NCBI RefSeq assembly: GCF_001559595.1
Contig: NZ_LNTY01000058.1
Location: forward strand, 1 to 64,000
DNA length: 64,000 bases
From: Enterovibrio coralii
Lineage (GTDB): Bacteria; Pseudomonadota; Gammaproteobacteria; Enterobacterales; Vibrionaceae
Reading direction: 5' to 3'
In this document: piece after piece, positions 1 through 64,000 of the stretch
Layout: each line of letters begins with the position of its first letter
Position numbering within the stretch: the first letter of the stretch is position 1
The notes under the pieces: model-generated
What the model saw: the letters and a program-made list of their open reading frames with translations, nothing else
Database searches by the model: none
Told to the model about the DNA's origin: nothing
Position numbers and translations under genes: made by a program

Positions 1-6
1 AGATTT

Positions 7-126
7 TGCTTGGCGACCATAGCGTTGTGGACCCACCTGATCCCATGCCGAACTCAGTAGTGAAACGCAACAGCGCCGATGGTAGTGTGGGGTCTCCCCA
101 TGTGAGAGTAGGACATCGCCAGGCTT
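7..126 (+). rRNA. rrf: 5S ribosomal RNA, first copy
   Basis: The 120-base segment begins TGCTTGGCGACC and ends CGCCAGGCTT, and these ends pair as helix I. The conserved 5S core CCATGCCGAACTCAG and the GGTAGTGTGGGGTCTCCCC arm are present. It is the distal part of an rRNA operon whose 16S and 23S genes lie outside the window. It differs from the second copy downstream at two internal positions (C/T and G/A). Confidence 0.96.
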
Positions 127-180
127 GAATTTCATCCAAATGAAGCAGTAAGCGTAAGACTTCAAGCGGATAACTAATTT

Positions 181-256
181 GCTGATATAGCTCAGTTGGT
201 AGAGCGCACCCTTGGTAAGGGTGAGGTCCCCAGTTCAAATCTGGGTATCAGCACCA
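181..256 (+). tRNA. thrV: tRNA-Thr (anticodon GGT)
   Basis: A 76-base cloverleaf can be folded by eye. The acceptor stem GCTGATA pairs with TATCAGC, the anticodon stem CACCC pairs with GGGTG, the anticodon loop TTGGTAA carries GGT at 214-216, and the T arm CCCAG/CTGGG holds TTCAAAT. The 3' CCA is encoded. It sits between two 5S genes, the same arrangement as the distal part of E. coli rrnD (rrfD-thrV-rrfF). Confidence 0.97.
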
Positions 257-269
257 GTTTTAAAGAATT

Positions 270-389
270 TGCTTGGCGACCATAGCGTTGTGGACCCACC
301 TGATTCCATGCCGAACTCAGTAGTGAAACGCAACAGCGCCAATGGTAGTGTGGGGTCTCCCCATGTGAGAGTAGGACATCGCCAGGCTT
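270..389 (+). rRNA. rrf: 5S ribosomal RNA, second copy
   Basis: This is a near-identical repeat of the 5S gene at 7-126, with the same ends and core motifs. It carries T instead of C in GATTCCATG and A instead of G in GCCAATGG. It is the last gene of the rRNA operon and is followed 11 bases later by a strong intrinsic terminator. Confidence 0.96.
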
Positions 390-400
390 TAAATACTGTC

Positions 401-430
401 AAAAAGGCCATCCGCAAGGATGGCCTTTTT
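401..430 (+). terminator. rRNA operon terminator
   Basis: The stem AAAAAGGCCATCC pairs with GGATGGCCTTTTT around a short GCAA loop, giving a hairpin that ends in a T run. It lies directly after the last 5S gene. Confidence 0.93.
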
Positions 431-550
431 GCATTTCCGAATTCAAAAAATGTGCAGTGTTAACGCCTGTTTCAGCACTCATCTTTTCTCTCTTCTAAAA
501 GGCATCTCTCCCATCTTTTCTATCCAAGTGGATCTATCTCACATTTGGGC

Positions 551-579
551 TTGAACAGATCTTAGCCTTGGTATAGTGT
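551..579 (+). promoter_or_regulatory. metA promoter (sigma70-like)
   Basis: A TTGAAC -35 element at 551-556 is followed 17 bases later by TAGTGT at 574-579. The overlapping TATAGT at 572-577 is an alternative -10. The MetJ-type boxes begin five bases downstream, where they would cover the transcription start. Identified by eye only. Confidence 0.55.
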
Positions 580-583
580 TATT

Positions 584-607
584 GGAATTCTAGACGTCTA
601 TACTTCT
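584..607 (+). promoter_or_regulatory. MetJ operator (three met boxes) of metA
   Basis: Three adjacent 8-base met boxes are in register: GGAATTCT (5/8), AGACGTCT (perfect consensus, 592-599) and ATACTTCT (6/8). The MetJ-SAM repressor is known to bind such arrays cooperatively. The position just downstream of the -10 fits repression of metA when methionine is plentiful. Confidence 0.82.
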
Positions 608-644
608 TAATCGGAGTACATCTTAAAAAAGGGAGTCATTTAAG

Positions 645-1592
645 ATGCCAATTAAAATTCCTGATCAGTTACCCGCCGCGAGCACTTTGCGTCAGGAAAA
701 CATCTTCGTCATGTCGACCTCTCGTGCGGAAAGCCAGAATATTCGTCCGCTGAAAGTGCTTTTACTCAATCTGATGCCGAAGAAAATTGAGACGGAAACG
801 CAGTTCATGCGTCTACTTTCTAATAGCCCGCTTCAAGTGGATGTGGAGCTGCTGCGCATTGATGACAGACCAACTCGTAATACGCCGACGGAACACTTAG
901 ACACTTTCTATCGTCAGTTTCAGGCGATCAGAGAGCGTAACTTCGATGGATTGATTGTTACGGGCGCACCATTGGGCTTGGTGCAGTTTGAGGACGTGAT
1001 CTATTGGGATCACCTAAAAGACATCATGAATTGGGCAAAAGAGCACGTCACCTCGACGCTATATGTTTGTTGGGCGGCGCAGGCGGGTTTGAAACTGCTG
1101 TATGATTTGCCGAAAAAGACGCGTAAGGAAAAGCTGTCTGGGGTTTATCATCACCGTACTAACAAAGATCATAACCACAACCCTATTCTTCGCGGCTTTG
1201 ATGATACGTTTCTTGCGCCGCATTCTCGCTATGCGGACTTCTCACCTGCTTACCTTGCTGAGCATACTGATCTCGATATTCTCGCGACCTCGGATAAAGC
1301 AGGCACGTATTTGGCAGCCACCAAGGACATGCGTAATGTGTTTGTCACTGGTCACCCAGAATATGACTCTCACACATTACATAATGAATATCATAGGGAT
1401 GTGGGTGAAGGCATGGAGCCTGCTGTACCGTCCAACTACTATCCAGACGATGACCCAACTCAAGAACCGTATGTGAGCTGGCGTAGCCATGGCCATTTGT
1501 TGTTTGCCAACTGGCTTAACTACTGCGTTTACCAACAAACGCCTTACGATCTCGACCACTTCGCCGAGTCGGCGTTTACCAAAGACGAATAA
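645..1592 (+). CDS. metA: Homoserine O-succinyltransferase
   Basis: This 315-residue cytoplasmic enzyme acylates homoserine, the first committed step of methionine synthesis. The family signature is visible along its length: [15 protein letters not shown] near residues 38-52, [10 protein letters not shown] near 100-109, the nucleophile Cys in [10 protein letters not shown] near residue 142, and the HPEYD motif with catalytic His and Glu near 235-239. The length matches the E. coli enzyme closely (309 aa). A GGGAG ribosome site lies 10 bases before the ATG. MetJ-type boxes precede the gene and a bidirectional terminator follows it. The gene is intact. Confidence 0.97.
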
Positions 1593-1593
1593 C

Positions 1594-1622
1594 AAAAAAA
1601 GCCAGCGAAAGCTGGCTTTTTT
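1594..1622. terminator. Bidirectional terminator between metA and the antiporter gene
   Basis: The GCCAGC-GAAA-GCTGGC hairpin is flanked by seven A on the left and six T on the right, so it can end transcription from both convergent genes. Confidence 0.92.
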
Positions 1623-1638
1623 ATATCGAAGGATTGGC

Positions 1639-2976
1639 TTACCCGTTGTTGGCTGATTCTGAGGCTGTTTTCTCCTCACCCTCAATGCGAGGGTTTATCG
1701 CCATGTCTCTTTCTGCCACTTTGGCCTTCTCAATCATCTTGGTGATTGTGGAGCCCTGAACCAAGATAGAGAACACCACCACGGCGTAAGTCATCACCAG
1801 AATGATCTCTCGAACATCAATGTTCTTCTCTGGCAACACCATATAACCTGCAGGCACTGCCATTGCCATCGCAATCGCAAGACCACCACGAAGGCCACCC
1901 CACGTCAGGATTTTCACTGAGTATGGGTTGTAGTGACGGTAACGGTTAAAGCCGAAGTAGCACAGACGAACACTGAGGTAGCGACCTGCCAGTACCAAAG
2001 GAACAGCAAACGCCATCATGATCCAGTCTTCTTTGTGGAAGGTGAATGTCAGCATGCTCAAACCGATGAGCAGGAACAGAATGCCGTTTAGGAATTCATC
2101 AACCAACTCCCAGAAGTGATCCAAGTGTTCTTCACTTTCAGGGGAGAAGCCAATGTAGCGTGTCCAGTTGCCAATCATGATGCCGGCAACGACCATTGCC
2201 AACGGACCTGATACGCCAATCAAGCTTGCAAAGACATAACCTGCCGTTGGAATACCTAGGGTCAACAACAACTCCATAGAGTGGTCGTCGGTGTGACAAA
2301 TCAGGTAGTGGAACAGAAGGCCCAAGAAGAAGCCGTAAATGATGCCGCCAATGGCTTCATGCAGGAACAGTTCAACCACCCCCATGACGGTCGGTGTTTC
2401 CGTGCCAAACGCGACCGTGAACAGGGTAATGAAGATAACCAGGCCGAAGCCGTCGTTGAACAATGACTCCCCCTCAATTTGGGTTGAGATACGTTTTGGG
2501 GCATTGAGCTTTTTAACGATAGCGAGAACAGCGATTGGGTCGGTCGGCGAAATCAGTGCGCCAAAGAGCAAGCAGTAAATAAAAGCGAATGGAATGCCAA
2601 TCAGTTGGAAGAACAGCCAAGCGGCTCCACCGATAAAGAAGGTAGAGACAAGGGTGGCACCCAGAGCGAGAACCGTAATTTCCCACTTTTGGTCTTTTAG
2701 GTTGGGTAGCTTTATTCCAAGGCCGCCCGCAAAGAGCAAGAATCCCAATACGCCTTTCAGGAGAAAATCATCAAAATGTATTTCGTTAAGCGTATTGGCG
2801 GCGAAGTCTTTCAAATCAAACCAGTCGTTGTGACCTGAAATAACGATACCCAAGGAGAGGATCAAAGCCCCGGCGGTAATCGCTATCGTGGTTTGCATTT
2901 GTCCGATTTTGCTGTTGATAAAGGCGATCAGCATGGCTGCTGCGGCGAGAAAACAAAGCGTTGTATAGACGGTCAT
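1639..2976 (-). CDS. NhaP-type Na+(K+)/H+ antiporter (CPA1 family)
   Basis: This is a roughly 445-residue inner-membrane protein with about 12 hydrophobic segments, in the monovalent cation:proton antiporter-1 family. Visible family motifs are ALISPTDPIAVLAIV near the fifth membrane segment and EGESLFNDGFGLVIF, which carries the Asn-Asp pair involved in ion exchange. A short charged C-terminal tail follows the last helix. The ATG at 2976 begins a natural hydrophobic N-terminus; a TTG at 2997 is an alternative start, and neither has a strong Shine-Dalgarno site. It is convergent with metA and divergent from metH, so it is transcribed alone. The cation transported cannot be told from sequence. 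Confidence 0.88.
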   Translation of the reverse strand: MTVYTTLCFLAAAAMLIAFINSKIGQMQTTIAITAGALILSLGIVISGHNDWFDLKDFAANTLNEIHFDDFLLKGVLGFLLFAGGLGIKLPNLKDQKWEITVLALGATLVSTFFIGGAAWLFFQLIGIPFAFIYCLLFGALISPTDPIAVLAIVKKLNAPKRISTQIEGESLFNDGFGLVIFITLFTVAFGTETPTVMGVVELFLHEAIGGIIYGFFLGLLFHYLICHTDDHSMELLLTLGIPTAGYVFASLIGVSGPLAMVVAGIMIGNWTRYIGFSPESEEHLDHFWELVDEFLNGILFLLIGLSMLTFTFHKEDWIMMAFAVPLVLAGRYLSVRLCYFGFNRYRHYNPYSVKILTWGGLRGGLAIAMAMAVPAGYMVLPEKNIDVREIILVMTYAVVVFSILVQGSTITKMIEKAKVAERDMAINPRIEGEEKTASESANNG

Positions 2977-3098
2977 GGAAGACCCCAGTTTGATCAAAGA
3001 ACGTACAGAAATGTGTTAAGAAATATAAAGCGATATTGTGAAGAAAACTACTACAAAACACGGAGATTTGTGCAAAATAAATGACCACTGGTCGAGTT

Positions 3099-3131
3099 GG
3101 ACGTCTAGATTTCCATTTGGTCTGTGATACT
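3099..3131 (+). promoter_or_regulatory. metH promoter region with MetJ-type boxes
   Basis: GGACGTCT (3099-3106, 7/8 to the met-box consensus) is followed in register by AGATTTCC (5/8). An extended -10-like TGTGATACT ends at 3131. The site lies about 60 bases before the metH start. A weaker match than at metA; assigned by eye. Confidence 0.5.
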
Positions 3132-3168
3132 ATGGCTTTTGCATGCAATACAAGAAGGATCTGTGGCT

Positions 3169-6100
3169 GTGAGCAGTATGGAAACACTAAAAAAATTATT
3201 AGCTGAGCGTATCCTGATCATCGATGGTGGTATGGGTACCATGATCCAGGGATATAAGCTCGAAGAGCAAGACTACCGTGGTGAGCGTTTTGCCGATTGG
3301 CACAGTGATCTCAAGGGCAACAACGACCTTTTGGTGCTCACTCAGCCGCAGCTGATTAAAGACATTCACGCCGAGTATTTGGAAGCTGGCGCGGATATCC
3401 TCGAAACCAATACCTTTAATGCCACCACCATTGCCATGGCTGACTATGATATGGAAAGCCTGAGCGAAGAGATTAACTTCGCGGCGGCTAAGTTGGCGCG
3501 TGAAGCCGCTGACGAGTGGACGGCAAAAAATCCCGAGAAACCACGCTTTGTTGCTGGCGTGCTTGGCCCTACAAACCGCACCTGTTCTATTTCGCCAGAC
3601 GTTAATGACCCGGGTTATCGAAACGTCACCTTTGATGAGCTGGTAACTGCTTACTCTGAATCAACGCGCGCTTTAATCAAAGGCGGAGCCGATCTTATTC
3701 TGATAGAAACCATCTTCGATACCCTGAATGCCAAAGCGTGTGCGTTTGCTGTCGATTCTGTCTTTGAAGAATTGGGCATTGCGCTGCCGGTGATGATCTC
3801 GGGCACTATCACGGATGCATCCGGTCGTACACTATCGGGTCAAACCACCGAAGCCTTCTACAACTCGCTGCGTCACGTGAAGCCGATTTCCTTTGGTCTG
3901 AACTGTGCGTTAGGGCCAGATGAGCTGCGCCCTTATGTCGAAGAGCTGTCACGCATTTCTGAAACCTTTGTCTCTGCGCACCCGAATGCGGGCTTACCAA
4001 ATGCGTTTGGTGAGTACGACCTTTCGCCAGAAGACATGGCAGAACACGTCAAAGAGTGGGCGGAAAGCGGTTTTCTCAACCTGATTGGTGGTTGTTGTGG
4101 TACTACGCCAGAGCACATTCGTCATATGTACGACGTGACCAAAACGGTCGCCCCGCGTGCACTGCCAGACATTAATGTTGCGTGTCGTCTTTCTGGCCTT
4201 GAGCCGCTGACGATTGAGAAAGAGACCTTGTTTATTAACGTGGGTGAGCGAACCAACGTGACAGGCTCGGCGCGTTTTAAGCGTCTTATCAAAGAAGAGC
4301 TTTATGACGAAGCTTGGAAGTGGCGCGTCAACAAGTAGAGAACGGCGCGCAGATCATCGATATCAACATGGACGAAGGCATGTTGGATGCAGAGGCGTGC
4401 ATGGTGCGCTTCTTAAATCTCTGTGCGTCTGAGCCTGAGATCTCCAAAGTGCCTATCATGGTTGACTCCTCCAAATGGGAAGTCATTGAGGCAGGCCTTA
4501 AATGTATTCAAGGCAAAGGGATCGTTAACTCCATCTCGCTCAAAGAAGGGAAAGAAAAATTTGTCGAGCAGGCGAAACTGATTCGTCGCTATGGCGCGGC
4601 GGTTATCGTGATGGCATTTGATGAAGTCGGTCAGGCAGATACCCGTGTACGCAAAACGGAAATTTGTACTGAAGCCTACCGAGTTCTGGTTGATGAAGTC
4701 GGTTTCCCGCCAGAAGACATCATTTTTGACCCGAATATCTTTGCCGTTGCGACCGGTATTGATGAGCACAACAACTACGCGGTGGACTTTATTGAGGCAG
4801 TTGCCGACATCAAGCGCGATTTGCCGCATGCCATGATTTCAGGCGGCGTATCGAACGTCTCGTTCTCTTTCCGCGGCAACAATTACGTGCGCGAAGCTAT
4901 CCATGCTGTGTTCCTTTACCACTGTTTCAAGAACGGCATGGACATGGGCATCGTGAATGCCGGTCAGCTTGAAATCTATGACAACGTACCGGATAAGCTG
5001 CGTGAAGCCGTGGAAGACGTGGTGCTAAATCGTCGTGATGATGCAACGGAACGTTTGCTCGAAATTGCGGAAGAGTATCGTGAAAATGCTGTCGGCAAAG
5101 AAGAAGATGCTTCTGCGCAGGAATGGCGTACCTGGGAGGTTGAGAAACGCCTAGAACACGCGCTGGTGAAAGGTATCACCGAGTTTATCGTTGAAGATAC
5201 CGAAGAAGCCCGCATCAATGCCTCCAAGCCGCTGGAAGTTATCGAAGGCCCACTGATGGACGGCATGAACGTCGTGGGTGATCTCTTCGGTGAAGGTAAG
5301 ATGTTCCTGCCTCAGGTGGTGAAATCTGCCCGCGTTATGAAGCAGGCCGTGGCGCACTTAGAGCCTTTCATCAATGCTGAAAAACAGGCGGGCACGTCTA
5401 ACGGCAAGATACTACTGGCGACTGTAAAAGGCGATGTGCACGATATCGGTAAAAACATCGTCGGTGTTGTCCTTCAGTGTAATAACTACGAAATCATCGA
5501 CCTTGGTGTCATGGTGCCTTGTGAGAAAATCCTCAAGGTCGCCAAGGAAGAGAATGTCGATATCATCGGTTTGTCCGGCCTTATCACGCCATCGCTGGAT
5601 GAAATGGTGCATGTAGCAAAAGAGATGGAACGCCTTGGATTTGATTTGCCACTCCTTATTGGCGGTGCAACGACGTCTAAAGCGCATACTGCGGTTAAGA
5701 TTGAGCAGAACTACAATCAGCCAGTAGTGTATGTCAACAATGCCTCTCGAGCTGTCGGTGTGTGTTCTTCTCTATTGTCTGAGAAGCTCAAGCCTGCTTT
5801 CGTAGAGAAGCTTCAAGTGGATTATGATGTGGCTCGTGAGCAACATGCGCGTAAACGTCCACGTACCAAACCCGTCACGCTTGAAAAAGCGCGTGCGAAC
5901 AAAGTGGCGATTGATTGGGATAACTACACGCCGCCAGCACCAGCAAAACCAGGCGTACATGTGTTTGAAGACTTCGATGTAGCGACACTTCGCAATTATA
6001 TCGACTGGACACCGTTCTTCATGACGTGGTCGCTTGTCGGTAAGTACCCGACTATTTTCGACCATGAAGAAGTCGGAGAAGAAGCGAAGCGACTGTTCAA

Positions 6101-6842
6101 AGATGCCAATGACTTGCTCGACCGCGTTGAGAAAGAAGGGATGATGAAAGCCGCAGGTATGTGTGCCATGTTCCCTGCCGCATGTGTCGGTGATGACATC
6201 GAAGTCTATACCGATGAGTCGCGCACGGAAGTGGCGAAAGTGCTGCATAACTTGCGCCAACAAACCGAGAAGCCAAAGGGGTTCAACTACTGTTTGTCTG
6301 ACTATATCGCACCGAAAGAAAGCGGTAAGAAAGACTGGATTGGCGCGTTTGCTGTAACTGGCGGCATCGGTGAGCGAGAGCTTGCAGATGCGTATAAAGC
6401 GCAAGGTGATGACTACAACGCCATCATGATCCAAGCGGTTGCTGACCGTTTAGCTGAAGCGTTTGCGGAATACCTGCACGAGCGTGTCCGTAAAGAAATT
6501 TGGGGCTATGCATCGGATGAGAACTTGTCCAACGACGATCTTATCCGAGAGAAGTATCAAGGTATTCGTCCTGCACCGGGCTATCCTGCGTGCCCTGAAC
6601 ACACAGAGAAAGGCAGCCTCTGGGAGCTTCTTGATGTGGAAGAGACCATTGGTATGTCACTGACGACAAGTTATGCGATGTGGCCGGGCGCGTCGGTATC
6701 TGGCTGGTATTTCTCGCACCCTGATTCTCGCTACTTCGCGGTGGCGCAGATCCAAGAAGATCAGCGAGACAGCTATGCCGATCGCAAGGGCTGGGATTTG
6801 ATCGAGGCCGAGAAGTGGTTGGGACCAAACCTCAACGGCTAA
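3169..6842 (+). CDS. metH: Cobalamin-dependent methionine synthase (one frame break)
   Basis: MetH transfers a methyl group from methyltetrahydrofolate to homocysteine via B12. The domains run in order: homocysteine-binding TIM barrel with zinc cysteines ([10 protein letters not shown] near 310), pterin-binding barrel ([22 protein letters not shown]), cobalamin domain with [10 protein letters not shown] supplying the axial His, and the SAM activation domain ending in [10 protein letters not shown]. The GTG at 3169 is preferred because AAGGAT lies 9 bases upstream and the protein then starts (V/M)[10 protein letters not shown], like E. coli. The frame breaks near 4314 in GAAGCTTGGAAG: one extra base restores an [13 protein letters not shown]-like junction and a 1224-residue product, close to the 1227 of E. 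coli. A MetJ-type site lies upstream and a terminator downstream. Confidence 0.94.
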
Positions 6843-6851
6843 TGGAAAAAG

Positions 6852-6879
6852 AAAAGGGCACTCACTGAGTGCCCTTTTT
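6852..6879. terminator. Bidirectional terminator between metH and lysC
   Basis: The arms AAAAGGGCACTCA and TGAGTGCCCTTTT form a long hairpin with a T run on the right and an A run on the left. It serves the two convergent genes. Confidence 0.92.
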
Positions 6880-6898
6880 CGTTCGAAGCGATGTTTGC

Positions 6899-8250
6899 TT
6901 AGTCTTCAAACAGCTCTTTGTGCAGCGCACGTACCACGTCTTTTGACTCATCCGTATTGGTCAAAAAACACAGGTTATGGTTGCTTGCACCATAACAAAT
7001 CATGCGAAGGTTAAAGTCTTTCAATGCACCGAAGATTTTCGCCGCAGAGCCGCGAGACTCGCCCATATGGTTACCAATCAAGGCCACCAGACACATATCC
7101 TGCTCGACCTCTACTCGGCAAAGTTCAGACAGCTCTTTTTCTGCGGCTTCCGGCAGTTTTGGTGCGCCGCCTTTGGTGTTGGTTTGATCCAAGGTCAGCG
7201 ACACACTGACTTCTGACGTCGTGATCAAATCCACCGAGACTTTGTGCTTAGCAAGAATGTTGAACACTTCTGCCAAGAAGCCGTAAGCGTGGAACATATT
7301 CAAGCTGGTCAGTGTCACCATGGTCTGGTTGCAACGCAGTGCGAGTGCACGGAAAAGCGGAGAGTGCTCGGCTTCACGACGGATCCACGTACCGCCTTGC
7401 TCTGGGGCTTTCGACGAACCGACAAATACCGGAATGTCTTGGCGCATCGCTGGGATCAAGGTTGCAGGGTGCAGGATCTTGGCACCAAAGTTAGCCATCT
7501 CGGAGGCTTCACTAAAGCTGATCTCGTCGATCGGTTTAGCGGCAGGTGCGACGCGAGGATCGGTGCTGTAGATACCCGGTACGTCAGTCCAAATTTCCAA
7601 TGTCGTGGCTTGCACGGCTTCAGCCAGCAAAGCCGCGCTGTAGTCACTACCACCACGTCCCAAGGTTGTAGTGTTACCTTTCAAATCTGAGCCTATAAAC
7701 CTTGTGTGACGACCACTTTCTCTTCACAAAGCGGACGAAGGACCGTTTGCGCGTGGTGCGAGGTTTCAATCAGATCTGGGGCTGCTTTACCGTAAACATC
7801 GTCTGTTTTCAGGACGTCACGCACGTCAAAGCGCACAGCATCTAGTCCTTGTGTATTCAGCAGATGGGTAAAAATGTGGGTAGACATCAGCTCACCACAA
7901 GCCACGAGGCTGTCGGTGATTTTGTCCGAAGGCGCGGTATCCGCTGCGGCCGCGAAGGTCGCAACATCATCCAAAATTTGATTAACGGCAGCAGAGACAG
8001 ATGGATTGTCTGGCAGTTGTTTCAGAATACTGAAGTGAATGTCAGCCAGTTGCGTGAGCAAGGCTTTTTGTCGCTCAAGATCGGCAACACCATTTGCCAG
8101 TTCTACCAGTAGGTTTGTCACGCCAGAACAGGCACTGATCACAACCAGACGTGTATCCAAATTCCCTTTAATCACCGATGCGCAGTTAGTCATAGCTGCA
8201 TAATCGGCAACACTTGTACCGCCGAATTTAGCGACAGTTAATGCGTTCAC
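6899..8250 (-). CDS. lysC: Lysine-sensitive aspartate kinase III (one frame break)
   Basis: This enzyme phosphorylates aspartate at the head of lysine, threonine and methionine synthesis. The N-terminal kinase domain shows VAKFGGTSVAD and LVVISACSGVT; the middle shows KGNTTTLGRGGSDYSAAL; two C-terminal ACT regulatory modules follow (VSVDLITTSEVSVSLTLD, then the SRGSAAKIF region). The start is GTG at 8250, with GGGAGG and AAGGGA upstream. The frame breaks near 7698, where the coding strand reads GGTTTATAGG; one extra T gives a VVVTQGFIGSDLKGNTT-like junction and 450 residues, the family length (449 in E. coli). The lysine riboswitch upstream supports the LysC assignment over other aspartate kinases. 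Confidence 0.94.
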
Positions 8251-8348
8251 TTCCCTTCACCTCCCATAATCGCGAATGGAGTAATCCTGAAAAAATAAAT
8301 GGTTGCGACGAAGAGGTAGGGGAGTTGGTCGGAAGAAAGGTTATTTCT

Positions 8349-8516
8349 CCAGAAGCACTCCATCTCAGTTGAGATGACAGTCCGAAGGATTCAACCTCCC
8401 AGACCGACAAATCAGCCCCCAAGGCCTGATGTTGTCTCGGCGTCTTACCCCCTGATCTGACTGCATTGGAGTTGGGGCTCCGCAATCCGACTACCTGGTA
8501 GACGCGCCTCTTCTGT
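8349..8516 (-). promoter_or_regulatory. Lysine riboswitch (L box) of lysC
   Basis: The leader strand starts CAGAAGAGGCGCG and closes with GTGCTTCTGG, so CAGAAG and CTTCTG form helix P1. GGAGCC, GCCGAG and GGGGGCTGA core segments lie in the order seen in the E. coli lysC leader, and CATCTCA-AC-TGAGATG forms a late hairpin. The length of about 168 bases fits the family. No strong T-run terminator lies between the aptamer and the GTG start, so control may be mainly at translation initiation; that is inference. Confidence 0.93.
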
Positions 8517-8554
8517 CACTGTGCAACAAGGTGCTGCACAAAATTTGCCCTCTA

Positions 8555-8583
8555 TTGATAAATGTTTGTAACCGCTTTGTCAA
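8555..8583 (-). promoter_or_regulatory. Promoter of the lysC leader
   Basis: On the minus strand a perfect TTGACA (8578-8583) is followed by a 17-base spacer and TATCAA (8555-8560). Transcription would start near 8548, about 30 bases before the riboswitch. The rest of the 480-base gap between lysC and the next gene (about 8584-8733) shows only the ribosome site of the following gene. Confidence 0.7.
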
Positions 8584-8733
8584 TTATCCGCTGCATCAAA
8601 TTTCACCATATTTACAACGCACTTCTCAAAAGAAGCTTGATTGGGATAGTGTTTCTCACCCCTGAAGGTTTTCGATTGGCCAGTGAGGGTGTTAGGGTAA
8701 CGAGTAATATTGAAAGCATATGGAGTGCTGACC

Positions 8734-9851
8734 ATGACGATTTCACGTTTTATTCCACCACGCCGAACCCTGATGGGACCGGGGCCATCTGATGTATCGC
8801 CGCGCGTACTTCAAGCCCTTTCTCAGCCAACCATTGGACACCTAGATCCCCTATTTGTCGGCATGATGGATGAAGTCAAATCGTTGCTTCAGTATGCCTT
8901 CCAAACTGAAAACGCCTTTACCATCGCCGTGTCTGCTCCGGGTAGCGCGGGTATGGAAACCTGCTTTGTAAACTTGATTGAGCCCGGCGATACCGTGATT
9001 GTTTGTCGTAACGGCGTGTTTGGCGATCGCATGCGTGAAAATGTAGAGCGCTGTGGTGCCAAAGCGGTAATGGTGGATGACGAGTGGGGCAAACCAGTAG
9101 ACCCTGCCAAAGTCGAACAGGCGTTGAATGATAACCCGGACGCTCGATTTTAGCGTTTGTGCATGCGGAGACGTCTACAGGTGCACTGTCAGATGCTAAG
9201 GCCTTGTCGGCACTTGCCAGACAACATGGCTGTTTGACTATCGTCGATGCGGTAACCTCGCTTGGCGGCGTGCCTTTGCTGGTGGATGAGTGGCAGCTTG
9301 ATGCTGTTTATTCAGGTAGCCAAAAATGTCTGTCTTGCGTGCCGGGACTGTCGCCAGTCACCTTCTCGCCAAAAGCGGTAGAGAAAATGCAAAACCGCAC
9401 CAGCAAGGTACAAAGCTGGTTCCTCGATCAAAGCCTCGTATTGGCTTACTGGAGCGGGAAAGGCAAGCGAAGCTATCACCATACGGCACCGGTAAACAGC
9501 CTGTATGCCTTACATGAATCACTCTTAATGCTGAAAGAAGAAGGCTTGGAAAATGCGTGGCAACGTCACCGTGACATGCACGAATTGCTAAAAGCAGAGC
9601 TTGAAGCCTTGGGCATTGCCTTCCTCGTCGATGCGGATCACCGACTGCCACAACTTAACGCCGTTGCTGTGCCTGAAGGCATCGATGATGCGGCGGTGCG
9701 TGCCACTCTGCTTAACGACTACAACTTGGAAATTGGAGCGGGTTTAGGGGCACTTGCTGGCAAAGCTTGGCGTATCGGATTGATGGGATACGCCGCGAAA
9801 CGTGAAAACGTCGCCTTGTGCGCCAAAGCGTTGAAAGATGTCTTGAGCTAA
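8734..9851 (+). CDS. Class V PLP-dependent aminotransferase, alanine/serine-glyoxylate type (one frame break)
   Basis: This is a fold-type I pyridoxal-phosphate aminotransferase of the AGXT/serine-glyoxylate group. The start [19 protein letters not shown] is typical, [10 protein letters not shown] binds the cofactor phosphate, VDAVTSLGG holds the Asp that contacts the PLP ring, and [12 protein letters not shown] carries the Schiff-base Lys. GGAG lies 8 bases before the ATG. The frame breaks in the T run at 9148-9151; one more T joins DARF to [11 protein letters not shown] and gives 372 residues. I recall V. cholerae having a class V aminotransferase (VC0392) in the same place. The substrate cannot be read from sequence. 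Confidence 0.88.
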
Positions 9852-9865
9852 CGTTTGTTCCCAAC

Positions 9866-9896
9866 AAAAAGCCCAGACAACTGTCTGGGCTTTTTT
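9866..9896. terminator. Bidirectional terminator
   Basis: AAAAAGCCCAGACA pairs with TGTCTGGGCTTTTT. It separates the convergent aminotransferase and glycan ligase genes. Confidence 0.93.
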
Positions 9897-9900
9897 ATGT

Positions 9901-11569
9901 TTATTCCATCATGTCAGGCTGAAAAACATGTTGGGGAAATAGCAAGGTCGCTTCCTCTTTCAGTTGCTCGGCGATATCCATGTTCTTCGTCATCACCGCC
10001 AAATCAATCAATGATTGATACCCTTCAATGCTTGGATACATCGAGGTTTTGGCTGTTTGGCGAGCCAGATAGCTACGCTGCGCGGCGATGTCATTACTTT
10101 CCACACTTTTCATAAAGCTCTCGAAGCCATGACATCGTCAAAATATCCTGTCCACCAAGGGTGGATTTGATATTGAGTTAACTTGTGCGCGTTTAGCGTG
10201 TGAGAGCGAGACGCTTGTTCGCCGAGGTAAACGGAACTGACGACCATCACAGTGCTCATTGTCAGTATCAGAGACGCGAGTACCTTTATGGCGAAAGACG
10301 CGCGCGTCACATGGCGTGCATACCGTGCTGTCAGGTTATCGAGCCAATACAAAAGCACAATGAACAGCACCGGCAATATCGGGTTGGTCTCAACAAATGC
10401 CGTGGCAGCCATGCCCAACATCACAGGAAGCAAGATGGCAAACAACATGAGTCGGGTGCCGTTAGGAGCATCGAGCAAACGTCTGATTGTCATGGCCCAC
10501 ACTAAGCCCAAAGACAGCCACATGGCGATGCCACCTTCTGCGGCCGTGGTGAGCAGCCAACTCGGTGACAAGGCATTGGCTACTGTCGCCTGATGCGTTT
10601 CGAGGCTTTGCAACAATAACGCGGTTTGATGTTGGCCCAGTCCCAAGCCTTCAAACTGAGAAGACGCAAGCAGTGCAAACACTTGGCTCATCAAGGTGGT
10701 TTCTGAGTCTGCGAACAGTGGTGAGAAGAGTGCCGCTTGTGGCAACGCTCCGATGGCACCTGCAATCACAAAACCTAACAAGACAGAAGCATTCCACATC
10801 CCATGATGGAGGCGACGGGAAAACTTAAACAAAAAGGGTTGAGTCAGTACCACAATCAATAGCGTAATGGTGACCAGCCAAGGCTGCTTTAACGCCATCA
10901 GCGCAATGATGTTGACGATGGGAGTTGCAAAGAGCAAGAAATGCAGCGGCACCAAGTTACGTTTGTAGGCCTTAGTCCGCGCCAACAGATAGGCGGACAA
11001 GGCCAGCGATGTCAGCATAGCGACGCTGATGGTATCTCTGTCGAGCCATGCCGGGTGGGTGTAAACCTGTTTTAGTTCCAACAGCGATAACACATTGGGC
11101 ACGGCATACGGCAGGGCAACAATCCAGCCTGAAAGCAGGGGTAGCCAAAGCAAGTTTTGGCGCTGGACGTGGTTAAAACTAAATTGCTGAAGCGTACAGA
11201 ACAGCGCAAAAGCGAGCACCACGCACTGAGATGCCAGATAGCAGCAGAAGGCTGCGCATGGGTGTAAAACGACGGTACGGCAGCCAATAGCGTGGCAATA
11301 GCCAACCATTTGGTGATATGGGTGGTACTGAAGCGTTTTTGTCTCGCCACTTCAAATAAGCCGAAGCAAATAATGGCGATAACCAACAGAAAAGTCAGTG
11401 CTATGGACGGATGCTGAATCCCTTCAAAGCTCAGTGGTACTTGATTTAAAGGAAGACATAACAAAAACAGTGCTGCTATGGCGAGCAGCACAGGTTTAAG
11501 CAGTGGCTTACTGGCCACTTTTGATGGCCAGTGAAGATGGAAACGAGTTGTTTGCATGCTGAGATTCAT
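9901..11569 (-). CDS. PglL/Wzy-superfamily membrane protein, probable pilin or protein O-glycan ligase (two frame breaks)
   Basis: This is a polytopic inner-membrane protein with roughly 12 hydrophobic segments and a soluble C-terminal tail, consistent with the Wzy_C/PglL superfamily that transfers lipid-linked glycans in the periplasm. FEGLGLGQHQ and TTAAEGGIAMWLSLGL resemble the ligase core. The frame breaks twice: near 11217-11222, and near 10115 where AGCTTTATGAAA needs one T to continue ASRAF into MKSVESNDIAAQ. The repaired protein has 556 residues. It follows uvrA by 25 bases on the same strand. The PglL reading rests partly on synteny with V. cholerae VC0393; a generic O-antigen ligase is the alternative. 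Confidence 0.72.
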
Positions 11570-11571
11570 TC

Positions 11572-11593
11572 GATAACGTGGTAACGCTATCGG
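11572..11593 (-). other. Hairpin between uvrA and the ligase gene
   Basis: On the coding strand CGATAGCGT pairs with ACGTTATCG (8 of 9) around TACC. No T run follows, so it is not a standard terminator; it may stabilise or process the mRNA. Confidence 0.4.
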
Positions 11594-11594
11594 C

Positions 11595-14429
11595 TTAAGA
11601 TGCCTTTTGCTTTAGTAAAGGTTTCAGGAATCTTGCCGTGTGCGAGCCTTCCACAGTCGCCACATCCTCTGGCGTACCTTGCGCAATGATCATACCGCCG
11701 CCGCTGCCGCCCTCCGGTCCCAAATCTACAATCCAGTCTGCGGTTTTAATTACATCCAGATTGTGTTCGATAACCACGATGGTGTTGCCGTGGTCGCGAA
11801 GGCGATGCAGAACGGTCAACAGCTGCTGAATGTCGTGGAAGTGCAGGCCAGTGGTTGGTTCATCCAAGATATACAGCGTCTTGCCGGTATCGCGTTTAGA
11901 CAGCTCGCGTGCCAGTTTCACACGTTGCGCTTCACCACCAGACAAGGTTGTCGCTGCCTGTCCGAGTCGAATGTAGGATAGGCCAACATCCATCAGGGTT
12001 TGCAGTTTTCTCGCAATAGCGGGAACTGCGTCAAAGAACTCACGCGCGTCTTCAACGGTCATTTCCAACACTTCGTCGATGGTTTTGCCTTTGTAGCGAA
12101 TTTCCAGCGTCTCGCGGTTGTAGCGTTTGCCTTTACAGACATCACACGGCACGTAGACATCGGGCAGGAAGTGCATTTCCACCTTGATAACACCGTCACC
12201 CTGACAAGCTTCACAACGGCCGCCTTTGACGTTGAAGCTGAATCGACCCACTTTGTAACCACGAGAGCGTGCTTCCTGAGTGCCCGCAAACAGTTCACGG
12301 ATTGGGGTAAAGATCCCTGTGTAAGTCGCTGGATTCGAGCGCGGTGTTCGACCAATCGGGCTCTGATCGATATCGATAACCTTGTCGAAATGGCCAAGGC
12401 CATCAATGTCTTTGTAAGGAGCTGGCTCACCTGTGGTCGCGCCGTTCAGCGCATGGTGTGCGATTTTAAAGAAAGTATCGTTGATAAGGGTCGATTTGCC
12501 TGAGCCAGACACCCCTGTTACACAAGTAAAGAGGCCAACGGGCAAGGTCAGGTCGACATTACGAAGGTTGTTACCGCTCGCGCCTTTGAGCTTCACCACG
12601 CGTTTCTTGTCATAAGGAATGCGTTTAACTGGCACCTCAATCGCTTTCTTGCCACTGAGGTACTGACCAGTCACTGAGGCTTCATTAGCAATGATCTCTT
12701 CGTAAGTGCCTTCCGCCACCACGTAGCCACCGTGCACACCTGCACCGGGACCGATATCGATGATGTGGTCAGCGGCGCGAATCGCGTCTTCATCATGTTC
12801 AACAACCAGTACGGTGTTACCCAAGTTACGAAGGTGCTCTAGAGTGCTCAGCAGGCGCTCGTTATCGCGCTGGTGGAGTCCAATCGAAGGCTCATCCAGC
12901 ACATACATCACACCAACCAAGCCAGCACCAATCTGGCTTGCCAGACGAATACGCTGCGCTTCACCGCCCGATAACGTATCGGCACTACGTGATAGGTTGA
13001 GGTAGTTGAGGCCGACGTTCACCAAGAAGTTCAAGCGGTCATGAATTTCCTTCAAGACCTTATCTGCAATCTTGGCGCGCTGACCTTCAAGTGCTAGACC
13101 TGCAAAAAACGCCAAGGCTTCGTGAATGCTCATCTCACAGATAGCGGGCAGGTTGGTGTCGCCGATAAAGACATGTCTTGCCTCTTCACGAAGGCGAGAG
13201 CCGCCACAGCTTGCACACGGTTTATTGGCGATGTACTTCGACAGCTCTTCACGCACCGCCATGGATTCAGTGTCGCGGTATCGGCGATTAAGGTTATTTA
13301 AAATCCCTTCAAACGGATGCTTGCGCACCGTGATATCGCCGCGGTCATTAACATATTTGAACGCGATGTCTGTCGAACCTGAGCCGTTCAACACCACGTC
13401 CTGAATGCTTAGTGGTAAGTCTGCCCACGGGGTTTCAATATCGAACTCATAATGCTCAGCCAGCGAGGTAAGCATTTGGAAATAGTAGAAGTTACGACGG
13501 TCCCAGCCACGGATTGCGCCGCCGGCGAGACTGACCGCTTCGTTTTGTACTACGCGGTTTTCATCGAAATATTGCTGCACGCCCAAGCCATCACAGGTAG
13601 GACAGGCACCCGCGGGGTTGTTGAATGAGAACAGGCGCGGCTCTAGCTCTTGCATGCTGTAACCACAATGTGGGCAGGCAAAGTTAGCGGAGAAAATCAG
13701 ATCCTCACCATCACCATCCATGTAACTGACAACTGCGGTGCCGCCAGTCAGTTCAATCGCCGTCTCGAACGACTCCGCCAGACGTTGCTGAAGATCGTCG
13801 CGCACTTTGAAACGATCGACCACCACTTCGATGGTGTGTTTTTTGTGAAGCTCCAGCTTTGGTGGATCGGAAAGATCGCAAACTTCACCGTCGATACGGG
13901 CACGGATAAAACCGTGAGCGACCAAGTTTTCGATGGTTTTTACGTGTTCACCCTTACGCTCTTTAACGATAGGGGCAAGCAGCATCAGCTTGCTGCCTTC
14001 TTCCAATTCCAGCACTTTGTCGACCATCTGGCTGACGGTTTGCGCTTGAAGCGTCACGTTATGAGTTGGACATCGCGGATCGCCCACGCGTGCGTATAAC
14101 AAACGCAGGTAGTCGTAGACTTCTGTAATAGTGCCTACGGTCGAACGCGGGTTGTGCGACGTAGATTTTTGCTCAATCGAGATAGCAGGAGACAGGCCGT
14201 CAATGTGGTCGACATCCGGCTTTTCCATCAGAGACAGGAACTGGCGTGCATAGGCAGACAACGATTCAACGTAGCGACGCTGGCCTTCAGCGTATAGGGT
14301 GTCAAACGCTAGTGAAGACTTACCCGAACCAGAAAGACCCGTGATAACAATCAGCTTATCGCGTGGAATCGTCAGGTTTATGTTTTTTAGGTTATGGGTG
14401 CGAGCCCCTCTGACGTCAATCGTATCCAT
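11595..14429 (-). CDS. uvrA: UvrA, excinuclease ABC ATPase subunit
   Basis: UvrA scans DNA for damage and loads UvrB in nucleotide excision repair. Its 944 residues (E. coli 940) hold two ABC ATPase modules. The first Walker A is [12 protein letters not shown] near residue 31, the second is [13 protein letters not shown] near 640. Both signature segments, [12 protein letters not shown] and [12 protein letters not shown], are present. Zinc sites are CPHCG...CPTCDGLG and CEACQGDG...CDVCKGKRY. The ATG follows an AAGGTA ribosome site. A LexA box lies about 90 bases upstream, so it should belong to the SOS regulon. The gene is intact. Confidence 0.98.
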
Positions 14430-14488
14430 GTCTACCTTGCCTGCTTATCAGAATTGCATCTGAGAATGATTGGAGAATGAAGTATCAC

Positions 14489-14494
14489 ATATTA
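14489..14494 (-). promoter_or_regulatory. Likely -10 element of uvrA
   Basis: TAATAT on the minus strand lies about 60 bases before the uvrA ATG and just downstream of the LexA box, so that LexA would cover the -35 region. No good -35 hexamer is visible. Confidence 0.45.
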
Positions 14495-14510
14495 TGGCGG
14501 AATGAAAAAG

Positions 14511-14540
14511 AAGAAAGCTGTATAAACATACAGCTTTCTT
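14511..14540 (-). promoter_or_regulatory. LexA box (14518-14533) inside the galU terminator hairpin
   Basis: CTGTATAAACATACAG at 14518-14533 matches the gammaproteobacterial LexA consensus CTGT-N8-ACAG. It is the core of a larger palindrome with perfect 13-base arms, AAGAAAGCTGTAT and ATACAGCTTTCTT. On the minus strand this hairpin is followed by CTTTTTCATT, so it also looks like the intrinsic terminator of galU, which ends 45 bases upstream. One element may therefore end galU and bind the uvrA repressor. Confidence 0.85.
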
Positions 14541-14585
14541 GGTTTTGCAATGCGACAGATTTTACGGTCTTGGTCGACGAATCGA

Positions 14586-15452
14586 TCAGCCGCACTTCAC
14601 TGTAGATTGAGGCTGAAGTGGCGCATCTGATTCCAGATAAATGTTCTGGTAACAGTAGTTGGTCGCTTCAATGAAGCCTTCCACGCTACCGCAGTCAAAG
14701 CGCTCGCCTTTGAATTTGTAAGCCAGCACGCAGCCGCTTTGTGCTTGTTGAAGCAGGGCATCGGTGATTTGAATTTCGCCGTTTTTACCTGGTTCGGTTT
14801 TTTCGAGGATATCGAAAATGTCTGGCGTCAGGATGTAGCGACCGATAATCGCCAGATTGCTCGGTGCAGTGCCTGGCTCTGGTTTTTCAACCATGTTGTC
14901 CACACGGAACAGATCGTCCTTAATTTCTTGACCAGAAATCACACCGTACTTGTGGGTTTCATTTTCTGGCACTTCTTCAACGGCAACAATAGAGCAACGG
15001 AACTGCTTGTACAGCGCAACCATTTGAGACAGGACGCCATCGTTTTTGTTTACACACAGGTCATCGGCGAGCACAACGGCAAACGCTTCATCACCTACCA
15101 GCTCACGACCAGTCAGAATGGCATGGCCGAGGCCTTTCATTTCTTTTTGGCGGATATAGGTGAATGACGCTGCATCGATCGTCGCGCGAATGTCATCAAG
15201 CAGTACTTCTTTGTTGGTGCCGCTGATTTGATGTTCCAATTCGTAGTTTTTATCGAAGTGATCCATCAAGGTGTTTTTACCACGGCCGGTAACAATGCAC
15301 ATGCCGTTGATGCCAGCTTCCAAGGCTTCGTCAACGCCGTACTCAATGAGTGGCTTGTTGACGATAGGCATCATTTCCTTCGGCATAGATTTGGTGGCTG
15401 GTAGGAATCGCGTACCGTAGCCGGCTGCCGGGAACAAACACTTCTTAATCAT
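14586..15452 (-). CDS. galU: UTP-glucose-1-phosphate uridylyltransferase
   Basis: GalU makes UDP-glucose from UTP and glucose-1-phosphate, feeding glycan synthesis. The nucleotidyltransferase signature AGYGTRFLPATKSMPKEM lies near residues 10-27, and VDEALEAG, VLADDL and VEKP segments follow. The length of 288 is close to the family's usual 290-300. AAGGATA precedes the ATG. It is the last conserved backbone gene before the polysaccharide block and could supply its sugar donor. The gene is intact. Confidence 0.96.
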   Translation of the reverse strand: MIKKCLFPAAGYGTRFLPATKSMPKEMMPIVNKPLIEYGVDEALEAGINGMCIVTGRGKNTLMDHFDKNYELEHQISGTNKEVLLDDIRATIDAASFTYIRQKEMKGLGHAILTGRELVGDEAFAVVLADDLCVNKNDGVLSQMVALYKQFRCSIVAVEEVPENETHKYGVISGQEIKDDLFRVDNMVEKPEPGTAPSNLAIIGRYILTPDIFDILEKTEPGKNGEIQITDALLQQAQSGCVLAYKFKGERFDCGSVEGFIEATNYCYQNIYLESDAPLQPQSTVKCG

Positions 15453-15620
15453 CAGGTATCCTTAACTATTACATCCAACTTACTGGAATGGGTGTAAAAA
15501 ACCTTAGGCAAACACATGATATCATTATCTGTTTACTTTTTGTCTAATAATCTCAGTATGGACAGTCTCGGCGATTCGCTCAAAAAATGCCCACAAAAGA
15601 AACGTGATGCCTTTTCGCCA

Positions 15621-16925
15621 TTATCCCACAGGAATAAAACCAAGTCGCCGTTTGACGGCGTAAAGCGCAAACAGGTTCTGGGTTGCAACTCCGACACTTA
15701 CCGCGATAGCCGCACCTAAAATGCCCAGATGCATTGTCATCACACAAAGTAGCGTCAGGGTAAACAGCGCGGAAAACACGGTAATGTTTCGCATGTCCTG
15801 CTCATGACCGCACATGGTGAGAAGAAACCCCACCGAACCTGTCGTTACATTGATCCCTTGTCCGATAGCTAAAATGACCAAAAGTTTCCCTGCTTCCGCG
15901 AATTCTGCGCCAAACAGCGACATGATCCATGAAGGCCAAATCAGTATGCCAATCAATATTGGCAAGGAGATGACGATCATCAGGCGGGTGGAAAACCGCG
16001 CCAATTTTTTGAGTTGTTCGATTTGACCGGAATGATAAAGGGCAGAGAAGCGCGGTGCCGCAACAAAGTTCACCACCATCAACATAAAGCTGATGAGCAG
16101 TGACGTGCGTTGGGCTGCGGAGAAAAGTGCTACATCCTCACTGGTACTAAAAAGCCCGACGACGACAATCGATGCCCACGGCAACGCTTGGCCTGAGGCT
16201 GAAATCAGCCACAGACTCGGTAAGGACTGCCAAAGCTCAGGCATCTTTTTCTGACTACTATCGAAACGATGCTGCGGCATCTTAAACCAAAGCACGAGAC
16301 CGACGATGACGGTAATCACTGAGCCAGCAAGGTAAATCTTGGCAGCAGTATCAGCACTTGTTGCATTGCTTGGCAGCCACAACAGCACAGGCAACATCAA
16401 CACGGTTACGCCAAGTTGCATCGAGCAAACCGCCGCAATGACACGCCTCACGGCTTGCAGGGCATAGCCGTTCAGAAGATAGAGCGTGATAAAAGGAATG
16501 GCGAGAGCAAAGCAGGCCAGTGTGGGGGCGGCTTTGGGTTTTTCGAACACCGCATCAGCGAGCCATGGCGTTAAAAGATAGACGACAAGACCTGCAAGAA
16601 AAGCAACGGGCACGGCGGCAAGGTATGCATTGGAAAACACCTGATTGGTGGTCGTCGTGTCTTTTTCGGCAAAGGCGTGGCCAACAAAGCGAAGCAGTGC
16701 ATTGTCTAGCCCCAAAAGGCAGAGTGTGCCCATCATGGTGGCAAGACCTAAACCTAAAAAGAAGTAACCGGACTCAGAAGGGCCAAGCACCCTTGCGACA
16801 ATGACGCTCAGGAAAAACGCGGCACTGGCGGACAAGATGCGAAATATCCCTGCCAAGGCGGTGTGGAAAAGAAGCTGCTTTCTTTCAGGTGCGAGCTGTT
16901 GGTATCGCTGGAGTAAGGAAGACAT
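15621..16925 (-). CDS. Wzx-type polysaccharide flippase (MATE/MOP superfamily)
   Basis: This is an about 434-residue membrane protein with 12-14 predicted helices and the N-terminal signature of polysaccharide transporters (AGIFRILSASAAFFLSVIVARVLGPSESGYFFLG). It would flip undecaprenyl-linked repeat units across the inner membrane. The ATG at 16925 is preferred because it lies 11 bases after the stop of the preceding gene; an upstream in-frame start would overlap that gene by about 50 bases. It is the last gene of the leftward exopolysaccharide operon. No clear terminator is visible in the 168 bases between it and galU. Confidence 0.85.
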   Translation of the reverse strand: MSSLLQRYQQLAPERKQLLFHTALAGIFRILSASAAFFLSVIVARVLGPSESGYFFLGLGLATMMGTLCLLGLDNALLRFVGHAFAEKDTTTTNQVFSNAYLAAVPVAFLAGLVVYLLTPWLADAVFEKPKAAPTLACFALAIPFITLYLLNGYALQAVRRVIAAVCSMQLGVTVLMLPVLLWLPSNATSADTAAKIYLAGSVITVIVGLVLWFKMPQHRFDSSQKKMPELWQSLPSLWLISASGQALPWASIVVVGLFSTSEDVALFSAAQRTSLLISFMLMVVNFVAAPRFSALYHSGQIEQLKKLARFSTRLMIVISLPILIGILIWPSWIMSLFGAEFAEAGKLLVILAIGQGINVTTGSVGFLLTMCGHEQDMRNITVFSALFTLTLLCVMTMHLGILGAAIAVSVGVATQNLFALYAVKRRLGFIPVG

Positions 16926-16936
16926 CACGGGAAAAC

Positions 16937-18657
16937 CTACCAAGGAAACATGATGGGCACGAGAAGGATGACGCCTAGCCCATAGCAAAGCGAGAGTGGT
17001 GCGCCCGCTTTCAGATAATCAAACGGCTTGTAACGGCCTGCGGAATACACCATGAGATTGGTTTGATAACCAAACGGAGACAAGAAGCTGGCACTGGCAG
17101 CGAATGCGACCGTCATAATGAAGGGCATGGGGTCGACGTTAAATCGGCTAGCGACAGCAAGGCCGATGGGAAACGCGATGGCCGCCGCTGCATTGTTGGT
17201 GATGAGCTCTGTCATTAGCCAGGTGGCGACATACAAAATGATCAACGCTGTCATTGGGCTGCCATTTTGTCCAAGAGTGAGAATGCCTCCGGCAATGTTT
17301 TCTGCCAACCCGGTTTGGCTGATAGCCTGCGCGAGCCCTAAAGCGGCCCCGACGACCAAGACCAGCTCGAACGGAAAGCGTCGGCGCAATTCGTGGATGG
17401 ACGTAAGCCGGGTGGCGACAGCAATGGCCAACAACACAATAAGCCCCTTGAACAAGGGCAGAATATCGAGAAGGCTTGCCGCGAGTGCAGCAAGTGCGCC
17501 TATACAAAACAATACAGATTGTCTGCGAGTTAGCGATGCGTTTTGCTCTCGGTTGCCGACCACAACGAAATTTTGATTCACGTTGCTGCGCGAGAAAAAA
17601 TCGTCACTGACGGCAAGAACCAATAAATCCCCGCCACGAAGTCGGATTTGGCCGAGCCCACCATTTACTCTGTGATCACCGCGTTTTATCGCAACCACAG
17701 CGGCACCAAATTGTGCGCGAAAATTGAGTGATTTTATTGTCTTGCCAGACACCATGGCATGAGGCGTCACGACAACATCGACGAGATTGCTCTCCCTTGC
17801 CGCTGAAGGGTCTGCAAACAGCGACAAACCGGGGAAGTGAGATATCAAGGACGTCGAATTGATATCACCGGAAAATACCAAGGTGTCGTTGGCTTCTAAA
17901 GGTTCATTGGGAGACACAGGAGAAATCACGCGGTGGTTTCTGATGATTTCAACAAGAAACAACCTTTCTAAGTGGCGAAGCCAACTTCTTCAATGCGTTG
18001 CCCGACAAGCGGTGAGTTTTCGGCGACTTTGGCTTCGAGAAAGTAGTTTTCATCGGTGCTGCCGACGTCTTCATTTTTTCCCGGCAGCAAGTGAAGCGAT
18101 ACCAGTGTAATGACCACCAAACCAACCAAGAACAAAGGAATACCGACAACGCTGAAATCAAAAAAGCGCAGCTCAGGCAATCCAGCATTGATGGTAAAGC
18201 CGGCGACCAGAAGATTGGTGGAGGTACCTATAAGGGTCATGGTGCCGCCGAGGATCGCCGCGTAAGACAAGGGAATAAGCAGCTTGCTTGACGGATGTTG
18301 GCTGTGAGCAAGCCTTCGCATCAACGTGGAAACGACCGCGGTATTGTTGATGACGGCAGAGAGTAAGCCAGCGGAAAGGGTGGTCTGTACGGTCACACGT
18401 TTTAGGCTGCCTTGAGTACACCAGGAGCCAAGTTGCGATACCAACGTCGTGCGTTCTAGCACCACAGAGACCAGCACCAAGAGCACCAAAACAACCAACG
18501 CGGGATTGACGAAGTTTGAGAAAAGCTGCTCAGCCGGGACGATATCAAGCAAAAGCAGCGCAACGAAAACCGCACCAAATACCAATGCCGGACGCAGTTC
18601 GGTAAGCAACAAGGTTGCTAACAAAAACCCAATCAAGAGTCCGACAATCCACTCCAT
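16937..18657 (-). CDS. SLC13-type anion permease with TrkA-C domains, possible sulfate importer (one frame break)
   Basis: Repaired, this is a 573-residue inner-membrane transporter. It has two halves of helices with the NNTAVVSTLMRRL and GTSTNLLVAG signatures in the first and TELITNNAAAAIAFPI and SPFGYQTNLMVYSAG in the second. Two soluble TrkA-C-like modules lie between them (around SGDINST and LRGGDLLVLAV). This layout is typical of SLC13/DASS permeases for sulfate or dicarboxylates. The frame breaks near 17975-17979; one base restores VGF(R)HLERLFLVEI. Its place in an operon with CysD, CysN and a sulfotransferase candidate suggests sulfate as substrate (inference). It starts directly after the preceding glycosyltransferase gene. 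Confidence 0.8.
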
Positions 18658-18660
18658 ACG

Positions 18661-19709
18661 TTAAACGCCGTAAACGATATGAAGTGCTGAACGCTGCTTT
18701 TCAGCACTGAAGTTGTCATTAATGGTGTCTAAGGAGGTTTGGTAATCGGGATGATCCGGGCGATGGCAAAAATTCACGATCTGCTTTGCCATGGCTTCAG
18801 GGGTGCTGACCATAAAGGGGTAATGCATGTGCTGTGTGGCACCGATGATACGAAGCACCATAGGGATTTTAAGCTTGGCCGCTTCCAACAAAGTAAGCGG
18901 CATGCCTTCCCACGCTGCGGTATGCAGATAAAGATCAGCGGCTTTTAGACGCTGCATAAGTTTGGCATGAGGGATCATGCCTGATACCTCCACACCTGCA
19001 TCGCGAAGTGCTTTTTCCATTTCTGCATCGCCACCGCCAAGCCAATGCAGCCTAACCTGCTTGCTTTCAGGATGCTGTTTTAAGTGCGCAATGGTCTCCA
19101 ATAAAAAGTCAGGGTCTTTTTGTGGGGAAATCCTGCCGACTACGACCACGTTGTAGATGGCCTTGGCGTCTTCATTCTCGGCCTGTTCGTCGTCCACCAA
19201 CTCTGCATCCAGCTCAGCGTAGTTATTCAAGTGAAACGCTTTTTTGGCACCAAGCTCGAGGGCCAATTCGCACTCTCTGTCGCTGCATCCTGCCACGCAA
19301 TCAATGCGAGAGAGCCCCATGGTCTCAAGCTTCATGTAGATCTCTTGCATGAAAGGGGAAATGTCGCGGCGCTCAAAGGCGTAGCAATGCGGGGTGTAGA
19401 CGATTTTCGCGTTTTTCTTTGGTAAATATCGCCCCAAAAAGCCGGCAAAACTGGAATGCAGATGGATGATGTCTGGCTGATTTTGCAAAACCGCTCTTCT
19501 TGCCTGCTTGAAAAACGTCAGCAAGCTGCCTTCGACCGTTTGTATTTCACTGAACAGATCATCAAACGCAAGTCCGATATCGTCCTGAGGCGTTTGCGTG
19601 CCAATAAGAGATGACGGATCGGATCTCCAGCCGTGGAGCGTGCATAGCTGCAAAGGGCGGTTTGAATACCGCCGCCGAACGCTTCAGTGATATGGAGTAC
19701 GGTTTTCAT
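18661..19709 (-). CDS. Glycosyltransferase family 4 (one frame break)
   Basis: This is a GT-B fold sugar transferase of 349 residues after repair. The N-terminus MKTVLHITEAFGGGIQTAL holds the acceptor-side Gly-rich loop, and DIIHLHSSFAG, VVVGRISPQKDPD and WEGMPLTLLEAAKLKIP are GT4 landmarks, the last carrying the donor-binding Glu region. The ATG overlaps the TGA of the preceding gene (TGATG), indicating translational coupling. The frame breaks near 19606-19608 in CATCTCTTATTGG; one base joins DPIRHL to LIGTQTPQ. It probably extends the exopolysaccharide repeat unit; sugar and linkage are unknown. Confidence 0.86.
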
Positions 19710-20521
19710 CACTGTCCCCATTTGTTTTTAAATGCTTGGATTTCACTTTCACTGTAGACGGCTTGATACAAAGGTGCATCGTACAAATGGAACAATTTTT
19801 CAAAAGGATAGGTGGCTTTGAACTGTCGGTAGAGCTCTGAATACCATTTGTTCGCAGCATCGTTGCTGGTGGTTAGGGTAAACGACGGCTCGGCCAGAAA
19901 ATCGGCCAACACAGAGGCAGAGTCATTGATAGCCTCACACTTCATCAAGAGGACATCGCGGCCACCCTGGGACATGGTCCAGTGACCTTGGTTGGGGTCA
20001 TGAACATGCTGGTAAATATCGACGCCAAACTGACGTTTTAATTCTCTGTCGAACCAGTCAGTGAAGTACTCAAGTCGGATTTGGGTATCGAAGGCATCAA
20101 ACAGATGCGCCAATGTTTTTTCGATGTCGCCGTGAATGGCTTCGTTTTTCTTTCCTGCCACAAACTGGATGTGCAAGTCTTGGAAAAAACGCGATACCAC
20201 GGTCGCGACAGGGTCTCTGACCAGCGTGATGATTTTGAGGGACTCACGCTTTTGCAGAATACGTTTGCGGTGCGCCAATGCCAGCTTGTAGCCCGCTCTG
20301 ACGTGCCAATCAAAAAAGCAGGCCACATCGGACGTGTTGCGGTACATCTGAAACTCTTCGTTGTCGTCAAAGGTATGAATGTGCCAGCTCGGTATGTTGG
20401 CTTGTTCCAAGGAAGCTTCGATGGATGACGAGCCAACTTTGCCCATTTGATAGACCAATACAAAACGCGGATCTTTCAACCGCTGGTCGAAGGCTTGTTG
20501 TCGGGAAAGGCTCGCTATCAT
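19709..20521 (-). CDS. Putative sulfotransferase of the NKWYS (capsular polysaccharide synthesis) family
   Basis: This is a 270-residue soluble protein. VYQMGKVGSSSIEASL near residues 24-39 resembles the PAPS 5'-phosphosulfate loop, and IITLVRDPVATVVSRFF near 96-112 resembles the 3'-phosphate site (Arg...Ser) of sulfotransferases. The literal motif NKWYS occurs near residue 224, the hallmark of the PF10364 family named for it. Only two other features point to function: the operon with CysD and CysN, and the place among glycan assembly genes. It likely sulfates the exopolysaccharide. It overlaps the wzy-like gene by 4 bases (ATGA) and the next glycosyltransferase by one base. Confidence 0.78.
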   Translation of the reverse strand: MIASLSRQQAFDQRLKDPRFVLVYQMGKVGSSSIEASLEQANIPSWHIHTFDDNEEFQMYRNTSDVACFFDWHVRAGYKLALAHRKRILQKRESLKIITLVRDPVATVVSRFFQDLHIQFVAGKKNEAIHGDIEKTLAHLFDAFDTQIRLEYFTDWFDRELKRQFGVDIYQHVHDPNQGHWTMSQGGRDVLLMKCEAINDSASVLADFLAEPSFTLTTSNDAANKWYSELYRQFKATYPFEKLFHLYDAPLYQAVYSESEIQAFKNKWGQ

Positions 20522-21747
20522 GATTTCTCCTTGGCGTGACGACGATGAACGGTGACGGATGCTTTGATAAACGTCGCGCGCGGAGCCACTGGCGACAGGG
20601 TTTCTACTCTGGTATTGACGAAAAAGGGCAGCAAGAACATCAGCATGATGGTGCTGTTCACGGCGACAAATAACACCATGGCGAGAATGTAAACGGACAA
20701 CAAAAATGCCACGGGATTCTGCGCACGTTGGCGGTAGAGCTTTCTTGCTCCAATCAAGAAGCCGCCGATGAGAATAAACAGACCAACAGTGCCGTATTCA
20801 ATCGCCACATCGAGGACAAAGTTGTGGGTGTAGATTGCAAGGTTCGGGTTTAAGAACAGCGGCTCTAAGTAATCTGGCAGCATCTTAGGTCCAACGCCAA
20901 GCCAAGGATGAGAGAGGAATAACTCAAACCCGTTGGCGAGCAAAAGCTTGCGCCAAAGCTCTGAGTCCCACTGCGCCTCTTCCTGATCGGCGAAGAGGAT
21001 GTCGTAGCGATTAAACTCTATGGCATCGAGCAGAGGCTGAGTGCCCCATGTCAGCCATGCAGAGAGCACTGAAAGCGATATTGCGGCCAAGGCAAACACC
21101 AGCATGGTTTGAATGTTCTGTTGTTGTCTCGCGTTGAGTGGACGACAGAACAGGTAGTCGGCAATCAAAACAGCGACGACACCAATCATGGCTTTTCGCT
21201 CACCGGACATGAGCAGCATGACGAAGGCAATCCCCAGAAACAGATGACTGAAGCGGATTTGATGGCGCATGACATAGAGCATGGCAAAGCAAAAACCGAA
21301 AAAGTACTTGGTGTTTTCAAGGTGTTTAAAGTCATTGAATTCGGGGTGGCTTAGGTGCCAAAGCGCGGTGTAGATAGCACCACCAAACGCATACAATGCA
21401 ACCAATGACAAAAAGCGCGGCGAAGCGAGCAGGTTTTTCTGATGCAACACGCCAAGAAAAGCGGCGATGGAAAGCCACTGAACCATCTCAATCAGAATAA
21501 GCTTGCTCGGTACGTTGTTAATGAGCCCGCACAAGACAATATAAATCACGAAGACAACGATAAATCCGGAGGCTTTGATGGTGCTATGCAGTAATTGTCC
21601 TCGGAGGGTCGCGATCGCCAACAAACCGATAGCGATAATGCCGAGCAGATCGGCAAGGTACAGGTTTACCCCAGCCACAGATACGCGGAAGGGGATAAAA
21701 AAGAGTATGACGGCGAAGGCAGCAAGGTGTTCCAAAGGTTTAGCCAT
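20518..21747 (-). CDS. O-antigen ligase/polymerase family protein (Wzy-like)
   Basis: This is a 409-residue membrane protein with about 11 hydrophobic segments and a large periplasmic loop (around residues 220-300). The motif THNFVLDVAIEYGTVGL, with the His-Asn and Glu typical of Wzy_C proteins, follows that loop. It would polymerise lipid-linked units in the periplasm. Its start overlaps the preceding glycosyltransferase by 8 bases and its stop overlaps the sulfotransferase start by 4. Polymerase is favoured over ligase because Wzx and Wzc partners are encoded in the same operon. Confidence 0.83.
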   Translation of the reverse strand: MAKPLEHLAAFAVILFFIPFRVSVAGVNLYLADLLGIIAIGLLAIATLRGQLLHSTIKASGFIVVFVIYIVLCGLINNVPSKLILIEMVQWLSIAAFLGVLHQKNLLASPRFLSLVALYAFGGAIYTALWHLSHPEFNDFKHLENTKYFFGFCFAMLYVMRHQIRFSHLFLGIAFVMLLMSGERKAMIGVVAVLIADYLFCRPLNARQQQNIQTMLVFALAAISLSVLSAWLTWGTQPLLDAIEFNRYDILFADQEEAQWDSELWRKLLLANGFELFLSHPWLGVGPKMLPDYLEPLFLNPNLAIYTHNFVLDVAIEYGTVGLFILIGGFLIGARKLYRQRAQNPVAFLLSVYILAMVLFVAVNSTIMLMFLLPFFVNTRVETLSPVAPRATFIKASVTVHRRHAKEKS

Positions 21748-22828
21748 TTAGCACCCTCTGATACGTGTCGTAATACTGGGTACGAAAGGACTGCAGCGTG
21801 AAAAGCTGACAGCGAGACACCGCGTAGTCCGCCGCTTCCTGATACGCCGCTGGGACGGAGCAAAGCATACTGATTTCTTCTGCCAGCATCTTGTCATTGC
21901 CAACATCAAACAGGTAAGCGTCGTTGCCAATCACTTCTGTCATGCCTTGAACGCGAGACGCTAGCACGGGCAAACCTGCCGCCATGGCTTCCACCGCAGC
22001 AAGGCCGAATCCTTCCACGCTCGAGCTTTGCACGTAGAGATGCAGTGAATCCAAAAACGCCGGAATGTCCTCTTGCACGCCATGAAAGAGGACGCGCTCT
22101 TGCAAGCCCAATTTAAGGGCTAAGGCTTGGTACTCCTCTCGACGGTCGCCGTCTCCTGCAAAGTGCAGTTCATAGTTGTCAGGCAACTGACTGAGTGCGC
22201 GAATGATAGTTGGATGGTCTTTATAAGCATGAAAGCGGCCAACCATGCCGATCCTTATGGTCTCATTCAGATCGGGTGATGGCTTTGGCTGCAAAGAGAA
22301 CTTGCTGAGCTCGACACCGTTAAGGATAACTTGGTAGTGTTTTTTCCAATGAGGCACAAATGATTCAAGGGCTTGCTTAACCTGATCGGTGATGCAGACG
22401 GTCACGTTATAGCGCCAATAAAGGATGTACTCGAAAGGCTTAAGCCAAAAGTGATCGCGGCGACGATTGTGCGTCGCGTGTTCGGTCTGAATGCGCTTTT
22501 TTCCAAATGCCGCCAACGCGAGGTAGATGGACGGGAACAGATGACCGTGGATCAAATCCGGCCATCTCAGGAGTTGCCACTTTTGCTTTAACGTCAACGT
22601 ATTCCAGGCAAAGCAGTCGATCCCTTGCGCTTCCAGTTCTTCTCGAAAGTCATTGTCGTCGTCGAGCGTGATCACGCGGATCTCGTACCCCTCTGGTGGC
22701 GGAAGAACCAGATCAATCACGAAACGTTGTGCTCCACCATTGCGCGAAAGGTCGTTGATAATGTGCAGCACTTTCGCGGTCGTCGGAGCCACTTTCTCTC
22801 TCTCAGTTGGTAGCGTCACGGTATTCAA
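21740..22828 (-). CDS. Glycosyltransferase family 4
   Basis: This is a 362-residue GT-B transferase. NDLSRNGGAQRFV near residue 25 is the N-terminal glycine loop, IGMVGRFHAYKDHPTIIRAL starts the donor domain, and SSSVEGFGLAAVEAMAAGLPVLAS carries the ExFGxxxxE-type donor site. The TTG at 22828 has a weak ribosome site; the GTG at 22792, preceded by GAGAGAAA, is a fair alternative. It follows cysN by 12 bases and overlaps the polymerase gene. Acceptor and sugar are unknown. Confidence 0.87.
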   Translation of the reverse strand: MNTVTLPTEREKVAPTTAKVLHIINDLSRNGGAQRFVIDLVLPPPEGYEIRVITLDDDNDFREELEAQGIDCFAWNTLTLKQKWQLLRWPDLIHGHLFPSIYLALAAFGKKRIQTEHATHNRRRDHFWLKPFEYILYWRYNVTVCITDQVKQALESFVPHWKKHYQVILNGVELSKFSLQPKPSPDLNETIRIGMVGRFHAYKDHPTIIRALSQLPDNYELHFAGDGDRREEYQALALKLGLQERVLFHGVQEDIPAFLDSLHLYVQSSSVEGFGLAAVEAMAAGLPVLASRVQGMTEVIGNDAYLFDVGNDKMLAEEISMLCSVPAAYQEAADYAVSRCQLFTLQSFRTQYYDTYQRVLNG

Positions 22829-22840
22829 AGCCAGCCCCGA

Positions 22841-24250
22841 TCACTCGATGGGTTTGGTTTCCCACTCGGGATAATGCTCCCGAATAAAACGGTTCAAGGC
22901 GATTTCTGCGTCGGAATACTGTCGCTGGGTGCCCGCTCCGGTTGGGGCGTGAATAGCTTCAACCATACCCGCCGCCACCGTGATGTTACTGAGGCGATCT
23001 ATCACAATAAACGCGCCGGTTTTGCGGATGTCGGCGTACTTGTCGGCGGCCACGTCAGCATTAACATGAAGGTCAACCAACCCAATCTCATTCAACGCCA
23101 GTGCATCAGCTGACTGAGTTTGAAAGGTATTGATATCAATCTTGTGGGAGATGTTGCTTACCCGACCCGTCACGCTGTGGGTCGCGAACTTAAAGTCATA
23201 GTCGTGTCCGACTTTGAGCGGGTCTTGAGACATCCACACCAAAGAGGCAGCGAAGCGATCTGAGAGTGTCGGCGCGGTATCTGGGTGCGCCAGCATGTCT
23301 CCGCGGGATATGTCGATTTCATCTTCGAGGGTCACCGTAATGGCGTTGTTCGGGGCGACACTGTTGAGGTCGGCATCATAGGTGACAATGCGGCTGACCT
23401 TGCTTTGTTGACCAGACGGCAACGCGACCACGGTATCGCCTTTTCGCAATATGCCGGAGGCCAGTGTGCCGCAATATCCGCGGAAACCATCGTTCGGCCG
23501 GTTGACGAATTGAACGGGAAAGCGCATGTGTTCGAGGTTCTGGTCGCGGCTGATCTCAACGCCTTCCAGCAATGCCATCAGAGACTCGCCTTGGTACCAC
23601 GGCATTTTTTCGCTGACGGAAACGACATTGTCGCCTTCAAGTGCAGAGATAGGCACGTAGTGCACGTCTTTGATGCCAAGGTGGTCAGCCATGGCTTGGT
23701 AATCAGCTTTGATGGCGTCGTAAACCTTCTCATCAAAGTCCACCAAGTCCATCTTGTTGATTGCCACCACGACATGGCGGATACCGAGCTTGCTGACGAT
23801 GTAGCTGTGTCTGCGGGTTTGTGTGAGCAGGCCTTTTCGGGCATCTACCATCACAATGGCCAGCTCGCAGTTAGATGCACCCGTTGCCATGTTGCGGGTG
23901 TATTGCTCGTGCCCCGGACAATCCGCAATGATGAATTTGCGCTTTTCGGTAGAGAAGTAGCGGTAAGCCACATCAATGGTGATGCCTTGCTCGCGCTCGG
24001 ATTGGAGGCCATCGACTAAAAGGGCAAGATCGAGTGCATCACCCGCATTGCCAACGCGTGCGTTGTCTTTGTGGAGTGACGACAAATGATCTTCGAAGAT
24101 CAGTTTTGTGTCGTAGAGCAGTCGGCCGATCAAGGTGGATTTACCGTCATCGACGCTGCCGCATGTGAGAAGCCTCAGCAGATCTTTGTTTTCATGCTGG
24201 TGGAGATAAGCTTCTATGTCCGTCGCGATAAGCGCAGAACTGTGGCTCAT
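22841..24250 (-). CDS. cysN: Sulfate adenylyltransferase subunit 1 (GTPase)
   Basis: CysN is the regulatory GTPase that drives APS formation by CysD. The G domain shows CGSVDDGKSTLIGRLLYD (G1), DCPGHEQY (G3) and NKMDLVDF (G4), followed by EF-Tu-like beta domains. The 469 residues match stand-alone CysN (475 in E. coli), so there is no fused CysC kinase as in NodQ. It follows cysD by 54 bases inside the exopolysaccharide operon rather than in the usual cysteine locus. A dedicated role in sulfate activation for glycan sulfation is likely. Confidence 0.95.
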   Translation of the reverse strand: MSHSSALIATDIEAYLHQHENKDLLRLLTCGSVDDGKSTLIGRLLYDTKLIFEDHLSSLHKDNARVGNAGDALDLALLVDGLQSEREQGITIDVAYRYFSTEKRKFIIADCPGHEQYTRNMATGASNCELAIVMVDARKGLLTQTRRHSYIVSKLGIRHVVVAINKMDLVDFDEKVYDAIKADYQAMADHLGIKDVHYVPISALEGDNVVSVSEKMPWYQGESLMALLEGVEISRDQNLEHMRFPVQFVNRPNDGFRGYCGTLASGILRKGDTVVALPSGQQSKVSRIVTYDADLNSVAPNNAITVTLEDEIDISRGDMLAHPDTAPTLSDRFAASLVWMSQDPLKVGHDYDFKFATHSVTGRVSNISHKIDINTFQTQSADALALNEIGLVDLHVNADVAADKYADIRKTGAFIVIDRLSNITVAAGMVEAIHAPTGAGTQRQYSDAEIALNRFIREHYPEWETKPIE

Positions 24251-24304
24251 GAGTCACTCCTTGTGCAGACAAGCGAAATTCCAAGTGTTTTCTGTGTGAG
24301 GCTT

Positions 24305-25222
24305 TTAGAAGTAGCCTTCTCGTTTCTTTTGTTCCATTGAGCCAGCCTGATCGTGGTCAATCACACGGCCTTGGCGCTCTGAGGTTTTGGTCAGCAGCAT
24401 TTCCTGAATGATTTCAGGCAAGGTCGCTGCCGTTGACTCGACTGCGCCCGTCAGTGGGTAGCAACCGAGTGTTCTAAAACGTACCGATTTCATCTGAGGT
24501 ACTTCGCCCTTTTCCAGCGGCATACGGTCGTCATCGACCATGATAAGTGTGCCATCACGCTCAACGACCGGACGCTCTTTGGCGTAGTAGAGCGGCACGA
24601 TGTCGATGTTTTCTAAATAGATGTATTGCCAGATATCCAGCTCCGTCCAGTTGGACAGAGGGAAGACGCGAATGCTCTCGCCTTTGTTGACTCGCCCGTT
24701 GTAGGTGTCCCAAAGTTCAGGACGTTGGTTTTTTGGGTCCCAGCGATGGTGCTTGTCGCGAAAAGAGTAGACGCGCTCCTTGGCGCGGCTTTTCTCTTCG
24801 TCACGCCTTGCGCCACCAAAAGCTGCATCAAAGCCATATTTATCGAGAGCTTGCTTGAGCCCTTGCGTTTTCATCACGTCGGTGTGCTTGGCACTGCCGT
24901 GGTCAAACGGGTTGATGCCCATGTCTACACCGTCTTGGTTGATGTGGACCAAGAGGTCTAACCCCAACTTTTTCGTCAAGGCATCGCGGAAGGTGATCAT
25001 CTCGCGAAACTTCCACGTGGTATCGACATGGAGCAGGGGAAACGGCGGTTTGCCGGGCGCAAAGGCTTTCATCGCCAAATGCAGCATAACCGCCGAATCT
25101 TTGCCGATGGAATAGAGCATGACAGGGTTATCAAACTCAGCGGCAACTTCACGAATGATGTGGATCGATTCGTTTTCCAGTTGCTTGAGATGGGTTTGGT
25201 TCAGCGCAATCATGTCCACCAT
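24305..25222 (-). CDS. cysD: Sulfate adenylyltransferase subunit 2
   Basis: CysD adenylates sulfate to APS. It is a PP-loop ATPase: [16 protein letters not shown] near residues 35-50 is the pyrophosphate loop, and [16 protein letters not shown] near residues 135-150 and the terminal [10 protein letters not shown] are family hallmarks. The 305 residues match E. coli (302). AAGGA precedes the ATG at 25222; the ATG at 25213 is an alternative. It lies 12 bases after the DHH phosphoesterase gene, in the same operon. Confidence 0.96.
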
Positions 25223-25233
25223 GACAAGTCCTT

Positions 25234-26205
25234 TTATCGTTCCAGCGGATAACGCTGGTGGAAAGCTTCAATAAAGTCGTTCAAAAGCTCAGCGGGTAAG
25301 GCGTTGATCCCCGCTGCTGCTTTACGGCCGCCGCCGGTAGGAAACGACGATGCCAACTCGTCTGCTCCCACTCGGTTTTTCAACGGTGCACGGATGCTGA
25401 CCAAGTAGTTACCGTCGGCTTTCGCCGTAATGACTGCGTTCGCAACCTCTGGGTCACGGTTGGTCATGTCATTTGAAAACACACCGCTGATACGTCTTGC
25501 CCACGCTTCGTCGGGGAACATAAACACCCGAGAGCCAGTACGCTCAGAATATGGCACGACAGCGGCTGCTTTTTCGCTGTCACCGAGGAAGCCATTTTCC
25601 AGCGTCGCGTAAACATCTGGGCGCTCCGCAATAAAGTTGAATGGGGAAGGGTAAACCGCCATCAGCTTGTAAATTTCGGCTGGGGAGAACAGCAGATCAG
25701 ACAAAGATGCGCCGTAACCGTTGTAGTTGAGGTAGGTGCCAAACTGCTTGAGCTTCAGAGTATCTTGTTCGCTGAGCCCACTTTTTTTCGCCAGAGTATC
25801 GGCCACGGCCAACATGTTGTCGCCATACGCGCCCACGAGTGCCCATTCGCGATAACGACCATCCAGCAATTTGTCGACGATCAAGCTGGTACAGGTGTTG
25901 GCGGCGGTATTGATATGTGTGGTGAGGGCTGGATGATCCGGCACGTCATCGGGGTTATGGTGATCGGCATAAAACACACGCACACCCTGCGACAACAGAT
26001 TGTCGAGGGCGCAGCGGTTTTTCCCCATGGCCACATCAAGTACCGTCACGTCTTGAGCGATGGCAGGGTCGACTTGTTTTAGCAGGGCGATATCTCGCTT
26101 CACCCCGGTGATGAGTGCACTGTCCTTGGGCGTGGCGAGACGTAGCTGGATGAGTGCGCAAATCCCATCCGCATCGCCATTGAATACATCAAAGCTGGTT
26201 TTCAT
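25234..26205 (-). CDS. DHH/DHHA1 family phosphoesterase, candidate pAp phosphatase
   Basis: This is a 323-residue cytoplasmic protein. The catalytic motifs of the DHH superfamily are in order: [13 protein letters not shown] near residue 6, [12 protein letters not shown] near 54, and [11 protein letters not shown] near 77 (the DHH motif). The C-terminal [13 protein letters not shown] near residue 296 is the GGGH-like DHHA1 substrate loop, with Arg-Lys in place of His. The superfamily includes NrnA-type enzymes that cleave pAp and short oligonucleotides. Its place between the chain-length kinase and cysD suggests it removes pAp left by the sulfotransferase. That role is inference; a nanoRNase or cyclic-dinucleotide role is possible. 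Confidence 0.78.
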
Positions 26206-26237
26206 TATTGTCCGTTTGTCCTTGTAACGTCAGCGTC

Positions 26238-28463
26238 CTAGCTGGCTTCTAAAGTTTCATCATCCCGTTTGTTGTTATTGTAGTAGCCGTAGTGAAGCTT
26301 ATATTTTTCCTCAGCATATTTGCTGGATAGCTGGTTGAGCACGACACCGTCAATTGTGATGTCATGGCGCACCAATTGCCCCACGGTCTGATTAATTTGT
26401 TTTTCTGTTGTTGATTCGGCTTTCACCACCAAAATCATGCCGCCTGCGAGTTTGCCGAGGATCAGGCTGTCACTGACAATTTGCACTGGTGGTGTGTCGA
26501 GCACGATACGGTCATAGCTCTGTTTGAGCTGATTGAGCAAAGCTGCAAACTTGGGCGAACCGAGCAGTTCTTGCGGGTTCGGCGGTAACAAGCCAGCGGG
26601 CAAGATATCGAGCGATGACGCTTCATCGTGATAAATACACTCGTTGACAGGTGCGCCCATCACCAAGATGTTTGTTAGACCTGCTTGGTTGCGCGGCAAG
26701 CCATAGCGTTGGCCAATAGCTGGTACGCGCAAATCGCAGTCAATGAGCAGGGTGCGCTCCATGTTTGCCAAGGATTGCGCGAGGTTCAATGCGACCGTCG
26801 TTTTCCCCTCAGATGGAAGGGAAGAGGTGACGGACAGTACTTTTCGGTTGCTGTTTGTGAGCGTCAGCAGAATGGATGTCCGAATGGTGCGGACAGATTC
26901 GCTGAACAGGGCTGCATCTGGGTCGAGATACAGAGTGTGGTCGATCGGGGTATGCTTGAATCGCTTCGTCTTAACCCGAGGTAAAAATCCTAGGTGCTGC
27001 AAGCCGAGCTTCTCCTCAACATCATCTGGTTTTTCAATGGTATTGCGGTAAGCGTCTGCAAGGAAAGCACCCATGATGGCAATCAATAGAGCGAATGCGG
27101 CACTGATCACGATTAATTTGGTGGTTTGTGGTCTGAAAGGGTCTTGTGGCGACTTCGCGATGTCAGTGAAGCGCGCATTAAGCGATTCAAAATCGCTGGT
27201 GGCGGTGGTTTCTTTCTGACGATTCAAGAACATTTCATAAAGCTGACGGTTTGAATCCACATCGCGCTTGAGCGCATCGTACTCGGTGCGCTTACTGGTG
27301 ATGTTCTGGTAGTCACCTTTTTTACTCTCAAGCTCTGCCACCAAGGCTGCTTCTTGTTTGATGGCATTGTTCATCTCTTTCTCAATACCACGGGCAAGTT
27401 CGCGAATAACAGAACGTGCTCTCGCTCTCACGGCATCAAGCTGGGCGCGCGCTTGGATCATTTTGTCGTGCTTGGGGCCATAGCGTTTGGCAAGCTCAGA
27501 CACCTTACGCTCAGCATCAATCTCTGCACTTTTCACATCGCGCACTTGCGGGTGATTGGAAATTTCAGGCACAGAAAGCAGGCTTGCAGGACTGCCTCCA
27601 CTGGTTTGGAGCAACGAATAAATCGCTTCTGCGGCGACACGGCGCTCTTTGGCTTCGGAGACGCGGATGGTGAGATTGGTGAGTTCCGTGCCTGCCAGCT
27701 CATCAATGTCACTCAGTTCAATCAAACCTTCTTGCTTGAGGAAGTTAGTTAGTGCCATCTCAGCGACTTCGAGATTGTCTTTGAGCACAGCAAGGCGTTC
27801 AGTCAGCCAAGTTGATGCGGTTTGCGTCGCCAGTAGGCGCGCTTCTAGGTTGGACTCTATGTAGGCGTTACCGACTGCATTCGCCACTTTGGCGGCGAGA
27901 TCTGGATTTGCCGAGTCAAAGTGGATGCGCACCAGTTGGGTATAACGGATAGGCTCAATCGCAAAATGTGATTTGAATTTTTTAAGTACTGCGCGCTTTG
28001 CGGCCTCGCTGTTGAGCTCGGTCGAGGGCTGTACGGGCTTAGGTAAGAAACCTTCCAAACCGTCGATTTGGCGCAGCAGCGTGAGCAGTCGATCGCGAGG
28101 TGAAGGCTTGCCGACCAGGCTGTTGAATTCTGGGTACTTCGCCAGTTCTAACTCTTCAATCACGTTTTCAGCAATGTGGTCAGAACGTAGGATTTCGAAT
28201 TGCGTTTGGTAATACTCTTTTTTATTCGTATCGAGGGCATATACCTCTTCGATAGAGACGGCCTTGTTGGCACTGGATTCGATCAACAAGGTGGCCGTCG
28301 CCCGATAAACCGGTTGGATGGACAGAATGAATAAGGTGGCGGCAGCAGTGACAATCGCGACAAAGAGAACAATGGGGAACCAGTAGCGCGCGAGCACATT
28401 CACGAATCGCTTAAAATCGACGCGTGGCGTGTCGTTGACCGGATTTGGCTCAATGATTTTCAT
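26238..28463 (-). CDS. Polysaccharide co-polymerase with tyrosine autokinase domain (Wzc/GumC-type)
   Basis: This 741-residue inner-membrane protein controls chain length and export. A Wzz domain with membrane segments near 31-50 and 447-466 brackets a long periplasmic coiled-coil region. The cytoplasmic BY-kinase follows: Walker A SSLPSEGKTT near 549-558, Walker A' LLIDCDLR, Walker B IVLDTPPV, and a C-terminal tyrosine cluster YKLHYGYYNNN. Both halves are on one chain, as in proteobacterial Wzc. An AAGGAC site precedes the ATG. It lies between the export lipoprotein-like gene and the DHH gene. Confidence 0.93.
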   Translation of the reverse strand: MKIIEPNPVNDTPRVDFKRFVNVLARYWFPIVLFVAIVTAAATLFILSIQPVYRATATLLIESSANKAVSIEEVYALDTNKKEYYQTQFEILRSDHIAENVIEELELAKYPEFNSLVGKPSPRDRLLTLLRQIDGLEGFLPKPVQPSTELNSEAAKRAVLKKFKSHFAIEPIRYTQLVRIHFDSANPDLAAKVANAVGNAYIESNLEARLLATQTASTWLTERLAVLKDNLEVAEMALTNFLKQEGLIELSDIDELAGTELTNLTIRVSEAKERRVAAEAIYSLLQTSGGSPASLLSVPEISNHPQVRDVKSAEIDAERKVSELAKRYGPKHDKMIQARAQLDAVRARARSVIRELARGIEKEMNNAIKQEAALVAELESKKGDYQNITSKRTEYDALKRDVDSNRQLYEMFLNRQKETTATSDFESLNARFTDIAKSPQDPFRPQTTKLIVISAAFALLIAIMGAFLADAYRNTIEKPDDVEEKLGLQHLGFLPRVKTKRFKHTPIDHTLYLDPDAALFSESVRTIRTSILLTLTNSNRKVLSVTSSLPSEGKTTVALNLAQSLANMERTLLIDCDLRVPAIGQRYGLPRNQAGLTNILVMGAPVNECIYHDEASSLDILPAGLLPPNPQELLGSPKFAALLNQLKQSYDRIVLDTPPVQIVSDSLILGKLAGGMILVVKAESTTEKQINQTVGQLVRHDITIDGVVLNQLSSKYAEEKYKLHYGYYNNNKRDDETLEAS

Positions 28464-28496
28464 GTTTACTTTGTCCTTGTAAAAAGCGCAAAAATT

Positions 28497-29016
28497 TTAG
28501 AAAAAGCTTTGCTCTACAACGATGATATCCCCAGGCTAACTGCCTGAGATAAGCCAACGTTTTTTTGTGTACTTCCGTTTTTGGCTTCTGTTTTTTGTAT
28601 TTTGTTTCTCGATGCTCGGTCGGTAAATCCACCCGCAATGGCGATGGCTTTACCCACGGTCAAACCTGGCTGGAAGTCGTATCCACCGGGCTGATTGACT
28701 TCTCCGTTCACGTAAAACTTACGAAATTGAATGACGTTAACCGTGACCTTTGGGTCAACCAGATAATCGCCGCGCAAGCCGCCCTCAATCAGACGTTGAA
28801 GCTCTCCCACCGATTTGCCTGCCGCCTGAAGCCTGCAAGGTAGGGGTAATCAAATCGGCCGCGTGCACTCAGCAAAATGTCCATGGAAAGGTCATCTTCA
28901 CCATAGACTTTGATGGAAATCCGATCGCCATCATCCAGCACGTACTTGTCCTCGCTCGCGGAATGCACGAACAAAGGAAACAGCAGCAATAAAATGGCGG
29001 CTAATTGACGTATCAA
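28497..29016 (-). CDS. Short Wza-type polysaccharide export protein (two frame breaks)
   Basis: Repaired, this is a 173-residue periplasmic or outer-membrane export protein. A signal peptide (MIRQLAAILLLLFPLFVHSA) is followed by the Poly_export domain start DKYVLDDGDRISIKVYGEDDLS, an SLBB-like segment FYVNGEVNQPGGYDFQPGLTV, and the usual end GDIIVVEQSFF. There is no lipobox. The start is TTG at 29016, with GGAG 10 bases before it, overlapping the TGA of the preceding gene. Breaks lie near 28829-28832 (restores LAGLQAAGKSVGELQ) and 28534 (restores AVSPGDIIVV). The short form has one SLBB domain and lacks Wza's C-terminal outer-membrane helix. Confidence 0.85.
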
Positions 29017-30217
29017 AGGCTTATCTCCGTCCCTATGAAATAGAGTGTTTGGTCGTAGCTGTACCCGTTAAACGTAGAATCTCGATTGAAGTGCGAAGCC
29101 CCAATCGAAATATCCCACCAACGCTTTAAACTGTAGACAAAGGTCAGTCCCAACGTAGTGTCCTTGTCTTTTCGAATGCCCGGGTAGTCGTTCACGCCAT
29201 ATCGAGTGGAAAGCACCGAACCGAACAAGGGGGTCCAGTTGTGGTCCCACTCAAGGCGAATGGATTGGTCTTCGACATAATCGCCTTGAATGTCTGGGTC
29301 GCGGACGTAGTCGCGGCCTTCCAAGCGAAACTCGCTAAAATCTGTCGGTGACCAGCTCAGATTGAGACGCCAGCTAAGGCCATTAAAGTCACTTCTGCGG
29401 CTGTCTTTAAAATCTTTGTTTTGCCACCCGACAAGTACCGTACCTTTGGTTTTGCCTGTGATATCCCATTCCAGACCGCCATAAAGGAAGGTGTTTTGGC
29501 TATCGCGCGTGTAGCCGGGATCGGGGTCGACGTACTGGTAGCTGCGATCTTCAAATCGCGCGATGGTCACCGCTTGAAAATAGCTTGAAAGCGCGTAGTA
29601 GAACTCACCGCTCAGATAAGGTTGTTTCCAATCGTAGTATCGGGTTTCTTCTACTTGGCTGTTTCGGATAAAGGTTTGGTCTTTGTACTTTTTATCTTCA
29701 TAGCCGATGATGCCAACCAAGCGTCCTTTTGCCCCAATGGCACCATAGGTGTAGCGGGCGTTGAGATCTTGATGGTTGAAGCGAAGCGGTTCGTCCACCG
29801 CAAGGCTGATGCCTTCAGTCAGGCCAGTACCTCGAGGTTCGTGGGTAACACGAAACACGTAATCGAGTCTTAAGCGGTTGCGGATGTCGAACATCCAAAA
29901 CGACGATGCATGGGCGCGATGATCGATAAAGTCATCGTCACTGCTGTCGCTGTAACTGAAGGCGTCGAAACGGTAGTCGAATTGATAGGCACCGCGATCG
30001 GTTTCGAGCTGTGCTATCACTTTGGGAGAGACAATAAATCGCGGTGAACTGACGGTATTGTTTTCCGTTCGTCGTACGTTGTCATTATGTCCCACGCTCA
30101 TGGCGATAGAGGGATGATATCGATACCGTTTTCTGTTTGATACGCGAGCGGCTCCACCGCCAATGCAGAGAAAGGAACGAATAACAGCGGACTGAATACT
30201 GCATGTCTTAGCTTCAC
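29013..30217 (-). CDS. BBP2-type outer-membrane beta-barrel protein (one frame break)
   Basis: Repaired, this is a 401-residue outer-membrane protein. The signal peptide is (V/M)KLRHAVFSPLLFVPFSALA. The mature part is a series of aromatic-ended alternating strands (for instance YQFDYRFDAFSYSD, RLRLDYVFRVTHEP, SIRLEWDHNW), ending in a strand with YFIGTEISL. This is the pattern of the BBP2 barrel family found in exopolysaccharide loci. The GTG at 30217 has a perfect AGGAGG seven bases upstream. The frame breaks near 30109-30113; one base joins IDIIPS to IAMSVGHNDNV. It probably forms, with the short Wza, the outer-membrane exit of the polymer. Confidence 0.8.
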
Positions 30218-30227
30218 GCCTTCCTCC

Positions 30228-31624
30228 TTAATACGCCGTTTTACCGACAAAGCCTTTAAAGACGGTAGCAATGACAATTTTGATATCCATCCAAAGCGAC
30301 CAGTTTTGGATGTACTCCAAATCAAACTGAACGCGCTTTTCCATCTTGTCCAAGGTATCTGTTTCGCCGCGATAACCGTTGATTTGCGCCCAACCCGTGA
30401 TGCCTGGTTTCACCTTGTGGCGCAGCATGTAGCGATCAACGATGGCACGATATTGCTCGTTGTGAGCAACAGCATGAGGCGAGGGCCAACAATGGACATA
30501 GACCCTTGCAGGACATTGAAAAATTGCGGCAACTCATCGAGTGAGGTACGACGGATAAACGCACCAAAAGGCGTAACACGTGGGTCGTTTTTGGTGGCCT
30601 GCTTCACTACGTCGCCGTTATCCATTACGGACATTGAGCGAAACTTCCACACTTCAATCTTTCTGCCGTCTAAACCATAACGGTATTGTTTGAAGATAAC
30701 TGGCCCAGGCGAAGAGAGTTTCACACCGATGGCGACGCCAATCAGAACCGGCGAAATCAAAAGCAGGATCAGCACCGAAAGTACGATGTCTTCAAGACGT
30801 TTTGCCCATGCAGATACGCCACTAAACGGGGTGTCATAGACACTCAACGTGTGGACATGACCAATGGTCTGCCAGCGGCTATGGAGCAAGTTGTAGGTGA
30901 AGAAGTCCGGCACCAGATACGTGGTGGCAGTGGTGTCCGCAAACTGGTTGAGGTATTTCGCAATGCGATCTTTGGCGTGCATTGGCATGGCGATGTAAAC
31001 ATGCTGCAAGTTACCTTGCTTAGCTTGTTCAAGTGCCTCACTGACTTTACCGAGCATGGGCGATGGCAGACCGCCTTCGATACGATCGGCGCATCTGTCT
31101 TCGTAAAACCCTTGGAGCTCAATCCCCAACGCGTGGTTACGGTTGAATTCTTTGGCAAGTTCGATGCCATTTGCGGTGGTGCCAATGATGGCCGCACGAC
31201 GGGTATTAAACCCATAGTTGCGCAATTTGCTGAGTGCAGAGCGCGCAAGATAACGCCACAGCACTAAGCCAATACCGCCCATCACAAACCACAGTGACAT
31301 GACGACGCGGGAGAATTCTTCCCCAGATTTTGAGAAGAAGAAAAACGCCACGAGCAGGGCACAAGCACCAAACCAAGGCAAAAGCGTGGCAACCATTTGG
31401 CCTTGGAAATTACTCACGCGCCAAGAGCGGTAGAGGTGCGCACTTTCTGCAAAAAGCAGGTAACACACTGATATCAAGGTTCCAATCAGGAGCCAGTTAT
31501 GAATGACGTTTCCTAAATGAATGAAACTCGCGGCCGCGAGCGATGCACCTATGACCGTTAAATCACAGAGTCGATAAAGGATGGCGAATTCAGCGCCATG
31601 TGTTCGAATCTTTCTGCTGTCCAT
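30228..31624 (-). CDS. Undecaprenyl-phosphate glucose phosphotransferase, WcaJ family (one frame break)
   Basis: This initiating enzyme attaches the first sugar phosphate to undecaprenyl phosphate. The N-terminal half has four to five membrane helices and a CoA-binding-like domain (RRAAIIGTTANG). The C-terminal catalytic half has the SSPGPVIFKQYRYGLDGRK, WKFRSM, RRTSLDELPQFFNVLQGSMSIVGPR and KPGITGWAQINGYRGET motifs. The frame breaks near 30477-30480, where CGCCTCATG needs one C to read GPRPHAVAHNEQ; the repaired protein has 465 residues. It is the first gene of the operon. The ATG at 31624 is favoured over a TTG at 31639. Confidence 0.93.
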
Positions 31625-31683
31625 AACACAAGCTCTCAAACGTTGACGCTCGTAAAAGAAGTGCGTTTTTTATTTCAATTCAT

Positions 31684-31711
31684 ATATTAAAAAGTAAACC
31701 ACACATCCCAA
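31684..31711 (-). promoter_or_regulatory. Candidate promoter of the exopolysaccharide operon
   Basis: On the minus strand TTGGGA (31706-31711) is followed by a 16-base spacer and TAATAT (31684-31689), giving a leader of about 50 bases before wcaJ. A CCCAA-N9-TTGGG inverted repeat (31707-31725) overlaps the -35 and could bind a regulator. Identified by eye. Confidence 0.42.
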
Positions 31712-31865
31712 GCTGGCTAGTTGGGTTCCATTTTCGACTGAGTGCAAAACCGCCCTCAGAAGCGCAGTCAGTAAACCAGCCTATATGCACTTAGAGAAGA
31801 TGAACTTTGTCCGATTTTTTCCTTCTCGTTGTGCAACTCATCACCTTGGTGAAAAAGTACAATGT

Positions 31866-31891
31866 GCTAAGTTTTCTGTACAAAACTCAGC
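31866..31891. repeat. Inverted repeat upstream of the exopolysaccharide operon
   Basis: GCTAAGTTTT and AAAACTCAGC match as inverted arms in 9 of 10 positions around CTGTAC. It lies about 240 bases before wcaJ in a 421-base gene-free region (31625-32045) and is a candidate operator. Confidence 0.45.
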
Positions 31892-31930
31892 TTTAAGTGA
31901 CACTGATCACGAAAAACCACCCGGTTTGCT

Positions 31931-31964
31931 CCACTATTGAGACATATCGAAATTGTCATAGTGG
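31931..31964. repeat. Second inverted repeat in the same intergenic region
   Basis: CCACTAT (31931-31937) and ATAGTGG (31958-31964) are perfect inverted arms, with an inner GACA/TGTC pair. Whether it acts as DNA operator or as the 3' hairpin of the hlyD-like transcript is unclear; no T run follows on the minus strand. Confidence 0.45.
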
Positions 31965-32045
31965 TTTATCCGTTTGCATACGAAAAACGACCTATCTGTA
32001 TGTCATACTTTAGTGCTAGTTTCGTCTGAGTGAGTGCCCACTTCG

Positions 32046-33338
32046 CTACTCCTCTCTAAAGGCTCGATTAAGGCTTTCTGTGAGGGGCTTAGTGAGATAC
32101 TCAATGGGCGTTCTTGGCTCGGTAAGCAGCATGACTTCCGCCTGCATTCCCGGATATAAATCAACGCCATCAAGGACCTCGCTTACTTTGTCCGTCAATT
32201 GAACGCGCGCTAAGTAGTAAGCTTCACCCGATTGCTCATCGACCAGCCTGTCGGCGGAGACAGTAAGCAGTTCTCCATTAAGCGGTTTAACGGCGCGCAT
32301 GCTCAATGCCGTGAGTCGGATCTGCGCCTTCATACCATTCCCAACCTGATCAATGTCTGCAGGGTTCACTCGCGCCTCTATCACCATCTTTTCATCGACA
32401 GGGACGATATCCAATAGTGGCTGGCCGGGTGTAATAACACCTTCTTCGGAATAGACCTGAAGGTTCAGAACAGTGCCGCTCAGCGGCGCAACAATGGTGG
32501 TGCGCTCCAATATGTCTTTTGCTGCAGCCAGTTGTTCATCCAGCTCATAGCGCTCTTCTCGGCTTTCGCGCAGTGCTTCAACGATTTCCTTGATGTGCTC
32601 GAGCTCTTGCTCTTTCAATTGCGCTTGGTTTTCAGCCACGTTTTGCGCGAGGCGACTGGCATTGGCTTGCAGTTGACTGATGGTGCTCAGTATTTGGGTT
32701 TCCTCACGCTCCAACCTCAGCACTTGGGTTTTGCTGACATACCCTTTTTCAGCAAGCTGGCGATTGCCTTCAATCTCTTCACCAATGATGGAAAGACGGC
32801 GTTTTTCAATCACTAACCGCTTTTCCTGTCCTTCAAGCTCGGCTTTGTTTTGCGCCAGTTGTTTATTGATGATTTCTCGCTGCGAGGTGAAAAAGCCACG
32901 TCTGGCTTCAAAAATACGCTGTTGGTTGGTGAGCAACTCTTCAACGCGTGGATCGTCACGTTGTGCCAGTAATGACGCCTCAAATTCGATGGTGTCTTTG
33001 TCGTCACGTTCAGCAATGAGTCGGGCTTCGCGAGCGACGGCATTACGCTGTTTGCTGATAAGTTGCGTTAGCTGGGCGCGTGCTTGGGTGTCATCCAAAA
33101 TGATAAGTGGCTGGCCTTTCTCGATGATCTGACCTTCTGCCACTTGGATTTTGTCAATGATGCCACCCTCGAAGTGTTGAACGGTTTTGCGCTGCGAGTC
33201 CACGGTGACGATACCTGGAGCGATCGATGCACCTTCAAGCGGACTGAATACAGACCAGATACCGAAGGTGCCGAAAAACAGCGCAATAAAACCAAAGCCG
33301 ATAATGCTTAAGCGGCGAACCGCAGGGATCTCTGTCAC
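32046..33338 (-). CDS. HlyD/PrsE-type membrane fusion protein of a type I secretion system
   Basis: This 430-residue periplasmic adaptor links an ABC exporter to an outer-membrane TolC channel. One N-terminal membrane helix (residues 10-30) is followed by a biotinyl-lipoyl half (VDSQRKTVQHFEGGII), a long coiled coil (about 85-270), the second half (TTIVAPLSGTVLNLQVYSEEGVITPGQPLLDIVP) and the C-terminal beta domain ending SLNRAFREE. The GTG start at 33338 overlaps the TGA of the ATPase gene. No tolC-like gene is present nearby. Confidence 0.93.
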   Translation of the reverse strand: MTEIPAVRRLSIIGFGFIALFFGTFGIWSVFSPLEGASIAPGIVTVDSQRKTVQHFEGGIIDKIQVAEGQIIEKGQPLIILDDTQARAQLTQLISKQRNAVAREARLIAERDDKDTIEFEASLLAQRDDPRVEELLTNQQRIFEARRGFFTSQREIINKQLAQNKAELEGQEKRLVIEKRRLSIIGEEIEGNRQLAEKGYVSKTQVLRLEREETQILSTISQLQANASRLAQNVAENQAQLKEQELEHIKEIVEALRESREERYELDEQLAAAKDILERTTIVAPLSGTVLNLQVYSEEGVITPGQPLLDIVPVDEKMVIEARVNPADIDQVGNGMKAQIRLTALSMRAVKPLNGELLTVSADRLVDEQSGEAYYLARVQLTDKVSEVLDGVDLYPGMQAEVMLLTEPRTPIEYLTKPLTESLNRAFREE

Positions 33339-35043
33339 TTACTGCCTCCTTTCGCGGCAATGGCGGCACTTTGCTCTAACAGGGGCTTGAGCACTTCATC
33401 GCGCTCGCCGAAGGCGCGAATTTGACTGTCTTGCAGCACCATCAGTTTGTCCATGGACTGCATCATGCTCGGGCGATGGCCAACCAGAATAACGGTGGCT
33501 TTGCGCGACTTGAGATAGGCGATGGCACGTTGCAGTGCTACCTCACCGACGCCATCTAGGTTGGCGTTGGCTTCATCGAGAATGACCAAGCTTGGGTCGC
33601 CATATAACGCGCGGGCGAGGGCGATCCGCTGCCTCTCTCCACCGGAAAGCCCGAGACCTCGTTCACCCACGACAGTGTCGTAACCTTGTGGTTGGCGAAG
33701 GATCAGTTCATGACAGCCAGCTAACTTCGCTGCTTGGATCACCGCATCCGGTTCGCCTTCCGCCATGCGGGCAATGTTGTGGCGGATACTGCCGGGAAAG
33801 AGTTCGACATCTTGCGGCAAGTAACCACAGTGAGGGCCAAGATCGTCAGGATCCCACTTGGAGACATCCATATTATCGAGCCTCACTGTGCCTGCATTAG
33901 GGATGAGGTTGCCGAGCAGAAGGCGCGCCAAGGTAGATTTCCCTGTGCCGGAAGGGCCGATAATGCCAAGGGCTTCACCGGCAAGCAGCTTGAAGGTGAT
34001 GCATGAAGGACTGGCTCGGCTTGGCCCGGGTGGAAGTAGGTCATTTTCTCGACCGAGATGTTGCCAGCAGGCTTCGGGAGTGGCATGGACTTCGCACGCT
34101 CTGGGAACAAGGGAATTTGCTCTTTTAAGCGGGCGTAGCTTTGCTTGGCCGCAATGGCTGTGCCCCATGCACTGATGGATTGTTCAACCGGTGCCAAAGC
34201 GCGCGCCATCAAAATGGAGCCTGCAATCATGGCTCCAGGTGTCAGTTCGTTTTGGATAACCAACCAAGCACCCACACCCAGCATGGCAATTTGCAGCAAC
34301 ATACGCAGGAATTTGGACGTTGCAGTGAGCAGTGCCCCTTTGGAGTTCGCATTTATCTGGCCATCAATACTTTGGTTGTTGAGTTCGGTCCAATTGCGGA
34401 TGAAGTTTTTCATGATGCCCATGGCCTCAATGGCATCGGCATTGCGCGCGGCGGACTCCGCTTGCTGCATGGCGAGAATGGCAGATTCGTTCGCTTCTTT
34501 GTGCGCTTTCTTTGTCACTCTGTCGTTAATGATGGCTATCGCAAACAACAGCAGTGCGCCGGCGGTGGCAATAAAACCAAGTATGGGGTGAAGCAAGAAA
34601 ACAAAGGCCAGAAAGACGGGCGTCCAAGGCGCATCAAGGGCAGGGATTACAGCGTTACCGCCAATGAATGCACGGATCCCTGCAATATCCCGAAGGCTTT
34701 GCACTGATGCCGATACACCGCGGCGAAGTTGCATCGCAATGCTGCCCGCGAGCACTTCCGGTGATAGGCTTTGGTCAAACCAAGCACCAATTCTTACCAT
34801 CACTCGGGTACGCACGTTTTCCAATGCGGCCATGGTAAAGAGGGCAAAGACGGTAATGACAGTGAGTAAAAGCAGCGTATCCACCGAGCGGGAGCTGATG
34901 ACCCGGTCGTAGATTTGCAGCATGTAAAGTGGCACAGCGAGCACAAGTAAGTTGAGCACAAAGCTGAATGCCACAACTAACAGCAAGGCGCGTTTACACT
35001 GGTCGAGTGTTGTTTTTAATTGGTTTTCTGTTGTCAGCGACAT
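33335..35043 (-). CDS. Type I secretion ABC transporter, PrsD/HasD-type permease-ATPase (one frame break)
   Basis: Repaired, this is a 569-residue half-transporter. The N-terminal membrane domain has about six helices, starting LLLVVAFSFVLNLLVLAVPLYMLQIYDRV. The ATPase follows: Walker A IIGPSGTGKSTLARLL, signature LGLSGGERQRIALARAL, Walker B LVILDEANANLD, and the H-loop VGHRPS. It has no N-terminal C39-like domain, as expected for exporters of RTX substrates. The frame breaks near 34001, where CATGCATCACC needs one base to read VLHAITFKLLAGEAL. It lies between the small RTX gene and hlyD, so the RTX protein is the likely cargo. Confidence 0.92.
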
Positions 35044-35112
35044 GGCGTACCTGAGAGCAGGCCTTACGCAAACCTCACATCCTTGTTGTGCGTAAAGGGC
35101 AGTTTCACAATG

Positions 35113-35144
35113 AAAAAAGGCAACCCGATTTCAGACAGGTTGCC
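35113..35144 (-). terminator. Intrinsic terminator after the RTX gene
   Basis: On the minus strand GGCAACC and GGTTGCC pair around 12 bases and are followed by TTTTTT. It lies between the RTX gene and the ABC transporter gene. Partial read-through would give more cargo than transporter. Confidence 0.85.
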
Positions 35145-35164
35145 TTGAGTATAGACCGCGTAAA

Positions 35165-35782
35165 TCAGACGATTAGGAAGTCTGTTGCGGAAAGATCGGT
35201 CGCGAGCGTGTTGTTCAAAGTGATAACGCCGCCATCGGCAAGGGTGATCACTGTAGTTACGCCTTGTTGCGCGATATCGAGGTCACCGAAGCTGGTATCG
35301 CCCGTGCCGCGGATCAAAATGGTGTCAGTACCAATTTCAAAGTCCACAATACGGTCGTTACCTGTACCTGCGCCGAGGATGCTTTCGAAGTGGAAGATGT
35401 CTTCACCTTCACCACCGATCAGAAAGTCGTTGCCTGTGCCGCTGATCAAACGGTCATGTCCGTCGCCACCAAACAATTTGTCATTGCCTGAGTTGGCGTA
35501 GAGCACGTCGTCGCCGTCACCGCCGAGAAGGGTGTCATTGCCAGAGCCGCCAAACAATGTGTCATTGTCAAAGCCGCCGCCTAGGAAGTCATCGCCTGAG
35601 CCGCCAGATAATACATCGTTACCACGACCACCAATCAGGAAGTCGTCGCCGCCACCACCATTGATTTGGTCGTCGCCGCCAAACCCAATGATCCTGTCAT
35701 TACCACCTAATCCGTTAATGACATCTGAATCGGCTGTGCCGTCCAGCGTGTCATCATTTGGAGTTCCATTAATCGTTGCCAT
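35165..35782 (-). CDS. Small secreted RTX calcium-binding protein
   Basis: This is a 205-residue acidic protein with no signal peptide. Residues 24-131 are twelve tandem GGxGxDxLx-type nonapeptides, which form a Ca-binding beta roll. The remaining C-terminal 70 residues (DRIVDFEIGTDTILI...LSATDFLIV) look like a type I secretion tail. It has no enzymatic domain, so the roll itself seems to be the functional part. The adjacent PrsDE-like genes should export it. Known parallels are small RTX matrix or export proteins of rhizobial EPS loci such as ExpE1. A matrix role here is inference. Confidence 0.9.
   Translation of the reverse strand: MATINGTPNDDTLDGTADSDVINGLGGNDRIIGFGGDDQINGGGGDDFLIGGRGNDVLSGGSGDDFLGGGFDNDTLFGGSGNDTLLGGDGDDVLYANSGNDKLFGGDGHDRLISGTGNDFLIGGEGEDIFHFESILGAGTGNDRIVDFEIGTDTILIRGTGDTSFGDLDIAQQGVTTVITLADGGVITLNNTLATDLSATDFLIV
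35390..35713 (-). repeat. Twelve RTX nonapeptide repeats
   Basis: Codons 24-131 of the RTX gene form twelve 27-base units, each encoding variants of GGSGNDTLL. Units 6, 9 and 11 are degenerate (GGFDNDTLF, ANSGNDKLF, SGTGNDFLI). The DNA periodicity is protein-driven. Confidence 0.9.
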
Positions 35783-35944
35783 AATACCTTTGTCCTTTGC
35801 TAGCCTTCACGCATACGTCTATTGCGAGCCAACTGTGCTAACCATCGCGCCAGCAGGGGCGACAGTGTCCTTTTCCGGATGGGTTTAAAGCTGAACGACA
35901 AGCGCACCTCTCTCCAAACCATCCTTGTATTTGTATTGACATTC

Positions 35945-35988
35945 TTTCTCAGACGGGATGAGAAAACTGTCTCAAAGGTGAGTGAGAC
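35945..35988. promoter_or_regulatory. Two adjacent TCTCA/TGAGA inverted repeats upstream of the RTX gene
   Basis: TTTCTCA-N7-TGAGAAA (35945-35965) is followed three bases later by GTCTCA-N8-TGAGAC (35969-35988). Both share the TCTCA/TGAGA core. They lie about 165-205 bases before the RTX start. Nothing else is recognisable in the 332-base gap 35783-36114 except the regulator's terminator. They are candidate tandem operator sites. Confidence 0.5.
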
Positions 35989-36029
35989 GGCGATGAGGTA
36001 TGAAGAAAGGCGCAGAAGCCCGTTGCATA

Positions 36030-36064
36030 GGCAAAAACGAAAACAGCACGCGTTAGCGTGCTGT
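36030..36064 (-). terminator. Terminator of the qstR-like gene
   Basis: On the minus strand the perfect 9-base stem ACAGCACGC/GCGTGCTGT with a four-base loop is followed by TTTCGTTTTTG. Confidence 0.85.
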
Positions 36065-36114
36065 CTGAAAGATTGCTGGGAGAGAAAGTTTCGCTCAGCG
36101 GAGAAGGTGTGGCG

Positions 36115-36792
36115 TTAGCCTTGGTAGTCCAACCCAATCACAGAGAGGTTGTTTTTGGCCCAGAACACGGCTTGAACACGGTTCTTCACATTGATCTTTT
36201 TAAAGATGTTATAGAGGTGAGATTTAACCGTGTGCTCGGAGACAAACAGGCTGTCAGCAATCTCGCTGTTGGAGGCACCAGTGACGAGCTTACGCAGGAT
36301 TTGCTGCTCGCGATTGGTCAGGCAAATGTCCGAGTAATCAATCGCGTTGCTGTTGTTCTGTTGATAGTAGTGGATGAGTTCTGCCAGCTTTTGGCGAGGC
36401 AGCCAGTATTCACCGGACAACATTTTTTCGATGCCGTGGCAAAGGTGCTCCAAATCATCTTCTTTTTTGAATACGCCTTTGATAAATGGCCAGCTTGCCA
36501 ACTCTTTGGCGGAAAGGTCGTGCGCGTTGAACAGCGCAAACACGTGTTGGTCGCTGAACGGAGAAAGGCTTTGCTTCACGAAGTTAACCGTGTCTCCTTC
36601 GAATGCACTTAGGTCTATCAATACCAACCCTGATGACGTGGCAAGCTTGTCACCAATCTCTTGCTTTTCCACCAATATCACACTGCTGTCGATTTCTTTT
36701 TCCAAACATGAAATCAACGCAGTGATTGTCATGCTTGGCTCGGAAACGAGCAGGATTGTGTATCTATCAGATGTGGTCTCAATGGTTTGCAT
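36115..36792 (-). CDS. qstR: LuxR-family regulator of the VpsT/CsgD/QstR group
   Basis: This is a 225-residue regulator. The N-terminal receiver-like domain lacks the phospho-acceptor pocket of true response regulators. The C-terminal LuxR helix-turn-helix is clear: LTNREQQILRKLVTGASNSEIADSLFVSEHTVKSHLYNIFKKI. The segment EYWLPRQKLAEL sits where VpsT has its c-di-GMP-binding W[FLM][TS]R motif; here it reads WLPR, so the third position is proline. Position next to ssb matches V. cholerae qstR (VC0396), a regulator of natural transformation and T6SS. Its location beside the EPS block leaves a VpsT-like matrix regulator as an alternative. Confidence 0.8.
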   Translation of the reverse strand: MQTIETTSDRYTILLVSEPSMTITALISCLEKEIDSSVILVEKQEIGDKLATSSGLVLIDLSAFEGDTVNFVKQSLSPFSDQHVFALFNAHDLSAKELASWPFIKGVFKKEDDLEHLCHGIEKMLSGEYWLPRQKLAELIHYYQQNNSNAIDYSDICLTNREQQILRKLVTGASNSEIADSLFVSEHTVKSHLYNIFKKINVKNRVQAVFWAKNNLSVIGLDYQG

Positions 36793-36865
36793 GTGTATCC
36801 CTAAATGCTTCTGGTGAAATGTTGCGATCTTCCTTTCCTGTTTCGCTCATGCAGCAAACAAGAGG

Positions 36866-36881
36866 GTCATGTAAACATGAC
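36866..36881. promoter_or_regulatory. Perfect palindrome upstream of qstR
   Basis: GTCATGT-AA-ACATGAC is a perfect 16-base dyad about 75 bases before the qstR ATG, enclosed by ATGCAGC (36849-36855) and GCTGCAT (36884-36890). It is a likely site for a dimeric regulator. Apart from this and the ssb ribosome site, nothing recognisable was seen in the 388 bases between qstR and ssb. Confidence 0.5.
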
Positions 36882-37180
36882 TCGCTGCATTTTAAAGCGC
36901 ATTGAACCAGACGTTCGTATCATTTTTATAACTTTCTAATTAAGTTATTGATGCGACACCGTCCTCAATCTCAATGTTAGTCTAATACAAATTGCACATC
37001 ATCGCCGTTCCTAGCACTGCAGTTTATGATCTGGTGCAACGGTTACATTCCAAGCAGTGCAACACCAAAGTTTCGATTTAAAGCCTATGACGTATATATC
37101 GGCTTCTGTTATCATCGCCGTTTAATTATCCGTTGCGCACCTCTATGGATGGCGCGCTCAAAATGGTTTGGGAGCTAAAT

Positions 37181-37708
37181 ATGGCCAGCCGTGGTGTAAA
37201 CAAAGTAATTCTGATTGGCAACCTGGGTAACGATCCTGAGGTTCGCTATCTGCCAAATGGCGGTGCGGTGGCCAATCTAACTATTGCGACCTCAGAAACG
37301 TGGCGCGATAAGAACACTGGCGAAAACAAAGAGATGACTGAATGGCACCGTGTTGTCATGTACCGTCGTCTTGCTGAAATCGCGGGTGAGTACCTGAAAA
37401 AAGGCTCAAAAGTGTACCTAGAAGGTCGTCTGCAAACACGTAAGTGGCAGGGCCAAGATGGTCAAGATCGTTACACAACTGAAATCGTTGCGAACGAAAT
37501 GCAAATGCTGGACAGCCGCGCAGGTGGTGGTATGGGTCAAGGCCAACCAATGCAGCAGCAGAACCAACAGCAGCAAGGTGGTTGGGGTCAGCCTCAGCAG
37601 CCTTCTTACCAGCAGCAACAACCGCCAATGCAGCAGCAAGCTCCTCAGCAGCAGCCGCAACAGCAGTACAACGATCTGCCAGATTTCGACGACGATATCC
37701 CGTTCTAA
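37181..37708 (+). CDS. ssb: Single-stranded DNA-binding protein
   Basis: This is a 175-residue protein with one OB fold (residues about 1-112: [44 protein letters not shown]) and a long glutamine- and proline-rich linker (about 120-165). It ends in the acidic tip DFDDDIPF that recruits partner proteins. The ATG at 37181 is chosen because GGAG lies about 7 bases upstream and the protein then begins like E. coli SSB. Upstream in-frame codons are probably untranslated. A terminator follows. Confidence 0.97.
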
Positions 37709-37730
37709 TTATCGAACGTCCAGAATCTAT

Positions 37731-37757
37731 AAGCCCCGCACAATGCGGGGCTTTGTT
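37731..37757 (+). terminator. ssb terminator
   Basis: AAGCCCCGCA and TGCGGGGCTT pair around CAA, followed by TGTTTTA. Confidence 0.9.
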
Positions 37758-37780
37758 TTATCTGGCGGCTGTGTTTGGGC

Positions 37781-38659
37781 TTACGGTGCCACTTTCTGTT
37801 TAATGAAGTCGATGAAAAGACGCGTCTTGGTGTGGTTGTATTCAAGCTTTGGGTAGTAAGCATACGCAGCACTTTTTGGCTGGCGCACTTCGGGCAATAC
37901 AGGCACCAGCAATCCTTGGTCAAGCTCTTTTCGAATGGTCACGTCACCGACCAGGATAATCCCCAATCCTGCCACTGCGGCATTCACTAAGGCTTCTGGG
38001 TTTGGCGACACAAAATTGCCTTTCAGTCTTAGTTTCACCCCATGCTCAAAATCATGCTCTTGCGGATGACTGCTAGAGCCAAACAACAAGCAGTTGTGTT
38101 GCAGCAATTGTTCGGGGCTTAGGATAGGCGGATGCTGCGCTAAGTATGTCGGTGAGGCAAAAAAGCGCGGCTGGAAGTCAAACAGCTTGGTGGCGATGAA
38201 ACTTGCCGAGTTGAAATCTGCCAGCTCACGGGTGATGACAATATCAAGGTTAGGATCGGGCAACTGACCCGGTGCCAAGGTATGCAGCTCCACCTGAATG
38301 TTAGGGTACGCAGCCAAAAACTCGCCGATGTTACTGACAAGAAGGCGACTGCCCGTGGCCAGAGGCGCGCCAATGCGCAAGACACCGCTCACTTCCCCAT
38401 AGGTTGATGTGGTTTCTGACACCAACTGGTTCCAGTCATCAATCAAAAGCTTACCGCGTTGGTAAAACAGCTTACCTGCATCGGTCATGGTCAGGTGTCG
38501 TGTGGTTCTTTTCAACAGCTGTACGCCCAGCTGATTCTCCAGCCAAGCCAGACGTTTTGAAAGGGCTGAGCTTGACGTGTTCAGTTTGGTGGCGGCTTGG
38601 GCAAGTGAGCCCATGTCGACAACGGTGATATAGCTTTTAGCGCAGGTGATCCAATCCAT
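37781..38659 (-). CDS. LysR-family transcriptional regulator
   Basis: This is a 292-residue regulator. The N-terminal winged helix shows SLAQAATKLNTSSSALSKRLAWLENQLGVQLLKRTTRHLTMTDAG, followed by a periplasmic-binding-protein-like effector domain (GVLRIGAPLATGSRLLVSNIGEFLAAYPNIQVEL). It is convergent with ssb and divergent from csrD. Unlike most LysR genes it has no divergent metabolic partner, so its target and ligand cannot be inferred. Confidence 0.92.
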   Translation of the reverse strand: MDWITCAKSYITVVDMGSLAQAATKLNTSSSALSKRLAWLENQLGVQLLKRTTRHLTMTDAGKLFYQRGKLLIDDWNQLVSETTSTYGEVSGVLRIGAPLATGSRLLVSNIGEFLAAYPNIQVELHTLAPGQLPDPNLDIVITRELADFNSASFIATKLFDFQPRFFASPTYLAQHPPILSPEQLLQHNCLLFGSSSHPQEHDFEHGVKLRLKGNFVSPNPEALVNAAVAGLGIILVGDVTIRKELDQGLLVPVLPEVRQPKSAAYAYYPKLEYNHTKTRLFIDFIKQKVAP

Positions 38660-38900
38660 CTAATGATTCATTCCAACGAGTATCGACTTTGCATTCACTT
38701 TCCGTTCTGGAAGCACGATAATATAGCCAAATGCATGAATAAAGTGGTTATACCTAACTTCGTTCATCGCCACTTTAAAATTTATCCTCTTTGGCGAAAA
38801 ATGCCGGGAACCATCAACATTTAGAAGTGCCCATCGCTTTTACTGCTTCGTGTGGAATGACGCAAGATGAAGACGCATACGGCCTGAACGTGGAAGTTGA

Positions 38901-40853
38901 ATGAGAAAAGTTGCAGGGATGAAGCTGACCAACCGATTGGTCGCTTTCGTTACATTGATTGTAGTGTGTGCCATGTTCGTGCTCTTTATCGGCGGAGCCG
39001 TGAGCTTTCGCAAGCTGGGTGCAGACTTTCTCGAGCATTACTTGAATAACGTCGTCGTGGAAATCGACGATGCCATATCCAATCCGAAACCAGACGAAAC
39101 CATTGGCCATTGGCTTCCTCGTGTATTGAAAGCGAGTGATGTGGTGGAAATGGAAATTCGCAGCCGCACAGGTCTGTTGTTCCGTTATGAGCAAATCCAA
39201 ACCGCAGGGCGTCCGCTAGACCTGATTGAACACCGCTACGAGTTGCCCAACAACCCCGGGTTTTATATCAACATAAAATCTGTTCCTCCCTATGCTGATT
39301 TTGCTTATTCCATCGGGGCGATGTCTTCGTTGTCACTGGCGGTGATGGTGATTGTGCTCGCGCTGTCATGGGGTATTCGATGGTTACGCCAGCAACTTCT
39401 TGGTGCAGAGCTTTTAGAACACCGAGGCAGGTTGATACTGGCGGGGCGTGCGGAAGAGGTGAAAACCGGAGACGATCAAGAGTGGCCCGCTACGGCGAGT
39501 ATTGCCCTTGATCAGATGATTGCTGAACTGAAAGATGCGCGTCAGGAGCGTAGCCGCTTTGATACCTTCCTCCGTTCAAACACCTTCTTGGATAAGCTGA
39601 CGGGGGCGGCTAACCGCGTCATGTTTGATAACCGACTACAAACGGTGTTGCAAGATAAAGGCGCGCAAGGCGCAGTGATTATGCTGCAAATTGCAGACTG
39701 GGATGCCTTGGTGCAAGAGCAAGGTAAAGCAGGTGCAGATGAATGGGTGAAAGAGGTCAGTGCTGTGTTGTCTAATGCCATTTTGCGCTTCCCCGATGCG
39801 ATTTTGGCGCGTTACTACGATGCGGATTTTGCCATCTTGTTGACTCATCAGTCGGCAAAGGATGCGCGCTTGTTTGCTTCTCAATTGATGAAAGCGTTAG
39901 GGCGCTTGTCTGCCCCTGCGCCACTTGAAACGGATGATTGGGCATACCTAGGCATGACCTTCTTCTCGGCGGGTGAGCGTCGCGGCCGTTTGATGGAAGA
40001 AGCAGAAATGGCCAAGCGAAGTGCAGTGCTGCAAGGCAACAGTTCTTGGTATGCATTCAAGAAAGACATGGTGGCAGAGGATGCGCGTGGCAGCGTGCGT
40101 TGGCGCACCTTACTTACTCGCGTGTTTGAGTCTGGCGGGCCTGATTTGTACCGTCAGGTTGTGAAAGATACCCAAGGGGAAGTGCTGCACATTGAACTTC
40201 TGGCGCGCATTAAAGATGAAAATGGCCACATCATTAAAGCATCCCGTTTTATGAATGGTGTTGACCTCGTCGGAATGAACACCGCGTTAGACCGCACTGT
40301 GATTAAAAAAGCCCTTCATCAACTTCGCAATGGCGATGGCCGTGAGGTGCTTTCTGTCAATGTCTGCGCCGAATCGCTGCGTCAGCGTAAGTTCCAATAT
40401 TGGCTGCGCGATACTTTGCTGCAAGTGCCACGAAGCATGCTTAATCGTTTGCAAGTTGAAGTGTCAGAAGGTCCTTTAGTACAACATTTAGATGCCGTAA
40501 GACCAACACTAAAAATGGTTCGTGCTCTAGGCTGTCCAGTGGTTGTTGACCAAGCGGGACGTTCCGTTGTTAGTACTTACTATCTCAAAGACATCCAGCC
40601 TAAATACGTTAAGTTCCACCGAAGTCTGATGAGAGACATTCATCAGCGTCCAGAGAACCAGCTTTACGTCAGAAGTATGCTGGGAGCCTGTGAGCCAACG
40701 AAAACCGAGGTGCTCGCCGTAGGTGTGGAAACCGCTCAAGAATGGCAAACACTCCTGCAATTGGGCATTCAAGGCGGACAAGGCCGCCTGTTTGGTGCTG
40801 AGCTTTCTGCCAACCCCGCCGCAAAAAAACGGCAACGTTGGGTGAAAAGATGA
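38901..40853 (+). CDS. csrD: CsrD/MshH, degenerate GGDEF-EAL protein
   Basis: This 650-residue inner-membrane protein has two N-terminal helices (about 16-36 and 140-160) around a periplasmic domain, then degenerate GGDEF and EAL domains. The GGDEF site reads RYYDADFAI, and the EAL site reads HIELLARI, so neither cyclase nor phosphodiesterase activity is expected. E. coli CsrD targets CsrB/C RNAs for RNase E; V. cholerae MshH is the same family and precedes the msh locus as here. The ATG at 38901 overlaps an upstream TGA (ATGA); the ATG at 38919 aligns better with the E. coli N-terminus but has a poorly spaced ribosome site. Confidence 0.92.
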   Translation: MRKVAGMKLTNRLVAFVTLIVVCAMFVLFIGGAVSFRKLGADFLEHYLNNVVVEIDDAISNPKPDETIGHWLPRVLKASDVVEMEIRSRTGLLFRYEQIQTAGRPLDLIEHRYELPNNPGFYINIKSVPPYADFAYSIGAMSSLSLAVMVIVLALSWGIRWLRQQLLGAELLEHRGRLILAGRAEEVKTGDDQEWPATASIALDQMIAELKDARQERSRFDTFLRSNTFLDKLTGAANRVMFDNRLQTVLQDKGAQGAVIMLQIADWDALVQEQGKAGADEWVKEVSAVLSNAILRFPDAILARYYDADFAILLTHQSAKDARLFASQLMKALGRLSAPAPLETDDWAYLGMTFFSAGERRGRLMEEAEMAKRSAVLQGNSSWYAFKKDMVAEDARGSVRWRTLLTRVFESGGPDLYRQVVKDTQGEVLHIELLARIKDENGHIIKASRFMNGVDLVGMNTALDRTVIKKALHQLRNGDGREVLSVNVCAESLRQRKFQYWLRDTLLQVPRSMLNRLQVEVSEGPLVQHLDAVRPTLKMVRALGCPVVVDQAGRSVVSTYYLKDIQPKYVKFHRSLMRDIHQRPENQLYVRSMLGACEPTKTEVLAVGVETAQEWQTLLQLGIQGGQGRLFGAELSANPAAKKRQRWVKR

Positions 40854-40887
40854 CCCCTATCAATTAGTGTTCAAATAACACTCGACC

Positions 40888-40931
40888 GCGCCAAGAATCT
40901 GTCGCATAACGATTTAATTCTTGGCGCATTT
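40888..40931 (+). terminator. Hairpin after csrD, possible terminator
   Basis: GCGCCAAGAAT and ATTCTTGGCGC are perfect 11-base inverted arms with an 18-base loop, followed by ATTTTCT. The weak T run makes termination partial. It separates csrD from the mshI operon. Confidence 0.6.
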
Positions 40932-40994
40932 TCTGTTAGAATATGCTGTATTTCAAACGTAATTTTAACAAGCTTGAGCATTATTTAGGCGTTA

Positions 40995-42442
40995 ATGGCA
41001 GTCTCCACTCTTCTTGCGCGATTTACCCCCCCTCGGCAGCAACATGTTGTTAGCTCTACATATCTGCGCAAAAGGTCGTAATTAGTTCTACCTCTTCCGA
41101 TATTTACCATTCCGAAGTGCTATCTCCCGGTGTTGAACCTTGGGGCGCAGCATTAAAACTCCTTAATGATCTGGATATTAACCACGTTGATATCAATGTG
41201 ATCCTTGGGCATGGTCTGTATCAAACCCTGTTGATTGATGATCCGGGGTTAAACGAGGAAGACAAACGCGCGGCACTGCCTTTCCAAATTAAAGACTTTA
41301 TCGCCGAGTCACCCTCTGATGTGTTGGCCGATGGCTATGCATCACCGATAGCGGGTCGTTTCCACGTGTTCGTGTGTAATCGCAACGTGCTGGTTCATTT
41401 TTATACCCAATTAAAGAAAATTCACTGTGAACCCAACTTGGTCACGGTAGAAGATGTCGTACTGCGTCAATGGACCAAACTCGACAAAACAGAAATGGTG
41501 TTAAGCCGAGACAATCAGGGCGTCATTCAGCTTGCGGTATTTGATAAAGGCAAGCTTTGCTTCCAGCGTCAAATTCGCGGTCTGATGCTCGACGGCGGCA
41601 CGCTTCAGCCATTGGTCATTGATGACTTGGCACTTGAGATCCAGCGTTCGCTGGATTACCTGCGCCCGCAGCTTAAAACCTCGCAAGTCAGTGGACTTGT
41701 TGTCAGTGTTGAAGACATTGATGACACAGAGTTAGCGTTCCAGCTTTCATCGCGCCTTATGGTATCGGTTCGTCCTCAGTCTTTGTTTGACGAAGGCGCG
41801 CATCATCAGCATATCGTGCAAGCAGGCAACGATGCTTCTTGCTCACCTGACGTTAACCTGTTCACCAAAGATCTGATCCCGAAAACATCCTGGCTCACCT
41901 TTGAAAAAATGCTGTTTTGCTGGGGGGCGACGGCGTTCATGCTGGTGATGGTGTCAGCATACCAACAGTTGCAGTTGACCGAATCGAAAGAGCTGGTAGA
42001 GCTTTCAAAGCTTGAACTGAATACCGCACAAACATTGTCGACACAATTGGACGAGCAATTGAAGCTGCATGTCCCATCGCTGGCAATTGAAAGTGAAATC
42101 AACGAAGCAGAAAAACGACTGGCCGCGAAGAAAAGCGTGCTTGAGGCAGTGAGAAAGCACGATACCGCGTCGCAAGAAGGCTACTCAAAAGCATTTAACG
42201 CGTTGGCATCGCTTTCACGAAACGATATCTCCGTGTCTCAAATCTATGCGGCGCAGGACACCTTGGATGTGAAAGGTCTGGTCGCTACACCGGAATCTGT
42301 TCCTGCTTGGTTGAGCACCTTCCAAACAGAAGAGGCGTTGGCGAATTTTGACTTCAAAGAGATGTCTTTGGGGCGAGATGAACAAAACCGGCTGACGTTC
42401 AGTCTGTTGTCGACACACTCTTTGGAGGACGTGAAGCCATGA
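40995..42442 (+). CDS. mshI: MSHA biogenesis protein MshI (one frame break)
   Basis: MshI is a PilM/PilN-like inner-membrane assembly component of the MSHA pilus. The N-terminal half is PilM-like, a membrane helix lies near CWGATAFMLVMVSAY, and a coiled-coil PilN-like tail follows. The frame open from 41117 lacks a normal N-terminus. An ATG at 40995 with AGGC upstream opens MAVSTLLARFTPPRQQHVV, and one base added between 41053 and 41078 joins it to LYISAQKVVISSTSSDIYHSEVLSP. The repaired protein has 482 residues. The gene overlaps mshJ by 4 bases. Confidence 0.8.
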
Positions 42443-43094
42443 GAGAAGGGTTAGACCGACTGAAAGAGAAATTTGATGCTCTGACATCACGAGAGCAGTG
42501 GTTGATTGCACTCGCGGGATGGTTCGCCATTTCCGGTGCAGGTGCCTTGGTGTTTATTGAACCGGCGACCAAAGCATCATGGACTTACAAGCGCAGTTCT
42601 CCAGCAATGAGCAAAATACGCAGCAACTGTTGACGCTAAACGCCTTAAAACAACAGAAATTGAGTGCATCACCCAATGCGGAGCTTGAGGCCGAACTCTC
42701 AACGCTGAACAAAGAAATTGATGCACTAGACGACCAAGTACAAAAGAAAGTGGCAGGCTTGGTGCCAGCACCTAAAATGCCGAAGTTGCTTGAGCGGGTG
42801 TTGGGGCAGTCGGAGCGACTCACGCTGCTTTCAATGGCGTCTTTGCCAGCGCAGCAGATTACCGATTCAAAAGATGCGGGGTATTTCGTGCATCCGATTG
42901 AGCTGACGCTCAGAGGGCGATATTTCGATATTGTGAGGTATCTGTCTGATTTGGAAGCACTACCTGAGAAATACTATTGGCGTAGTGTGGATTATAAGGT
43001 CACCGACTACCCCTATGCAGAGGTGGTCATTCAAGTTTACAGCTTGGGTGAGAGCGAAATATTTATCGGAGGCAGCAATGAAGGTCGCCTCTAA
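42439..43094 (+). CDS. mshJ: MSHA biogenesis protein MshJ (one frame break)
   Basis: This is a PilO-like single-pass inner-membrane protein of 218 residues after repair. A short cytoplasmic tail (REGLDRLKEKFDALTSREQW) precedes one membrane helix, then a periplasmic coiled coil and an alpha-beta domain (HPIELTLRGRYFDIVRYLSDLEALP). The frame breaks near 42575; AAAGCATCATGG needs one base to read ATKAIMDLQAQFSS. It overlaps mshI and mshK, so the genes are translationally coupled. Confidence 0.9.
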
Positions 43095-43404
43095 TTATTT
43101 GTGTGTAAGTCTTTTGGCGATCATGCCCGTCATCGCGCAGGCAAATGTCGACCCAACAGCACCGCTTGGTTATCACGCACCAACCAAAGTTCAAAAGAAA
43201 ACGACAGTCCGCCTTCCTGCGTTGGACGCCATCATGTGCTCATCGGAAGATGTCTGCACGGCAGTATTGGATGGTGAATCTGCAGTAGAAGGTCAAACAG
43301 TACGTGGCTTTGCCATCAGTGCTATCAACGAAAACCGCGTCTTGCTCAAGCGTGGGAATAAGCGTTGGTCGTTGACCATATTCAATGAGCAGGTAGTACA
43401 GTGA
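43078..43404 (+). CDS. mshK: MSHA biogenesis protein MshK
   Basis: This is a 108-residue PilP-like periplasmic protein. A signal peptide (MKVASNYLCVSLLAIMPVIAQA) is followed by NVDPTAPLGY and a beta domain ending LKRGNKRWSLTIFNEQVVQ. The start is fixed by GGAGGC just upstream of 43078, inside the end of mshJ. Its stop overlaps the mshL start (GTGA region). It probably links the inner-membrane MshIJ complex to the secretin. Confidence 0.88.
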   Translation: MKVASNYLCVSLLAIMPVIAQANVDPTAPLGYHAPTKVQKKTTVRLPALDAIMCSSEDVCTAVLDGESAVEGQTVRGFAISAINENRVLLKRGNKRWSLTIFNEQVVQ

Positions 43405-45018
43405 AGATAAAGATGTTTAGTAGGCTCATTATCGGTCTCACCGCGGCCCTGCTGTTGTCAGCGTGTCAAAGTGTCGGCCACCAAAAACCCACCGAGGTGC
43501 AAGCTGCACTCAATGAAGCGTATGCGGTAAGCAGTGGCAAGCCGTTGTCTGATTTGCCTGATGCCGTCACCCAAGATTTGATGGGCGATTTCTCAGATGT
43601 GTCAGGCTCAGGCGTGTTGTCCGAAAAGCGTCTGCGCATTAACGCTAAAAATGTCGATGCGAAAGCCTTCTTTGGCAGCTTAGTGCAGGGCACAGATTTC
43701 AATCTGGTGATGCACCCAGAAGTGGACGGCGAAATTACGGTGTCGTTGAAAGACGTGACTGTGCCGGAAGCACTAAAAGTGGTGGCTGATATCTATGGCT
43801 ACAACGTTGAAACCAATGGTCGACTAATCCAAATTTTCCCAGCTGCGCTGAGAACCGAAACCTTTGCCGTCGATTATTTGCAGTTGCAACGTGCGGGTGT
43901 GTCGCTGACTTCTGTCAGCACAGGCGCGGTATCTAAAGAATCGTCTAGCTCTTCAAGTGATGGAGAAGAGTCATCAGAGCGCACGTCGGTATCGACCGGC
44001 GGAACTGTGATTGAAACCCGCGCACAAAGCAGTTTTTGGGATCAGCTAGAGCGCGCGGTTGCTGCCATGATTGGTGAAGGTGATGGCCGCAGTATTGTAG
44101 TTTCCCCGCAAGCCAGTTTGATCACAGTAAAAGCCTACCCTAATGAGTTGCGAGAGGTTCGTAACTTCCTTGAAGCCTCACAAAAACGCCTGACGCGTCA
44201 AGTGATTCTGGAAGCCAAGATTCTAGAAGTGACCTTGAATGATGGCTATCAGCAAGGCGTTAACTGGATGAACCTTGGACAGGCCATCGGCACCGATGGT
44301 GTGTCAATCTCACGTCCTGAAACGGCGCTGGTTGGCGATCTGATTTCCAATGTAATTGGGGGGCAGACCAACATCAATATCCAAGACGGCGACTTCCAAG
44401 CGGTGCTGAGCTTCTTGGATACCCAAGGCGATGTGAACGTGCTGTCTAGCCCTCGCGTGACCGCTGCCAACAACCAAAAAGCAGTGATCAAAGTTGGTGG
44501 TGACGAGTATTTCGTGACGGATATTTCCTCCAGCGACACCTCTGGTGACAACTCAGACTCAGGCCAAACATCGAACTGACGCCGTTTTTCTCTGGCATTT
44601 CGCTTGATGTGACGCCGCAGATTGATGACGACAACGGCGTGTTGCTGCACGTGCACCCAGCGTGATTGATGTGGTCACCGAAAACAAAGAAATTCAGCTA
44701 GGTACCTCGTCAACGCCTTATATCTTACCGTTGGCGAAGACCTCTATTCGTGAGTCGGACTCTATCATCCACGCACGCTCGGGTGATGTGGTAGTGATTG
44801 GTGGTTTGATGAAATCAAGCTACGAAGAAATGGTATCGAAAGTGCCACTGCTGGGTGATATCCCAGGTCTCGGCCACTTATTCCGAAACGTTAACCGACT
44901 GAAACAGAAAACAGAATTGGTCATTTTGCTTCAGCCTTCTGTGGTAGGCGAGCAAACCTGGCAACAGGAAATCGACCGTTCTCGACAGCTTTTGAACGAC
45001 TGGTTCCCTGAGAGTTAA
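43401..45018 (+). CDS. mshL: MshL, outer-membrane secretin of the MSHA pilus (two frame breaks)
   Basis: Repaired, this is a 539-residue secretin through which the pilus leaves the cell. A lipoprotein signal ends LLLSAC, then come N-domains (INAKNVDAKAFFGSLVQGTDFNLVM), a serine-rich insert (about 178-200) and the secretin core (VILEAKILEVTLNDGYQQGVNW, VNVLSSPRVTAANNQKA, GDVVVIGGLMKSS, VPLLGDIPGLGHLFR). Breaks lie near 44569 (restores QTIELTPFFSGISLDV) and 44659 (restores HPSVIDVVTENKEIQL). The intervening 90 bases read sensibly only in the shifted frame, so two separate events are needed. Confidence 0.94.
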
Positions 45019-45031
45019 GCAGTAACAAGCG

Positions 45032-45865
45032 ATGTATCTAACCCATTTTAAGTTGCGCGAAGCACCGTTTAGCTTAACCCCAGACACCCGATGCTTTTTC
45101 GGGCTGCGTTCGCACGTCGAAGCCATTAATACCTGCATGACGGCAGCGAAAATGGGCGAAGGCTTGGTGAAGGTCACGGGGGAAGTTGGCACCGGTAAAA
45201 CGCTGGTTTGTCGTTACTTGCTCAAGACGTTAGCCAAAGAGTTCACCCTAGTGTATCTGCCAAACCCGGCGAACAATGTCGCAAGCTTGTATCGCATGAT
45301 TGCCGATGAGCTGAGTATTGATAGCAACACGGAACAAGAAATGTTGTTAGGTGCTATTCAGCGTGCCGCGATTGAGGCTGCACGTCAGGAAAAGCCAGTG
45401 CTGATCTTGTGCGATGAAGCGCAGGCACTGCCTGATGATGTGCTGGAGGCCATTCGCCTTCTTGGGAATTTAGAAACCGAGCAGCGAAAGCTGATACAGC
45501 AAATTTTGTTTGGTCAGCCTGAGTTGGATGAACGCTTGCGTCAGCACAACATGCGTCAACTGCTGCAGCGCATCAGCTTCAGTGCAGAGTTGTTCCCAAT
45601 GACGTTTGTTGAGGCGTCAGCCTACATCGATCATCGCCTTGAAGAGCAAGGCGCAGAAGAAGGTCTATTCAGCCTTTGGGCAAAGCGCCGTATTTGGGTG
45701 GCTAGCCAAGGCATTCCGCGCATTGCACACCAGCTTTGTCACAAGGCACTGTTGGTGAGTTTTAGCAAAGGTCAGAAAAAGGTTTCCGGCAGCTCAGTCA
45801 AATTGGCAATCAAAGACACCCCAATGGCAAAACAGCACTCGTCGCTGCGTGCGATCTGGGGCTAG
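45032..45865 (+). CDS. mshM: MSHA biogenesis AAA ATPase MshM
   Basis: This is a 277-residue ExeA-like ATPase. It starts MYLTHFKLREAPFSLTPDTRCFFG, with Walker A KVTGEVGTGKTLVCRYLL near residue 50 and Walker B LILCDEAQALPDD. ExeA-like proteins help assemble secretins. There is no clear C-terminal peptidoglycan-binding domain, as in other MshM. It follows mshL by 13 bases. Confidence 0.93.
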   Translation: MYLTHFKLREAPFSLTPDTRCFFGLRSHVEAINTCMTAAKMGEGLVKVTGEVGTGKTLVCRYLLKTLAKEFTLVYLPNPANNVASLYRMIADELSIDSNTEQEMLLGAIQRAAIEAARQEKPVLILCDEAQALPDDVLEAIRLLGNLETEQRKLIQQILFGQPELDERLRQHNMRQLLQRISFSAELFPMTFVEASAYIDHRLEEQGAEEGLFSLWAKRRIWVASQGIPRIAHQLCHKALLVSFSKGQKKVSGSSVKLAIKDTPMAKQHSSLRAIWG

Positions 45866-45873
45866 GACTTCTC

Positions 45874-47148
45874 ATGAGTGAATTGAACAAAATGCTGAGC
45901 GATCTGGCATCGCCAAATCACAATGAGAGCACCTTGAGCGTTGCTCCGACGCCGACTGCATGGCGTTTTCGTGTTGCGCGAATCGCTATGATTCTAGGCT
46001 TTGTTGTTGTGCTGGGTTCTGTTGCTGTCTGGGCAGTGTCTGGTGACGCGAAAGAGGATGCTGAACAAGCCTCGGCGACAACCCAAGCACCGGCTTCGGT
46101 TTCACCTGAAAAGCCAGCGGCGCAGACCGTTGGAATGGCGCGAGAGAACAAGCCAGAGAAAGGTCAGCAGTTCGAGGCGCAACAAGCCAATGCAGAGCAA
46201 GCGAAGGTTGCACCGACATTGTCACCGACCCAAAAAGTGGTGAATCACGACAATGATTATGTGGTGCGCACACAAGCCGTTCAGCCAAAGCCAGAAGTTA
46301 TTGAGCCTACTAAGCCAAAGGCCGTTGAAAAACGGTCTGTTAGCAAGCCTGTCGAAGAAAAGGATACGACGACAGCCATTGCAGCAGTGAAGCCTGCGCC
46401 TGTGAACGTGAGTGCTGCACCAGTCAAGGTTGAACCAGTACGAGCGGAGCCGGTAAAAGCGACACCGCCTGTTGCTAAGACGGTTGTTGTGTCCGAGTCC
46501 AACAATAACAAAAATGCCTCACTGATTGTTGAAACGGTAGAGTTATCAGGACCAGAGTTGGCTGCAATTGCGTACGAAAAAGCGCAAAAGCGCGCGCAAA
46601 TTGGGGATACCAAACAAGCTATTGCGTTTTTGAAAGATGCCGTGAATTACCATCCAAACCATGTCGCTGCTGTGAATCAACTGGCAGGCATGCTCTATGG
46701 TCGCAATCAAATTCGAGATGCAGAAAATGTGCTGCGCTCAGGCATCAAAGCCAACCCTGAATCAGCATCACTCAAGCTGACCTTAGCAAGAATTTATCAG
46801 CAAAATAATCGAGAAGAGTCGGCTCTTAACGTTCTGTTGGAGCCAGTTTATGGCCGCAGTGTGGACGATATCCGCATGGTCTCTATGCGTGCAGGATTGG
46901 CACAAAAACTCGGTAACCATGCAGAAGCGCAAAACAGCTACCTTTGGCTGACAAAGGTTGAGCCGGAACAAGGCCGCTGGTGGCTGGGCTCTGGTGTCTC
47001 AGCAGAACGAACCGGCGACTACGCGCAAGCAAAACAAAGTTATGAACAAGCGATCGATGCGGGCGGTTTGAGTAATCAATCCATGCAGTTTGCTCGCCAA
47101 CGTCTGGTGTATCTCAACAGCGCGAAAGGAGCAGACAATGGCCATTAA
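45874..47148 (+). CDS. mshN: MSHA biogenesis TPR protein MshN
   Basis: This is a 424-residue single-pass membrane protein. A membrane helix (about residues 31-52, VARIAMILGFVVVLGSVAVW) is followed by a long Ala/Pro/Lys/Val-rich periplasmic linker (about 60-220) and several TPR units (around 230-415, for instance AIAYEKAQKRAQIGDTKQAIAFLKDAV). It is probably a periplasmic scaffold for pilus assembly. Its end overlaps the mshE start by 11 bases. Confidence 0.9.
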   Translation: MSELNKMLSDLASPNHNESTLSVAPTPTAWRFRVARIAMILGFVVVLGSVAVWAVSGDAKEDAEQASATTQAPASVSPEKPAAQTVGMARENKPEKGQQFEAQQANAEQAKVAPTLSPTQKVVNHDNDYVVRTQAVQPKPEVIEPTKPKAVEKRSVSKPVEEKDTTTAIAAVKPAPVNVSAAPVKVEPVRAEPVKATPPVAKTVVVSESNNNKNASLIVETVELSGPELAAIAYEKAQKRAQIGDTKQAIAFLKDAVNYHPNHVAAVNQLAGMLYGRNQIRDAENVLRSGIKANPESASLKLTLARIYQQNNREESALNVLLEPVYGRSVDDIRMVSMRAGLAQKLGNHAEAQNSYLWLTKVEPEQGRWWLGSGVSAERTGDYAQAKQSYEQAIDAGGLSNQSMQFARQRLVYLNSAKGADNGH

Positions 47149-48853
47149 GCTACGTAAACGACTGGGTGATCTGCTCGTTGAAGAGTGCATTATCTCGGAT
47201 TCAGATTTGGGCGCGGCACTGAACCGCCAATCTGAAACGGGTCGTAAGCTGGGTGATACCCTGATTGATATGGGCATCCTGTCTGAAAGCCAGATGCTCA
47301 ATTTCTTGGCGCGCCAACTGGGCGTGCCGCTGATTGATCTTAGCTTGACGCAAGTCGATCCGAATGCCGTCGCCTTGCTGCCAGAAGTACATGCGCGTCG
47401 TCTGCGTGCGCTGGTGATTGGTCGTGTGGGTGAAACTGTGCGCGTTGCCATGTCCGATCCTGCGGATCTGACGGCACAAGAAAGCGTGCTAAACCTACTT
47501 AACCAATACCAAGTAGAGCTGATGGTGGTGGCTGAGCAGCCATTGCTGGACGCCTTTGACCGTTACTATCGCCGCACCAGTGAAATTGCATCGTTCGCGG
47601 AAAGACTTCAGGCCGAACATGGCGTGAAGTTGGATCAAAAATTTGGTGCAGAAGACGACCAATCTGAAGAAGTCACGGTTGTTAAGCTCATCAACTCGCT
47701 GTTTGAAGATGCGGTGCAGGTGAATGCCTCGGATATCCACATCGAGCCAGATGCGGACACGTTACGCATTCGTCAGCGTATCGACGGTGTGCTGCATGAA
47801 ACGCTGCTGAAAGAACGCGCGATTTCCTCGGCATTGGTGCTGCGTCTTAAGCTCATGAGCGGCATGGATATTTCTGAAAAACGTCTTCCACAGGATGGAC
47901 GGTTCCATATTAACGTTCGTGGCAGTGCGATTGATGTGCGTGTCTCGACGCTGCCTGTGCAGTATGGCGAATCTGTGGTTATGCGTTTGCTCAACCAATC
48001 AGCGGGGATCCTTCAGCTTGATGACGTGGGCATGGATCCACAGATGTTGGCACGTTTTCGTCATCAACTGAAAAGGCCGCACGGCATGATCTTGGTGACA
48101 GGCCCAACAGGTTCGGGGAAAACCACCACGCTGTATGGTGCGCTCAATGAACTCAATGTGCCGGGCAAGAAGATCCTGACGGCAGAAGACCCGGTGGAAT
48201 ACCGATTGCCGAGGATCAGCCAAGTTCAGATCTCCAGTAAAATCGGCCTGACATTCTCTTCTGCATTACGCACATTTCTTCGTCAGGATCCGGACATCAT
48301 ATTGGTCGGTGAGATGCGTGACCTTGAAACCGTAGAGATCGGTCTTCGCGCATCACTTACGGGTCACTTGGTGCTGTCGACACTGCACACCAACAACGCC
48401 ATCGACAGTACGCTTCGTCTGCTCGACATGGAAGCACCTGGCTATCTGGTGGCAAGCTCTGTCAGAGCAGTACTGGCTCAGCGTCTTATTCGTAAAATCT
48501 GTTCAGATTGTAAAGTGCCACACCCGGTTGAGCCTGATGAGCAGGTTTGGCTGAGCACGGTTGGTACTGATTCAGTCACGACTGGCTTTTATAAAGGCCG
48601 CGGTTGCCAGCGATGCAACTTTACCGGCTACAAAGGCCGTATCGGTGTGTTCGAGCTACTAGAAATCACCCCTGATCTGATGGATGCATTGCGTGGCAAT
48701 GACACGCGAGCCTTTGCGCTGATTGCAGAACAGCAGCCGGGCTATCAGCCGCTGGTTCACTCAGCGTTGGCCTATGCAAAACAAGGGCAGACGACACTGG
48801 AAGAGACGATGAAGCTCTCTGAAGGCGCATCACTGACCATGGCGAGCGTCTAA
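47138..48853 (+). CDS. mshE: MSHA pilus extension ATPase MshE
   Basis: This is a 571-residue GspE/PilB-type ATPase that powers pilus extension. The N-terminal MshEN domain has two c-di-GMP-binding motifs: RLGDLLVEECIISDSDL (residues 8-24) and KLGDTLIDMGILSESQML. The ATPase core has GPTGSGKTTTLYG (Walker A) and ILVGEMRDLET (Walker B), and a tetracysteine zinc site (CSDCK...CQRC). The ATG at 47138 is preceded by AAAGGAG and lies inside the end of mshN. In the first motif the usual Gly is Cys17. Confidence 0.96.
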   Translation: MAIKLRKRLGDLLVEECIISDSDLGAALNRQSETGRKLGDTLIDMGILSESQMLNFLARQLGVPLIDLSLTQVDPNAVALLPEVHARRLRALVIGRVGETVRVAMSDPADLTAQESVLNLLNQYQVELMVVAEQPLLDAFDRYYRRTSEIASFAERLQAEHGVKLDQKFGAEDDQSEEVTVVKLINSLFEDAVQVNASDIHIEPDADTLRIRQRIDGVLHETLLKERAISSALVLRLKLMSGMDISEKRLPQDGRFHINVRGSAIDVRVSTLPVQYGESVVMRLLNQSAGILQLDDVGMDPQMLARFRHQLKRPHGMILVTGPTGSGKTTTLYGALNELNVPGKKILTAEDPVEYRLPRISQVQISSKIGLTFSSALRTFLRQDPDIILVGEMRDLETVEIGLRASLTGHLVLSTLHTNNAIDSTLRLLDMEAPGYLVASSVRAVLAQRLIRKICSDCKVPHPVEPDEQVWLSTVGTDSVTTGFYKGRGCQRCNFTGYKGRIGVFELLEITPDLMDALRGNDTRAFALIAEQQPGYQPLVHSALAYAKQGQTTLEETMKLSEGASLTMASV

Positions 48854-50076
48854 TGGCGCGTTATCGCTATACCGCCCGCACCTCCCAAGGCAAGCGGGTG
48901 ACCGAGGTCTTGGAAGCGGCGAGCGAACGCGAAGCCATGGCTGCCATTGCCAGTTCAGGAAAGATTTTGTTGTCGCTAGAGCAGACAACGGCACGCGTTA
49001 AACAAGCAAACTCGTCCACGGGTTTGTTTCAGCGCAAAGTGAAGCTGGATGCGATCGTTATCCTATGCCGACAAATGTATAGCCTAACCAAAGCAGGCGT
49101 GCCTTTATTGCGCGCGATTAAAGGCTTAACGGACAGTACTGCTGACCCGATGTTGAAAGAGGCATTGCACAGCGTGGGCAGTGAGCTTTCGAACGGTCGA
49201 CCGTTGTCATCTGCAATGCGAGACCATCCTCGCGTGTTTAGCGACCTGTTTGTGTCACTGATTCAGGTGGGTGAGAACACGGGCCGCTTGGATGATGCCA
49301 TGTTGCAGCTTGCTGAATACTACGAGCAGGAAATCGAAACCCGCCGTCGTATCAAATCAGCACTGCGCTATCCAAGCTTTGTGCTGACCGTCATCATCGG
49401 TGCCATTGCGTTTTTGAATGTAAAAGTCGTGCCGCAGTTTGTTGGCATGTTTGAAAAGTTCGGCTCGGATCTTCCACTGCCGACCAAGATCTTGATGGCG
49501 ACATCGAGCTTTTTCGTCAATTACTGGTGGCTAATCGTGATTTCCACCGTGTGTTCTTTCCTTGGCTGGCAGGTCTGGAAAAACACTGAAAAGGGCCGAG
49601 TAAGTTGGGACCGATTTAAGATTCGCTTACCTATTGTCGGCACGCTGTTAAATCGCGCATTGATGAGCCGATTCTCTCGCACCTTTGCGTTGATGCTGCG
49701 TGCAGGCGTGCCGCTGAATACCGCGCTGCAAATGTCCGGCGAAGCCTTGGATAACCATTTCCTCGCTGGTGAAGTCGACAAGATGAAAGGCGCGATTGAG
49801 TCGGGGATGAACCTGAGTTCGGTCACGGCAAATAGCAAGCTCTTTACGCCACTGGTTCACCAGATGATTCAGGTGGGCGAGGAAACCGGCCAAATCGACA
49901 ACTTGCTGTTGGAAGCGAGTGAGTTTTACGACCGCGAAGTGGATTACGACTTAAAGACCTTGTCGGCACGCATTGAGCCTATTTTGCTGATCGTGGTGGC
50001 TGGCATGGTGCTGATTTTGGCATTGGGTATCTTCCTGCCGATGTGGAACATGCTTGACCTCATTCGCGGTGGTTAA
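48853..50076 (+). CDS. mshG: MSHA biogenesis protein MshG (GspF/PilC-type platform)
   Basis: This is a 407-residue inner-membrane platform protein with two T2SSF repeats (LCRQMYSLTKAGVPLLRAI and FSRTFALMLRAGVPLNTAL) and three membrane helices (about 175-195, 220-240, 378-398). It connects MshE to the growing pilus. The ATG overlaps the last base of the mshE stop. Confidence 0.95.
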   Translation: MARYRYTARTSQGKRVTEVLEAASEREAMAAIASSGKILLSLEQTTARVKQANSSTGLFQRKVKLDAIVILCRQMYSLTKAGVPLLRAIKGLTDSTADPMLKEALHSVGSELSNGRPLSSAMRDHPRVFSDLFVSLIQVGENTGRLDDAMLQLAEYYEQEIETRRRIKSALRYPSFVLTVIIGAIAFLNVKVVPQFVGMFEKFGSDLPLPTKILMATSSFFVNYWWLIVISTVCSFLGWQVWKNTEKGRVSWDRFKIRLPIVGTLLNRALMSRFSRTFALMLRAGVPLNTALQMSGEALDNHFLAGEVDKMKGAIESGMNLSSVTANSKLFTPLVHQMIQVGEETGQIDNLLLEASEFYDREVDYDLKTLSARIEPILLIVVAGMVLILALGIFLPMWNMLDLIRGG

Positions 50077-50077
50077 C

Positions 50078-50674
50078 GTGTTTGGGCTCGAAAAGACCTG
50101 GGTGGAGTGGGGGATTCTCACAACCATTATCGGCAGTTTAAGCCTTGCGGCGTCTCCGGCTATCGAGCAAGTGATGGACTATGCCGATGAAGTCGAATTT
50201 CGCTATCTCGCGAATGCTTTCGCGGGTGGCGTGAAAAACGTACAAATGCGAGCAACACTGCAACCTATTGATAGACAAAGCGATATGGTGACAGTGGATG
50301 GGATGACCTTTCGATTGCTGCCTAAAAACGACAGCCAAGCAGGCCAACCTTATGCGCTTAAAGGCGGGGCGACGGACTTAGCAAACTTGTCATCGCAAGA
50401 TTGTGGTGCGCTGTTTAATGCACTCACTGGCCAGTCTTACTGGCTGGAAAATGATTTACGGCCGAAGGCGTTCACGCGCCCTCAGCCTTTGGTTCGAGCG
50501 ATAGTGGCCAAGGACAAAGGTATCAGATCCAGCCCCTATTGCCGATTTGAAAGACCGGTGCGCGCCGGTTTTTGGGGAGATGATTCGTCAGCCACACTGG
50601 CGCGTCATGTTTTTGCCTATTACCCAGCTTCTGGGCGGGTAGAGGTATTAAGAAAGACAGGAGAAGTAAAATGA
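50078..50674 (+). CDS. mshF: MSHA biogenesis protein MshF
   Basis: This is a 198-residue membrane-anchored protein with one N-terminal hydrophobic segment (WGILTTIIGSLSLAASPAI). The GTG at 50078, preceded by GCGGTGG and one base after the mshG stop, is the likely start. Its molecular role in pilus assembly is poorly defined; assignment is by position and general MshF appearance. Confidence 0.78.
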   Translation: MFGLEKTWVEWGILTTIIGSLSLAASPAIEQVMDYADEVEFRYLANAFAGGVKNVQMRATLQPIDRQSDMVTVDGMTFRLLPKNDSQAGQPYALKGGATDLANLSSQDCGALFNALTGQSYWLENDLRPKAFTRPQPLVRAIVAKDKGIRSSPYCRFERPVRAGFWGDDSSATLARHVFAYYPASGRVEVLRKTGEVK

Positions 50675-51105
50675 AACGTCAAGGCGGTTTTACACTGATC
50701 GAAATGATCGTGGTAATTGTAATTCTTGGTATTTTATCCGTTACCGCAGCACCAAAGTTTTTGAGCTTCAAAGATGATGCGCAAGCCGGAGCATTAGAAG
50801 GGCTAAAAGCGGCAATGCAAAGTGCAGCAAGCATCGTTAATGGTTCTTTCCTTATCTCGGGAGCTGATGCCAACAGCAAAGTTGGAGATGTGCTTGTACA
50901 CAATGGTTTCCCAGATGCAACATCGACTGGTATTGGTGAGGCGATCGAAACAGCAGATTTTGAACCGTACACAACCGGATCTACCCCAGCAGGATCAATT
51001 GAGTATACCTTTGTTGAAGGCGGTGGGACGAAATGTGTAATTTATACAAAGTCAGCAGCGTTGAATGTAAACCCCGTTATTGCTGTTGGTGATTGCACCA
51101 AGTGA
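50671..51105 (+). CDS. mshA: MSHA-type prepilin, probable major pilin MshA
   Basis: This is a 144-residue type IV prepilin. The leader MKRQG is cleaved before GFTLIEMIVVIVILGIL, with the invariant Glu5. APKFLSFKDDAQAGALEGLKAAM continues the N-terminal helix as in MshA. Two cysteines near the end (KCVIY...VGDC) can form the D-region disulfide. A strong AGGAG site precedes the ATG. V. cholerae has mshB and mshA here; only one prepilin gene lies between mshF and mshC in this window, so it may fill the major-pilin role alone. Confidence 0.85.
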   Translation: MKRQGGFTLIEMIVVIVILGILSVTAAPKFLSFKDDAQAGALEGLKAAMQSAASIVNGSFLISGADANSKVGDVLVHNGFPDATSTGIGEAIETADFEPYTTGSTPAGSIEYTFVEGGGTKCVIYTKSAALNVNPVIAVGDCTK

Positions 51106-51132
51106 TAAATTGAAGCGATTCTAGTTGGTTTA

Positions 51133-51591
51133 ATGGTGTTAGATAGAGGCTTCACACTCGTCGAGTTAGTCACCGTATTGGTGATCCTTTCGGTTTTGAG
51201 TGTGTATGCTGTACCGCGCCTGTCGGGGGCTGAATCCTTTTCAGTGACCAGTGCGCGGGATACGGGCTTGTCTGTTGTCAGGCAAGTCCAACTCAGGGCA
51301 ATGCAGCAAGAAGATCCTTCTAATAGCTGCTTTGCCTTGAACCTCACTGCCACCCGATTTGGCGGCAGTGTCGCTTCTGATTCCTGTAAGTTGGGTGACG
51401 ACGGCAACCGCAGCGATGTGGTTGACCTCTCTGATGCCAAAGTTAGGGCGTCAGGACCTGCATCCATTGCGTTTGATTTACTCGGCCGCCCAACCTGCGT
51501 TGGCGGTACTTGCAAAATTACCTTTTCCCAAGGCAGTGCTTCAGCCAGTATTTGCGCCAATAGCGAGGGCTATTTCTATGCCTGTAGCTGA
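51133..51591 (+). CDS. mshC: MSHA minor prepilin MshC
   Basis: This is a 152-residue prepilin-like protein with a very short leader (MVLDR) and the GFTLVELVTVLVILSVLSVYAVPRL helix. The C-terminal domain is Cys-rich (NSCF, DSCKL, PTCVGGTC, ASICANSEGYFYACS). It starts 27 bases after the pilin gene. Confidence 0.9.
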   Translation: MVLDRGFTLVELVTVLVILSVLSVYAVPRLSGAESFSVTSARDTGLSVVRQVQLRAMQQEDPSNSCFALNLTATRFGGSVASDSCKLGDDGNRSDVVDLSDAKVRASGPASIAFDLLGRPTCVGGTCKITFSQGSASASICANSEGYFYACS

Positions 51592-52188
51592 GCCACATCA
51601 TCGGAATTCTGCCTATCAGCAAGGCTATACGCTGGTAGAGCTTGTAATCGGCATTGTTGTGTTTGGTGTAGCGCTGGTTTTAATGGGCACGACCTTGTTT
51701 CCCATGTTCACAAAATCTGCTGACCCACATTACGAAGCGAGAGCCGCCGCGTTAGGACAGGCCGTGATGACGGATGTGCTCGCCAGACAGTTTGATCAAA
51801 ACAGTGATGCTGATGGTAGTCGCTGGCGCTGTGACGAAAACGCTGAAGCAGTGCGAAACAAAAATATCTTAGCCCCAGACACGATTCCGGCTTGCTCTCG
51901 CATGTTGGCAGGCATTGCTAACAATAACTTCGTTGCCGTGGAAGATTATATCGGTTGTTGGGGTGTAGAAACCGCGTGTACGCAAGCATATCGCGGCTCC
52001 TTAGACGGTCTTGTCGGCGGGCTTGCCTCAGATTTTCTAGCTTCACCGTGGACATCAATGTGGTGTATGACGCCAGTACGTTTACCGACTCCACTAACAA
52101 TGATTATCTCTATAAACGTGTCGATTTAACTGTCGATACGGGCAGTTTCGGCAATTATGATTTTTCTGCGTATAGGGGCAATTTCTGA
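51578..52188 (+). CDS. mshD: MSHA minor prepilin MshD (one frame break)
   Basis: Repaired, this is a 203-residue prepilin-like protein. The leader MPVAEPHHRNSAYQQ precedes GYTLVELVIGIVVFGVALVLM. The frame breaks in the T run at 52033-52036; one more T reads LASDFSSFTVDINVVYDAS, and the product ends at 52188. The start at 51578 lies within the end of mshC and its last base is shared with the mshO start. Minor pilins of this type probably prime pilus assembly. Confidence 0.88.
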
Positions 52189-52933
52189 TGCCTCATCAAC
52201 GCGGATTTACTCTGATCGAAATCATCGTCACACTGACGATTCTGGCCATTGTCTCCATTGGCATTTCTGGCTTTTTAGAGTCAGGTGCTCAGGGTTATGT
52301 CGAAGCCAAAAACCGTGAGGCCCTGCAATCTCAGGCGCGTTTTGTGGTGGAGCGGTTAGGGCGTGAAATCCGCCATGCTGTACCGGGCAGTTTGCTCATC
52401 TCAAATAACGATCGGTGTCTGCGCTATACGCCCATTAAATATACTGGGGTTTACTCTGACAGAGAGCCAAACGCTGACACGCTAAGCGTAGCGATGTCTT
52501 CTGAGAACAATGGGTGGGTATCTGCTATAAACCGCGGTGGGTATCGCATCGCTTTCTTGCCAATGACGCCATCAAACCTTGATGTCGGAAATGCGCAAAG
52601 TTTTGCGCTTACTTCCGCAAACGCGGGGAACAGTGTGTTGACGCTGGATAGGGATACCACCAAAGAGTGGCCAGTTGAAAGCCCTTCCAAACGCTTTTAT
52701 ATCTACAAAGACGCGGTCAACTTTTGTTTTGATATCGCAAGCGGCGCACTGACACGTCAAGAAGGCACGGGCAACGCGTGGTGCTCGCAGAAGGATTACT
52801 CGATGGCAGTGATTTTGCGCTTGATACCGCCTCGCTGTCGCGCTCTAACATGTTGCGTGTCCACTATCGCTTCGGTCAAGGCGGTGAAGTGTCCGTATAC
52901 AACCAGCATATTCAGGTGATGAATGCGCCATAA
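52188..52933 (+). CDS. mshO: MSHA minor prepilin MshO (one frame break)
   Basis: Repaired, this is a 248-residue prepilin-like protein. MPHQR precedes GFTLIEIIVTLTILAIVSIGISGFLESG. The frame breaks near 52777; the shifted frame continues AEGLLDGSDFALDTAS, LRVHYRFGQGGEVSVYN and ends IQVMNAP at 52933. The tail in the unshifted frame is Cys/Arg-rich and unlike the family. The repaired end overlaps the mshP start by 11 bases. Confidence 0.87.
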
Positions 52934-53378
52934 CCTCCGCCACTCCCAACGCGGCAGCATGTTGATTGTTGCTGTGTTTGCGCTTACCGCAATGGCAGCG
53001 TTAGGTACTGTGCTAATGCAAATTAACTGGTCGCAAAAAGACACGACAACCCGTGAAGTGCTTGGCGCGCGTGCATGGTTTGCCGCAAGCAGCGGCACTG
53101 AATATGCTATGACTAAGTTATTTCCTCTTGCGACAATTCCCGCAAATGTCGTAAGTGAAGCGACGCTTGCTCAACAAGCTTGTTCCGCAATACCTGATGT
53201 GGGTGAGACCATCGATTTTTCGGCTTCTGGGCTAACTGGCTGCACTGTAACTGTTAGCTGCGATATCGTAGCGGGTACAGTTGAACAGTACTTGATCACG
53301 AGTAAAGGCCAATGTGGCAGTGCGCAGTTTAGTGTTACTCGAACACAGGAAAGTTGGGCAAAGGTGTTGGTACCATGA
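52923..53378 (+). CDS. mshP: MSHA biogenesis protein MshP
   Basis: This is a 151-residue PilX-like membrane-anchored protein. The N-terminus RHSQRGSMLIVAVFALTAMAALG is a single membrane helix without a canonical prepilin Glu5, followed by a small Cys-containing periplasmic domain (QACSAI, GCTVTVSC, GQCGSAQF). Its stop overlaps the mshQ start (ATGA). Confidence 0.88.
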   Translation: MRHNLRHSQRGSMLIVAVFALTAMAALGTVLMQINWSQKDTTTREVLGARAWFAASSGTEYAMTKLFPLATIPANVVSEATLAQQACSAIPDVGETIDFSASGLTGCTVTVSCDIVAGTVEQYLITSKGQCGSAQFSVTRTQESWAKVLVP

Positions 53379-56300
53379 TCATTAAAAATGTCCTAGCGAT
53401 ACTCATTCTGCTCTTCAGTTTTCATGTGTCAGCGTCTTATATCAACTACTTTCCAGGGCCAGCTCAAGCTCCTAGGTCTGCGAATCCAAACTCTGATAAT
53501 TCTGAACTTTTCATGAATGGGAATGGTTATATTGTCAATCTGGGGGCCGGCACCGTTGAGATAGGGTTCAATAAGTATTCGCCACGTGGGCAGGAAAAAC
53601 ACTGTTCAACGGATGGGAAAACATTCGAAAAATGTGTAAACAATAAAGATTTGCGCGGAGACAATGCTGGCCTTGTTTTAATAAAAGACTCAGAGCTTGA
53701 TCCAAGAGAATTTCCTGGTGAATGGGATGGGTCTAGAGACAACCTAAAGCCAACTGATCCCAAATTTAAAATAGTTCGAGTCAGTCAAAACTTGTCCTTA
53801 GATTCCGGTGTGTATCATTTTGGAGAGCTGGTTGTCGGCAATGGCAAATCCATTACAGTCAAAGGCAAGGTTGAAATACATGTCAACCAATTACATTTAA
53901 ATGGTAGTGCAAAGGTTAACTTAAACGGCGTACCAGAAAACCTCACCATTTGGGTACATGGTGGTGATGGTGAAGTTAATGATATGCCCTCTGTTCAGTT
54001 GAACTATGGTTCTACTGTTCACGGCTATATATATACGCAAGCAGGTGTGGACTTTGGTGGTAACAATGACGTTTTAGGGGCAGTAACTGCCAATAACATT
54101 AAAATGAATCAAAACTCGACCATCACTTACTCTTCATTGTACGCTGATTACAAACTGGTTATGACGCCGAAAAACACTTATTCGAGTTCATGTTCTAGGG
54201 TTCCAATAACATTCCAAGTTATGGACAAAAATGGCGAACTACTGAAGGATATCTCAGGAAATTTAGAGGCAACGATAACGCGTCAACAAGAACATTCTTG
54301 TTGGGCTATTTCACCTGAGTCCACCTGTTTTTCTAGCCCCGCGAAAGTACTACTTACTGAGGGGAGTAGAACGCTCTGGCTTCAGAGTGACGCAAACAAT
54401 ACGGTGAATGTGAGTGCTGAGTTTTATAGCGATAAAACAGGTATATTACGTGAAATAGGGGGAAGATATCGATTTGCTCCCGTTAGTTTTCGGGTAACGC
54501 CAGAGCCAGTAAAAATGGTTGCAGGGAAGCCCCAGTTTTTGTCTCTCGAAGCCGTGGCAGCGACGGGAGGCCAATGTGAAGTTGTTGGTGATTATAACGG
54601 AATCAAAACTCTTGCCATTGGCGAGACTCAATATCTAAGCCCAAATTATGTTGATGGAACGGAAGCACCCACTTCACTTGAGTTCCTAAACGTTCCCCTA
54701 GAAAAGTTTAAGTTGGTCACGTTTGTTGATGGGCTTGCAAAAGATGCTTTTGAAGTTAGGTATGCAGACGCTGGCCAATTAAGTTTTAGTCTTTACGAAT
54801 TTGATATAAATGAGATTGACCCGGCACTGAATCAACAGGATAAAGCAGCTGATGAAGACAACAGGGTTCGAGGCACAGCGTACTTGGATGTTAGGCCTTA
54901 TACGTTGCTATTTGTGACGCCAATGCGAATAAAGGACATTCGACTGAAAATGATGCATTTACCTATGCAGGTTCCCCATTCAGTGTGAATCTAAAACCAG
55001 TGATTTGGCTTGATGGAGATAGAGAAGACGAATCCAGAATCGATTTATCTCTCAAAGACTATTGCACTCGAGAATCCACCCCGAGCTTTTGGCATGACAA
55101 TGCCCCAGAAGCCACATTAGGGTTAAGAAGCAAAGCCAAAATTGTTTCTCCATCCCAAGGCAGTAATGCCAGCGTGAGCGGCACTATCAGCAAACAGCAT
55201 ACTGAAGCAGTAAATGGACTCTACGCTTTTCCGTCACTGAAGATTGAGGATGTGGGTGTTTACCGATTACGTTCCAAAGTTACTGGAAAATACTTGGATA
55301 TGAAGGTGAATCGAGGTGAGTTACCTGTTGGCCGTTTCTACCCATCTCACTTTGGTATCGCGTCTGAATTCAAACGTGGCGTAGAGGCAGCGAATGATGA
55401 AGATGGTAATGGTTTTACCTATCTAGAGCAGCCGTTTGTGGGTGAGTACACCATTCATGCCATGGACATCAACGACAAGCCGGTGAAGAACTATCACCTC
55501 TATACTGGCACGAACGATAAAGCCCAGTTCGAGGATTGGGTGATTGATCCCGGCACTCAATATCCTTATGAGGGCTCAGACCTAAGCGCGCGCTGGCAAG
55601 GTGCTCGCCTTGGAAACACGCAGTGGGTTGCAGGCACTGGCGGCGTGAGTGAGGTGAAAGTCTCGGGCAATATGGTGATGCGAAAAGCAGATAACGAGGA
55701 CGGGCCCTTTGAGCCACTTCGCTTTGCAGCAGGCGTTGCCGTCGCTGATCGAGATAACACCCAGTTCGAGCTTTGCGCCAATCAAGGCGACTTTGGCTGC
55801 TCAAAGTCGGTAAAACACCCGACTGATGATCGATTTGGTGCACAAGTCGCGGAAGGGCCATTCTTCTTCGGCAGAATACGCGTGGGCAGTTTTACTGAAA
55901 CCCAAGATTTTTCTGGGGAACAAAATCTGCCTGTTATCGTCGAATACTGGAATGGCCGCCGTTTTGCGACAAATTCTCGTGATAACGCCTCGTTTGTCCA
56001 CCTGGCGGGCAGCCTCAAACAGCAACTGGTCAACAACAGCCAAAACCTTGAAACGCAAATCCAGTGGCAAGATGGCTCTACCACAGAAGGCACCGAGTCT
56101 GTTGCGAACGGTGTATATACCTTTAAGGTTGTGCCACAGCAAGGAAACGAGACCTTACCGTTCCGCGAGCAGTTCCGTTTCTGGCAATGCTTGGCATCCG
56201 GTTGTGAGGTGGATGAAACCACAGTGACAGGATTTGTCGAGCAACCTTGGCTGCAATATGGGTGGGAAAGTGCCACCGAACTGAAAAAGACCTCTGGCTT

Positions 56301-56379
56301 GGTAACGTACGGGCATTATCGAGGAAGTGATCGACTTATCTATAAAGGTGAAAAAAACATCACTTTGACAGGGGAATGA
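53375..56379 (+). CDS. mshQ: MSHA biogenesis protein MshQ (one frame break)
   Basis: Repaired, this is a 1001-residue secreted protein. A signal peptide (MIIKNVLAILILLFSFHVSAS) precedes a repetitive beta-rich segment (about 140-250: GELVVGNGKSITVKGKVEI, LTIWVHGGDGEV, VHGYIYTQAGVDFGG), several Ig-like stretches, and a C-terminal half of the kind found in MshQ (DUF6701). The frame breaks near 54905-54907 and one base restores YTLAICDANANKGHSTENDAFTYAGSPFSVNLK. The first two thirds are AT-rich while the end is GC-richer. It is probably a pilus-tip or surface component; the function is not established. Confidence 0.83.
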
Positions 56380-56486
56380 AAAAAAAGACTGATCTCATTC
56401 AGGTTTGTAGATCATCACCTTGCCGCGCCCCGTCTGCGTTGGTACATTTAGCGGAATTTGAAGAATTTTATAGCTTGCAGGATTAA

Positions 56487-57539
<1,053 letters not shown>

Positions 57540-57615
57540 TATCTTCTTGCAAGGCATGTTGGCGAACAAAGTTGAACTTGAAAGGTCAACATGCCCTTTT
57601 ACAGGTTGTAACTGA

Positions 57616-58566
57616 ATGAAACCAATATTTGGCCGTGGGCCATCTCTACAATTACGCCTGTTGTTTGCTCTTTTGGTATCAGCCAGCTTAATGCTGGCTG
57701 ATAGCCGTCTTGGTGCATTTACAAACTTCCGCTATCTGCTTAACTCCATGGTCGCGCCGCTGCAATACGCGTCGAACGTACCGCGTGACATGTTGGACAA
57801 TCTGTTCCGTCAGTTCACGTCTCATCAGCAACTTCTTATTGATAACGCCAAGCTTAAAGAAGAAGTGTTAACGCTTCGCTCTGGCCAATTGCTGTTTGAT
57901 CAAATGGAGCAAGAAAACCAGCGACTACGAGAATTGCTGGGATCGCCGTTTGTGCGTGATGAACGCAAAATGGTGGCGGAGGTCATGGCCGTGGACTCCG
58001 ATCCTTATAAGCACCAAGTCATGATCGATAAAGGTCGAACAAACGGTGTGTATGAAGGACAGCCCGTGATTAACGAACGCGGGATTGTCGGACAAGTTTC
58101 TTATGTGGGCGCGCACAACAGCCGCGTTCTGCTGATCACCGACCCAACGCATGCGATCCCTGTTCAGGTCGTCAGAAATGACGTGCGTGTGATTGCGGCA
58201 GGTCGTGGTCAAACCGATAACATCCAGCTGGAAAACATTCCAAGCAGTGCAGATATTGAACCCGGCGACATGCTGGTGACATCTGGCTTGGGCGGTGTGT
58301 TCCCAGAAGGGTATCCGGTCGCGAAAGTCACCTCATTCTCGTTTGATAACAAACGTCCGTTTGCACAGGTGGATGCCAAGCCTGAAGTGCAGTTTGACCG
58401 CTTGCGTTACCTGCTGCTTGTTTGGCCGACAAATGTGGACAAGAACAATGCCCCAGCAGCGACTGCACCTGTGACGGAACAGCCACAAACCGAGGCTGCT
58501 GAGAAACCAGCAGACGCAGAGAACAAACCGGCAGACGCAGAGAATAAAGAGAAGACCGATGGCTAA
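57616..58566 (+). CDS. mreC: Rod shape-determining protein MreC
   Basis: This is a 316-residue bitopic protein. One membrane helix near residues 11-30 (LRLLFALLVSASLMLADS) is followed by a coiled coil (about 65-105) and the beta-barrel domain (EVMAVDSDPYKHQVMIDKG, GIVGQVSYVGAHNSRVLLITD, VTSGLGGVFPEGYPVAKV). A low-complexity Ala/Pro/Glu/Lys tail ends the protein. It overlaps mreD by 8 bases. Confidence 0.97.
   Translation: MKPIFGRGPSLQLRLLFALLVSASLMLADSRLGAFTNFRYLLNSMVAPLQYASNVPRDMLDNLFRQFTSHQQLLIDNAKLKEEVLTLRSGQLLFDQMEQENQRLRELLGSPFVRDERKMVAEVMAVDSDPYKHQVMIDKGRTNGVYEGQPVINERGIVGQVSYVGAHNSRVLLITDPTHAIPVQVVRNDVRVIAAGRGQTDNIQLENIPSSADIEPGDMLVTSGLGGVFPEGYPVAKVTSFSFDNKRPFAQVDAKPEVQFDRLRYLLLVWPTNVDKNNAPAATAPVTEQPQTEAAEKPADAENKPADAENKEKTDG
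58504..58545 (+). repeat. 21-base tandem duplication in the mreC tail
   Basis: Two adjacent 21-base units differ at two positions and encode KPADAEN twice. They lie in the disordered C-terminal tail of MreC and are likely a recent slippage duplication. Confidence 0.85.
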
Positions 58567-59047
58567 TTCTACCTTGCGTGGCCACGCACTTATTTGGCTG
58601 TCGTTTATTGTCGCCCTGATTTTACAGGCCGCACCTTGGCCGGGAGAGCTGGCACCGTTCAGACCGTCATGGGTATTGCTGGTGGCGTTTTACTGGGTGC
58701 TTGCTTTGCCACACCGCGTCAACGTGGGTACGGCACTGGTGCTGGGTTTGCTCTGGGATTTGATGCTGGGTTCTACGCTGGGTGTACGAGGCCTGATGAT
58801 GTCAGTGCTGGTGTATATCGTGGCACTGAACTTTCAGATGCTGCGTAATATGTCGTTGTGGCAACAGGCGGCAATTTTGTCGTTGCTGACGCTGGCAGGC
58901 AAAGTGCTCGAATTTTGGGCGGAATATTTGGTCTCCGATGTGAAGTTTGACCCAACCCTTCTTTGGTCTGGTGTGCTTAACTTCTTATTGTGGCCTTGGT
59001 TATTTTTGCTGTTGCGACGCGTGCGTCGTCAGTTCTCGATTAAATAA
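58559..59047 (+). CDS. mreD: Rod shape-determining protein MreD
   Basis: This is a 162-residue membrane protein with five to six helices (IWLSFIVALILQAAPWP, VLLVAFYWVLALPHRV, LVLGLLWDLMLGSTLGVRGL). The family signature with GLLWDLMLG and GxRGL is present. It overlaps mreC and is followed by maf. Confidence 0.96.
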   Translation: MANSTLRGHALIWLSFIVALILQAAPWPGELAPFRPSWVLLVAFYWVLALPHRVNVGTALVLGLLWDLMLGSTLGVRGLMMSVLVYIVALNFQMLRNMSLWQQAAILSLLTLAGKVLEFWAEYLVSDVKFDPTLLWSGVLNFLLWPWLFLLLRRVRRQFSIK

Positions 59048-59059
59048 AGTGGTGAGCCA

Positions 59060-59646
59060 ATGGCGGATCTTCAGCTTTATCTCGCATCTGCCTCTCCTCG
59101 CAGAAAGGCACTGCTTGAACAACTAAACCTTTCTTTCGACGTATTGCGCGTCGACGTTGAAGAGCAACGCCAAGCTCAAGAGCAAGCGGTGGACTATGTC
59201 CGCCGTTTGTCCTTTGATAAGGCCATGGCGGGTGTCCAAGTGGCACCACAATCCTTACCTGTTCTGGGCTCAGACACCATCGTTGTCTGTGACGGGCAGG
59301 TGATGGAAAAGCCAAAAGATATCGAACATTCACGCCAAATGCTGTCGCTGCTATCCGGTCGACAGCATCAGTCATGACAGCGGTGACGCTTGCTGACAGG
59401 AACCATTCACTGACAACGCTTGTCACAACAGATGTATGGTTTAAGTCGCTGTCTTTAGACGAGATAGATGCTTACTGGGAAAGCGGCGAGCCGTGTGACA
59501 AGGCTGGAAGCTATGCTATCCAAGGCCTCGGCGGTCGTTTCGTGACTCGCATTGAAGGTAGCTACCATGCGGTGGTGGGTTTGCCTCTTTATGAAACAGA
59601 CGCTCTGTTTAACGAATTTAAAAAATTAAGCGGTGAAAACCTATGA
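59060..59646 (+). CDS. maf: Maf/YhdE-type nucleotide pyrophosphatase (one frame break)
   Basis: Repaired, this is a 195-residue cytoplasmic enzyme that hydrolyses non-canonical or dTTP/UTP-type nucleotides. [17 protein letters not shown] is the substrate loop, [11 protein letters not shown] and the C-terminal [28 protein letters not shown] are family hallmarks. The frame breaks near 59371 and one G joins GRQHQ to VMTAVTLA. It lies between mreD and rng, as in other gammaproteobacteria. Confidence 0.94.
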
Positions 59647-61112
59647 ATACAGAGTTGCTAATTAACGTAACGCCTACGGAAACGCGCGTTGCGATGATTG
59701 AAGGTGGCAACCTTCAGGAAGTACACATTGAACGTGAAGCCAAGCGCGGCATTGTCGGCAATATCTACAAAGGCAAAGTGAGCCGAGTATTGCCAGGCAT
59801 GCAGGCGGCGTTTGTGGATATTGGTCTGGATAAAGCGGCATTCCTACATGCGTCTGACATCGTTCCACACACCGAATGCGTGTCTGAGAACGAAAAGCAG
59901 CAGTTCCAAGTGCGTGATATCTCTGAGCTGGTTCGCCAAGGTCAGGACATTGTTGTGCAGGTGGTCAAAGACCCGTTGGGTACCAAAGGTGCACGCCTGA
60001 CTACCGACATCACCTTGCCATCTCGTTATCTGGTGTTTATGCCAGGCGCATCTCACGTGGGTGTCTCTCAGCGCATTGAAAGCGAAGAAGAGCGCGAGCG
60101 TTTGAAAAACATCGTGGCAGATTACTGTGACGATTTGGGCGGCTTTATCATTCGTACTGCGGCTGAAGGTGCGTCAGACGAAGAGATGGCGCACGATGCC
60201 GCATTCCTGAAACGCCTGTGGAACAAGGTGATTGAGCGTCGCTCTAAGCGTCCATCTAAGTCGATGCTTTATGGCGAACTGGGTCTGGCACAGCGTATTT
60301 TGCGTGACTTTGTTGGCACGGAAATCAACATGATTCGCATCGACTCACGCACCGCGATGGAAGCATTGCGTGAATTTACCGAAGAGTTCGTACCTGAGCT
60401 AAGCGAGCGCATTGAGCTTTACACAGGCGAACAGCCAATCTTCGATATGTACGATACCGAGAACGAAATTCAGCGTTCGTTGGATCGCAAAGTGGAATTG
60501 AAGTCAGGTGGATACCTTATCATCGACCAGACCGAAGCCATGACCACCATCGATATCAATACCGGTGCGTTCGTTGGTCGTCGTAATCTCGAAGAAACCA
60601 TTTTCAACACCAACATCGAAGCAACCCGAGCGATTGCGCGCCAGCTTCGCCTTCGTAACCTTGGCGGTATCATCATCATCGATTTCATCGACATGAGTTC
60701 GGATGAACATCGCCAGCGTGTTATTCAGTCTCTGGAATTGGCATTGTCACGTGATCGCGTGAAGACCAATATCAATGGCTTTACCCAGCTTGGTCTGGTT
60801 GAAATGACACGTAAGCGCACCCGCGAGAGTATCGAGCACGTGCTGTGTGGTCAGTGTCCGACCTGTGAAGGTCGTGGCGCAGTGAAAACCATCGAGACAG
60901 TGTGCTACGAAATTTTACGTGAAATTACCCGTGTTAACCGCGCTTACGACGCAGACAAGTTTGTGGTGTATGCATCGCCTGCTGTTGGTGAAGCACTGGA
61001 AGGTGAAGAGTCTCATGCTGTTGCTGAGCTTGAAGTCTTTATCGGTAAGCAAGTGAAAGTGCATATTGAACCGCTCTATACCCAAGAGCAGTTTGATGTC
61101 GTCATGATGTAG
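59643..61112 (+). CDS. rng: Ribonuclease G
   Basis: This 489-residue endonuclease matures 16S rRNA 5' ends and degrades some mRNAs. An S1 domain lies near residues 39-120 ([23 protein letters not shown]), the catalytic DNase I-like part carries [11 protein letters not shown] and [11 protein letters not shown] with the metal-binding Asp residues, and the zinc-link is [11 protein letters not shown]. The E. coli protein has the same length (489). It overlaps maf by 4 bases. Confidence 0.97.
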
Positions 61113-61130
61113 TGAGAGTAGCTACGGTTG

Positions 61131-64000
61131 ATGATGAAATTTGCCCGTCGTGTGGCAACGATAATTAAGTGGACACTGGTAAGCCTTTTGGTGCTTGCCG
61201 CAGTAGTAACAGGCGCGATGCGCCTGTTCTTGCCTAACTTAGACACCGCAAAAGCTCCCATGCAAAAATGGGCGAGCGACGTCAGCGGTTTTTCTGTCGA
61301 CTTTGGTTCTTTCAAAGGCCATTGGCGTTATCTTGTTCCTTCCCTGACCCTTCACGATCTGTCGCTGTCGACAGAATCCAGTCACCATACTGTTCTGACG
61401 ACGGACAGCATCGAGATCCAAATCGATCTGTGGGATTCACTGAGAAAGTGGGAACCCACGTTTTCGAATGTCGCCATTGATGGCTTACGTTTGGACCTTA
61501 CCCAGCTTCCTGCGAGAAATGACAAAGAAGAAACCGGATTGAAAAAGCAGCTAGAGCAGCTGTTTTTGGTCGGTCTTGGGCACTTCTCCGTTCACGACGC
61601 CAAGTTGGTCGTGATGTCACCCGCTCAAGAGCGCAAAACTATCGCGATCCAGTCGCTGCTTTGGGATAACCAATCGGGCAAGCACCATGTTCAAGGCGTG
61701 GTGAGTGTTGAAGGGACCTCGCTCAATCAAGTTGATATTCGAGGCGTATTTACCGAAAACCGTGGTTTAACTTCGTTGGATGGCGAGTTCTACCTCAATG
61801 CTGAAGATGTTTCGTTGCAAGAGTGGGTGAGCAACTACATCAACCCAGAGTTTAAGTTGTTCAGTGCCACCGTGGGCGGTGAAGCTTGGCTGACCGTTGA
61901 GCAAGGTCTGCCGAAAAAAGCCCTGCTGAATCTCTCTGACTCTGCCATGGCGTGGGAGCCGAAATCGACAGCCATTGAATCACAAGGCTCCACACGCACC
62001 TTGTCTGTTGAACGTGGTCAGGTATTCCTGTCCTGCGACAGCGAGCAGCAATGGCACTTAGCCACCAATGCCTTTGCCATAAAAACTGGTGAAAGACTCT
62101 GGCCAGAGCCGCACGTCAAATTGAATGTCGAAGGCGAAGACTGGAAACTGAATCTCGACCAGTTGGATATCAATCTTCTGGCGCCACTGACAGAAGTGGT
62201 TGAGCTGCCAAAAGGCGTCGAGAACGCGCTTCAAATGCTGGCTCCCTCTGGCAAGGTCACCGATATCCGCGTGGCTAAGCAAGCCGGTAAAGACATCGCG
62301 TATTCCGCCAACATCAATAACCTCGCGTTCAACCACTGGAGCTATTTGCCGGAAGTACACAAACTGAATGTGGATGTGCAGGGTGTCGGTACCAGTGGTA
62401 AAGCGGTGTTGTCGATGAAAGATGACATCTTGCCTTACGGAAACTTCTTCCAAGCCCCGCTTAACATTGAGCACGGTGACGTTGAACTGTACTGGGATTA
62501 CAACGATACCCGCACGGTAATTTGGTCTGATCGGGTTAATGTTGCTGCGCCGCACATCAATGTAAACGGCGAGTTCAGGCTAGATTTGCCGCATGAAGGT
62601 GAGCCTTGGCTGGCGTTTTATGCCGAAGCGAATGCCAACAATGCGGGCGAGACATGGCGTTATTTGCCGACATTGGCCCTTGGCTTTGAGCTCACCGACT
62701 ACCTTTCTTCCGCTATCCGAGGCGGGCAAGCTGAGCATGCCAAACTGGTTTGGTTTGGTGACTTTGACACCTTCCCTTATCTCAAGCACGAAGGCGTGTT
62801 CCAGGCATACGTACCACTGAAAAATGGCCAATTCAGCTTTGACACGCAATGGCCGACGCTGACCGATCTTCGCTTGGACTTGTTGTTCCAAAACGACTCG
62901 CTGTTCTTAGATGCCTCCAATGTCAGCTTGATGAAAGCGCGTGGCTATAACCTCAAAGGCGAAATTCCATCGTTCAGTGAAGATTACTCCAAGCTTCTGA
63001 TAAAAGCGGACGTCGAAGCCACGGGTGATGAATTGCATGAGTACATGCTGGCGACACCGCTGGTGGACTCGGTAGGTGCAGCTTTGACTCATGTTCAAGT
63101 GGGTGGTGAAGTGCACGGCAGTATCGACCTCAACATCCCCCTCAATGGCGATGACGTTGACGTCAAAGGCTCGGCAAGGCTCAAAGACAATGTGGTGTCG
63201 ATTGTTAGCCCAGAAATGACGCTCAATAAGGTCAACGGCGCCATTGAGTTCAATAATGACATTGTTTGGTCGAAAGGCTTTGATGCCATGTTGCTGGAAC
63301 AGCCCATCAATGTCGGCTTTAAAGGCGAAACCGAAGCGGATAACTATTTAGTAGATATTGATATCCAAGGTGATTGGCAGGCGGACAAACTAAAGCAAGC
63401 GTTAGATATCCCTGATTTAGATTTGGTCGAAGGGCAGTCTAAGTGGGATTTGGATGTCGGCATTGCGCTGAAAGATATCGGCTTTACCTACGATGTGAAG
63501 CTCGATGCGGATTTGGCAAACATGCACATCGACTTGCCTGCACCGCTTAACAAAGCGGTACTACAAAACAGCAAAGGCACATTGCGAGCGTCGGGCGATG
63601 CTGAACGTCTGATTGGCCAAGTCTCTTTGCCAAACGTGAAGTATCAAGCGGATGTCGATATTCGCGGCACCTTACCAGAAGTGCTTCGTAGCCGCTTGGT
63701 GGTCGGTGAAGGTGAATTGTCGCTCCAGCCATTGCTTGGCAATGCTGTGAGCATTGATGTGCCGACGCTGGATATTGCCTCTTGGAGCAAGGTTGTTGAG
63801 CGCGTCAAACAAGCTGACAGTAAGAACGACAAGCCGTTTCCTGTCATCTTGCACCATCCTTCGCGTATCAACGTGAAAGCGAAAAAGCTGTTGGCAGGCG
63901 AGATGACCTTCAACAACTTCGCCATGGCCGCGCGCGACAAGAGTAACGGCTTCCACATTTTGGTGGGCAGTGAAGAGTTGGCTGGTGATGCGTGGTGGGA
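61131..64000 (+). CDS. yhdP: YhdP family AsmA-like protein, 5' part
   Basis: The frame is open from 61131 to the window edge, about 956 codons, with no break. An N-terminal helix (IIKWTLVSLLVLAAVVTGAM) is followed by the AsmA/TAM-type beta-groove sequence (RLFLPNLDTAKAPMQKW, SGFSVDFGSFKGHW, LTLHDLSL). YhdP-family proteins are long periplasmic bridges moving phospholipid to the outer membrane. It follows rng as in E. coli. The exact start (ATG 61131 or 61134, or TTG 61128) is not settled. Confidence 0.9.
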   Translation, partial: MMKFARRVATIIKWTLVSLLVLAAVVTGAMRLFLPNLDTAKAPMQKWASDVSGFSVDFGSFKGHWRYLVPSLTLHDLSLSTESSHHTVLTTDSIEIQIDLWDSLRKWEPTFSNVAIDGLRLDLTQLPARNDKEETGLKKQLEQLFLVGLGHFSVHDAKLVVMSPAQERKTIAIQSLLWDNQSGKHHVQGVVSVEGTSLNQVDIRGVFTENRGLTSLDGEFYLNAEDVSLQEWVSNYINPEFKLFSATVGGEAWLTVEQGLPKKALLNLSDSAMAWEPKSTAIESQGSTRTLSVERGQVFLSCDSEQQWHLATNAFAIKTGERLWPEPHVKLNVEGEDWKLNLDQLDINLLAPLTEVVELPKGVENALQMLAPSGKVTDIRVAKQAGKDIAYSANINNLAFNHWSYLPEVHKLNVDVQGVGTSGKAVLSMKDDILPYGNFFQAPLNIEHGDVELYWDYNDTRTVIWSDRVNVAAPHINVNGEFRLDLPHEGEPWLAFYAEANANNAGETWRYLPTLALGFELTDYLSSAIRGGQAEHAKLVWFGDFDTFPYLKHEGVFQAYVPLKNGQFSFDTQWPTLTDLRLDLLFQNDSLFLDASNVSLMKARGYNLKGEIPSFSEDYSKLLIKADVEATGDELHEYMLATPLVDSVGAALTHVQVGGEVHGSIDLNIPLNGDDVDVKGSARLKDNVVSIVSPEMTLNKVNGAIEFNNDIVWSKGFDAMLLEQPINVGFKGETEADNYLVDIDIQGDWQADKLKQALDIPDLDLVEGQSKWDLDVGIALKDIGFTYDVKLDADLANMHIDLPAPLNKAVLQNSKGTLRASGDAERLIGQVSLPNVKYQADVDIRGTLPEVLRSRLVVGEGELSLQPLLGNAVSIDVPTLDIASWSKVVERVKQADSKNDKPFPVILHHPSRINVKAKKLLAGEMTFNNFAMAARDKSNGFHILVGSEELAGDAWW

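Follow-up and report, generated by a model that had tools for sequence, protein, structure and literature searches.

A probable cps/brp-type biofilm exopolysaccharide locus with a built-in sulfate-supply module in Enterovibrio and Grimontia

Introduction

Does an exopolysaccharide operon that carries its own genes for sulfate uptake and activation direct the synthesis of a sulfated polymer, and is it a new locus or a form of one already described? The question is raised by a 13-gene operon of Enterovibrio coralii, located in a 64,000-nucleotide stretch of DNA (contig NZ_LNTY01000058.1, positions 1 to 64,000) which was analyzed in full and is referred to here as the window. A hallmark of sulfated-polysaccharide clusters is the presence of PAPS-synthesis genes together with a sulfotransferase inside the cluster, according to the available text of PMC11641403. 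The operon was compared with this hallmark and with the polysaccharide loci known from Vibrionaceae.

Results

Gene content, order and conservation

The 13 genes all lie on the minus strand at the coordinates given in Table 1, and Pfam and NCBIfam matches backed the assignments that an earlier note on this DNA had made from sequence. Spacing within the operon is tight, with overlaps or short gaps once frameshifts are allowed for. The complete set was found in a single order in 14 of 18 Enterovibrio/Grimontia genomes (the window and 13 more), and the co-occurrence of the NKWYS, cysDN, DHH and BBP2 genes in one operon, which the earlier note had put forward as a check, was thereby confirmed. Such recurrence outside the window shows that the operon is not a chance assembly. 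Two Enterovibrio MAGs kept the NKWYS and DHH genes and were without the operon cysDN and SLC13 genes; the sulfate module is therefore dispensable for the locus. With two GT4 genes, a short repeat unit is plausible. With respect to RfaH/JUMPstart elements, a single GGCGGTAG was present in the window, on the opposite strand within wzy, a number equal to chance expectation.

Table 1. Features of the operon and of its upstream side in the window
Feature	Position	Strand	Evidence
wcaJ, initiating sugar-phosphate transferase, cpsA/brpA counterpart	30231..31639	-	PF02397, PF13727; 3' part out of frame
bbp2, outer-membrane beta-barrel, cpsB/brpB counterpart	29013..30205	-	PF10082 3.1e-24; 5' part out of frame
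wza, outer-membrane polysaccharide export protein, cpsC/brpC counterpart	28514..29016	-	SLBB; frameshifted; ~173 aa in relatives
wzc, co-polymerase/tyrosine autokinase, cpsD/brpD counterpart	26238..28463	-	TIGR01005, TIGR01007
DHH-DHHA1 phosphoesterase, predicted PAP phosphatase	25234..26205	-	weak DHH/DHHA1 matches, conserved residues, fold, CysC neighbours
cysD, second copy of ATP sulfurylase small subunit	24305..25222	-	TIGR02039 537 bits
cysN, second copy of ATP sulfurylase large subunit	22841..24250	-	NF003478 716 bits; no fused APS kinase
GT4 glycosyltransferase A, cpsF/brpF counterpart	21740..22828	-	PF00534 9.1e-34
wzy polymerase, cpsG counterpart	20518..21747	-	Wzy_C, PF04932 2e-17
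NKWYS protein, predicted PAPS-dependent sulfotransferase, cpsH/brpH counterpart	19709..20521	-	PF10364 1.2e-34, PF00685 5.7e-5, PAPS motifs
GT4 glycosyltransferase B (gtB), cpsI/brpI counterpart	18661..19721	-	PF13692 1e-16; 5' part out of frame
SLC13-type permease with TrkA-C domains, putatively for sulfate	16937..18657	-	PF03600, PF02080, PF00939; frameshift-split
wzx flippase, cpsJ/brpJ counterpart	15621..16988	-	PF01943 1.2e-12
LuxR-family regulator, VpsT-like receiver domain (BrpT/VpsT-like)	36115..36792	-	PF00196 1.7e-22, PF21155 VpsT-like_REC 1.9e-9
205-aa RTX calcium-binding repeat protein, putative CabA-like matrix protein	35165..35782	-	PF00353 6.6e-37; position as cabA (available text of PMC4584020)
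Type I secretion ABC transporter (CabB/MfpB-like)	33335..35067	-	frameshift-split
HlyD-type membrane fusion protein (CabC/MfpC-like)	32046..33338	-	PF13437

Relationship to the cps and brp loci

The earlier note knew of no described Vibrionaceae locus with exactly this set. The locus has precedents all the same: it shares its backbone with V. parahaemolyticus cpsA-J and probably with V. vulnificus brp, and has the gene set and order of a cps/brp-type locus (wcaJ-bbp2-wza-wzc-gt-(wzy)-NKWYS-gt-wzx). The V. parahaemolyticus locus (L324) was identified through the four cpsA primers of PMC12405303, which match it exactly when cloning tails are omitted; the forward qPCR cpsA primer of that study had one exact genome match among 20, while the "cpsA-J" primers of PMC9100390 had no close match to the Vibrio loci or the window. 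L324 shares with the operon the ten-gene backbone of cpsA-J/K (VPA1403-1412/1413) in the same order, the letters E-J being assigned here from gene order. It differs in having a second NKWYS gene, at the cpsE position, where Enterovibrio has dhh-cysD-cysN, and in lacking an SLC13 gene between gtB and wzx; its genome carries the DHH gene on a different contig. The cps locus is described as the source of biofilm EPS, wrinkly colonies and pellicles in the available text of PMC9604176, PMC12405303 and PMC6113621.

The upstream side of the operon encodes a VpsT-like regulator, an RTX protein and type I secretion components, an arrangement resembling V. vulnificus brpT-cabABC-brpABCDFHIJK, where the genes for regulator, RTX matrix protein and T1SS adjoin the EPS operon (PMC4584020, available text). 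Such a set was also found in the Vibrio genome L326, with NKWYS occupying the place of H and with E and G both absent; we infer this genome to be V. vulnificus and its locus hence brp. There the EPS operon is convergent with the cabABC-like genes, whereas in the window the two are collinear, and the operon is without cysDN, SLC13, DHH and wzy. We consider it likely that the locus under study represents the biofilm exopolysaccharide locus of Vibrionaceae (cps/brp) in the form it takes in Enterovibrio/Grimontia, with a built-in sulfate-supply module. The additions to the backbone are cysD, cysN, the SLC13 permease gene and the DHH gene.

The NKWYS protein as a candidate sulfotransferase

GKVGSSS and RDPxATVxSRxF were invariant in all 16 Enterovibrio/Grimontia NKWYS proteins, and we take motifs of this type to correspond to the 5'-PSB loop and the 3'-PB of sulfotransferases. 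Both PAPS-binding motifs were present in 10 of the 13 NKWYS loci found with Pfam, the window included, in regions which the Pfam model does not span. They were likewise present in 54 of 58 non-Vibrionaceae NKWYS loci as against 0 of 1160 shuffles; the 58 had been retrieved with a pattern that included the first motif. The window protein scored 23.1 bits against PF00685 (cut-off 22) and was alone of 12 in matching a sulfotransferase family at E<=1e-3, none of the 11 others (each scanned singly) doing so. At E<=0.1, Sulfotransfer_1 matched 9 and Sulfotransfer_3 matched 7 of 15 family members. A PDB profile search placed heparan sulfate 3-O-sulfotransferases in the top five positions at E 0.08-0.16, all above 0.05; the single-sequence PDB search returned no sulfotransferase, and the predicted structure (pLDDT 75) had no PDB match at E<0.1, with SULT1C3 at rank 30 (E 1.3).

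Among the Bacillota NKWYS loci (n=6), APS kinase and CysQ were encoded in 5, four of which also had a full ATP sulfurylase and three SLC13 as well; NKWYS thus stands amid complete PAPS-making sets in 4 of 6. The PAPS motifs, this independent co-occurrence and the conservation of the locus strengthened the proposal of a sulfated Wzx/Wzy polymer, in which the sulfate itself is still a prediction.

Sulfate supply

Of the hallmark genes, CysDN and NKWYS lie in the operon and APS kinase (CysC) outside it, the genome having one strong CysC match elsewhere, which is presumably shared with the operon. The sulfate-activation set of the operon is thus incomplete, which corrects the reading of the earlier note. 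Full-length CysD was encoded twice in 13 of 18 genomes, and once together with a broken copy in one other; in the window genome the cysD copy outside the operon is at G000:C55. Relative to one operon copy, housekeeping CysN was 53-56% and housekeeping CysD 78-81% identical. A recent duplication of housekeeping cysDN was rejected, as operon and housekeeping copies fell into separate groups in CysD and CysN trees that had open forks and a long-branch warning. It is possible that the operon cysDN was acquired by transfer.

From these components the following route can be proposed. The SLC13 permease would import sulfate, the extra CysDN would convert it to APS and housekeeping CysC would yield PAPS. 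NKWYS would then act in the cytoplasm to sulfate the undecaprenyl-linked repeat unit, the DHH protein would clear the inhibitory by-product PAP, and the product would be flipped by Wzx, polymerised by Wzy and exported by Wzc, Wza and BBP2.

The DHH protein

The DHH gene, for which the earlier note offered no explanation, most likely encodes a PAP phosphatase. Pfam matches to the DHH protein were weak (DHHA1 2.2e-5, DHH 4e-5, both below Pfam cut-offs), and the metal-binding residues D11, D13, D57, D81-H82-H83 and D129 were invariant in 13 of 13 proteins. In the same 13, GGGH, presumably the DHHA1 motif of NrnA/MtPAPP-like enzymes, was replaced by GGGR, and the protein is therefore placed as working like a PAP phosphatase, not as an NrnA member. 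With MtPAPP it shares the DHH-DHHA1 architecture and, in the available text of PMC10322725 (PDB 8a8k), a gene position near ATP sulfurylase and APS kinase; MtPAPP differs in being archaeal, and the match to 8a8k is one of fold only, from a low-confidence model, single-sequence phmmer finding none.

A DHH protein dedicated to this operon was ruled out, since the gene occurs in 32 of 39 other Vibrionaceae examined and persists next to what is left of wzc where the operon has been lost. Outside Enterovibrio/Grimontia, the dhh-slc13-cysN-cysD set was found in only 2 of 72 DHH loci, and a sulfotransferase-like ORF, by strict motif, in none of the 72.

Alternative explanations

The rival reading of the DHH protein, namely that it is a nanoRNase or a phosphodiesterase acting on pGpG/pApA and linked to cyclic-dinucleotide signalling, is rather unlikely. 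The model of the protein (pLDDT only 66) gave 49 Foldseek matches at E<=1e-3 among the matches listed, to DHH-family enzymes and DHHA1-like AlaRS domains; the best E-value belonged to a mycobacterial NrnA homologue (4ls9), and Rv2837c, GdpP, DhhP and V. cholerae PggH were also matched, but the top query TM-score among the matches listed (0.58) was that of the PAP phosphatase 8a8k. An anti-correlation of DHH with CysQ, looked for over 369 genomes, was not found (CysQ fell short of the cut-off in 26 of 72 genomes with DHH and in 102 of the 297 without), which favours the rival. With CysC-positive genomes only, CysQ was below cut-off in 21 of 60 with DHH versus 28 of 155 without (OR 2.4, p 0.011, uncorrected for relatedness). 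Against the rival, CysC lies within 2.2 kb of the DHH orthologue in 20 of 72 loci (within 250 bases in 15 of these 20) and is present in 60 of 72 DHH genomes versus 155 of 297 others; the two genomes without CysQ over the cut-off both keep DHH and are exactly the NKWYS/DHH genomes lacking operon cysDN, and five Bacillota NKWYS loci contain CysQ. NrnA-type enzymes are capable of both activities (PMC10322725, available text).

A dead operon in this strain is highly improbable. Five of its 13 genes (wcaJ, bbp2, wza, gtB and slc13) are frameshift-split, but so are 10 genes outside it in the same window (together 15 of the 48 reference ORFs compared), and the frameshifts are therefore probably assembly error; moreover, 12 of 15 relatives have no obviously shortened operon gene, broken ones occurring in L017, L020 and L028. 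The 98-aa "short Wza" of the earlier note proved to be a frameshift fragment, Wza in these relatives having 172-174 aa in 12, 208 aa as called in 2 and being a fragment in 1. Equally improbable is that NKWYS sulfates not the polymer of this operon but a matrix protein, a lipid or the O-antigen: its sequence does not reveal the substrate and the neighbouring genes encode an RTX protein and type I secretion components, but NKWYS sits between wzy and gtB in all Vibrionaceae operon forms examined, save the wzy-less one, and adjoins wzx in four Bacillota loci (L232, L233, L235 and L236). It is also improbable, if somewhat less so, that operon-made PAPS is a signal for biofilm expression and not a sulfate donor, with NKWYS some other modifying transferase. 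In the available text of PMC6113621, brp expression needs cysD and cysC and is raised in a cysH mutant, while brpF or brpJ mutants leave it undisturbed, so the expression effect of PAPS is not polymer feedback; the marginal NKWYS matches to sulfotransferase families point the same way. However, NKWYS has PAPS motifs and in Bacillota occurs together with genes for PAPS. When c-di-GMP was raised in mutants of cysD and cysC, moreover, brp expression returned but rugosity was not supported (PMC6113621, available text), so that a second, post-expression need for PAPS remains.

Discussion

According to the available text of PMC6113621, PAPS is required for rugosity in V. vulnificus and cysD/cysC for pellicles in V. 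parahaemolyticus, which was read as messenger action; V. vulnificus mutants unable to make PAPS lost calcium-induced brp expression and rugosity, and PAPS was therefore proposed as a second messenger in this species. Since the loci of both species, as we infer their genomes to be, encode NKWYS, PAPS may on sequence grounds be the sulfate donor in brp/cps biofilm. On balance we lean towards the main Vibrionaceae cps/brp biofilm polysaccharide being sulfated by NKWYS proteins (brpH; cpsH and cpsE), with the PAPS need for rugosity and pellicles at least partly one for substrate and not only for a messenger. If so, the link came into view in Enterovibrio and Grimontia, whose operon took in the genes for sulfate uptake, sulfate activation and PAP clearance. 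The analysis suggests that Enterovibrio slime is sulfated, and possibly that of pathogenic vibrios likewise. Were BrpH and CpsE/CpsH sulfotransferases that depend on PAPS, an unsulfated matrix would be a simpler cause of the defects in rugosity and pellicles, and a Pfam family named "putative capsular polysaccharide synthesis protein" would gain a biochemical function. Sulfated glycans bind calcium, and such a glycan would suit a matrix of which a secreted calcium-binding protein is also a component.

Sulfated polymers of related design are described in the available text of two sources. The CPS cluster of Vibrio sp. KMM 8419 (PMC11641403) also combines second cysDNC copies with sulfotransferase genes, and its CPS was shown to be sulfated; it differs in its ABC-transporter (Kps) export, 80-gene locus, several sulfotransferases, inclusion of cysC and lack of the cps/brp backbone. 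Synechan xss of Synechocystis (PMC8205485) is a Wzx/Wzy-type sulfated EPS with sulfotransferases in its cluster, but is cyanobacterial, has other sulfotransferase families, and PAPS supply genes are not named among its cluster genes in that text. The Vibrio eps (HE800) cluster is reported in Enterovibrio, with none in Grimontia (PMC5801674, available text); the gene set described here matches cps/brp instead.

Operon Organization and Relation to the cps and brp Loci

All 13 genes of the operon were located (listed in order in the table below), and their assignments were backed by profile searches, with the DHH gene product falling below Pfam cut-offs. Coordinates, spacing and profile matches agreed with the closely spaced, same-strand arrangement described in the earlier note. 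The wza gene was likewise present, but its reported shortness did not stand, the 98 aa product being a fragment as compared with the 172–174 aa found in 12 of 15 relatives (two more were 208 aa as called and one was a fragment); the one relative's Wza that was scanned carried Poly_export and SLBB domains. Relative to genome G002, frameshifts split five of the 13 operon genes (wcaJ, bbp2, wza, gtB, and slc13). Because ten further genes outside the operon were split as well, amounting to 15 of 48 reference ORFs spread over the whole window (1–64000), these frameshifts are likely to be errors of an error-prone assembly. The genome table gives a contamination value of 5.45 for this genome. No APS kinase was found within the operon, and CysN was the unfused form by profile search.

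Loci with coordinates
Feature	Locus	Coordinates	Strand
wcaJ, bbp2, wza, wzc, dhh, cysD, cysN, gtA, wzy, nkwys, gtB, slc13, wzx	window, E. coralii	15621–31639	minus
dhh, wzc remnant, and galU; remaining operon missing	L334 (G031, other Vibrionaceae genus)	8574–9376	
dhh, wzc remnant, and galU; remaining operon missing	L335 (G022, other Vibrionaceae genus)	8505–9365	
dhh, cysC, cysD, SLC13, wzx, and NKWYS gene in one direction; different polysaccharide locus	L329 (G519, Vibrio)	about 1–10600	
four NKWYS-like matches in tandem	L274 (Chloroflexota MAG)	about 7925–11700	

Conservation was assessed in 18 genomes of the Enterovibrio/Grimontia group (which includes E. nigricans, E. norvegicus, E. baiacu, E. 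calviensis, G. hollisae, G. indica, G. celer, and G. marina), 16 of which encode the NKWYS protein. A search for co-occurrence of the NKWYS gene, cysDN, and the DHH and BBP2 genes in one operon found them together in 14 genomes, and it was in the window and 13 other loci that the complete 13-gene set occurred, in a single order. A few operon genes were in pieces in L017, L020, and L028. Two genomes recorded as uncultured Enterovibrio MAGs (G001 and G014; loci L030 and L031) retain the operon, dhh and nkwys included, but lack cysD, cysN, and slc13. An NKWYS match was absent from two small genomes, G003 (2.1 Mb) and G012 (2.6 Mb), which we take to be fish-light-organ symbionts.

NKWYS was found in 36 of 329 Vibrionaceae genomes, comprising the 16 above and 20 of genus g12, taken to be Vibrio. 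Eight Vibrio loci (V. harveyi, V. rotiferianus, V. owensii, V. jasicida, V. diabolicus, V. mytili, V. maerlii, and AND4) share the backbone and have no cysDN, DHH, or SLC13. Backbone order was identical in seven, with gtA placed after wzx in V. maerlii (L225); six have a second NKWYS-like gene, and in V. diabolicus and V. mytili the recorded NKWYS is in two pieces. Genome G603, inferred to be V. parahaemolyticus, was matched exactly at the operon start by four cpsA primers given in PMC12405303. Its operon comprises, in this order, wcaJ, bbp2, wza, wzc, NKWYS, gt, wzy, NKWYS, gt, wzx, the same ten-gene count as cpsA-J. In G715, presumed to be V. vulnificus, the operon has two VpsT-like regulators, an RTX protein, and T1SS genes as neighbors. 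It fills positions A, B, C, D, F, H, I, and J, leaves E and G empty, and includes a small VanZ-like gene; this fits the brpABCDFHIJK name and the brpT-cabABC-brp map in PMC4584020. Directly upstream of the operon in the window, on the same strand, are a VpsT-like regulator, an RTX protein, an ABC transporter, and HlyD. As read from sequence, the Enterovibrio operon is a cps/brp locus.

Searches of the open-access literature found no description of this Enterovibrio operon. The proposal that no described Vibrionaceae locus has exactly this set holds there for the exact set and fails for the backbone, which is that of cps and, presumably, brp, with sulfate-supply genes added.

The NKWYS Protein as a Predicted Sulfotransferase

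Two sequences were invariant in all 16 NKWYS proteins of the group: GKVGSSS, corresponding to the 5'-PSB loop of PAPS-dependent sulfotransferases, and RDPxATVxSRxF, corresponding to their 3'-PB motif. The Pfam NKWYS model spans just the region C-terminal to both. Of the 13 loci that this model found, 10 had both motifs, the window included (exceptions L123, L127, and L131), and so did 54 of 58 non-Vibrionaceae loci, for which the first motif belonged to the search pattern; shuffled sequences contained both in 0 of 1160 cases. Pfam Sulfotransfer_1 scored 23.1 bits on the window protein (cut-off 22) and, with E ≤ 0.1 allowed, matched nine of the 15 family members, while 11 other NKWYS proteins scanned singly gave no sulfotransferase family match at E ≤ 1e-3. 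In a profile search of PDB sequences the top five were heparan sulfate 3-O-sulfotransferase chains (E 0.08–0.16), and sulfotransferases made up eight of the 13 rows listed, a weak result consistent with this function. A single-sequence search of PDB returned no sulfotransferase, and the predicted structure (pLDDT 75) gave no significant structural match. The NKWYS protein is predicted to be a PAPS-dependent sulfotransferase.

Such an enzyme would bear on the role of PAPS in biofilm formation. According to PMC6113621, calcium-induced brp expression requires cysD and cysC, and rugosity requires them separately: raised c-di-GMP restored expression in the mutants and not rugosity. The same paper cites cysD or cysC lesions as blocking cps-dependent pellicles in V. 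parahaemolyticus. Its authors propose CabA or an unidentified matrix component behind the rugosity requirement, and its lone use of "sulfotransferase" refers to CysH. A PAPS-dependent sulfotransferase inside the brp/cps operon would be a direct alternative cause of that requirement. It would leave unexplained the effect on brp expression, which brpF and brpJ mutants were reported there to lack. In searches of the open-access literature no paper was found to name a sulfotransferase in cps or brp, and "NKWYS" as a search word returned no open-access paper. The word "sulfotransferase" is absent from PMC7829505 and PMC9888727, and "sulf" is absent from PMC8941931 and occurs once in PMC12405303. 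A sulfated CPS with PAPS genes in its cluster (Vibrio sp. KMM 8419, PMC11641403) and a sulfated EPS of Wzx/Wzy type (Synechocystis, PMC8205485) are already known.

Predicted Sulfate Uptake and Activation

Full-length CysD was found twice in 13 of the 18 group genomes and once in G001, G012, G014, and G005, the last with a broken operon copy in addition; none was found in G003. One strong APS kinase match per genome was present in 17 of 18, always outside the operon (in two pieces in G005); additional matches were weak (E above 1e-5), and the only one in G003 stood at 2e-4. The operon therefore contributes one more ATP sulfurylase and presumably draws on the single CysC together with the rest of the genome. 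Operon and housekeeping CysDN form separate groups. TrkA-C domains were found in the SLC13-like protein, together with a weak match to a sodium:sulfate symporter, which suggests sulfate as its substrate.

APS kinase, as a separate or a fused protein, and CysQ above the curated cut-off occur in five of six Bacillota NKWYS loci (L232–L237); these five alone gave a CysC match among the 58 non-Vibrionaceae loci. An ATP sulfurylase is present in four (CysD/CysN in two, Sat in two); the fifth carries a CysN that is partial and fused to APS kinase, and SLC13 occurs in three. In L234 no such genes turned up by tblastn, for which the queries were CysC and the Enterovibrio proteins, a set that contains neither Sat nor CysQ. 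In a separate phylum, using another ATP sulfurylase in two loci and another PAP phosphatase, a similar set has therefore come together around NKWYS and Wzx. The five loci that combine NKWYS with PAPS genes and CysQ look like polysaccharide clusters. They belong to Vulcanibacillus, Aquibacillus, Salinibacillus, Gracilibacillus, and Desulfosporosinus (L232, L233, L235, L236, and L237) and are candidate sulfated exopolysaccharide clusters.

The DHH Protein

Metal-binding residues of the DHH protein were invariant in 13 of 13, and GGGR stands at the DHHA1 position where GGGH, which we take to be the motif of that domain, was expected. Foldseek with the model (pLDDT 66) returned 49 matches at E ≤ 1e-3, every one a DHH enzyme or DHHA1-like domain; the best E-value was to an NrnA homologue, and the highest query TM-score among the listed matches (0.58) was to 8a8k, a PAP phosphatase of Methanothermococcus. 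DHH was matched in 72 of 369 genomes of the class. Outside the group, CysC lay within 2.2 kb of it in 20 of 72 loci, 15 of them within 250 bases, and APS kinase and SLC13 were the two commonest neighbor clusters (65 loci with the DHH ORF recovered). CysC was above cut-off in 60 of 72 DHH genomes versus 155 of 297 others, counts that ignore kinship.

CysQ was above cut-off in 16 of the 18 group genomes. The two without it, G001 and G014, both keep DHH, which may be their sole PAP phosphatase; as they are much alike in sequence, the absence may represent one event. A DHH protein dedicated to the operon was ruled out by its presence in 32 of the 39 other Vibrionaceae that were checked, among them all 20 Vibrio genomes with NKWYS, and by its survival beside the wzc remnant in L334 and L335. 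These two loci represent the same genomic site, bounded, by eye, by ssb-like and LysR-like genes to one side and by galU and a uvrA-like gene to the other; nothing of the operon but dhh and the wzc remnant is left there, apparently because the EPS operon was lost. As it is widespread in the family and kept where the operon is gone, DHH probably serves Vibrionaceae as a general PAP phosphatase and is located here in the operon.

L333 (G025) comes from a genus whose genomes are small; there dhh and galU adjoin a VpsT-like regulator (72% identical), with no EPS operon between them. L329, a different Vibrio polysaccharide locus that combines dhh, cysC, cysD, SLC13, wzx, and an NKWYS gene, is a second Vibrionaceae instance of a cassette of this kind, although a cysN match was absent.
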